45,427 bases of DNA from contig FWCC01000493.1 in NCBI GenBank assembly GCA_900169235.1, positions 1 to 45,427 of the forward strand. The letters are read 5' to 3'. The notes beneath the pieces are model-generated. The model had not been told where the DNA came from. It saw nothing but the letters and a program-made list of their open reading frames with translations, and did no database searches. The translations under genes and the position numbers were made by a program. This document shows, piece after piece, positions 1 through 45,427 of this stretch (its first letter is position 1; each line of letters starts with the position of its first letter). The stretch comes from Zarea fungicola. Taxonomy: Eukaryota; Ascomycota; Sordariomycetes; Hypocreales; Cordycipitaceae.

Positions 1-42
1 CTAACCCTATCCAAACCCTAAGATAACCCTAACCCTAACCCA
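1..42. repeat. telomeric repeat tract (CCCTAA)n
   Basis: The window begins with CCCTAA/TTAGGG-type repeats. Perfect units lie at about 25-42 and imperfect units (ccctatcc, ccctaaga) before them. This is the standard telomere unit of filamentous ascomycetes, with the C-rich strand at the 5' end as expected for a left chromosome end. The tract is short, so the rest of the telomere was either trimmed or not assembled. Confidence 0.9.
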
Positions 43-1208
43 TAGCCATAGCAGCCCATTATATTCTGCGGTTTTATCATGCCTGCCTCCAGAATATGGA
101 CATATTTAAAGGTACAGGGATAGTAGGACATAGAGCCAAACGTGGAAGTTGCAAGGACATCAATCCAAACAAAGTTGATGATGCAAAACTCAAGCGACCG
201 TCGCCGAGTATCGTGCGCCGGCAAACTCGATAGCATGGCTTCTATAACTGGTGCTGACGTACCGTCGTTGACGGCGAGGGCACTGGTCTCAACGTGATTC
301 AAAACCCGTCTTGATGCTTGATGGTGCATCTCCCATTGGCCCTGAAGCATACTGAAGATCTCAAGTGTTTCCAAGTGCGTGATGACGTCTAGCAACTGGA
401 TCGCCGCCCATACAAAGTCTTCCACAGGCGTCGTATTCATGACAGAAAACCGGTCAACGTCAGACCTTAGCATGCTAATTGACCGACTCTGTAGCCTTCG
501 AACGGTTGACGACAGCCCGATTTCGTTGATGGTCGGCTTTTGCGTCAAGGAGTGTTCGAAACAAGCGCTTATACTCAGCGAAGAGTTATAAAGAGACTCG
601 GTACGAACAAGACGCTCAAGCATCCAGCTTCGATCGGCATTGGTGTGTAGGTTGTAAAATGTGTGCGTAATCGGATGAATGACGTCCATGAACATAATAA
701 GCAGTCTTGTTTCGTCGCTTGACGAGCACCCCGAGTTTGGTTGTAGGCTGCGCATCTTGCTGTCCCACCAAAGTGTTTCTGGACACATTTGCCAGATATT
801 AACACCAGTAATCAAATAGCCAATAGACAGTGTTGCAAATTTATCACCGAAGATTGGCGGCCCGTCAACTTGTAGAGGAGAGTGAGATATCTTTTGATCC
901 TCAGCTGGTGAGCTTGCAGGTGAGAGCGCTGCCCCGGCTGTTATTGGGCTATTTCGAGATTCGACCTTTCTTAAAATTCTGTATCGAAGCTCCGCCAGAG
1001 TTCTAAGTTCCTTGGCCTCCTTTGAATCCATGACTTCCCCCCAAGATGCCGCGCCAGTAACCCATGTAGGGGTGGGGGCGTCGAACCCGTAGCATGTAAG
1101 TTGCCGGGCTCGGCAGGCTCGACAAACAGGTCGCTGCTCATCGCACTTTTTTTTGCGAATTCTGCAGGTAGTACATCCTGTTCGACTCCGTGTCCCGTTT
1201 GACGCCAT
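18..1208 (-). pseudogene. Zn2Cys6 transcription factor, 3' end replaced by telomere
   Basis: Fungal binuclear zinc-cluster regulator, probably nuclear. From the ATG at 1208 (the first ATG before the zinc cluster) it reads about 396 residues. The zinc cluster is at residues 10-40 with C-x2-C-x6-C-x6-C-x2-C-x6-C spacing and a basic RIRKKK stretch, followed by a fungal-TF middle region. The last codons are not protein-like: the frame runs into TTAGGG repeats (GLGLGL) and stops at 18-20. A normal member of this family continues beyond this point, so the C-terminus appears lost to a break healed by telomere addition. It diverges from the hydrolase gene across a 431-bp promoter and borders the uracil-catabolic genes. 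In yeast that pathway is controlled by the zinc-cluster protein Urc2, so an Urc2-like role is an inference only. Whether the shortened protein works is unknown; the DNA-binding half is intact. Confidence 0.75.
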
Positions 1209-1639
1209 GAGCTGCTCGCTTGCACCTTGGTTGTATATTGCCTCGTCGAAATGCCCGACGTGGTTCTGCGTGGTTGGTGGGGTAAACCTCAAACGTCAAA
1301 GAAGTGGGCGTATTGCTTGCGCAGTACAGAGAACGCTAAATCGACTGCGCTTAAGCTAAGCCATTTCAAGACAAGCGGTAATGGTCTGCCCAATTAATGG
1401 TCTCCCTTACAAGCCATCGCACAGCCTTGTTCGCCGCATATGAGCAAACTGCAGCAATAGCCAGTCGGTTACACAGCGAAGGCACGCAGTCGACATAAAA
1501 ATTGATTACCGCCCTGGGTGGTCATGTGCAAACCAGAGAGTATATATTCCATGCATGTAGCCCGTCTCTGTCAGTATACTTTGTCTTCTTCTTCCACATC
1601 TTACATGCATGACCAGTGTCTTGCGCCTTCTGAACTATC
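1209..1639. promoter_or_regulatory. divergent promoter, zinc-cluster regulator / hydrolase
   Basis: This 431-bp gap separates two divergent starts (1208 minus, 1640 plus). It holds no protein-like frame and presumably carries both promoters. A TATA-like stretch (tatatattc) lies near 1540 ahead of the plus-strand gene. I saw no copy of the TTGCGGCCG element here. Confidence 0.5.
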
Positions 1640-2632
1640 ATGGCCTGCCCTCAGTGCTTCACTGGCCATATCAATTCTGGCACTCCTACCGGCCACTGGG
1701 ATACGATCTATGGGCTTCGGACCTATGTTGCAAAGCATGCTCCTGGAAACAGTACACGCGGGATCATCGTCATAATACCTGATGCATTTGGGTTTGACTT
1801 CGTCAATAACCAAATATTAGCCGACCATTATGCGTCAGCTGCAGATTTTTTGGTGTATCTTCCTGACTTCATGGATGGTGTGTCTGAAATTATTGCCAAA
1901 CTAATTTTAAAACTTGCTCACCTAATTTTTGCTAGGCAATGCTGCCCCAGTTAGAACCATGATCAACATGGCTCATCTTTGGGATGAGACTGAATCTTGG
2001 TTACTCAAACCGTAAGCCATTTCTCGCGATTACACATACTATCACAAAACTTACGACTGTATCTAAGCTATTACCTCATTGCTACTCTATTGGACTTTTT
2101 GCCATTTCTCTATCGAAATAGATTCACAGTTGCTTGGCCGAGAGTTACTGGATTCCTGAAAGAGCTCCACGCGCATAACGTTGATGCACGTCCCGTGGGA
2201 GTCGCGGGCTTCTGCTGGGGTGGGTTACACGCGATCAGACTCGCCCATGAGACAGGTGAAACTATCACGGCTACTGGTCTTCCGCTGGCTACTGCATTCT
2301 TCACTGCTCATCCAAGCAGTGTAGATGTTGCCCCCGACATTGGAAACGTTGGACGCAGTCTATCCATTGCTATCGGCGATGACGATGCTGTAATGGGAAT
2401 TAAGAAAGTTCGAGAGGCCGAATTGATTCTTGCAAATAAGACTGATATTGACAGCGAAGTTATCATTTATCCTGGAGCCAAGCACGGGTTTTCTATTCGC
2501 GCAAGTAGGGTTAAGGCTGACTCAGTAGAAACGCGACAAGCAGTGGAGGCCGAAGAGCAGGCTATTACGTGGTTTAAGCGACAATTTGATAACTTGCCAA
2601 AGACTAGGCAGGTTATTGGGCAACTAAAGTAA
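1640..2632 (+). CDS. dienelactone hydrolase family protein
   Basis: Alpha/beta-hydrolase of the dienelactone hydrolase family, 274 residues, probably cytosolic. Exons are 1640-1877, 1936-2011 and 2122-2632; introns of 58 and 110 nt have GT-AG ends and phases that agree. The N-terminus has the family's typical CxxC/TGH opening. The nucleophile motif G-F-C-W-G-G is at residues 134-139 with Cys136. The acid (IGDDD) and histidine (AKHGF) elements follow in order, so the Cys-Asp-His triad appears complete. Length is normal for fungal members. It converges on URC1 with only 92 bp between stops and diverges from the truncated regulator, so it sits inside the uracil-utilisation block. A hydrolytic step on a ring-opened pyrimidine intermediate is conceivable, but the substrate cannot be read from sequence. 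Confidence 0.88.
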
Positions 2633-2724
2633 AGACTAGCAATAGCTTAAGTATTATGGTCTGAGCTGGTTACGAAGCATGTGGTCGAGATATTTAGCTG
2701 TTAGAAAGATTTCCAACCTCGCTA

Positions 2725-4296
2725 CTAATGAGATACTAAATCAGATTGACAAGTTTCAACCTTCGCATTCGGAAGCACGTCGCCCCAGGCTTGCCATCCA
2801 CGACCCTTTACTGCCTTTAGCTCCTCTTCTGTGGAGACTTTACTGTTTGTGAAGTATCCAGCATTAACCTTGGCATCAATTTCAACACGGGAGTCTGCGG
2901 GGATCATGTCTATCATCATGCTTTCGTCAGCGTTAAAGAATACCTATCGCGTGTACAATACTTACGGTCAGGAATTGGAACCCGCTCCAGGATAGGGATC
3001 CCTTGCTCAACTATAGCGTCGTGTTTCATATTCGACATGGATAACATGCGATCGATCTTCTTTACTCCAAGCCAGTGCAGGATATCAGGCATAAGGGCCT
3101 GGAATCTCATCTAGAAGGTATCACAAGTTAGCAAAAGCTGAAACAAGAAAAGGCCACTATCTAAATCAAGGAAGACGAGAAGGGCAAGAAGGAAGAAGCC
3201 TTACATCTCTTACACCAGCAATGTTTTCTGTACGAGCAAAGTATTTGTCCGCAGTATCTCCACCACGCTTTCGCGCATTGTAGACAAGATACTTCACCAC
3301 CTCCCCGAGGGCGCGGCCCTCCTTTCGAAAGTAGATGACAACACCAGATCCTCCATTCTGCGCCTCCTTTATGGCTTCCTCAATTCCAAAGGTCAAGTAC
3401 GGCCGGCAAGTGCAAATGTCTGACTGGAAAACATCAGAGCCATTGCATTCATCATGGATACGCAACGCAAGTTTGCAAGTCTCATCCGAAACACGCTCGG
3501 GTGGCCCAAAAATGTAGACTGTGAGACCACCAATTGGTGGTAAGAAAACCTTGATGTCTGGACGAGTTATCAGCTCTGGATAGCTGCCTCCTGTATGCTC
3601 AAACAGTGTCCGGCGCAGCGTCGCCTCGTCAACACCGAACCTTGCTGCCACCCCAGGGAGGTACCACACTGGCTCTACGGCACACTTTGTGACGCGAGTA
3701 TCGCCATCACCATTAATGACAATCTCACCGTCAACAGCAAGACGGCCCGCCTTGATTGAATCGGCAATTTCAGCAACACGCATGTTGGCTCGCGTCACTG
3801 CAATGGACGGCCGCAGATCCAATCCTGCGTCAAGATACTTGCCATAATGCTTGCAAATTTGGTGTCCAAAGGGGTCCATAGCAACGATCTTGGTAGGATC
3901 CGACCAGGTAGGTTGCTGAGGAAAGTCGAATGTGTGCTGTGTATTCTCAAAACTGGGTCGAAAGTCTGCAGGCAAGTCGCCAGAAGCTATTGCAAGTGCG
4001 CTGTAGACGCAGTAGCTGCCTCCATGCGCGCCAAGCGCATTCCGCTTTCGAAGTGTCTCTCCGCTACGCGAGACCAGCACTGGTCCACGTTCCTCGGGAT
4101 TTGTGGCACCCCATCTCAGACTAACAGGGTCGACGACGCTCTGGCCTGGATATGTTGTCAACTATTGTAAGAGTTAGCCAGCTGCCTATTCTTCTTCCAG
4201 CTTGAATACGCATCCGTTAGCACATACAACAATGCTTTCGGCATAGCCCTTGGGACGGGGCGAAAATGTCTTGGGTTGCTCTTTCTCTGTCGTCAT
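2725..4296 (-). CDS. URC1: GTP cyclohydrolase II-like uracil catabolism protein Urc1
   Basis: Member of the fungal URC1 branch of the GTP cyclohydrolase II (RibA) superfamily, 451 residues. Exons (transcript order): 4296-4228, 4161-3205, 3110-2966, 2909-2725; introns of 66, 94 and 56 nt with agreeing phases. The zinc ligands C-x10-C-x-C are at about Cys262, Cys273 and Cys275, and the YFRKEGRALGE segment corresponds to the RibA catalytic region. The long N-terminal half (DPVSLRWG..., ahead of EPVWYLPGVAARFGV) is characteristic of URC1 and absent from riboflavin-pathway RibA. In Lachancea kluyveri URC1 is required for growth on uracil as nitrogen source; by homology the enzyme is thought to act on a ribosylated uracil intermediate. 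The start at 4296 gives a short first exon; an upstream in-frame ATG at 4377 is possible. Neighbouring URC4 lies upstream on the same strand. Confidence 0.93.
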
Positions 4297-4373
4297 TTTT
4301 CTGTAGGTGATGTATCGACTCCTGATTGATATTGATGGCTCGACTTTCAGAGAGTAGGTGGTGTTCAATTGGC

Positions 4374-4906
4374 TCATATTTGAGTACAGTCTCGGCAGTG
4401 CATTTCTTTGCCCCTGCTGATCAAATTCACGAGAAATGCTAGACAGTCCGAGATAACTACTTCAGGTGAATAATCCTGTAACGATAGCCTGCGGGTTCTA
4501 CTTACCCTAGAGATAGCTGATTGCCTTGCCTTTCTGATTAACCGTGGAACTGGCATGTTTTACATGCTGAAGCTGATATCCAGGTAAGATAGAGGCTATC
4601 TTACATTTTCATGATTAAGGTCAGGAAGGTCGCCGCTAGCCTTGAAGCGTTTATCTTTATCCCTTATCTGTAGCGACACGGACAAGCTTGATAGCTGTGC
4701 TGTAAATTCAGGACCTGGTGGGCCAATCTCTCGGACGCTAACGCGAGTTTCCGGCGGTCCCATTCTGGCCGAAGCCACAAGAAGTGCTACATCTGGCTGA
4801 TAACGGATCCTAATTGGGACTACCGCTTTCTCTACGGCAAGACTTAGGACATGGTCGTCAAATTGAGTACAGTGAAATGCCCTGCTACATTCCCCAATAT
4901 TTCATG
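4374..4906 (-). other. unrecognised open stretch with exon-like signals between URC1 and URC4
   Basis: On the minus strand a frame stays open from about 4906 to 4596 (roughly 100 codons with gene-like codon use), reading through ...VVPIRIRYQPDVALLVASA... and ending at a consensus donor (gtaagatag) near 4598. Two shorter exon-like pieces follow at about 4560-4500 and 4470-4374, the second after a ttacag acceptor. I could not join the pieces with matching phases or find a convincing ATG, and I do not recognise the sequence. It may be a decayed gene or one with undetected exons. The rest of the URC1-URC4 gap (4297-5155) shows nothing else I can name. Confidence 0.3.
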
Positions 4907-5155
4907 GTCTTGCGGCTGGCATACCCCGCATGTCAGATGCCACAGCTGTAACACATACACGACACAGTTAACAATTGAATTACCATAATATAACATAAAT
5001 GTGCTACAAATTCGTTCACAATTGTCATACATTGGAAATTTCCATGAGCGTGACCTGTGAAGAACCGTGAACCTTTCATGAGGCAATGGCTGAGATGTAG
5101 AATGAACTATTGATTGTATTCTCAACTCAAAAAAAAATATGGCTTCTCTATACTT

Positions 5156-6660
5156 CTAAAACAAAGTTCCATCACCATCAATAATTATCGGACTCGATAA
5201 TGTGTCCGGGCGTAGCTTTCTAGCCAATTCACGCCCACCCTTCCAGCTTCCAGCTTCCAGCATTTGAGCCATATTCAGTGTCAACCCCTTCTTCGCAAAC
5301 CTGGATGAGACTGAATCGAATAAACTGTTTAAAAGAGCAACTGTCATGGACCTCCATTCGACAACAGCGTCATGAGATGGCGAAAATGTAGGCAGCTTCT
5401 CACCTGCCCTAGTGTGGATTCTGGCAGTTTCTGGTTTCAATTTTAGGACGCCCATATCAATGAATAGACCACCGTTACGATATTCAGGAAGCCCGGTCCC
5501 CAACTCCGTATTGACGGTTTTCAGACCCAGCACAGTGATGAATGGTACGGTGAGGGAGTATCCCAGCCACTGGGTCAGTTTGTGGAATGGTTGGATAGTC
5601 GCTGTTACCGGCACATTGCCCTGATCTTCAGCACCATGGGAGAGAATCATGAGTGGCCATGCATCACCAATGGGTTGTCCATCAATAACTGGGCGGTCTG
5701 AAGGCCACGCTGGCAAAAGGATCTTCTGCAGCGTTGACCATAGTAGTTTATAATCTAGAACATTGTCTTTAGACGACGACAGGAGAAAATCTATTCAACA
5801 AATAATCAGCAGATATACAGGGTATTTTTAAAATTTGATAATAATGGAAAAACCTACCCACAAGGTTTCCTGGCCTGCCAGTTGGCCCAACAATATCTGT
5901 GAGACTCTGTAGCGAGCAGCCGACGCTATTGAGTAGCTTCACACGTGGAGAAACGCCGATCAAAGGATTCTCTTTTGTGATTTGAAAGAAGTCAACTAAC
6001 ATATCGTCTGTGAGGCCAACTAGACCAGCAGCTAGTTAGATTAAACGTTAGCTTGTTACCATGAAACGAGTGTGAAAGAGTGCTCATGATCTTACCATCC
6101 ACAGCTACAGATGGCTCTGCGTTGGTGTTGAATACTCCAGCTTCTGCCATGTACAATGATGCCACAGCGATGCCTTCACTTCGGCCATAGCTGTTGCTGG
6201 TGCCCGGTTCTTTGAATTTCCACGCATCCCCCGCACCAGCATCTAGTAATACCGAGACGAAGAATAGATCAATCAAGCGGCGAGTTGTCTCGACAGCATC
6301 GATTCCTTCTGCTTTCCATTTTTCAATCAATAAAGCGATACGGGGGATGCCTCCAACTTCAAAATGCTGCCAGCGACCGTGAGGGGGAATTTGATCGAAT
6401 CTGTCGGGGCCAAAGTCACGCTTAGGATTCCATCAGTATATCGGTATGCATGGGCACAAGCAATTGGCTATAATAGAGTGCGCAGTACCTACTTCAATGA
6501 TAGCGGACACAAACTCTGCAACTTCTGGCATACGAGACTCATCATAGTCAAAGTGATTGAGATGGCCTAACTTGGCGCTGCGAAGGACTTGACTGGCGCG
6601 TTCGCGAACGGCCTCGAGGGTCAAAAGATGCTCAACTTCTCGGCTTACGATTGATGACAT
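5156..6660 (-). CDS. URC4: DUF1688 uracil catabolism protein Urc4
   Basis: DUF1688 family protein, 433 residues, the partner of URC1 in fungal uracil catabolism. Exons (transcript order): 6660-6493, 6420-6096, 6031-5858, 5790-5156; introns of 72, 64 and 67 nt, all GT-AG with agreeing phases. Splicing restores typical family segments: PPHGRWQHFEVGGIPRI, the SNSYGRSEGIAVASLYMA stretch, NTNAEPSVAVD, KENPLIGVSPRVKLL and WPSDRPVIDG. Length is normal. The biochemical activity of DUF1688 is not established to my knowledge; genetically URC4 is needed for uracil breakdown in L. kluyveri. It is divergent from the UPRT gene at 7434, sharing a 773-bp promoter with three close GATA-type sites, which fits co-induction of the two genes and nitrogen control. 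Confidence 0.93.
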
Positions 6661-7433
6661 GGTTACAGGTAGTTTCGATTCTCGAGAATGAGGAAGTGGC
6701 GATTAATTAGTTTTTCGTTTTGGAAAAGTGGCATGCACCGTCATCTTGTGTCTCCTGACATAGGCGACATGCCAAGCCTGCCGACATGGACGCTTCCTAC
6801 GGCCAGGCTGCCCCGCACTAATCGTTGCATAATAAGCTAAAAAATAAATCACGACCACAATTCAGCGACAGCATCAGACCGCTTATCTTATTATCGGTCC
6901 CACTAAGATAAGAACCCCGCAATCTAACCTGGTTGACTCGACGTCCGCAGGGCAACAGTAACTACTCGTTGACGATTTGAGCGACCCAGAGTGGCAACAT
7001 GTCTTGGTATCTCCTCCAAGCCTGTCAATCAAGGATATTGAGATAGCATTGTATTCTGTTGATAACATGAGAGTGGAGTTATCGTCCTGGCCAATATAAG
7101 TGGATGGTAGAGAACATCAGTGATACTTGCAAGCATTAGAAATATTTACGTAAAATTAAAGTATCTTCCATGTACTACTGACAACTTTGATGGCCATGAT
7201 TGTAATCTTTCTATGCTTGATCTTTGTACTCATACTCGTATCTTAGGGTGCCAGCAAACTACAATCCAAGTTTCGCGTCTAACAATGATAGCATATGAGA
7301 AGTAGCATTTCCCTCGAGTTTATGTGTTTGATGACTGATACATCTCTGTTGTTTGAAAAGTGGTCATACATGCGCCTTTAATACCATCTCTCTGGCCAGT
7401 TCGTTCATTCTCGTTTAAGCGTCGCATTTTACA
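6661..7433. promoter_or_regulatory. bidirectional URC4/UPRT promoter with GATA sites
   Basis: A 773-bp intergenic region separates divergent URC4 and UPRT starts. Three GATA-type core sites fall within 30 bp: TTATC at 6883-6887, TTATC at 6891-6895 and GATAAG at 6907-6912. Such clustering is what AreA/NIT2-type nitrogen regulators bind in ascomycetes. A TAGTGCGG box lies on the minus strand at 6813-6820, with GGCCG nearby, resembling part of the composite element seen ahead of the dehydrogenase and permease genes. I see no coding frame. Confidence 0.55.
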
Positions 7434-8110
7434 ATGTTCCCAAATACTTCCGTCACAAGCGACCCGGCATTTGCTACTGGTCTTGCTCGGCTGCGCAACC
7501 AGTCCCTACGTCCCGCATGCGTTCGTGCCACTGTTGCCCAACTTACAGCCATATTGGCAAAAGATGCCGTCACATCACCGGCAGCGGATAACGAGACCAT
7601 TGCCATAGTTGTGATACTTCGTTCTGGGATGGCCATGATGGAGTCGTTCATATCGGCCTTTCCAGAAAACACAAAAATGGTCATTTACCACCTCGGCCTT
7701 TTTCGTGAGAGCAAGACCCTACAGCCTGTGGAGTACTATAACAAGCTTCCCCGAAAGGATGACACCGTTAAGAAGGCGTATGTCCTGGATCCCTTGATCG
7801 CCACTGGAGGTACTGCTGCAGCCGCAATTGGTATACTAAAGTAGGCAATCTCATCTAATACTGAAATCACCTATGTAATTCTTGTATTATCTATGCTAAC
7901 ACTTTTACTTGATTTAGGGACTGGGGTATCGACCAGATTGTATTTGTGTCCCTCGTGGCGAGCCAGATTGGCCTTGAAAACGCAGCAAGTTGTTGGCCAG
8001 AAGGGACAAAATTGGTCATTGGTGCGCAGGATGCCGAGCTGGATGATAAGGGATATGTCAAGCCAGGACTTGGGGACATCGGTGACCGCCTCTATGGAAC
8101 AGTTCTATAG
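7434..8110 (+). CDS. divergent uracil phosphoribosyltransferase (URC6-like candidate)
   Basis: Uracil phosphoribosyltransferase family, 199 residues, converting uracil plus PRPP to UMP. Exons 7434-7840 and 7918-8110; the 77-nt intron has a gctaac branch site and agreeing phase. The PRPP loop reads VLDPLIATGGTA (family: DPMLATGGSA) and the C-terminal uracil-binding segment reads GYVKPGLGDIGDRLYGT. Ile replaces the usual Ala/Phe in GD[AF]GDR, and the N-terminal third is atypical, so this is a divergent paralogue. The ATG at 7434 lies just ahead of the first family-like segment. It is divergent from URC4 and convergent with a second, more canonical UPRT. In the URC pathway uracil is ribosylated first (URC6 is a UPRT), so this could be the cluster-specific entry enzyme. 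Altered base specificity is a possibility but not shown. Confidence 0.88.
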
Positions 8111-8751
8111 TAAATGTTTACGAGATGTTGAGGTTGAAGTTCCAGTACAAATGCCAGATTTAAAATGCTTTATGTGTTTGGATGTAGAAGGATAACATGA
8201 GGACCCAACAACTATCTTCTCGCGTCAAGTACCATTTGTTCCGTCGTAAAAAAATGCAGGAAACTCTGTTTGAAGTAAAAGTGCTTAGAAGGAAAGGGGA
8301 TCATCGGCCATGTTGGATCATTTTTAGTGTTGTGTGAAGTTGATGTCCTTGTCTGTATACCAGGCTATTTAGCACGAAAACCGTTGTAAGTCGAATTGTT
8401 AGCAGTGCTGGTCTTTATAATTTGCAACATTACATGTGGTGACGGTATCTAAAGGATGCTTTCAATAAGCAAGCAGACCTGTCGTGGAAAGAATTTCCAT
8501 CAAGTGTAAGGTGGAATGAGTGCCAAATAACGTACGTGATCTACCAAGCTGCTAAATACACTCCTCGCTGCTCAGCAGTAACAGTGATTGACGCTTACAT
8601 GCACCTCAATATAGCCTGGCATAGGCTTGGGTATACCAGTGTTTATATGATTCGAATGGAAGATTTATGGAGATGACTTGTAGAAATGAAGCTTTAATGT
8701 CTGCTCAGCTCCACGCAGCTCTGTAATCTTGAACTGTTTTTATTCACAGCT
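8111..8751. other. convergent intergenic region between two UPRT genes
   Basis: A 641-bp spacer between the stop codons of the two UPRT genes. I see no coding frame with family features, no RNA gene and no repeat; it presumably holds the two 3' UTRs. Confidence 0.5.
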
Positions 8752-9646
8752 CTATTCTACAGTGCCATAAAAACGGTCGCCAAAGTCGCCAAGGCCAGGT
8801 GCTATATGTCTAGAAGGCTTGTTAGCATCAATTTAGTCATATACAGAATGTGGGAGACCTTACTTGGAATGAGTCAGCCCCTCGTCAACCGCAGCCGTGA
8901 CCAAGTTCAGTTCGGGAAAGCGTTTCATGATAGTGTCAAGACCGAATTGGGACGCCACCAAATTGACAAATATGATGTTTCCTTCCACAACTCCTCTTTC
9001 CTTCAAAACTTCTATAGCTTTTGATGCTGAGCCACCTGTCGCTAACATGGGTTCAAGTAGAAGGACAGCTATCATAATTAACATCTGGAAATGGGCCTCT
9101 GTATTTCTCACTTACTCTTCTCCTTAATATTGTAAGGAAGCTTTGAGTATAAATGAGTTGGAGTGTACGTCTCTTCATTGCGCTGGATCAAGATTTTGCC
9201 CATGCTCAAATGAGAACTAGTTTGATAAGTTATCCCTCTCTTCCTTAAATACACAGACTTCGGAGCAACTCACCCACAGTATCTTCGTAAAGCACTCTCA
9301 AAGCTTGCACCCGCTCGTAGGATGCTAACACCACAGATCGGTTTAACTTGTTTGTGTCCGGCGTATGTCAATCCGGTAGGAGTCTCAACATTGAAAGGTT
9401 CTGTGTGGATGAGATTTAGAGCTGGAGACATCATCCGTTAATTATCGTCATAATCTTCTTTAGCAAAGGAGAAGTCGTACCAGCCATTATGAGACGGGCC
9501 GAGACGGCCTCAAAAGCGCGGTGAAAGTCCACAGGATTGGTTTCATGGTTTCGCAGTGTTGTCATACAGCTGAGAAGATAGTTTCCTTGCTCCAACATTG
9601 TGACACGGTTGCCGTAAATTGCCTCGTTAAGAATGAGGTTTCTCAT
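8752..9646 (-). CDS. uracil phosphoribosyltransferase, FUR1 type
   Basis: Canonical fungal UPRT, 221 residues, close to the usual length of Fur1. Exons (transcript order): 9646-9481, 9421-9274, 9204-9116, 9068-8864, 8809-8752; introns of 59, 69, 47 and 54 nt with agreeing phases. Diagnostic segments appear in order: TMLEQGNYLLSCMTTLRNHET, VKPICGVSILRAGASFE, GKILIQRNEETYTPTHLYSKLP, the PRPP loop LLLEPMLATGGSA, NLVASQFGLD, and the C-terminal HIAPGLGDFGDRFYGT. The start at 9646 is the first ATG ahead of the conserved region; a GTG at 9685 and a possible upstream exon cannot be excluded. It diverges from the PRPP synthetase gene, which makes its co-substrate. Having two UPRTs side by side suggests separate salvage and catabolic roles, which is an inference. 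Confidence 0.92.
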
Positions 9647-10369
9647 CTTGCAGTACTTTAAGGGGTTTGTCAAATCTGTAGTCACCTGTGTAAAGTAGAT
9701 CTTTTCTCAAAATATGTAAATGAGAGTGACTGGTTCGCTTCATCTATGCATATGGTCTGTTGCGATTTTTGACATCATAGAGTACAGTTTGGATGAAAGT
9801 TCGTTAATCAATCTTTAATTCGTATACAATTAGAATGGTTTCCGATAAGAATTATTCACGATTGCTGTTCCACTATCGAAGCGATTATTTGATTTTGTGG
9901 TTCAGAGACTGATATGGAAAGATAAGACGTGAAGATTGGCTCTTGAGACATATTTTAGGCACGCCACTATATCTACATTCGTACCTAATCCAAGACGTAG
10001 TTGGTATCTTAGATAAGACGATGAGCCAGAGGGCGGACTAGAGAAGTGGATATCCTGGCAATTGCGCCACGAGAAACTTAGCGACCATGGTACTCGATTA
10101 CGGTTGTCCCGAGTTGACTATGGTTGAAATGGTAGCATATTCGCAGTATCGATCCTGATGATTAGAAAAAATAGGAAATTAGAGTGTATTCTCATGAGAT
10201 TTATAATTGGTTGAACATAACTTTAGTGAAGAAACCACTCATGAGCTGACGTGAGTGAGGATTTAAATGCACCTACATATATTTGTCCCTAACTCATATT
10301 CAATTTCTGAAAAATAATTCATGTTAAACAACTCTGCTAAGATCTTTTACAGCTTTTGGACCTTTTAAC
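9647..10369. promoter_or_regulatory. divergent UPRT/PRPP synthetase promoter with GATA sites
   Basis: A 723-bp gap between divergent starts. GATAAG occurs at 9921-9926 and at 10012-10017. The second forms a near-palindrome with the preceding TATCT (10005-10009), a paired-GATA arrangement typical of nitrogen-regulated fungal promoters. No coding frame seen. The gap may include an unrecognised upstream exon of the UPRT gene. Confidence 0.5.
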
Positions 10370-11654
10370 ATGGGGGACGCACTTCGCCTACTGTCTGGTA
10401 CGGATCATCATCAAACTTGTGTTCCTCATCGGCTTACAACTAGTGCAGGTAGTAGCTACCAAGAGCTCGCCCGATTGATTAATGAAAAATTGTGCTTGAT
10501 CCTGCCTTTTCATTTGATTCTCTGCTAACGTTTAATGTACATTGAATGGCAGAATCAGCTCTTCACTCAACTCAGAGACACTTAATATTTCACGATTTTC
10601 TAATGGCGAAACATTTGTCTCAATCGAGGCCTCAGTCCGCAACTCCGACGTATTCATCATACAAACTGCGTCCAACCCTGTTAATGACATGCTGATGGAG
10701 CTCCTAATTGCAATCAGTGCTTGTAAAATAGCTTCTGCTAAAAGGATTACAGCTGTTATACCCTGCTATCCATACGCACGACAGGACAAAAAGGACCGCT
10801 CAAGGGCGCCAATTACTGCTAAACTGGTTGCAAACATGTTGGAAGTTGCCGGTTGTGACCACGTTATTGTGAGTGTTAAGCAACATATGATGTTTGTGGG
10901 CAGAGTGGCGCAGCATTGACTTTTGTTAATAGACAATGGACCTTCATGCATCCCAAATTCAAGGCTTCTTTAATATACCGGTTGACAAGTTAGTTTACTT
11001 CCCAGCTATTTTTACTAGTACTTTCCCTCAGAAGTGACTGACAACATCCTAATCAAGCGTAAGCGCTCTGAAGACCGAGCTTATAGTGACTTTGAGCTGA
11101 CAATATGCAAGCTGTTTGCAGAAAAGACTATAATTGAGTATATCCAGAGGGAATACAACTGTGAGGACATAGTAATTGTATCTCCTGATGCAGGAGGTGT
11201 AAAGAGGTATGGAATTTAATAGGATCGCCAGCTTTATCCGGTATTGACATGTCCCAGGGCGGCAACAATAGCGGATCGCCTGAATGTCGACCTTGCTATC
11301 ATACACAAGGAACGAAAAGTCGCAAACAAAGTTAGCCGCATGATTCTGGTTGGAAATGTACAGGATAAAACGGCGGTGATTATCGATGATATTGCAGATA
11401 CATGTGGAACACTTGCACTAGCAGCCAACATTGTCAAGGAACACGGCGCTGCAAAAAGCGCGGCCATTGTTGTGCATGGCTTCATGAGCGGGCCGTCGGT
11501 TGAAGTCATTGAGAACAGCAATCTTGAGAGATTGGTTATTGCAAATACGCTCCCTTTATCAAACGGCGCTGCATCGTGCTCTAAAATCCACCGAATGGAT
11601 GTAAGTGCAGTATTCGCAGAAGCCATCCGACGGACGCATCATGGAGAGTCGTGA
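10370..11654 (+). CDS. ribose-phosphate pyrophosphokinase (PRPP synthetase)
   Basis: PRPP synthetase, 319 residues, the normal length; it transfers pyrophosphate from ATP to ribose 5-phosphate to make PRPP. Six exons: 10370-10397, 10449-10491, 10553-10868, 10933-10988, 11087-11206, 11258-11654. Splicing gives the N-terminal [14 protein letters not shown] strand-helix, [12 protein letters not shown], the ATP-site segment [45 protein letters not shown], and the ribose-5-phosphate/PRPP loop [14 protein letters not shown]. The intron at 10989-11086 is the least certain: it is the only GT-AG choice I found that keeps phase, and it leaves a short unusual segment (DFELTICK) before [11 protein letters not shown]. 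The gene lies between two UPRTs and the dehydrogenases. A PRPP synthetase inside a catabolic cluster would feed UPRT directly; it is probably a paralogue of housekeeping PRS genes. Confidence 0.9.
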
Positions 11655-12901
11655 GTGAAAATTCCCCTACTTCTACTGAAGAAATACTAAGGTACTCTAG
11701 GGTCTCAATGTTATTTAGATGAGAACGTAGCAGGGAGAATTGAATCAACAAAATCTTGGTTTATCCCATTACCAGTGTTTCCCGCCTGCTAGAAAAACAA
11801 GTCCCTTCCCTCACTACTCTCAACAGGCATGCGATCGGTAGCTTAATGGTATTAAGCATCTGGCTAATGATGGAAGGGATTCCTCCTTCATTTACACATT
11901 ATCAACAGAAGCAATTATTTGCAGTGACTATTGCCATTCCTGACTTCTCGTATCCGTGACGAGTGCCATCTGTTAAGGCGTTGAGCGACGGCTTCCGCGG
12001 ATGCGTTGCTTAATCATAATCAGTCAGGTCAATCGTCATGACAGAATTACCTGCAAAGATGCAGATCCCTGCCAAGTCGACCCACTTGTTGTGCCATTAC
12101 CACACCGGTGCAACATTATTTCATGGAAACGAGTATAGAGAGGCTCTCCGCCACCATAATCGCTTCTCATTCTGGCGGCGTTGGCGAGCAGATACTCATC
12201 GTTCCACTGGCAGCCCGCCCCGTTTCGATGCTAACTAGTACGCATTCCAGTGACTGATGGTGCTTTGGTCGTAGCTCACACTTGACGCGGCCGTCTACAA
12301 GTTTTGTGCGGGATTGCGGCCGAGGGTGGGCCGTAGTGCGTGGATTTCATGAGCTGATATTTAGCCTACTCTGAAGTCCAGAGCTTGGTGGGCACCTGCG
12401 GCTATCGGCGTATGCTCCAAAGCGATAGATAACAAATAAATCATTCTAAGTTGCTATCACTCAAATTTCATGATCCGTACGCAGCTGTGAGTTTTCTGTG
12501 CTATCGGATGCATAAGATAAGATATGAGATGGAAGGAATTGAAGCGGTTACGCGGCTGGATGTTGAGGATATCGGGGATAAGAGACTCAATCAAGCGTGA
12601 CAGAAGGTCAAGATTCTTACAACTCGGTCATGATTTATCCTTATCGGATTCTAATCTGCAATCATGGCCAAGAGTTAAATGAAAATATGTTGCGTTCTTA
12701 GATGATAAGAGTAACCCTAAGGGTAACAGAAACCAACTGGTTTACACGAGCAGTATTAAAAACAACAAACAGACGTTCAGTCTATCTGTAATTTGAGACT
12801 ATTAAAACGAGACAATTCACTTATACACCAGGTGTTACATAGTGAAAAAGACTCATCTGAAAGTCTCTTATCCAACTTTGCGTCAATCGTTGACATTTGA
12901 C
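11655..12901. promoter_or_regulatory. 1.25-kb upstream region of dehydrogenase 1 with GATA sites and composite element
   Basis: No convincing gene is seen here. Regulatory-looking content is dense in the half nearest the dehydrogenase. CGGCCG occurs at 12288-12293 and TTGCGGCCG at 12314-12322, followed eight bases later by CCGTAGTGCG at 12331-12340. GATAAG occurs at 12516-12521, 12577-12582 and 12704-12709, with more reversed TTATC cores near 12635-12645. The arrangement matches elements ahead of dehydrogenase 2 and the permease. Confidence 0.55.
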
Positions 12902-14555
12902 ATGGCTCCACCCAACTCGACAGCTCGTTCCTCTACGATCATCGCTCTCACCACCACGACTACATCATACCCCCAGACGCACGAGAAAATTAGCTACCCG
13001 GCCGATGCACCTTATTTTGTTAACAATGAGTTCCATCTCTCCTCAGCTACTGAGTTCTTCGAGGTACACGATCCAGCAACCAACAACCTAGTTACAAGGG
13101 TTCCTTTAATGACCTCGGTTGAGCTGCAAGAGGTCATAAACTCTGCTCAAAAGGCATTTCCATTATGGAGAGCCAAATCAGTTATTGCCAGACAGCGGAT
13201 TGCTTTCAAGTTTGTGGAACTGATCAAGAGAAACTCAGATCGCCTTGCTGCAGCTATAACGCTAGAGAACGGGAAAACTCAAGCAGATTCCCGTGGTGAT
13301 GTGCTTCGCGGGCTGCAGGTGGCAGAGGCAGCTTGTTCCGGTCCTGAATATATGAAGGGAGAAGTGCTGGAGGTTGCCACTAACATGGAGACGCGCACAT
13401 ACAGAGAGCCACTAGGCGTCGTAGCCGCTATTTGCCCATTTAGTGCGTTCTTCTCTCTCTGGACGAACAGCCGAGTTGCGTGACTGACCATACAAATCAA
13501 TAGATTTCCCTGCCATGATTCCGCTATGGTGTTTGCCACTTGCCGTCATCACAGGAAACACTATTATCCTCAAACCCTCCGAGCGGACGCCAGGCGCGGC
13601 CATGATTCTTGCCCAATTGGCAAAAGAGGCAGGGTTCCCCGACGGCGTCATCAGTATTGTGCACGGAACACACGACACGGTGAATTTTCTTCTGGATGTC
13701 CCGGAAGTCAAGGCAATCAGTTTTGTTGGTTCCAACAGAGTGGGTGAATATATATTTTCCAGAGCCTCTGCAAATGGTAAGAGAGTGCAGGCAAATCTGG
13801 GAGCAAAGAATCATGCTGTTGTTCTACCCGACAGCGATAAAGAGCTGTTTATCACATCGGTAATAGGTGCGGCCTTTGGCGCTGCTGGCCAACGTTGCAT
13901 GGCCATCAGTGTTCTCATCATGGTTGGGCAGTCACTGCAGTGGATTCCTGAACTAGTAGAACGGTCAAAGGCAGTTCGAGTCAATGCTGGATTCGAAGCC
14001 GACGCCGATCTCGGGCCGGTTATATCACCACAGAGTCGGGAACGCATCATCGACTTGATAGACAGCGCAGAGAATGAAGGAGCAGAAATTCTTCTGGATG
14101 GTCGAGGCCATATCCCCAAGGGTTATCCAAACGGAAATTGGATTGGACCTACAATTATCGGTCAAGTAAACGCGTCCATGACCTGTTATAGGGAGGAGAT
14201 ATTTGGCCCAGTCTTGGTTGTTCTCGGCGTGGACTCTCTAGATGAAGCAATCGAACTTGTCAATAACAACTACTACGGAAATGGCACGGCCATTTTTACA
14301 GAGTCTGGAGTGATGGCAGAGAAGTATCGCAGGAATGTCGAGGCTGGTCAAGTAGGCATTAATGTGCCCATTCCAGTACCTCTTCCAATGTTCTCCTTTA
14401 CAGGAAACAAGAAGAGCATAGCAGGTGGAGGGGCCAGCACATTTTATGGCCAGCCAGGTATCAGCTTTTACACGCAGTTGAAGACTGTTACATCGAAATG
14501 GCCAGATGTGGGCGGTGGATCAAGGATAAACATGTCGATGCCTTTACAGTCCTAG
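12902..14555 (+). CDS. methylmalonate-semialdehyde dehydrogenase-like (CoA-acylating) enzyme 1
   Basis: Aldehyde dehydrogenase of the MMSDH (CoA-acylating) branch, 530 residues. Exons 12902-13442 and 13504-14555 with a 61-nt intron; splicing restores ICPFNFPAMIPLW. Family features: VTRVPLMTSVELQEVINSAQ near the N-terminus, NTIILKPSERTPGA cofactor segment, ISFVGSNRVGEYI, the catalytic-Cys segment [20 protein letters not shown], and the MMSDH-specific C-terminus INVPIPVPLPMFSFTG. Such enzymes oxidise malonate or methylmalonate semialdehyde to acetyl- or propionyl-CoA with NAD+ and CoA. The N-terminus is Ser/Thr-rich and could be a mitochondrial presequence. URC uracil breakdown releases 3-hydroxypropionate in yeast, so an enzyme for its semialdehyde fits the cluster. 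The ATG at 12902 is preferred to a GTG 60 bases earlier. Confidence 0.9.
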
Positions 14556-15550
14556 AGGTGAGGGCAATTATACATGAAGGCCGATGGGATCAGGGGAAAC
14601 TTTAATATCACCGTGTCACAAAATATTTACACTGGATAGTTCTCATTACTCGCTAAGTCCGTCAAATATTGATTCCCATGACCCTAGGTGAAGAAGTAAG
14701 CAAAGGCTGCACATAATAGACGACATCCCGAAGCCGCTTCTCTGCCAATACAAACTGGTAGTGATTAGGACCACTTGTATCTTATCATTGGTTCTTAGTG
14801 ATGACTTTTTGGATCTTTTTTTCTAGTTTTGGAGTGTGTGAAAAAGGTAGCCAGCCATGAAGTGGCAGAAGTAAGCTTTTCTTGGGTTATGACGTCAACA
14901 ATAGCTCCGCTTAGTAGTCAAACTGTACGCGGTAATTAAAAGAAGTTTGGCCCACGTAATTGAAGAACTATAGTGACAGAAAATACGCGCCCAAAAAAGC
15001 TGTTATTAGTTTACTGGCCCATGGATGAGCGGCACTCGGGACATTGCGACAAAACGCGGGTTTGGCTACCGTAGCCCTTGCGGCCGTAAGTCCGCTAGTG
15101 CGCCGATAAGAATTCAGAAGGCGTCTGCACCATGTCAAACATGTTCGAGCTTGATAACATGCTTCTACATCTCGCAGCCTAATTTAATCCACATCTTCCC
15201 CGCTCCGAGTTTTCTGGTCGCGGACACCTTGTTATCTTAATCACCTTCACACGAGAGCAGCATTGCTTAGCTTGAGTTCAATCATCCAAGCGCGGTCTTG
15301 CACAGCATCAAGTACTAAGTGAATAAAAAAAAAGTAAGAGGAAAAAATAGAGTGGCAGAGCAAAACCCGCCATCAACGTACCATTCATTGCCTTCAAACC
15401 TGCCCAGGCTAGCTCTCTCAATGGATACTACACCACATGCCACCAGTGGCATAGAAATAGGTACCACTCAATGTGGAATGGTAGATTGAAGCGAGTGCTA
15501 AAATAAGCTCTTACAGACTCACCACAAAATCGAAACCATACAGTAAGAAA
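14556..15550. promoter_or_regulatory. upstream region of dehydrogenase 2 with composite element
   Basis: A 995-bp gap between the tandem dehydrogenases. TTGCGGCCG occurs at 15078-15086, CCGCTAGTGCG at 15092-15102 and GATAAG at 15105-15110, all within 33 bp. I saw no family-like coding frame, but an undetected first exon of dehydrogenase 2 may lie in the last 150 bp: an ATG at 15420 precedes a plausible donor, though I could not join it in frame. Confidence 0.5.
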
Positions 15551-17509
15551 GTGTCATGTCTTCTTGTGTGTGCAACTGCTTACAGGAGACAGCTCCAAAG
15601 GGTACCTGCGCGCATTGCCAGAAAATCTAACGACAGTCTGACTTCCACCTACGGAATAAACTATAATTTTATTGGTAATACCTTTGTACTCTCCAAGTCT
15701 CGCACGTGGAAAAAAGTCCATGATCCTGTAAGTCAAGATCTGTGCCCTTCCCTTTCTTATCAGCTTCGCGTGAACCTTGTAATCCTTACTTTTCAATGAG
15801 TGGATACTCTATACTCTATCGTGTGACCTGGAATAACCCTTTCTCGTGTTTCCGAAGTCTTCACAGAAATTCATTACACGCGTGCCAGAATCGACAGCTG
15901 AGGAAATCTCAGATGCTGTTGCCGCTGCAGTAGCTGCTCAGCCAGCTTGGGCGGCGATATCAGCCAATCAGCGAAAAAGAGTTCTCATTGACGTCATTGG
16001 AATTCTTCGTCAAAACGCCTGTAGAATTGTAAGTCTCAATTCTTCCCTGGGTAGTAAGAATCCATGGAGTTTGACTAACATGCATATTATCTTTACAGCG
16101 ATATATCCTAAGCCATGAAGTGGGCAAAACACTTGCTGATGCAGACGCCGAGTTTGAGCGGGGCATAGACGCCCTTGAAATAGCTTGCTCAGAGAGTGAA
16201 ATGAGCGGAGACCATATTGTAAATCAGTCGGCTGAAATACATACGATTCATGAACCACTTGTTTGTTAAATGCAGCCATTGTCAGAGGTGAAGGCCCTAA
16301 CATTCTTCATAGGGTGTCTGCTTAACAATCAGTCCTTTCAATTTTCCCTTCTTGGTCCCTTTGTGGTCAATTCCCTATGCCATTTTGGCGGGGAATACCG
16401 TCATCCTGAAGCCATCTGAACAAACACCATCTGTCTCACAAGTAATAGCAGAATGCTTCCTCCAGGCAGGTTGCGCGCCCGGCATCTTAAACATACTCCA
16501 CGGCGGTGCGGGTGTCGTCACAAGTCTGTTGTCAAAGCCTGCGATACGGGCAGTCAGCTTTGTTGGCTCCAATGTGGCTGGAGAGAAGGTGTATGAACAT
16601 GCCAGGGCAACGCGAAAGAGAGTACAAATCGAGTGCAATGGGAAGAACCACGGCGTGGTTCTAGAGGATGCTGCGAGAAAGAAGGCACTCTACGCCATCG
16701 CAGGAAGCGCATTTGGAGCAGCCGGCCAGAGATGTATGGCGGTGAGTGTCGTCGTTTTCGTGGGCTCAACCCGAGAGTGGATAGAGGACCTAGTCGAAGT
16801 TACCAAAACACTTGTGGTTGGCTGCGGAAGTAATAGCTCCGTCGATATTGGACCAGTCATCACTGTGGCATCCAAGAGACGAATTGAAGAAGTCATCACC
16901 AATGCAGAGAGTGAGGGTGCTACGGTGCTCCTTGATGGGCGTAACTATACCGTTGACGACTACCCCGAGGGAAATTTCGTTGGCCCAACTATTCTTACTG
17001 GCGTTCAACCGTACATGTCATGTTACCAGGATGAGATTTTTGGACCAGTATTATGCTGTGTTGAAGTGGAAACTTTCGAAGAAGCTGTTGACTTGATCAA
17101 TGACAATAGATGTATGTACACCACTTCTGATCTTCATCTTACTATTGTCACCTTTCATCATCACTAATCATACCAGATGGAAACGGATGTACTCTCTTCA
17201 CGAGTAGTCCCCGAAACGCCCGAATATTTGAGCATTCTGTAAATGTGGGGCAGATAGGCATCAATGTCCCAGTAATAGGTATGGCCGTGTCATCATTTCG
17301 GACAGACGCTTGAGGCTCACTCAAATAGCGCCATCGAGCCCTCTACAGCGCACGGCAAACAAAGATTCCTTTTTAGGAGGTTAATTTCTTCTGGTCTTTT
17401 GTGTAAAGGAACGACCAAACTGACTTTTTCTATAGACCTGAGTGCACAGGGAAGAGGTTCAGGGCAGTTCTTTAGGATGACGAAAACTATAACATCCATG
17501 TGGCCATAA
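15551..17509 (+). CDS. methylmalonate-semialdehyde dehydrogenase-like enzyme 2, 5' end unresolved
   Basis: Second CoA-acylating aldehyde dehydrogenase, about 500 residues. Exons: (start unresolved) ~15551-15727, 15867-16028, 16099-16260, 16313-17111, 17177-17278, 17409-17509. The spliced protein has [83 protein letters not shown], catalytic [20 protein letters not shown] and a C-terminal [11 protein letters not shown]. No in-frame ATG precedes NFIGN; the only upstream start is a GTG at 15551. The segment before it ([14 protein letters not shown]) is presequence-like. At the 3' end, codons at 17329-17379 still resemble the family (SFLGG), but including them needs a 29-nt intron. Skipping them uses one 130-nt intron. 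The gene may therefore be starting to decay. It is clearly diverged from copy 1, so it is not a recent tandem duplicate. Confidence 0.75.
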
Positions 17510-20290
17510 AGACACAGCCTGTATTGTTTAATCTTTTGTCATAGTGCTTCAAATATATTAAGCTTCAAGGGCATTCAAGAATGCAAATCACTGATGCAGG
17601 AACAGAAGCTTAACGAATATTGACCAATATTTGGTTCAGAGTCGTGTTGGTACGATCACAAGAATGGTACGATGCACGGGCTGAGAGGTGGCTTTCTCAG
17701 CAGGTATATTAATCTTAACTCGATTATACTCAGAGTCTAGCTACTTGTGGGGGAAAATTCCTATTCTATATGCAGGAAAAAGCAAACAAAAGCAAACAGG
17801 AAATCTATCTACAGCCACTATAACGCTCCGCAGGGTTGGACATCTTACGAATGGTCGATCGAATCGACCAATTTATTTGATACTAAGGTTTATAATTATT
17901 ATATTAAATAAGTTAACTAGTTGTATTATTTTTCTTGATTCTTTTAATTAACTTAAATATTCTAATTTATTTAATTTTCTTAATTTTCTTCATGAGTTTA
18001 ATGTACTTAATTAGTTTAATTTACCAAATCCAGATGCTCTCCTTGAGTTAATTAATTTAATTTAATATGGGCTTCATTCGCATGATTCGCAAGATGTCTT
18101 AACGCTGACGATCTGACTTTTCTCGTATCCGGGGCGGGGGCCGTCGGTCATGGCGTTGACCGAAGAAAGCCTACATCATGCATCAGGCTTTCATGGATAA
18201 GTTGCTTAACAAACAAGTCAACAATCACAACCCATATCGGCTAATAAGACACTGTTCAATTTGAAAGATAGTCCTTCAGTGGCATACAGATAAGCAATGG
18301 CTAACACATAAGCGATGAGTACGTGGCATACAATTGAAGTCATAAATATCATGTGAGTCATACTAATTGAGTGGTTAATCAAAATGCTTTAATACTTCTG
18401 CTTATCCGGGATCAACAAAGCTGACTGTATTGTAGCGTAGCCAGCGACCCTAATGTTGACAAACTGGCCGGATGTTGTGCTTCTTGTTATCGGATCGACC
18501 TACAGGTTGCTCAGTTCCAATCATTACTAGTTATATCATATCTAGCTGGCTATTGGATCAGCTTCATGGCTCTGATTTATCAACACTTCCATGTCACCGC
18601 GTTTGGTCTCTATCGCTACTAACTTCAAGCAACATGTTAAAAAAGACTAGTTCCAGGTTTGAGTCTTCCTAGAATCCAACCCTTTCGGCTTAAACTCGGG
18701 GGTCACATGTGGTAATAGGAAGCTGACCGGATGGGTCAAGCAAAGATTATAGATTGTAATAGTATAGTGAATTGATTGCCTCTCAATATGCGCCAACTAG
18801 GTTTCTCGTAACTAGAGACGTTATTGCTGTCTCCGTGAATGATCTCCGTAACCGTTTCCCAGCTATACCCGCGTATTCGTCGAATCCTTTTGTTTCTCTA
18901 CTCTTCCTGGCACCGCGCCATCTGGATAGTGCCCTGGCCAGCACTTTTTGAACGGAACTTTGATGTCGCTGTTCTCAACGCTATGGTTTTGACTATTACC
19001 TTGTTCAGACTCGCACGCTCTATTTTCTGTAAGAAGTGGAACTGGCAAATCCAGAATTGCAGTTGACTTTTTGCTCGCTGAGTCTGTTCAAGCATCTCGT
19101 GAATTTCATACAAACAGTAGCACGATTGCGGCCGCTAAGCAGGGCTATTAAACTGCGATCCAATCCAAAGCCATTACCATCGCACTCTTCCCGGCAGCAT
19201 TTTCGGATTGTATCTGCGTTCCTTCCCCCTGGATTCTGCCAGACATTTGTCGATGTGGACATCACAAATGTGGTGTGGCTGGACTCTTGCGGGCAAGTGC
19301 TCGAGCCAAGTATGCTGCCGGCTACCCTTGCTGATGCGAAAGCTGTAAATCAGATATCTGAGGGCCCGCCTCTGGTTTATCAGGTTTCATACAGAACTAT
19401 CGCACAACTAAATTTGGCAGATCTAAAATGTCATAATAATTACTTCTATATTTGCACATTATCGTTTGGAGCTTGCGGCCGCTAGTGCGGAGATAATAGA
19501 GCCCACCGAAGATTGCGGCCGAGTTCTCTGGTGTAAGCCACAGTGTTGGGAAATGACAAGATAGCGTTTATACATATCAGACAGTATCAGCAGATAAATA
19601 TTTTTGATTTTCTAGATCTAGGTAGTCGCATCTGGCTATGCCTGGCTGGGTTTAGGTTCGGTTTGCTGTAGATACTTTTTGACTGTGGGACTGTGTAGGC
19701 GGCGTTCACAATAACACGTCTTCTTCCCAGACATCAGTTGAGAGCGGAAAGCTAAGGTTTGTGGTTTGCCAAGTCAAATGCAGATGAGAAACTCTAGGGA
19801 ACAGATTGGCTGCGGCTCCCTCCGTCAGCTGATAACTAACGCATCTATAACTATGGGCACATGAGGCCTATCTCTTGGTGGCTTATCGCTTCTCTTACAA
19901 TTTAACTAAGGTAGTGAAACTTCTAGTGGCCCAGCGCAAGAGGCGCAGTGACACCAAGCTACTGGCGCAATGGACCAACTCCTTTGCTTGCCAAGATGCG
20001 GTGTAGAATATTGGTTCTTGTTTCCTCCGTTTTCTCAATCTCACCAGCCACGATTGCTCGTGAGCCCCGTATTTTAACTCCGTAAAAGCGAGAGTGCAGA
20101 CGATGTACGCGTTATCTTGCCCCACCCCCAGATTTCTACCCCAACCTGTCTCCAACCTGTAAAGAGATAACAAATACTATAGACATCAGCCAGCGCAGGA
20201 GATGTTCAATATGCCTGCTAGCTGTCAGTCTGCCCTTCATTTCCCCAGCTCTCCCGCGCGTTTTTTTTTTTTGATATCTTGTTTACAACA
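17510..20290. other. gene-poor 2.8-kb stretch ahead of the permease, with AT-rich island
   Basis: No gene recognised. An extremely AT-rich island rich in TTAA/AATT occupies about 17866-18067. A 150-codon frame at 19036-19485 (+) lacks an ATG and matches nothing I know; it may be a relic. TTGCGGCCG occurs at 19126-19134, 19473-19481 and 19513-19521. The middle copy overlaps CCGCTAGTGCG (19479-19489) and is followed by GATAA (19492-19496). These are likely regulatory sites for the permease. A long T run precedes its start. Confidence 0.5.
19473..19521. promoter_or_regulatory. composite CGG/GATA element upstream of NCS1 permease
   Basis: Within 49 bp: TTGCGGCCG (19473-19481), overlapping CCGCTAGTGCG (19479-19489), then GATAA (19492-19496) and a second TTGCGGCCG (19513-19521). 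CGGCCG is an inverted CGG pair with no spacer, a possible zinc-cluster site. The same order is seen at 15078-15110 ahead of dehydrogenase 2 and, without a close GATA, at 12314-12340 ahead of dehydrogenase 1. Function is inferred from recurrence only. Confidence 0.5.
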
Positions 20291-22130
20291 ATGTTGGGGT
20301 TTAGAAATGCCATTGTCGAGTTTCGACAAGCCTTTCAGAGCATGAAAGCACTCCGCACCAAGATACGTACGGACTTGAATCCGGGCGATAATAATCCAGA
20401 ACATGATCCTAAATGGACCAATATAGACCTTCTGCCGTCACCTTCTGAGCATCGCAACTGGGGATGGTTTAATTACAGCACCTTTTTTTTTGGCTTAAGC
20501 CTTGCCAACTGGCCGTTGGGGAGCTCCATGATTGGCATCGGCCTTAATTGGTGGCAGTCCATCGTTGTAATCTTCGTCAGTCAAATGATATCGTCTGTGG
20601 CTACATGGTATAACTCGAAAGCTGCCACAGTATACCATCTTGGATACCCAGCTATCGCTCGATCGGTTTTTGGAATGCGCGGAAGCTTCCTTGTTGTAGG
20701 TGCCAGGGCGGTACTGGCCATTATCTGGTACGGAATTCAGCTGTATCAAGGCTCATCATTCGTTTTCAATATCTTACACGCTATATTTGGAAAATCCTTT
20801 ACCAATATTCCAAACGGAATACCTGTCAGTCAAGGGTTTACTACTCAGCAGATGATTGCACTCATCATCTTCTGGGCGATACACACACCCTTCATCTTCT
20901 TGCGTCCCCATCAGCTCCGGCATTTTTTTACAGCTAAAGCTGCCATTACGCTAATATCTGCCATTGGATTATTTACCTTTTGCATGGTAAACACAAAAGC
21001 CAACTTAGGGTCTCTGTCCCTTGGCGGAGAGAAAGAGAAGACTGCAAGGTCTGCCCTGGCCTGGTTGTTTATATGGTGCATTAATAGTGGCATGGGCAAC
21101 ACGGCGACCCTGATCACTAACCAGCCTGACTTGGCACGATGGGCTAGGAACCAACGATCCCCAATGTTTGGTGTACTTGTAAGTAGGGTGCAAAGACTGC
21201 TTCGTATCAAAAACTAACTGACATGGGCATCAAGGTCGCATACCCACTCGTTGCGGTCTTGACAGCAAGTATTGGCATCATGAGCACGGCCACTATTAAT
21301 AATTCCTGGGGATTAGAGATTTGGAATCCCTGGGATCTAATGACTGAGATCCTTAATCGATATTGGCGACCAGACGTGCGTTTTGCCGTTATTATATGCG
21401 CTGTTGGCTGGGCCATCGGCGCCCTCGCCACAAATATTGGCTGTAATATGATCCCGTTTGGGGCTGATGCATCGCTTCTCTATCCAAGATACCTCAATAT
21501 CATTCGTGGACAGTTTATTGTTCATTTCGTTGGACTTGCCATCTGTCCTTGGAAGATTATGTCTTCTGCATCAGGCTTCCTTACTTTTCTTTCTGGATAT
21601 GCGATCTTCATGGGGCCGGTAGTGGCACTGATGATCAGTGAATATTTTATTATTTCAAAAGAAAATATTTTTATTCCAGCACTATATCAAGGTAGTATCG
21701 AAAACCAGCACTACTGGTTTCACCGTGGGTGGAATATTCACGCTTACGTGGCCTACCTGGCAGGCGTTGTTCTTGTTCTCCCTGGTAAGCCCAACTGTTT
21801 CTTTTTTTATAGCGCTACATCCACTTCTTGATGCATGCACGCTGGTGTCCTGTAGCTAACTTGGCATGAACAGGATTTGCTGGCTCTCTTGGTGCTAATG
21901 TATCAACCGCGGCGCTCGACCTGGGCAAGCTTGGTTGGTGTCTGTCATTTGTGGCTACATTCATAGTGTACTGTGGCATTAACCTTGTTTGGCCGCACGG
22001 CAATGTTCAATTCACCAAAGGTCTACAGAGAAAAGAGCTGGCTGTGGACCAGAGTGGATTTATAATCACCACGTCTAGTGACGAGTTCGACAAGGGCGAC
22101 AAACGTGTAGGACAGAATTCGAAATCTTGA
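20291..22130 (+). CDS. NCS1 permease, uracil/allantoin (Fur) type
   Basis: Nucleobase-cation-symport-1 family transporter of the fungal Fur type, 564 residues, plasma membrane. Exons 20291-21178, 21235-21784 and 21874-22130; introns of 56 and 89 nt with agreeing phases. The entry motif IDLLPSPSEHRNWGWFNY precedes TM1 (FFFGLSLANWPLGSSMI), and about 12 hydrophobic segments follow. Conserved segments include YHLGYPAIARSVFGMRGSF, WYGIQLYQG, ITNQPDLARWAR, INNSWGLEIWNPWDL and NMIPFGADASLLYPRYLNIIRGQ. The cytosolic tail is short and charged. It could import uracil, uridine or allantoin; residues deciding this need alignment with FurA/FurD/Fur4. It lies at the inner edge of the uracil block, and its upstream region carries the composite element also found ahead of the dehydrogenases. 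The ATG at 20291 follows a poly-T tract directly. Confidence 0.9.
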
Positions 22131-22985
22131 ACTTCAGCCTTCTGGTATTGGTATTGGACGATTGGCATTAAATGAAGCCAGTTGTTACTATTGATGTTTG
22201 CTGTCGGAAATCAGCTCCAAGAGTGAAAAGGGGCAGCACGGACTCAGTATCAGCACCAGCTCTTCAACGTAGCCAAAGAACTATAATCACCTATAGAAAG
22301 TGCCTCTTGGGCGTAAAACAGACTGGACTGTGATAGCAATGTACAGAGAAGGCGAAAAGGGAATGCGCTGAGCGAATTGTTGACTTACCCTTTCATTCCC
22401 ATTAACCTCCCATTGATTAGTGCTAGGTTCCTAAAATCTTTAAAAGATAAATATCAGTACGTGATCTAGTGGGATAGTGAAAAATATTTGCGTAAAAATC
22501 ATAGTAATACATGATAGATAATGCAGTACAAGGTCAGTATCTGAGTTAGTATTGCTCTGAAACAGTGTTCCCAATACGATGTATAAATTTACAGTTCACT
22601 AGACACGCACTAAATTGATAAACATTCACTAAAGCGGCCTCGTTTAGCTATTGCGGACTCCTTGGAAATGAAGTAGTACCTCTATCTTATTTGTTCGCGC
22701 CGCTCCAACAACACTAAGAAATAATGCAATGAGGAATTTTTCACGATCTGGAAATAAATTCTGCAATGTTGGATAAATATTTTTAAATTTGTCCAATGTA
22801 CAAACTACGCTGGCTAAGTTGTAATGTAATATAGCAGCTCTCTCCCAAGTCTTCCTGTCGTTGTGGTATTTCAGGCTTACCGACACCCTACCGGCCAGAC
22901 CACTTCTCTGTATTTGCAATATCTGGTCTAGGACGTTTGAGCTTGCCACACAGATTACCAAGATAGGTAACAGCCCCAAACCATA
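22131..22985. other. intergenic region, permease to lyase
   Basis: An 855-bp gap between convergent genes. A 111-codon frame on the minus strand (22979-22644) lies just beyond the lyase stop; it starts with a hydrophobic run and has no family resemblance I recognise. It could be a decayed gene fragment. Nothing else is seen. Confidence 0.35.
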
Positions 22986-23750
22986 CTAGTGTGTAATAGA
23001 AACTGAGTAGAAATGGATCGATGATGGCGTGGTGCCCTGGTTGTAGTTGCCGGCTTTAAAGTAGCTCAGAGGTCCATCATAGGACGTTGCGAAAACTTGC
23101 TGAGCACCCCCGTTGATGCCAACGCTCAGCACATTGCTCTCATAGCGAATTTCATAGCTAAACTTGGTATTGAGAGGGACATTGCCGACCTTGTGGTACG
23201 TGGTGCCACCAGTTTCGATGCTGTCCTCCACGCCAAGGACGATATCACCCGATGCGGCGTACTGAAGCTTAGCGATGGGGTACTCAGAAACGTTGCCATC
23301 AACATGGATTTGACCAATGACGGTACCGTGGCTGCCGTTGTCGACCGCACTCGCGAGAACGGTGGCCTTGAGGCGGTTAGTGGCAGCGTGGGGATCCCAG
23401 CTGACGATTTTACCCGTCGCGGGATTAAGTTCGCGCAACTCAGTGCGACAGTAGTGAGTGTTGGGCGTTGTTACACAGCCCGTGTTTTCAGTGCCTCCAG
23501 GAACGTACATGACCATGGCACCGTCGCCAGAGTCAGTGTAGAAATACGTGCTCTGCTGGTAGCCACTGCAGCCCTCGAGCTGAGTGTCGGGGATAGTGGT
23601 AGGACTACCTGGGTTGCCAATAGGCAATTGAAGCTCCCAGGGAACCAAGTTGAAGTTGCCACCAGGGGCACAGGTAGGGTTGAGGGCCGCTACACTTCGA
23701 GCTGCGAGTGCGGCAGAGCTTAGAGCAAGAAATGCGCGTGAAGAAGGCAT
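22986..23750 (-). CDS. secreted polysaccharide lyase, alginate lyase 2 (PL7) type
   Basis: Single-exon secreted enzyme of 254 residues with a signal peptide (hydrophobic 6-22, cleavage probably after the VAA near 22). Three motifs of the alginate lyase 2 / PL7 jelly-roll fold occur in order: R-T-E-L-R-E at 102-107, Q-I-H at 147-149, and Y-F-K-A-G-N-Y-N-Q at 230-238. These hold the catalytic and substrate-neutralising residues (Arg, Gln, His, Tyr) of the family. Length suits a single catalytic domain with no binding module. Beta-elimination of alginate or a similar polyuronate is expected. PL7 is uncommon in terrestrial ascomycetes, so a glucuronan-like plant or fungal polymer is an alternative substrate. 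The gene stands alone; its upstream side is a 2.85-kb gene-free stretch. Confidence 0.88.
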   Translation of the reverse strand: MPSSRAFLALSSAALAARSVAALNPTCAPGGNFNLVPWELQLPIGNPGSPTTIPDTQLEGCSGYQQSTYFYTDSGDGAMVMYVPGGTENTGCVTTPNTHYCRTELRELNPATGKIVSWDPHAATNRLKATVLASAVDNGSHGTVIGQIHVDGNVSEYPIAKLQYAASGDIVLGVEDSIETGGTTYHKVGNVPLNTKFSYEIRYESNVLSVGINGGAQQVFATSYDGPLSYFKAGNYNQGTTPSSIHFYSVSITH

Positions 23751-26604
23751 GGTAGCAGATTTGGTATTTAAAAATAAAGTTTTTCAGTCAGGCTCAGAAG
23801 GAGAAAGGGATAAACTTGGAGAAGTGTCTTGAGTGCTGGAAGTCAAGCTTGTGGACATTAGTTATTTTGAAGCGTCTCTCGTGAGGTTTTATACTGCTGA
23901 GCGGTGATGCTCCTCGTATGTATTTTGGTTTCGGCTCTTTGATCTCTGGCCAGCCCGGAGCAGGTCCGACATTGAAGGTATGCTCCAAGGTTGAACGAGG
24001 CGGAAAATTGTGAGCCGAGAGAGTTCCGTTTAACTGTCGGGATTCCGGAGCATTGCTCGGGTAGTCGAAACCATCCACTCGGTGGCTATGTCGGTAGCCT
24101 TGTGGATTTTGGATGTAAGAAAATATAACGAAGAACCATTGTGATTCAACAGCAGTGACTGTCGGTAATGGTCTAGTTAGTAGGCTTCGTCGGTGGGTTG
24201 GGTCCGACATAACCGTGCTAAAGTATGGGGTATTCCGTAAGACAGAGATATTCCCACCAACCAAAACAAACACACAGATTGTGGGGCTCTTACTTCCTGG
24301 GGAAACCTGGTAGCGAACTGATTCCACTCTGACGGCACTGTTATGCAAGTGCGTTGGACACTAAATCTGGCTCGCTCTGGGATCCTATACTTGAGCCGCT
24401 GTATAGAGTGTGACCCTTTCCAATATCTGTAACTATTGTTCGCAAGACATCTTTCTTAGGCACCTTTGCCAAAATTGTAAAACGAATTTCCTAATTCCAG
24501 TAGCTAACGCACGGACGTGATTTGTTAGACTCCCGGGGTAGATGTCGTGGCTTCGGTGACTGATATTTGGTCCACCAGTCAGCTCCTCCACATTCATATC
24601 CCGCATTTTGTACCAAAACCCCGCGTTCGCATCCATCCTGCAACTAGCATGGTTCAGGCATGTGGTTAGCGTGAGCCATTTCGAATCTTGGAGACCAAAG
24701 AGCGAAACGGCCAACAGCGCGACACCGAAAACATGAATCTGCGACGTTGTCAGTTATCACTTCTAGTTCTAAAAGTGATATGCTAATTGCCGGAGGCGTG
24801 GGAAGCTTCAGGACCTGATCGGCAGATGATGAATAATTGCCATTATTCACCACATGTGCCTTGTGCACGCCACTACTGGAACGGGGCAGGCCAATAGCGT
24901 CCAATATTAGCTACAGCCTACGTGGTGGCCTACGTGGTGTAGTCCACGTAGGTTACTCGTGTAAAAACTAAGTGCTCGCGGCCTCGATCAGCGATGATAA
25001 AGGCACTGCATCCGGGCAGCAGGGAATACCTGTTAGTTATGACGATTTAAACCAGGTTGTTAGTTTTGTTGAGTGCCATCGTGAAGGCACTGTAAGGATG
25101 CGCCTCTTTGCGTTGCTACCGTCAGATTCCACCGGGTATGTGGTCGGATGTAACAAATAGAAGGGTTGGATCTAACAAAGTTGCACAAATCGGCAAACTT
25201 CCTCGTGAGCTGGATGCACACAAAGCATATTGTTGGCCGTCGTCGCGGAGTAAAAGAGGCCACCTTAATAAAGGGTACTAGTCCCAGAGACGTTACTAGC
25301 TGGCCACACTAGTAATGGGGAATGTCGGATTTGAATTTAAGAATTCGCTATACTTCCGCTTTGTGAAGCACGGGTAGGGTGATCAGCTGTTATGTTCTGG
25401 GAAGAATGGAGTAGTAGACATTATGTGAGCATTTGTTTTTGACATAAATAGCATGGGACAAATGAAGCTAGACGCATGCTCTACCAGCTGAACATGCCAT
25501 CTTGAGTCATGCAGCTACTTTGTACTAATAGCGCCGAGTGATTTAATGAACACAATCCTCATTCCCAAATCTACTAGTACATCTAGAGAGAGTAAAAGTG
25601 GTGCGTCAGTTACGAACTTCCTGACTATACATATGTCTAATTAAAGCTTAGGTTCAACCACGTGGCAAACTTGACTCAGGCCTGGTTAAAAGGGAACTAT
25701 GTTCGTAATTTACAGACAGGGGGTTTGCAAGCCACCAAAGAGCCTTTTGAGGATCTCCGTGGTGGAAGCTAGCCTAGCGTGTAACCATCTGTTTTTAGGC
25801 GGCAGCCAGTGTCCGGTAATCATCTAAATAGATTTGAACAGTGATTTACAAGGCAGGCAGGGCATATTTTGAGACTCTTAGGGGCGAAGGCCGAGAAGCC
25901 GGAAGCAGTGATAGTCCTGTCGTGATAGTAGGTATGAGATAGATATTGAGCTGTTCTAATTATGCAGAGGAGCTTTAACCCTTTGAATCTTATAATGGTT
26001 AATAGTAATAGCGGTCTATGAGTTCTGTTGTTAAACATCGAATGGGTTTTGACGTCACCTGCAAGGACTCGTGTTGATGGGTATATTATGCTTCCCTGGC
26101 TGGACAGAGCGATTCATGCCTCGTGAATTGCACGGCTACGAGGCCTCCTTGGGCTGTTGGTTCGCGAATGGTCACATGGGTTGAGCGAAGCTAACCCAAA
26201 CAAGTGAAGAAATGGTAGGTACCTACCTCTTCAGGGTTCATTTACTAATAAGGCACGGAGTATTGAGAAGAAATAATCGACCAACTATGGAGCAACATTT
26301 AGTGCCCTCATAGCTGCGGAGTATTGTAATGCCGTACAAGCAGAATGTGTAAACGATCGTGGGACAGCGGAGTCTCACAGTATCGAATATTACTGTAATG
26401 CCAGACTCATGATACGGAGTGATTGGATCGCAGGATTTCGCGATGTGCAGGGTGCAGGGTGCCAACAACCAGTACCATGACATTGTACTCCGTAGCAGCG
26501 GCTGACATAAAATGGAACGCTACGAGGACAAATACAGAAGATACAATACAGCAAGTTCGGCTGTGCAGTGGTATCGCTTGTTACCAAAGTTTGTCAATTT
26601 AGCA
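23751..26604. other. 2.85-kb gene-poor stretch upstream of the lyase
   Basis: No gene recognised. Several minus-strand frames (24348-23794, 24904-24644, 24714-24433) lack family resemblance; the last contains a hydrophobic run and could be a relic exon. At 24917-24952 there is a threefold CCTACGTGG repeat. Around 25470-25500 the minus strand carries a tRNA D-arm-like string but no T-arm. The sequence is moderately AT-rich and has no long open frame. Confidence 0.45.
24917..24952. repeat. CCTACGTGG triplet repeat (two direct, one inverted)
   Basis: CCTACGTGG occurs at 24917-24925 and 24929-24937, and its reverse complement CCACGTAGG at 24944-24952. The third copy can pair with either of the others as a 9-bp stem with a 6- or 18-base loop. 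The core TACGTG/CACGTA resembles bZIP/bHLH binding sites. It may be a regulatory site for the lyase (start 1.17 kb away) or a short hairpin; function is unknown. Confidence 0.6.
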
Positions 26605-27603
26605 CTAAAGATATGGTTGTAAAACAGCCTGGGTGTGGTCCCAAATCTTGTTCTGTGCCGACAAGCGCAGCGTTGCAACTACTTTGTCATTTGTTGCTGA
26701 GTTGCACTGTTGACCAACTAGAAAAAGTCCATTCGCAGGCCTTCCATAGGAGTTGAGTGCTTGGCTCCCATACCACGGTATACCACGACCGCCAAAAGCA
26801 GCACTTGTGCACTGAAACAAATGTCGCTGTCCAGACTCTTCGTTGCTGAAGCTCAACAAGTGGATTAGCGGATTCAGAATGAGCCACACGACCCAAGACA
26901 TGACGACACTGCTTGCGTCCAGACCTCTTTGTACGTTTCCAGTGTTGACCCAACCTGGGCATGAATGGATAAAGGTTACGTGCTCGTTTTCATTGGCCAT
27001 TCTTTCCAAAGCCATGGTATTCATGCCTGCACTGATTTTATGCGCGCTGATCATGCTGAAGCTGCCCGGCTCTTTCAGATCGAGATCGTCCAGGTTGATC
27101 CCTGCACTCTCCATTCCCCCGCCTCCAACACTAACAACTCTCGGATTCGCAGCCCGATTCAGCAGAGGAAGGAGTTTCAATACAAACAAAATTCGGGTAT
27201 AATATCTCAAACTTTGAGAAATTTCAATGCCTTCTGCAGTTTCGCTGCGAGCGCCAAATGGTGCATAGCCAGTGGTGAGGAAGAGCAAGTCGACGTGTGC
27301 CTCGGCAGCTTTAATCGCCTCACACACCCTGGATGCCTCTGCGAGTAGCGACACGTCGCCCTCTGTCCAGATAATATCTGCTTTGGAGTTTATGGTGCGT
27401 AGCTCCTGGATAAATTCGGAAGTGCGCTCACGGGAGCTTTTGCGGCCGATTATATAAATCTTGACCTCTGTTCCAGCAGAAGCCAGTGCCTTGATTGTCA
27501 ATTGTCCGATGCCGGAAGTGCCTCCCACGAAGACTGCAATTTGCGGAGCTGTGAGATTGGTGATTTGCACGTTTGAGGCTTTTATTTCCTTGTAGGAAAC
27601 CAT
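26605..27603 (-). CDS. short-chain dehydrogenase/reductase-like protein, atypical active site
   Basis: Single-exon Rossmann-fold protein of 332 residues. The nucleotide-binding motif VGGTSGIG is at about residues 27-34 (TGxxxGIG type). An acidic or NAD(P)-selective segment (IIGRK), the LFLTTGY strand and the VVSVGGGG serine strand follow. Where SDRs have Y-x-x-x-K, this protein reads I-S-A-H-K, so the catalytic Tyr is replaced. A C-terminal extension includes a hydrophobic stretch (VVWLILNPLIHLL), suggesting membrane association. Fungal relatives of this subgroup often occur in secondary-metabolite loci, but no synthase is seen nearby. The gene stands alone between a gene-poor stretch and the aspartic protease. 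Substrate unknown; it may not be a classical oxidoreductase. Confidence 0.82.
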   Translation of the reverse strand: MVSYKEIKASNVQITNLTAPQIAVFVGGTSGIGQLTIKALASAGTEVKIYIIGRKSSRERTSEFIQELRTINSKADIIWTEGDVSLLAEASRVCEAIKAAEAHVDLLFLTTGYAPFGARSETAEGIEISQSLRYYTRILFVLKLLPLLNRAANPRVVSVGGGGMESAGINLDDLDLKEPGSFSMISAHKISAGMNTMALERMANENEHVTFIHSCPGWVNTGNVQRGLDASSVVMSWVVWLILNPLIHLLSFSNEESGQRHLFQCTSAAFGGRGIPWYGSQALNSYGRPANGLFLVGQQCNSATNDKVVATLRLSAQNKIWDHTQAVLQPYL

Positions 27604-28066
27604 GATTGGGTGCCAAGGCCAGCAGCCAGTGGCCTGTCAAATGTTCAATGTGGCCAGGAGTTTGTCTAGTATGCGAACTGGCCCTGAAAAATAGAGTATA
27701 TGCGTAGCTAATAGCTTCCAGATGACGCTGATAAATAACAATAAAAAAGTGGCCAAGAAGGTTGTGAGCATTGGTGATTCTACTCAAGGTTGGTCGTGAA
27801 CCTACTGCGGCTGCTCAAGGCTTCGTCCGCATGTTGAACCCCGCCACGAGGCTTCAGGCTGGTACAAGTCCGCTGGCGGGATTTTCACTCGCAGAGCCTA
27901 CATGAGCGAATCCCATCTTCTTCGATTGAGAATTATTCAAGGCGAGAGGCACATTAATGCGGGGATATGACTGTCTTTTATAGCTAATCGCACTCATCTA
28001 CTCTGTTCAAAATCCACTGGAGACTTCTTCAGGCTGCAATGTAGAAACGCAGTTGCGGCAGCCTGT
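27604..28066. other. intergenic region, protease 3' end to SDR promoter
   Basis: A 463-bp gap between two minus-strand genes. I see no coding frame or repeat; it presumably contains the protease 3' UTR and the SDR promoter. Confidence 0.5.
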
Positions 28067-29577
28067 CTAAGGTGTCCCGATCATAGCGACACCCATCGCT
28101 ACAGCCAATATCCTGGCAAAGCAAGGCACGGATGTCAAACTTGAGCCACTGCCAGCCGCTTTTCCAGAGTGGCTGCTCTGAGAGGTGCCAGAGGCTGGCA
28201 CGGGGGAGCCTGCGGGGGTTGACTGCGGAATAGCAGCACTGCCACTGCCAATCTCCGCAATATCTGCTTCACCGACGTTGAATTTTGTCTGTGCAATTGA
28301 GATTTCATTGTTGTCAAGGTCGTACACAACATAAGCACTGCGTAGAAACGTGTCTCCCAATATGCTGGCGGAGTTTCCACTTGGGGCAATGCCAAAGGGG
28401 CACAACGACTGAGCTTGTCCTGCAGTAGGTGCGCCGTTACTGCCGAGCACCATCTCACTCATGGGAACGACAATGGCCGCCGGATCGCTGAATTGAAAAG
28501 TAAGATTCGTTCCTTGCTCCCCAAGGGAGCATGGTACAAATGCAGCGCCGTTCCGTTCATTATAAACTGCCCCGGCGGCGTCGTAGATGGCTTCGGTTAT
28601 GTCGTTGGGAAGATAGGTGAATGAGGTTCCAGAGTCCAGCACAACGGCCAGAGCCAGATTACTACCAATGGTCGTACCACCATACTCAACGCCAGTCAGC
28701 GTTATTAGGAACTCACGGTACGCTCCTTGAACCTGTTGGATGGGGAGAGTAACCAGCTCGCTTTCGTATTTGGCCGAGTCAACTCCTCCAAAAAGGATGT
28801 TGCCAGTACTCGCCTCCAGGTCATTAAGCCAAAGGCTATAAGCATTCGCTCCAATTATTCCCTCCGCAACTAGCTTCGCGGGAAAGTTTTCATAAGTTTT
28901 TCCGCCCGTCACGGATACTTGTGCTTCATTCGACGCATAGCCGATACCTAGTATGCCATCTGCAGCGGTGCTGTCATATCCAATCCCAAACTGTAGGTCG
29001 GTGACGATGGTGGCGCCAACTTGGAACACGTCGGTCGCATAATCACCGGAAATATTGTCTCCATCAACATATGTTATGTTGAAGTCACTATCAATGTATT
29101 GATACGTAGTCGATGAGTTTGCCTCATATGTTCCGGACGCCGCGCATGGTTCGCCTCGTGAGGTGCACAACGCTGAGTTGGGCGTGTTGAACCAAAGATC
29201 ACTGCTTCCTGTATCGACCAGCACACTAACTTCTTGTGCAGGGGTTCCAACCGAAGCGTTGAACAAATACGACGTTGCCTGTCTTGAATCGTAAGCAAGA
29301 CATGTTGGGGCGCACATGGTGCCTTCGGATTCAAGAGGCTCCATGTTCAGTTGTAGGCCTTGAAGTAACTAACCTCATTTTCTATATCCACGGTTAAAGT
29401 TCCGCTCCTTCGTCTTCGTCTCCTCGTGGCATACGCAGATCTATTAGGGATCCGGCGCCGCTGCAAGTCCATGCCCATTACCCGGAGTGCTGACACATCT
29501 CGTGGATGCACAAGGGTGATGGCCGATGCTAATTGTAATATTACCCCGGAAAGAAGCAGCAGCTTACATGACGCCAT
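28067..29577 (-). CDS. secreted, probably GPI-anchored aspartic protease (pepsin family A1)
   Basis: Pepsin-like protease of 471 residues. Exons (transcript order) 29577-29374 and 29278-28067 with a 95-nt phase-0 intron; splicing restores the N-terminal lobe entry ATSYLFNASVGTPAQEV. A signal peptide spans residues 1-19. A polybasic run (RRRRRRSG, near 53-60) is a likely Kex2-type propeptide site. Catalytic aspartates are in DTGSS (Asp90) and DSGTS (Asp283), with a typical ADGILGIGY flap-lobe segment. The C-terminus is Ser/Gly/Pro-rich and ends in a hydrophobic stretch (ARILAVAMGVAMIG), the pattern of a GPI signal, as in yapsin/SAP-like fungal proteases. It is expected at the cell surface or in the medium. 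It diverges from the serpin gene across 1.6 kb; serpins usually target serine or cysteine proteases, so the pairing may be chance. Confidence 0.92.
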
Positions 29578-31184
29578 TTTGCTTAGAGCCGATCAAGGTG
29601 CAGTGCTGGTTAATCGAGAAGCTCGAAACAGCAGGGGAATCAAAAAATTCAAATGCTGTAATGAGCAGCGAAAGCGACCCGACGACGAAGAGCCGTCCCT
29701 TGCGCCCTTATTAGCACCTCACCGAGTTGAGGAAATACACTGCAGTGGGCTAGACACGTAATTCATGTCACGCGCCCAGGAGAAGCTTGTACTGAAGTTC
29801 GGGTAGACGGCAGATGAAAAGAGAATCGACAGAGGAGAGAATACATGTGGCAATGGCCCGCTCTACAGCGGCATTCGCCAGCGGCAGTGAGACTACGATT
29901 ATAGCCGGCCTATCACCGCATCTGTAAGACTTGCGTCACAACAATACAAAACGCCCACTCAGTAGAGCTGCGTATCTCAAAAGAGGGGGAAAAGCGGAGG
30001 TAGTAAGAATTGCGGCGTTTTAACTGTTGACTCAAGACAAGAATCCAAGCCAACGACAATTTGTAGCACCTGTTCCTGCGCCGGCACAAGCAGTAAAGCA
30101 GTTAGGTTGGGCTAGTGCTTGAATGCGGTCGTCCTTTGAACCAAGGCTTGACAGATCCCATGTCTCGCCACGCTGTCCAATCCATTGCCAGATCTCACTT
30201 CTGAATGACAAACTACAGTAGAAAATGATTGCGCGTCGGTGCTGCGCCTGCGCCGCAACGGGCTGTCCGCGTCTTCCGTGTCGGCGACTTCGGTGCCGGC
30301 GGTTGCGTCGCGCCGGCAATCCGGCATGATGACATGAAATGGTGGGCCGCAAGTACGTGGCACACTGGTTAAAGATGAAAACCTCGTACGAATAAATAAT
30401 AAGCACTGCCTTACAGTTACGATTAAGTAAATTCTTCTGGCGACTCAATTTTATGGAGTTTGGAGACTACGTCACCCGTAGTACATGGGCTACCGCTTCA
30501 CACCCAGGAGTGGCTTTGTTCAGCTGGTGCAAGTAAATTCCCGCAGCTTGTATTGACATTGCTGCATTTGAAAATCTAAAGCAGACGTCCATTTTATTAG
30601 TAGTTTAGTAGCACTGGCTAAGTGCGATTGCCAGCCGCAAAAAGAAAAGCATGGTCCCCCGCAGACATTGCCTCGACCAGCAGTAGCTGAGCCAACTCCT
30701 TCCCATGCCACCACAGTTGGCGGGCACTCCGTATCCTAATGAATTTGAACACTACTCTTGTTTTTTGCACTCTTTTGCTTATAAAACGTGGAATAATTGA
30801 GTTGATTACTTTTGCTCAGTTGCAATCTAATTCTTGAACTTGGACCCGACTTGGTACCGCAACCAGCATATTTATCGCTCATAAACTTAAGTTACAATAA
30901 AAACCACCGATACTTGGAGGTTGTGAAATCGAGTCTGCGTCTGATTGAGAATAGATGGCATTTAATCTTGCTTGACAACATTATAATGTATATTTGCTAT
31001 TAAACGGTTGCAAAGCATCATCCAACGTATAATGTACCAATACCAGTATATGCGATGCTCAGACAAGATACAGTGCCTGCCTGCCATCACCGCTAGCCAG
31101 CCACTGGTGCGGCTGAAAGGTCAGCTCAGACAGGCAGCATTCTTCCCTTTGTTGGCCTTTCCCCAACTTCAACAAAAACCCAAT
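29578..31184. other. 1.6-kb divergent gap, protease to serpin
   Basis: No gene recognised. A 138-codon minus-strand frame (30448-30032) is Arg-rich in its middle and lacks family resemblance, so I treat it as chance. The region should contain the protease and serpin promoters; a TATA-like stretch (ttgcttataaaacg) lies near 30776-30789. Confidence 0.45.
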
Positions 31185-32300
31185 ATGCCAGCTCAATTAA
31201 CCTCCACGGCAGCGTCAAGCCACGCCTTGGCCTTTGGTCTTCTCCGACTGCTTAGCAGTGATGGTGATGCACCCACCAGCAGCAAAGCCTGCTCGCCTCT
31301 GTCCATCATCATTGCGATAGGCATGCTCGCCGGCGCGGCTGATTCAGTCTCCAAAAACGGGCTTTGTCACAAATTGGGGATAACAGAGCCAGCGAATTTG
31401 GGGAGCGACTTTCAGGAAATTTTGGCGCTGCTGGGTATTGACGATGGGCGCGGCGCACTCAGCGGCGCAAATGGCCTGTTTACAGACCACAGCGTCACGA
31501 TCCGCCAGGGGTACATGGACTTTGTTGCAAGTTTCGGCGCGTCAGTCACACAGTATCCGCAACTCGACAAGGCAGTTGTTGACATCAACACATGGGTTGC
31601 GGGCCATACGCGTGGCTTGATCCAAGATTTGCTTTCTGCGGCTGTGCTCCGAAATGCACATGCGGTTCTCATCAATACGCTGGCGTTCAAGGGCATCTGG
31701 AAACGAGAATTTGACAAGAAACACACACAAAAGACGAATTTTCATATACCGGGACAAAAGCCAAAGCTGGTGGCCATGATGTTCCAAAGAGGCATCAAGG
31801 TGGCGAGTTTGGGGGGAGACAAGTATACCGCTGTCCGCTTGCCGTACACCGCAGCGTCAGCATCGCAGTCAACGTCCCTCATCGCCTATCTGCCCAACAA
31901 TGACGTCTCGATAGGTCAATTCATCAGTTGCATGGGCACTACTGCTGCAGTTTCTCCGTCCAAGTTTGCAGAAACCAAGTTTGACGTATTTGGATTCCCC
32001 AAGTTCTCCTTGGATACCAAATGTCACATCTTGGATAAGCTGTCGCTGCTAGGATTCCCTTTGGCCGGATCTTATCCGGAATTGGGAGGGCCCAACAGCG
32101 TGGTCTCGGATGTTATCCACCAGGCAGTGATCAAGATTGACGAGCAGGGGACCGAGGCGGCAGCGGCGACGGCGGTGGTCATGACACGGAGCCGGCCAGT
32201 GCAAAGTAGAACCTTGATCTTTGACCGACCTTTTTATTTCGCACTCGTTCACGATGAAAGTAATTTGGCGCTTTTTGCAGGTGTTTTCTGTGGATCATAG
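31185..32300 (+). CDS. serpin (serine protease inhibitor, I4 family)
   Basis: Intact serpin of 371 residues in one exon from the ATG at 31185; in-frame codons continue upstream without an ATG near the family start. Core serpin features: N-terminal helix A-like FGLLRLL, SPLSIIIAIGMLAGAA, ANGLFTD, INTWVAGHTRGLIQDLL, the breach strand LINTLAFKGIWKREFD, and C-terminal FDRPFYFALVHDESNLALFAGVF. The reactive-loop hinge reads D-E-Q-G-T-E-A-A-A-A-T-A, the small-residue pattern of inhibitory serpins, so loop insertion should work. Counting from the hinge Gly as P15 places P1 in the string TRSR, hinting at a trypsin-like target. There is no clear signal peptide, so it may be cytosolic or non-classically exported. 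Serpins are very rare in fungi (celpin of the gut fungus Piromyces is the known case). Confidence 0.93.
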   Translation: MPAQLTSTAASSHALAFGLLRLLSSDGDAPTSSKACSPLSIIIAIGMLAGAADSVSKNGLCHKLGITEPANLGSDFQEILALLGIDDGRGALSGANGLFTDHSVTIRQGYMDFVASFGASVTQYPQLDKAVVDINTWVAGHTRGLIQDLLSAAVLRNAHAVLINTLAFKGIWKREFDKKHTQKTNFHIPGQKPKLVAMMFQRGIKVASLGGDKYTAVRLPYTAASASQSTSLIAYLPNNDVSIGQFISCMGTTAAVSPSKFAETKFDVFGFPKFSLDTKCHILDKLSLLGFPLAGSYPELGGPNSVVSDVIHQAVIKIDEQGTEAAAATAVVMTRSRPVQSRTLIFDRPFYFALVHDESNLALFAGVFCGS

Positions 32301-32934
32301 AGGAATGCTTTGGCACTGGTTTGGCAATTATTTCATATTCATGGGCGCGAGACAACAACTAAGCGGATGGTTAAATTCCCATGGCGAAGGCGAAGGGGGG
32401 AAGTGTGCAGCAGAGCAATTTGTAAATGCAGAAAGTCTCCAAGATTATGTATTTATTTATTTAAAAGAAAAATACCCTGCAGAGTATTACAAATGGCCTG
32501 GGTTTTCGCTGAGCACGCACAAGTAGTAGCAATTTTCAATGGCATAGAATGGCACAGAGATGGCAGAAAAAGGAGATTTGAGGCATTGGGTATGAGCTGC
32601 TAGCCTGGCAGCTACTTTAGCAATCATAAAAGGGCAGCTTTGGTGTTTACTAATAATGATGTATGGCCCCTTTTGCGCCAGTGAGTAACCTTAAAATAAG
32701 GCTGGGAATGACTGCAGCGCTGGCAGCTCGCACTTTATGAGTGGCGGAAGTCCATTGCAGTTCTCCAGTATTGTTGGCATTATTACGGCAGCCTAAAGGG
32801 AACACAACCGCCGTCACCGGCCAGCGGTAAAATCACAACGATGACAGCCTCGCTACTCGACGCTGGCCAGACCTTACTTACAACTCATTGCTTAAACAGC
32901 AGCAACCAAACAAAACAAACACTGGTTCCTGGTC
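32301..32934. other. intergenic region, serpin to zinc-cluster gene
   Basis: A 634-bp gap between two plus-strand genes. It holds an AT-rich segment near 32445-32475 just after the serpin (likely 3' UTR) and the promoter of the regulator. No coding frame of note. Confidence 0.5.
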
Positions 32935-34777
32935 ATGACAAATCTTGCACTCCGTGGCCCAGACGACCATTCTCAAAACGGAGCGGGCGCGGCAAAGAAA
33001 CGAACCCATGTGCCGCGTCAGCGGACTTGGGCTCCAAAGACAAAGACTGGCTGCACCACTTGCCGGTAAGTCAGTTGTCTAGATTAGTAGCTACTGGAAT
33101 TTGAATTTGAAATAAATTGTGGAAATAATACATTCGACTAACATTCGTCACCTTGTCGTGGGCGGCGATTACAGGAGACGCCGTGTAAAATGCGACGAGG
33201 TAAAGCCCACGTGCATGCGATGTGCCTCGGGCGGGAGAGTCTGTGAGGGATACGACAAGTCACTAGCGCCAGGTTCAGCGCCAGGTTCAGCGTGTGTAGC
33301 AAAAGGTTCACCTCACTCTGCCGCATCATCAGCTCGGGAAAGCTCCTTGGCACTGGCATTGCAGCAGCCGCGTACAGTGGTTGGCCCGTCCGAGGTCAAG
33401 GTGAATCTGTCCGACATGACCATGTTTGACGCTCTCCGCTTCAATATTGTCGGCCTGGTCGCTGGCGGCTTTGACCATGGCTTTTGGGCCGTCGACGTTC
33501 TGAGAGCATGTCAAGTGCAGCCTGCCATCTGGCATGCAAGTTTGGCGCTGACAGCACTGCACCAGTCGCAGAAGCAGGACGCGGGCGAGACGTTTCGCAG
33601 ATCTAGACATGAGAGGCTTTCCATGACCCACTATGGTGCCTCAATCAAGCATGTCATTGCGCTGACGAGCAAGGGGAACCTATCCAATGGCGAGAGGGAA
33701 GCGCTGCTGTTGGCGAGCCTCCTCTTGACAGCACTGTGCACCATGCAGGGCGACGTGCGGCAGGCTATGATGCATGCCGCCAATTGCATTCAGCTCTTTC
33801 ATCAGTGGCGGTTGTGGGAGGGTCATAGATCTTCCGTGTCGCGTCGTGGCAGCATGCTCAATGCAGATTCCTTGAACACAATCGTTGCGCACATTGAGCT
33901 GCAGCTTGTGAGCCGGATAGAGCAAGTTGCCATTCCACCCTGGGGCTCGCCCTGCTCTCCACCCAGGTGCTCGGATATCCCATTCGCATCTGCCGCGGAA
34001 GCATACCATGAATTCCAACCACTCTTTACCTCACTCATTGGCCTCTGGCAACGGGCTGGCCTCCCACTCCTTCGGGGGTTGCCGCAACCAGGGCCGGAGA
34101 TGGACGTGCGATACCCGTACGTGATTGAGTTTCAAAGGTGGAAGAAAAAGTATGACGCGCTTCGTGCATCTGACAATACGAGCTCAGTGGATGCAGAGAG
34201 CATGATGACGCTCTACTTTTACTGGTACGGTTTGCAAATATGTCTCGAGGCGAATATTTATGGCGGGGAGACTGCGTTTGACATTTTTTTACCGGCGTTT
34301 CAAAATATGCTCACCATGGCAAAGGAGCTGCTCGAGATTATTCGGACAAGTAAAGAGGTTGGTGAGGGGGACGAGAGGCCTGCCTTTTCGTTTACCATGT
34401 CCGCCATCGAGGGCCTGATGTGGTGTTCCAACGGCTGCCGGGATCCAGAGGTCCGTCGTGGGTTTCTTCATCTTATACAGATCTGGCCCCGACGAGAAGG
34501 CATATGGTCGAACAATTTGATAGCAGCCATTGTCGAGACTACTATTGATCTCGAAGAGACTGGATGGTGCGATGGCGAGCTAGACGCAGGTTCCGATTGT
34601 ATTTGCGTAGCGGGCGCGTTTATATGCAACCAGCACAGGGTCAACAACCACACTGTTGAATTTCTATCGGGCGATAGGGCGCGCGTTACATTTGAGACGG
34701 TGGGCGATAAAATGATGAATAGACGAGGTCATGTAGCGATACTGCCGAAGAGTACCAGGGTTGTTGAAACGTGGTGA
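32935..34777 (+). CDS. Zn2Cys6 fungal transcription factor, intact
   Basis: Zinc-cluster regulator of 577 residues. Exons 32935-33065 and 33175-34777; the 109-nt intron splits the zinc cluster and splicing restores it exactly: C-x2-C-x6-C-x6-C-x2-C-x6-C with the RRRRVK basic stretch at about residues 39-65. A short Pro/Gly/Ser repeat (PGSAPGSA) follows, then the fungal-specific regulatory region (MTMFDALRFNIVGLVAGGF, WHASLALTALHQSQ, YFYWYGLQICLEANIYGG). This layout is typical of the C6-type family with a DUF3468/fungal_trans_2-like body. The start at 32935 is the first ATG in phase. Target genes cannot be read; the serpin is its nearest neighbour. Confidence 0.9.
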
Positions 34778-35158
34778 CGGCGACGGAATTGTCTTTGGAG
34801 TGCAGGGAATTACACAGTTGGGCGAGCAGAATATTGGGAAAGTTGTAGCAGTATTGTAATGAGAATTTAGAGTTTGAATGCATGCACGAAAGTACAATGC
34901 TGTAAGAACCCTTGAAGGTCGTAGCTGAGGACGTCGGGGAAAGCACCGCAGCACCAAGGGTAGCTTTGACCCACGCAGCGCAGCACCAATTTGCAGTGGA
35001 TTCTTGCTACTGACTTCGTCGCCCCCAGATAACGTCCCGCTGCAACGACTCGCCATCCACCAACAACCACGCCCAAACGAGAACGTCGAGCCGGCTATAC
35101 GAAGGGGAAGCGTCTCCCATTCTTGCATCGCATACGAAATACTCTTTGGAAATCAATT
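34778..35158. other. intergenic region; accessory-to-core boundary
   Basis: A 381-bp gap before EMC10. Downstream of here the products are mostly conserved housekeeping proteins and GC content at codon third positions rises visibly. No gene or repeat is seen in the gap. Confidence 0.45.
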
Positions 35159-35784
35159 ATGCGCTTGACTGCGCTCATCGGAGCGCTCTGCGCGGCCTCG
35201 CTCGCCGGCGCCACGCCTCGCACCGCTCACATCTACATCCAGTCTGTCGAGACGGCCGGGAAGCCCAGCCCGCTGGCCGAGATTGCCTACGACGTGCGCT
35301 CGCCATCGACATCCGAGGTGCTCACGTACGAGGCGCCTGACCTGGCCGATGGCACGGAGACGGTGCGCGTGGGGGTCTACGACGTCAAGTCCAAGTCGTG
35401 GTCGTCGGGCACGACGGTGGCCTCGGCAGACAACTTTGGCAAGGGATTCTCGCCGAATTTCCTCGTGTCGGTCGACGCCAGCGGTGAGGTGCTGAGTACC
35501 GCGCTCAAGGGCGTGCAGATTGACGCGGGCCACACGAGAGACTTTGGCCCCAAGGTGGTGCTGCTTCCCGAAGAGCGCGGCACGCAGCCAGCTCTGAATA
35601 AGCCAGTGGTGCTGAACCCCGAGGGCAAGAGAGAAGAGATTCAGGAGAAGACATTGTTACAAAAGTACGAGAGACCATTCCACCATTGGTTTTTGCTTGA
35701 TACTAACACTGTGTTTGCAGGTACTGGTGGGTTGGTGCCATTGTGCTGTTCATGGTTGTCAGCGGCGGTGGACCGGAGAAATAG
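35159..35784 (+). CDS. EMC10: ER membrane protein complex subunit 10 (EMC10)-like
   Basis: Predicted EMC10 homologue of 189 residues. Exons 35159-35664 and 35721-35784 with a 56-nt intron; splicing gives TLLQKYWWVGAIVLFMVVSGGGPEK at the C-terminus, including the single membrane anchor. An N-terminal signal peptide (residues 1-18, cleaved near AGA) leads a lumenal beta-sandwich domain containing VGVYDVKSKSWSSG and FSPNFLVSVD. EMC inserts and chaperones multi-pass membrane proteins in the ER; EMC10 is the lumenal type-I subunit. The start at 35159 places the signal peptide at the N-terminus; an in-frame upstream ATG at 35123 would bury it. Length and topology suit fungal EMC10. Confidence 0.85.
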
Positions 35785-36547
35785 AAGAGTATATTTAATT
35801 GAGATGATATATGGAGTACACTTTGACGAGCTTGTATTTGATTACGTGGAGTGCGGTGTGATTTCTTGTGGTTGAGGTCGAGCCTACTCCGAGCCAATAG
35901 ACAGGTTTGATTCGCCGCATTATTTTACAGAGTACTCGGCAGCCATGAAGGTGAAACGCTACAAATACCCGGGTTAGTTAATTGGGTCTACGTTTATCCG
36001 CCCATGTGTTGTTGATGCAATAATAATCTTCTTCTTTCCTTGCTGTCTGTACTCTATAGTAATGACAGCTTCCGTACGGAATTGAGATATCATCACGTGC
36101 AGCTGAAGCTTCTCAACCTTGCAAGTCAGTTGTCGTGCTGGACGGAGTAGCTGTCCAGCAGTTCAGCTCATGTTGGATGGCGGCTTGTGCAGGTTTGGTC
36201 TAGCGCCGTTGCTACGCAGATGCAAGACACTCAGACAAGCGGAAAAAAGAAAAAGAAAAAAAAAAGAGGCGCAAAAGATGCTTTTCCAAGCTCCAGGACG
36301 CCGCACGCCGCACTAAAACTAGATGGAAAGCCCACCACCATTCACTCCACTTCCAGGGCGCCAGCTTGGGGTGGTGTTGTGCACCACCTCACCTCTCGTT
36401 GACTTGCAACCTTGACCCTCCATCTCTCCATCTCTCCACGCCACCTTGAATTCATACAGAAAACGAGCTTTTGTGGTTACTCTGGACCTTGGCTCTTATT
36501 TTACCAAAACACTTGTTCCGCAAATTCCACCTCGTCCAACCTTTAAA
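35785..36547. other. intergenic region, EMC10 to CHZ1
   Basis: A 763-bp gap with an A-rich run (36242-36266) and CT-rich repeats (ccatctctccatctctcc, about 36419-36437) just before CHZ1, a common feature of strong fungal core promoters. No credible gene seen. Confidence 0.5.
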
Positions 36548-37066
36548 ATGGCTAACAACGGCACTGCTCTCCCCAGCGACCGCGCCACTACTGGCTTCGC
36601 TGAGGAAAAGGGCAAGGGCAAGGCCGCCGAGCGCGTACACGATGACGCTACCATGGAAGAGGACGACGACGAGGAAGACGATGATGACGAGGAATCAGAT
36701 GACGAAGATTTTGAGGGTGAAGTGAGTATCATGGCATTCGCTGTACTTGGTTGAACTGGAAACCCTAGTGCTAACATATTGGCAGAACGACGGAGGTACT
36801 TGAAGCCGCTCTTTTTTTTTTTTGCGCCAATGCCCATGCAACAACAACAACAAGAAGCTAACGTGATCTTTTTTTGTTTCACAGAGGAAGTCGAGGATGG
36901 CGCTGACGAGGTCGATCTAAACAACATTGTCGATGGTGGCCGCCGAACTCGCGGTGCCAAGATTGACTTTGCCAAAGCCGCGGCCGAGAACCCTGTCGAC
37001 GACGACGATGACGAGGACGACGACGACTTTGAGCCTCCCGTGCAGGACACTGAGATGTCTGGCTAG
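36548..37066 (+). CDS. CHZ1: histone H2A.Z-specific chaperone CHZ1
   Basis: Small acidic nuclear chaperone of 121 residues. Exons 36548-36721, 36786-36795 and 36885-37066: the middle exon is only 10 nt (aacgacggag), yet phases agree and it joins ...FEGE-NDG-EEVEDG.... The CHZ motif follows: DEVDLNNIVDGGRRTRGAKIDFA, which binds H2A.Z-H2B dimers. It is flanked by Asp/Glu-rich tracts (EEDDDEEDDDDEESDDEDFE before, DDDDDEDDDDFE after). In yeast Chz1 delivers H2A.Z for exchange by SWR1. Length is normal for ascomycetes. Confidence 0.92.
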
Positions 37067-37542
37067 ACTTGTCCAAACCCAGCATTCTAGTTGGAAAGCC
37101 TGATGGAATAAAACGGACCAATCAAGGCGGTGGGCGGTGTGACACTTTCTTGCAGCAATGATTTTATTTTCTTGCATTATACACGGTGCACAAAAAAATG
37201 GATACATGGCCAGAGATGCTGATACTTTGTTAAAAGCAAATGAGATTATGATGCGTTTGTTGCTTGGCTTGGCCACTTTTAGGGCATATCTAGGACAAAC
37301 AATACACTACAATTGCTGTTGGGTATGGTGCCAATCTACCCGTGCTGTGAATTGATGCCTTTGTCATGGCAGTTGCGAGCTCCCCATCCGCCACCTGGCA
37401 GCTGCCTGCTGGCTGGCAAGCTCTGCTCTCACTCCCTCTATTTGGCAGCTGTCCTCTTTTGCAACCCCTCTCCAACTAAACAAAAACACTCAAACACTCA
37501 AACACTCAAACACTCAAACAATACAGATCCCGGCCCACTCTC
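37067..37542. other. intergenic region with 8-bp tandem repeat
   Basis: A 476-bp gap after CHZ1. It ends in a short tandem repeat (37484-37520) just before the next start codon. No gene seen. Confidence 0.5.
37484..37520. repeat. 8-bp tandem repeat AAACACTC x4.6
   Basis: Four perfect copies of AAACACTC at 37484-37515 plus a partial fifth copy. The array ends 22 bp before the ATG at 37543, so it is probably in the 5' leader. Copy number may vary among strains. Confidence 0.85.
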
Positions 37543-38473
37543 ATGGCATCCGCTGCGGCGCCGCACCAGCATCCGGGTGCCCATTCCTCTCCAAACTTGG
37601 CCGCATTTCCTACAGAGCCGAAGAGCCAACAGAACCGACTGCGTGCCGCCTCCACAACGAGCAGTACCGTCAACCAACGTCGGCTATTCCAGGTCATGTC
37701 ACTTGGGCAAGGAGACAGCCGGGGCACCTGGGGGATTACCATGATGCAAATCGACTACAGCCAGACAGAAGAGCTCATTCACGATGCGGTTGCCTGTCTC
37801 AATGACGCGGTGCGACGTGATCTCGGGGCTACACAGGCTTTTTTAGAGAGAAAACATATACCATCAATGCGGGAAACCACAAGCAAATGGAATCAGCACC
37901 ATCGAAAGCAGCGAGAGAACCATGTCACAGCTGGTGATCAAATCTACGCCAGGTACAGCCCAGAGTGGATTGCAAACAAGGACCTGCAGGAGGCCTCGGT
38001 CGGCAACCTTCGCGCCGAATTCCACAAGTGGATAATGGGGATGGGAGGGAACTGCCGCGGAGGCGATATGCGCTACGTTTTCTGTCTCTTGTTTGATGCA
38101 GCGACGATGCACCGGCTCAGCGACATCTGGCGCGACAAGCCCCGCCATCATGGCCCCTGGGGCAAGCAAGCCCAAGTCAGGGATCAAGATGCTAGATGCG
38201 CTGCCGGGTACCGATTGTATCGGCATCTATGAGGTGCATTTAGGAGGAGAAAAGGGCTTGGTTGACTTTTGGTTTGAGCGGAGCTTGAGTCGACCACCAA
38301 TCGAAATGCTGCTTACACCGCCACAACAGCAGCCAGACGGCCAACTGTGGTGCTACTGGCCGCGGGAAAAGAGCAACATGGCAGGACACGACAAGAGAAG
38401 GGCGACGGGGCAGGCGAGGTTCAAGGGAAATAGAAGGCGCAAGGACAAGGACAAGATGCTTGTTCTAAAATGA
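37543..38473 (+). CDS. unrecognised protein, reading frame changes near 38.1-38.2 kb
   Basis: From the ATG at 37543 one frame runs 229 codons to a stop at 38230-38232. A second frame (+1) opens by 38093 and runs to 38471-38473; both are gene-like in their overlap. The first encodes a Q/S/T-rich start, then a helical region (QIDYSQTEELIHDAVACLN) and HKWIMGMGGNCRGGDMRYV. The second encodes GTDCIGIYEVHLGGEKGLVDFWFE and a basic C-terminus (KGNRRRKDKDK). I do not recognise either. One spliced or frameshifted protein of about 310 residues is likely. The only phase-fitting intron I found (37999-38101) has a weak gtcggc donor and would remove coding-like sequence, so a one-base error or a real frameshift is equally possible. 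Confidence 0.5.
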
Positions 38474-38996
38474 GAAAGTGAAAACATGTCCATGTGCTCC
38501 CAGTATTATTATATTATATGTATCTCTTTGGTGGATCCTGGCAGTATCAGCCAGAGTTAATTTGCTCAATTTGGAAAAGAAGAAAGAAATGCAGGCTACC
38601 TAGACAAAGGTCAAGCTGTTCAATTAAGAAACTATGGACGTACAGCCATGTCCTAGTCAAGTGAAGTCGCCACGAATTTCCATTCCACCCGCTCCGCGTG
38701 ACCCTAATAATTAAAGCCTGGATGCTGGCCCAACCTTTTATTCCAACACTTGGCTACCTGTCCAGTTCATCTTGGTGCTCTGCGCATAAAACAGTAGCAT
38801 ACTGGTAGCATACCAAGTTCAAAGACAATTAATTCCACGTCGCGGTGTAATGTTTCGGTATAGTGCAGTGATTGCACACTATATAGTCCTCCAGATCCCC
38901 CACGGTGATGAAGCTACCAGTTCCTTTACCCGTCCCTACTCTACCTTGCTACAACAAGTTGAACATTTCGCCAATCTTGCATACCCCCAACTCATC
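38474..38996. other. intergenic region upstream of the small secreted protein
   Basis: A 523-bp gap. A 38850-38996 extension in frame with the next gene exists but would place its signal peptide internally, so I treat it as leader sequence. Nothing else seen. Confidence 0.5.
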
Positions 38997-39436
38997 ATGA
39001 AAGTTGCGTGGGTAGTTCTCGCTACCAGTATCGGGGTTGCCTTGGCTCAGGATTGTGGCACATGCCCTCCTCCCACAGTCGGTACTGCGCCTTACTGTGT
39101 ATGCCCTAGGGACTCAATTGGTACAGCACCAGATTGCCGCTGCCCAAAAAACGCAGAGGGTCCGCCGGGGAGATGCGAATGCCCAGAGGGTTGGAATCTG
39201 GATCTGACTGGGAGTCAACCCAGGTGTGGGCCAGGTGACGCATGAATAAATTGTGAAAGTCGACGCTTGAGGGCCTTTGATACGACTTTGACTGCTAACA
39301 GCATACCCTACCAGGAAACAGGACAGGGTATGAACAAGGCAATTTCTCATACTGGTGCAATGAAGGAGCGATGGAGTCATGGGGAGATTTCAGCAAAACA
39401 GAATGTGCTCTAATAAATCCAACTTGGTCTACATGA
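38997..39436 (+). CDS. small secreted cysteine-rich protein
   Basis: Predicted 119-residue secreted protein. Exons 38997-39234 and 39315-39436; the 80-nt intron has a perfect ctgctaac branch site and ccag acceptor, and phases agree. Without splicing the frame ends four codons later (82 residues). The signal peptide is residues 1-17 (cleavage before QDC). The mature part has 11 cysteines: four C-x-C/C-x2-C pairs in a repeated GTAP-x-C-x-CP pattern, then a C-terminal segment with NFSYWCNEGAMESWGDFSKTEC. A possible N-glycosylation site lies at NRT/NFS. No known domain is recognised. Size, secretion and Cys content match fungal effector-like or antimicrobial proteins, but a structural wall protein is also possible. 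Confidence 0.75.
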
Positions 39437-39901
39437 CCAGCCTGGCAGTTTCTATTGATGTGCATTACATATTACAAAGATTGGTCGCTGTATAGTTTGC
39501 TAAACTGCCTTGTATCGCTGTACCTAGAGATTGATCAAGTAAAAGAATGCAAAGAGCTCAAACCCAGGCACCCTTGAGTTGTACAGTGGGTGTATGTAAC
39601 ACGTTGTTTAAGCCAGATGGTCAGGTGGTGTAGGCATCTTGCATGTTGCCACCTGTTTGTTAGCGACGCCGGTGCAGCATAAAGCGGAGGCAAGCCTAAA
39701 ACAAAGTGACATACAACCCCCGGCCGTATCCATTAAAGGGGAGGGGGGCGCCGGCAGCCAAAGGCCGTTTGAGATGGCCGATTTAATTTTCCAACCCAGA
39801 AAAAAAAAAGGCCCTCGATTGTTTGGGATTTTATTTCTTTTTTTTTTCTCCTCTCCATCCGTCACGTACCATCCTTTCTTTACCCACACCACTCGGAAAC
39901 C
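39437..39901. other. intergenic region, secreted protein to BET1
   Basis: A 465-bp gap with homopolymer A and T runs (39799-39808 and 39838-39848) close to the BET1 start, forming its promoter and leader. No gene seen. Confidence 0.5.
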
Positions 39902-40741
39902 ATGGCGCAAAGGTATGCAATCAAAAACCACCATGCAGGCTGGAGAGCCATCCTGTTTGAAGTGGCAAGGAGCATCAATCCCACGATATCTGCGTCATCG
40001 GGCGGCGCGAGACAGAAAACGAGCCCGCACGCGCCACGATGATTGCCAACGGCAACCGCACAAGAGCACAAACAGCGGCAAGAAAAACATACTAACAATG
40101 CTGCAGCAGGTTCGGCGGCCTTCACCAACGCGATTCCCGCAGCGCACTCTTCGAGGGGTACACGGGCGATAACAACCAGACACGACGAGGCCCTAGCCCT
40201 GCCGGTGGCTACGGATACAACAGCGGAGGCACCGGGAGCCCTGCCAACGGCGGCAGCGGCCTCGGCTACAATAGCTACTCCTCATACGGCAATCCCAATC
40301 TTGGGCCTGGCACTCCAGCTGGGGGGGCATATCGCTCCGCGACGCCCAACCAAAAGGGCCAATACAGCGACGCGGTACTGAATGAGCTGGAGAGCCAGAA
40401 TGACGCCCAGGTAGCCGGCATCCTAGGCAAAGTGCGGACATTGAAGGATGTAAGTCAACAGAGACAAGGGAAGGCGACCGTGGGACATGAGTCCTTTTGC
40501 CGGGGCTTTTTGGCTGACTTGAGGTCTCCTCTAGATGACGGTAGCAATCGGTGACGAGATTCGAGAGTCTTCTGCGCTTGCAGAAAAGATGAATGATACA
40601 TTCGACCAGACAAGACTGCGGCTGCGCGGCACCATGAACCGCATGTTGCTCATGGCCCAGCGCTCAGGCATCCCCTGGAAGGTCTGGCTGCTATTCTTCC
40701 TCGCCGTCATCATCATCTTTACCTATGTCTGGCTATTTTAA
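39902..40741 (+). CDS. BET1: ER-Golgi SNARE BET1
   Basis: Bet1-type Qc-SNARE of 185 residues. Exons 39902-39912 (11 nt), 40110-40449 and 40535-40741; intron 1 (197 nt) has a perfect tactaac branch site and the phases agree, giving MAQRFGGLHQRDSRSALFEGY. A Gly/Asn/Ser/Pro-rich linker follows, then the SNARE helix from about ESQNDAQVAGILGKVRTLKD through MTVAIGDEIRESSALAEKMNDTF, and a C-terminal anchor (VWLLFFLAVIIIFTYVWLF). It functions in COPII-vesicle fusion at the Golgi with Sed5, Bos1 and Sec22. The SNARE domain is the usual length; the low-complexity linker is typical of filamentous fungi. Confidence 0.92.
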
Positions 40742-41321
40742 CACGCGTCGAAATCGAGCCACGCGAGTGACGGCAAACCACATGCTCCACGAATATTATC
40801 ACCATACGAGTACTGAAGAAAATTATCATGGCCAATATCTATCCCACATTGATACGGAAGCCATGGCAAAAACGCAAAACTACAACCAAGCAACGACGAC
40901 AAAAACGACGACAAAAAGGTTTAGACGTTGGGATACAGGGACACGGGGCTTCTTTTTCCTCTTGCATTGAAATGCTTCTTTGCGTTGATGGCGTTTCGGG
41001 GACCCTTTTTTCTTGTTCTTTTTTTTTTCTTTTTTTTTCTCTTATATATTTTCCTTCAAAATTTTAGACTGGTGTTTCAGAAGGAGCTTTATTCTTACCA
41101 TGAACTTGGATCAGATATATACGTACAACTATACCATTAATCACAACAATCGCGCCACATGTTTCATGACCAAGCATAAAGCCGAGTTGATTGTTTTGGC
41201 CTGGAATTATATATTGAAATTATATATCTAGGTAATTCTCGTAATTCTCGCCACAAAAAAGGTAGTGAGAGGGTATCATGGTATAAAGTGGAAAAGTGAA
41301 AGCCACAACGCCTCATCCGCC
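40742..41321. other. convergent gap BET1/APC15 with pyrimidine tract
   Basis: A 580-bp gap between convergent genes, presumably two 3' UTRs. It contains an almost pure C/T run near 41008-41042, mostly T with scattered C and G. No gene seen. Confidence 0.5.
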
Positions 41322-42580
41322 CTATCCTCGCATGTTCCGTCGCCCCTGCACAGGGCTACTATCCATAAAGCTGCTCTCGTCTTGCGACAGAAATGCGCTC
41401 AAGTCCATGCTCGACCGAGGGCCTGCCGACGCCCCCGTACTGCGACGATGGTGACCGTGCTGCTGGCCGCGCAGCGTCGGCGACTGTGGCGGGCCCAGCG
41501 GCGCCGTCCGTGGTGCGAACCCAATGTCGTCGTCGACATCATCATCATCATCCTCGTCCGAGCTGTTGCCCTCGCGCTCGTCACTTGACAGCGCGGCGTC
41601 AGAGTCCGTATGCTCGTAGCCGCCGTCGTGGTCTTGCGCTTCGGGAATGTCGTCGTCCAGGTTCGCATCCATGCCCAGGTCTGCGTCGTCCATGTCGCCG
41701 TCGAGCATGGAGCTCGGCATAAAGTCTTCCTCATCCAGCAGGTGGCCCTGGCCATGCTCGTCGAGCTCCTCTCCCCCGCCGTACATGTCGTCGCCGTCAG
41801 GGTCCCCGCGCACCAGGGCCTCACGGAACGCGTCGTCCGTCATGCGCATCCGTGCTGCCATTAAATCGTTGCGGCGCTCCTCTCGCATGGCATCTTCCAA
41901 CGCGCTCCGGTCTTGCACCACATTATTGTCTGCATCCTCTTCATCCTCTTCCTCGTCGTCGTCGTCTTCTTCCTCCTCCTCTTGGCTGGAGCTACCGCCG
42001 AGAGCAAAGTCATCATCCGCGTCCGGTATTTCATCATCCAGGTCCTGTGCGCCGTCGAGCTGCACATCGTCCATGGCTTCTTCGTCGTCGTCGCCGCCCG
42101 CAGCCTCTGCCTCTGCCTCGGCAAGTTCGTGCGCCAGTTGCTCGCGCCGCATAGCCTCCTGGTGTTCTTCCTGCTCTCGCTTCTCCTCGCGCATCTGATG
42201 CAGAGTTTTGGGGATGCCTGGTGGCCTTAGCCATGTGCTGCCGTAGTTTTGTACATTGACGCGTCGCCGGTGCATGTAGGCCTCGTCGGCGGCGAGGCGA
42301 GCAAGCGCCGTCCGTTCGAGCACCTGTCCTCGCTGTCGGGCAGACTGCTGGTTTTGTTGGCTGGGTCCATGATGGCTTCCATGTAAAGGGTCATGGGACA
42401 CTGGACCGCCAGGGCCGTCGGGTAGGCCGCCGAGGATGGGTGCTCTAGAGGATGTGTACCATAACGAGTGTGACTGGGAAGCAGGAGCATACATTAGCAG
42501 CGTGGACTAGACGTGGCGATGGTGAAAAATAGCCATCAGCTTACATCTCTCGGTGTAAAGTCTGGCAGCGTAGCAAACAT
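41322..42580 (-). CDS. APC15: anaphase-promoting complex subunit 15 (Apc15/Mnd2)-like
   Basis: Apc15p-family protein of 395 residues. Exons (transcript order) 42580-42545 and 42473-41322 with a 71-nt intron; splicing gives MFATLPDFTPRD-SHSLWYTSSRAP, the conserved Apc15 entry. The second conserved block (ERTALARLAADEAYMHRRR, then VQNYGSTWLRPPGIPKTLHQ) completes the domain within the first ~110 residues. A charged helix (MREEKREQEEHQEAMRREQ) and long acidic low-complexity tracts follow, as in fungal Mnd2/Apc15, with a Ser-rich end. Apc15 helps release mitotic checkpoint complexes from APC/C; yeast Mnd2 restrains Ama1 in meiosis. The acidic tail is encoded by biased GAC/GAG repeats that generate long chance frames on the other strand. 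Confidence 0.88.
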
Positions 42581-42995
42581 GGCGGATTGATGCCGACGCG
42601 AAGCTGTCTTGACTGCCTGTTGATGGACAACCACGGAGGTTTAGGCTGCTGCAAGTAAACAGACGAGCTGCCGCCACCCGCGACGCAGCGGGGCGCCATA
42701 CTCAACTACCCTACGCCCCCGGAGCCGTCTTGAAAACATGCCATCTCTCGTTTTAATTACATTATGCCGTTATAAAAGCTAGGCAGGGAGTTGGAATTGA
42801 CTTTTCTTGTCAAGGTTCATGCCAATTTTTATTTTGATTGTTCGGCGGATAAGCGAGCGGCCGCTGGCCTCATTGTTCCCAACCTTTAACTTGCCCAACC
42901 CCAATGATCAATCGCCATCCAGAGTTCCGATCAGCGGATAACTCATTCTTAAATTAAATCATACATTTTCATAAAATTATAAACAGCCAAATCGC
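42581..42995. other. intergenic region, permease 3' end to APC15 promoter
   Basis: A 415-bp gap between two minus-strand genes with an AT-rich segment (42950-42990). A CGGCCG lies near 42857-42863 but without the flanking TTG or TAGTGCG box. No gene seen. Confidence 0.5.
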
Positions 42996-44995
42996 TCAAT
43001 TTTCAAAAGTTTCCACCATACCCTTACCACTTATTCCCCTTTCCAGACCTGGGGAGTCTGTGTCTCGATCGTGGCTTGCAATCATATCAAACCTCTGTCC
43101 ATACAAGTTAGTCATGTTACAAACTACACATCGCCCTGGGTGAGTTGCTCTTACCGGGCCTAGGAATGACTTGCGGCATAAAATCCAAAATATTGAGGCA
43201 ATCACAAAGAAAATGCCGAGCACAACAACAACATAGTCTGCCATCATTTGTTAGCAAGGGCCATTCTTCAACAAGGCAAAGTCATACTCATGTTGCTACT
43301 GGTGACTGGAAGTGCTGTGGGAAAACAGAAAAACTGCAATTGGTCAGCATCAAGAAAATTGATTGTCAGCGCGCAACTCACTATGGAGGTGACGATTAAA
43401 AACAAGACAGACACCGTATTTACGACCGTACCAACAACTGGCGACATCTGAAATGACTTGACCGTTTGGTGAGCTTTGAGCAGCGACCGGCCGCGGATCA
43501 GTACAATAATACTCGGTGCCGCATAGGAGAGATTCAGGAGAATAACGAGAGATGCCACGTAGGCGCTAAAGGCCACGGTCGGACCCAGGTACAAGAGACC
43601 GAAACAGACATTAAAGACGTAGCAGAGCATGATGGCACGCACGGGAACGTTGAGGCGCGGGGCAATGTACCCAAAGTAGTTGTGAAAGATGATGCCGCGA
43701 TCCCGCGCCATGGCGAAGAGCAGTCTGCTGGCACTGGTGATGCTGGCATTTGAGCCGTTGATAAAACACACGCTGAGCATGAGACTGATGACTGTGGCTG
43801 CAGCACGGCTTTTTGTGCCCTGCAGGACCATGGCCACGATGGGCATTCCTCCTGGCGCCGTCAAAACGGTGTCGGGGTCCGTCAGACAGAAGAGAATGAC
43901 CAGGGTAAATAACAAACCGCTTCATGGCCGAGTTAGTTTAGCATCATGCTGACGAATGCAAAGGGAAAATTGCAACTTACGTGATGCCGCCGACGGCGAT
44001 GGCGTACATCAAGGCTCGGGGTGCGTCTCGTCGTGGATTTGGCATCTCCTCTGTCATGTGCAAAACGACGTCAAATGCAGTGAGGGAGAGAGCCGACTGA
44101 AGTAGCCCCAGGATCCACGCAATGCCATCGGGCCAGTTTGTCTGGTTGCTAAAATCTGTAAAAACGTACTTTGCGTCCGTCTTGGGAGACTTGGCGAGAA
44201 GTACCACACTGCTGACAAGAACAGCCATAAGGGACCAGTACACTACGAAAGTCAGTAATGATGTCGGCATAGAGGCGTCGGAGAAATGATCTAAAACGTA
44301 CGAGCTCCTGTATTCCACATTCCCAGGATTTTATTTCCCCATATGTTAATCACCGTTGTGCCAGTGAGCACGGCCAGGAAAATACCATAAGTGCGTGCGG
44401 CGGTGATTTCATAGGTGTCATTGGACGCGACTACAATGGCTGCCGAAATGAAGAGCGCTACAAAAGGTTAGATGAGAGAGGAAAATGAAACGAATGAAGC
44501 TGATACGCACCTGCAAAATAGCCTTGTACAGTGACAACTATAAGCCAGCCCGCAATGTTTGTCCAGCCGACAAAGAAACTCTAGAGACAAAATGGTTAGA
44601 TACTGCTCAGACAGTGACGAAAAAAGGCCACAAACAACAGGGTTACGCCATTTTTCGGTGCACAATGCAAACACGTAGTGGTATTGCCCCCCGGCAGTCG
44701 GCCAAATGGCACTCAGCTCGCCCAGGCTGGCGGCGACGCAAAAGGTACACAATACGCAGAAAATGAAGCCATATAGGAAAGCGACAGAGCCGCCCGAAGG
44801 CAGTATAAGTCCGATTGAGCCAGCGAGAGCGATCCATGTACTACGTACGAGGGACCGGGTCAGCGACGTGCGTGGTCTGTATCTTGCAATGTCTTACTTT
44901 AAAATGGCAAACGCCATGGCCAGTGTCGACAATGTCGACAGACGCTGCTGCAGGAATCCATGGCCGGATTCTTTGGAGGATGTTACTCCTGACAT
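42996..44995 (-). CDS. amino-acid/GABA/choline-type permease (APC superfamily)
   Basis: Fungal AAT-type permease of 518 residues with about 12 membrane segments, probably plasma membrane. Nine exons (transcript order): 44995-44898, 44840-44636, 44580-44511, 44457-44302, 44242-43981, 43919-43382, 43333-43288, 43237-43155, 43094-42996; introns are 48-61 nt and all phases agree. Diagnostic segments: STLAMAFAIL and NTWIALAGSI at TM1-2, SLGELSAIWPTAGGQYHYV, FFVGWTNIAGW, the TM6-loop FDVVLHMTEEMPNPRRDAP, SRLLFAMARDRGI and APRLNVPVRAI. The E-E-M/I-P-N-P-R loop is typical of UGA4/HNM1-like GABA, polyamine or choline carriers. Substrate cannot be decided. The last intron (43095-43154) is a multiple of three without stops, so it could be retained. 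Confidence 0.9.
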
Positions 44996-45427
44996 GTTAT
45001 GACTTGGAACGAAAAGGAAGCCAAGATATGATTTCTGTCTGGAGTGTTGTCATGGAAAGATATGCCGTTAGTTGGGAAGGAAAGGGGACATGTTAATTTA
45101 AGGGTGTCTCTCTGCATTGACTACTTGGTGGCGTTTCGTCAGCCGCGCCATCACGTAGGTCAAGAAGCTAGGAGCTATCAGTAGGGCAAAAAATGGCTTG
45201 CATGGAAGCACGGATAAGAGCACGACAGATAGTAATAACAGCGCCTTGTTTTGGGTAATATAACGAGAGCAACGTCCGCCGGCAGATGTCCTGGGGCTGA
45301 TACGGGAATGGTGTGGATGATACGGAACCGATGGGCTCATGGCAGCCATCTTCAGGCTGCAAGCGCCATCGCGTCTTGAGCGATACTCAACTGTCCGTTA
45401 AGCTTTACTGGGTATGAGGCGAAAGTT
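44996..45427. promoter_or_regulatory. permease upstream region to window end
   Basis: The last 432 bp should hold the permease promoter. I see no credible coding frame reaching the window edge, no repeat and no clear regulatory motif. Confidence 0.4.

What the first reader, a model, noticed from the sequence alone, without database searches (positions are those of the whole stretch)
1209..22130. Expanded subtelomeric uracil-catabolism (URC) cluster with its own PRPP synthesis, C3-semialdehyde oxidation and uptake
URC1 and URC4 (DUF1688) with UPRT genes mark the URC route of uracil breakdown. Here they are continuous with a dienelactone-hydrolase-family protein, a second UPRT, a full-length PRPP synthetase, two CoA-acylating semialdehyde dehydrogenases and an NCS1 permease. 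Each addition has a logical place: uptake, PRPP supply, ribosylation, ring opening (Urc1/Urc4, perhaps the hydrolase), then oxidation of malonate semialdehyde to acetyl-CoA. If confirmed, this would be a nearly self-contained catabolic supercluster that explains the fate of the 3-hydroxypropionate carbon. Gene identities are from motifs; the pathway order is inference.
Basis: partly seen in the sequence, partly recalled or inferred. Interest (0 to 1): 0.9.

Follow-up and report, generated by a model that had tools for sequence, protein, structure and literature searches.

The report
Uracil-breakdown cluster that recycles its ribose
Beside a chromosome end this fungus carries a compact set of uracil-breakdown genes together with a gene predicted to rebuild the ribose-phosphate carrier and one that would likely oxidise the leftover three-carbon piece to acetyl-CoA, and in a number of other fungi one or both of these extra genes are listed on the same contig as the uracil-breakdown gene URC4.

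The parts
21..1208 (-). Zn2Cys6 transcription factor, truncated by telomere repeats; candidate cluster regulator
   Evidence: PF00172 and PF11951 3-192/384; CCCTAA units at 16, 27 and 33; the three best-matching own relatives sit in open frames of 627, 637 and 687 aa
1640..2632 (+). dienelactone-hydrolase-family protein, 292 aa, 3 exons; GFCWGG, a DDD stretch and PGAKH are visible where the family's Cys-Asp-His triad is expected (triad recalled)
   Evidence: model, PF01738; three best own paralogues (C265, C102, C391) 35-52% per match
2725..4296 (-). URC1, GTP-cyclohydrolase-II-like, 451 aa, 4 exons, HDECNGSDVFQSDICTC motif
   Evidence: match over residues 14-428 to PDB 7eev, E 5e-146, titled UTP cyclohydrolase
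5156..6660 (-). URC4 / DUF1688, 433 aa, 4 exons; K-x31-E-Y-R present
   Evidence: fold of a 67%-identical relative; motif
7434..8110 (+). UPRT-A, 199 aa, 2 exons
   Evidence: PF14681; 48% to own C191 copy
8752..9646 (-). UPRT-B, FUR1-like, 225 aa, 5 exons
   Evidence: PF14681; 38-43% to own C425 UPRT
10370..11654 (+). PRPP synthetase, 319 aa, 6 exons
   Evidence: tree; same-contig relatives
12902..14555 (+). MMSDH-A, CoA-acylating semialdehyde dehydrogenase, 530 aa, no presequence-like leader
   Evidence: TIGR01722; leader comparison; tree
15664..17509 (+). MMSDH-B, diverged paralogue, 7 exons modelled, start codon unresolved
20291..22130 (+). NCS1-type permease, 564 aa, 3 exons, substrate unknown

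Best explanation
This is an accessory, subtelomeric URC-type cluster, predicted to break down uracil, in which a clustered PRPP synthetase would likely recharge the ribose-5-phosphate carrier and a leaderless CoA-acylating dehydrogenase would likely oxidise malonate semialdehyde to acetyl-CoA. Inferred order: (1) the NCS1-type permease takes up uracil or uridine (weakest step). (2) UPRT joins uracil to PRPP, giving UMP, which kinases raise to UTP. (3) Urc1, homologous to a solved UTP cyclohydrolase, opens the ring; water then releases malonate semialdehyde and leaves a ribosylurea phosphate (the monophosphate, if Urc1 releases pyrophosphate as GTP cyclohydrolase II does; recalled). (4) Urc4 uses a Qng1-like fold, with a conserved Lys and a Glu in place of Qng1's Asp, to hydrolyse the N-ribosyl bond, giving urea and ribose-5-phosphate. 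(5) PRS turns ribose-5-phosphate and ATP into PRPP and closes the cycle. (6) MMSDH-A oxidises malonate semialdehyde in the cytosol to acetyl-CoA and CO2. (7) Urease encoded elsewhere frees ammonia. Shown here: gene identities, open frames, recurrent co-location of URC4 with PRS and with MMSDH, the predicted Urc4 fold and the aligned residues. Inferred: substrates, order, compartment, regulation and the DLH role.
Against: No expression data. A second URC set exists, so this copy may be dispensable. The regulator is truncated and MMSDH-B much diverged, so part of the cluster may be decaying. 15 of the 27 PRS and 15 of the 22 leaderless MMSDH relatives were not seen on a URC4 contig; for PRS, P. 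odoratum, A. californicus and a second F. erecta copy, and for MMSDH, Thozetella, T. reesei, T. barbatum and P. angulare, lie on a contig other than the species' listed URC4. Same contig is weak evidence for megabase contigs. 'Leaderless' rests on predicted start codons and a cut at position 62; 17 of the other 98 have the motif at 62-70, and 4 short forms fall in the clade of the housekeeping copy. No PRS, permease or DLH match (tblastn E 1e-8) in any of the 80 bacterial loci; three of the four tight bacterial cases are from one group, so independent origins are few. Of 4 DUF1688 proteins scanned at E 1, only P0107 passed the PF10343 cut-off, one was below it and two had no match; a DUF1688 profile found nothing among PDB sequences; hhalign probability is only 15% although E is 0.0017. 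Qng1's aspartate is a glutamate in Urc4. If Urc1 works on UTP and keeps the triphosphate, ribose-5-phosphate is not the direct product and PRS would not fit simply. L. kluyveri ends at 3-hydroxypropionate, so oxidation is not universal. A missing presequence does not prove a cytosolic enzyme.
Confidence: 0.66

Rival explanations
1. A plain URC cluster (URC1, URC4, UPRT); PRS, the two MMSDHs, DLH and the permease are unrelated genes gathered by subtelomeric shuffling.
For: Subtelomeres are often mosaic (recalled); the genes scanned beyond 22.1 kb are unrelated by Pfam; the permease is separated by 2.8 kb; recurrence of DLH and the permease in other fungi was not tested.
Against: PRS (12 of 27 against 0 of the other 93) and leaderless MMSDH (7 of 22 against 0 of 98) recur on URC4 contigs across several ascomycete groups, some with neighbouring locus tags, and MMSDH precedes URC1 in some bacteria.
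Confidence: 0.12
2. A pyrimidine salvage and scavenging cluster: the permease, two UPRTs and PRS build UMP, and Urc1/Urc4 only control its level; MMSDH serves beta-alanine or valine breakdown.
For: UPRT and PRS are salvage enzymes; fungal MMSDH also serves valine (both recalled).
Against: Urc1 and Urc4 are reported as catabolic in L. kluyveri (PMC7530994); an MMSDH with a presequence-like leader is elsewhere in the genome (C453); URC4, not a salvage gene, was the anchor of the co-location count.
Confidence: 0.1
3. A silent, decaying subtelomeric duplicate: the working URC pathway is the one on C425 and C301, and this copy is eroding from the telomere side.
For: Regulator cut by telomere repeats; MMSDH-B on a very long branch and with a substituted C-terminal motif; second URC set present.
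Against: URC1, URC4, both UPRTs, PRS, MMSDH-A and the permease all have open frames with GT-AG introns; Urc1 Cys motif and Urc4 Lys/Glu motif intact; the composite RIP index is negative in all 45 one-kb bins.
Confidence: 0.12

Closest known systems
Schizosaccharomyces pombe urg1-urg2-urg3 cluster
   Same: Clustered GTP-cyclohydrolase-II-family, FUR1-like UPRT and DUF1688 genes (PMC2174524, passages)
   Different: The passages describe three core genes, uracil-induced; they do not mention PRS, MMSDH, DLH or a permease gene in the cluster; induction not tested here
Lachancea kluyveri URC pathway (URC1-6, URC8)
   Same: Urc1, Urc4 and UPRT homologues; ribosylurea to urea assigned to URC4 (PMC7530994, section 8)
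   Different: There the C3 unit ends as 3-hydroxypropionate; here CoA-acylating dehydrogenases and a PRPP synthetase lie in the cluster
Bacterial URC1-URC4-UPRT loci (80 fetched here)
   Same: Same core trio; in 4 loci MMSDH lies immediately upstream of URC1 (ORFs read in L060 and L102, match position in L065 and L110)
   Different: No PRS, permease or DLH match in any of the 80; L060 has a uridine kinase gene beside it
UTP cyclohydrolase (PDB 7eev, 7ej3)
   Same: Urc1 matches over residues 14-428, E 5e-146; titles seen
   Different: The paper (Zhang 2021) was seen only as a reference, so its reaction products are not cited here
Qng1 / DUF2419 queuosine salvage enzyme (PDB 7ugk, 7u07, 7u91, 7ulc); N-glycosylase activity recalled
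   Different: 15-18% identity in the structural alignments, Glu for Asp, longer protein, different expected leaving group (urea)

Membership tests
URC uracil-catabolism cluster | Urc1 (GTP cyclohydrolase II-like) gene | tested here: met
   PF12471/PF00925; 7eev match
URC uracil-catabolism cluster | Urc4 (DUF1688) gene | tested here: met
   PF07958 526.3 bits over 2-420/420
URC uracil-catabolism cluster | UPRT gene linked to URC1/URC4 | tested here: met
   two PF14681 genes within 3 kb of URC4
URC uracil-catabolism cluster | Zn2Cys6 regulator (URC2, recalled) | tested here: inconclusive
   a Zn2Cys6 gene is adjacent but truncated by telomere repeats; orthology to URC2 not tested
URC uracil-catabolism cluster | urea amidolyase (URC3,5) | not tested
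   not searched; a urease gene was found on C424 instead
URC uracil-catabolism cluster | malonate semialdehyde reductase (URC8, recalled) | not tested
   not searched in the genome; the SDR at 26608-27636 lies outside the cluster
URC uracil-catabolism cluster | induction by uracil and growth on uracil | not testable with these tools
   no expression data
CoA-acylating MMSDH (TIGR01722) | score above curated cut-off 448.5 | tested here: met
   658.0 (MMSDH-A) and 503.9 (MMSDH-B)
PRPP synthetase (TIGR01251) | score above curated cut-off 113 | tested here: met
   334.9 bits
NCS1 family (TIGR00800) | score above curated cut-off 353.1 | tested here: not met
   286.8 bits, although PF02133 (305.3 bits against 23.5) is met; called NCS1-type only
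Qng1 / Q_salvage (PF10343) | fold of Qng1 | tested here: met
Qng1 / Q_salvage (PF10343) | PF10343 match above cut-off | tested here: not met
   window Urc4 matched only PF07958 at E 0.001; of 4 relatives scanned, P0107 passes (26.3 against 25), P0112 is below (15.9), P0001 and P0096 have no match. Not filed as a member
Qng1 / Q_salvage (PF10343) | Lys199 and Asp231 (the residues changed in PDB entries K199C and D231N) | tested here: inconclusive
   Lys aligned and conserved; the Asp position is Glu

The most novel reading that the evidence does not exclude
Urc4/DUF1688, still named 'unknown function' in Pfam, is a ribosylurea-5'-phosphate N-glycosidase built on the Qng1 fold; with the clustered PRPP synthetase it makes uracil breakdown a closed cycle in which ribose-5-phosphate is a reusable carrier, and a leaderless MMSDH turns the C3 fragment directly into cytosolic acetyl-CoA instead of 3-hydroxypropionate.
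Probability: 0.45. Interest if true: 0.78.

Novelty: new variant of a known kind. Interest (0 to 1): 0.6.

Why it matters
The URC pathway has been known genetically since 2008 (recalled; the paper is in the reference list shown), but the chemistry of Urc4 and the fates of the ribose and the C3 fragment are thinly described in the papers I could read. The cluster and its recurrence make three direct predictions: Urc4 is a glycosidase with named active-site residues, ribose-5-phosphate returns to PRPP, and malonate semialdehyde goes to acetyl-CoA in fungi that carry the leaderless MMSDH. It also shows one filamentous fungus holding two deeply separate URC gene sets.

Tried and rejected

Limits of the co-location count: it uses the species name plus contig length printed by the protein search. 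One search compared 120 URC4, the first 27 PRS and 120 MMSDH hits; one search added the other 93 PRS hits and found none on a URC4 contig (4 of the 93 had no contig length). The 27 were taken because identity falls after them; two further Pezizomycotina PRS (Fusarium mexicanum, Bionectria ochroleuca) are among the 93. Of the 27, one is from a mosquito assembly and one has no name. 'Leaderless' means the DPATNN-type motif before position 62: 22 of 120; 2 of the other 98 lack the motif. With the cut moved to 70 the split would be 7 of 39 against 0 of 81. No fungal genome other than the window's own could be opened, so exact gene order rests on locus tags. The chance figures assume a 40-Mb genome and three paralogues and are not used. 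The statement that a DUF1688-Qng1 link was not found in print rests on two searches of the held library: 'DUF1688' (4 papers listed; passages of one read) and 'Urc4' with 'queuosine' (0 papers); subscription papers are mostly not held. Recalled, not seen: Andersen 2008, the URC8 paper of 2014, Qng1's glycosylase activity, the DLH triad, and GTP cyclohydrolase II releasing pyrophosphate.
Full report
What is there. The window is a whole 45,427-base contig (C330) of a 43.1-Mb genome in 456 contigs, and it begins with telomere-like CCCTAA units. I made models for ten genes. From the telomere inward: a Zn2Cys6 factor (21-1208, minus), a DLH-family protein (1640-2632, plus), URC1 (2725-4296, minus), URC4 (5156-6660, minus), a short UPRT (7434-8110, plus), a FUR1-like UPRT (8752-9646, minus), a PRPP synthetase (10370-11654, plus), MMSDH-A (12902-14555, plus), MMSDH-B (about 15664-17509, plus, start unresolved) and an NCS1-type permease (20291-22130, plus). 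Seven of the nine frames scanned beyond 22.1 kb have Pfam matches: alginate lyase, SDR, aspartyl protease, serpin, a second Zn2Cys6 factor, amino acid permease and Apc15p, so the cluster plausibly ends at the permease.

The regulator. The Zn2Cys6 factor matches only the first half of Fungal_trans_2 (3-192 of 384), and its last residues are read from telomere repeats. Its three best-matching relatives in the same genome sit in open frames of 627, 637 and 687 aa against 396 here. It looks cut by the chromosome end.

An accessory copy. DUF1688 occurs twice in the genome: here and on C301, about 41% identical, the latter among genes with no visible link to uracil (read by eye). A second URC1 lies on C425 with a UPRT about 2 kb away. 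Window URC4 is closer to proteins of other fungi (67% to Xylariales sp. PMI_506, 65% to Talaromyces proteolyticus) than to its own genome's C301 copy. So two old URC lineages coexist.

Do the extra genes belong? No other fungal genome could be opened, but the protein search prints species, contig length and often locus tags. Among the 120 best URC4 relatives and the 27 best PRS relatives, 12 of 27 PRS proteins lie on a URC4 contig; of the other 93 PRS hits listed, none does. Five of the 12 contigs are shorter than 420 kb (63.5, 87.6, 200, 296 and 415 kb). Locus tags put URC4 and PRS three genes apart in Fonsecaea erecta (07372/07375), Cladophialophora immunda (03582/03579) and Fonsecaea multimorphosa (04139/04142), and in Stylonectria norvegica PRS, MMSDH and URC4 carry tags g4961, g4963 and g4965. 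In Cosmosporella the URC4 and MMSDH tags are two steps apart (115660/115640). Against this, Penicillium odoratum, Aspergillus californicus and a second F. erecta PRS lie on another contig than the species' listed URC4; for the other 12 of 27 no URC4 of the same source is in the list, which is cut at 120. For MMSDH, 7 of 22 leaderless relatives share a contig with URC4 and 0 of 98 others do (Fisher p 2.9e-6); Thozetella, Trichoderma reesei, T. barbatum and Penicillium angulare have a leaderless MMSDH on another contig than their listed URC4. Aspergillus cavernicola has PRS, MMSDH and URC4 on one 200-kb contig.

Trees. Window PRS falls in a clade of 29 rows (support 100/99) that holds all 12 same-contig proteins and excludes 9 rows, eight from other fungal groups and one from a mosquito assembly; the own housekeeping PRS copies were not put in that tree. 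Window MMSDH-A falls outside the clade that holds the own C453 copy (97/99, 19 rows, of which 4 are short forms), and none of the eight tagged same-contig proteins is in that clade. MMSDH-A itself groups with one unnamed metagenome protein, not with a particular same-contig protein. MMSDH-B sits on a branch so long that its place is unknown.

Leader. The own C453 MMSDH has about 50 more residues before the conserved DPATNN motif (position 106 against 56 in MMSDH-A, counted from zero), rich in Arg and Ser as mitochondrial presequences are (recalled). In the same-contig relatives the motif starts at 43-54. This suggests a cytosolic enzyme; no localisation predictor was run.

Bacteria. One scan gave 80 bacterial DUF1688 loci (its list stops at 80). 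With window proteins as queries URC1 matches in 79, UPRT in 80 and MMSDH in 6 of 80. In L060 and L102 the MMSDH gene ends 24 and 37 bp before URC1, and URC1 and URC4 overlap by 4 bp; L065 and L110 resemble L060 by match position. L105 has an MMSDH 1.6 kb away, and L076 a weak match (31%). The L060, L102 and L105 proteins pass TIGR01722. L060, L065 and L110 are from one bacterial group and the L102 proteins are close to them, so this is few independent events, but it links MMSDH to URC outside fungi. No PRS, permease or DLH match occurred in any of the 80 at E 1e-8.

Urc1. The window protein matches PDB 7eev/7ej3 over residues 14-428 (E 5e-146); the entries are titled UTP cyclohydrolase. The paper was seen only in a reference list. 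The Cys motif HDECNGSDVFQSDICTC is intact.

Mechanism. If Urc4 acts on the 5'-phosphate, as the Qng1 structures with queuosine-5'-monophosphate suggest by analogy, it frees ribose-5-phosphate, the substrate of PRPP synthetase. That gives PRS a reason to be in the cluster: it closes a carrier cycle. The net reaction would be uracil to urea, malonate semialdehyde and spent ATP. MMSDH would take the semialdehyde to acetyl-CoA and CO2; in Aspergillus the homologue ald6 is reported to degrade 3-hydroxypropionate through this intermediate (PMC10061894, passages). Urea nitrogen could be freed by the urease found on C424. The weak point is Urc1: if it uses UTP and keeps all phosphates, the product is not ribose-5-phosphate.

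What is known. S. pombe urg1, urg2 and urg3 are clustered and uracil-induced (PMC2174524, passages). The L. kluyveri pathway yields 3-hydroxypropionate (PMC7530994). The core is therefore already known; the PRS and leaderless-MMSDH additions with their recurrence, and the Urc4-Qng1 relation, are what I add. I call it a new variant of a known kind.

Noticed in passing
window 21-1208: A Zn2Cys6 transcription-factor gene is cut off by the telomere: half of Fungal_trans_2 is missing and the last codons are telomere repeats.
   Followed up: partly
window 30987-32297: A serpin gene (PF00079, 205.9 bits), which I recall as uncommon in fungi, in the same subtelomere.
   Followed up: no
window 22989-23750: Alginate-lyase-family gene (PF08787, 161.9 bits) next to the cluster's permease.
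   Followed up: no
window 19033-19482: Open frame of 150 codons without any Pfam match between MMSDH-B and the permease; two of the window's three GCGGCCGC sites lie here.
   Followed up: partly
G000 C425:14478-19151 and C301:147999-149537: Second, dispersed URC set (URC1 with UPRT; URC4) in the same genome, about 41% identical for URC4.
   Followed up: partly
P0067: A 645-aa Fusarium nematophilum gene model carries SDR and DUF1688 domains together; it may be a fused prediction of neighbours, hinting that other fungi pair URC4 with a reductase.
   Followed up: no
L060 6474-7169: Uridine kinase gene beside the bacterial MMSDH-URC1-URC4-UPRT run.
   Followed up: no
window 15664-17509: MMSDH-B has open frames but is very diverged (branch 8.95), with the PMFSFTG-like motif replaced; a changed substrate or decay is possible.
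   Followed up: partly
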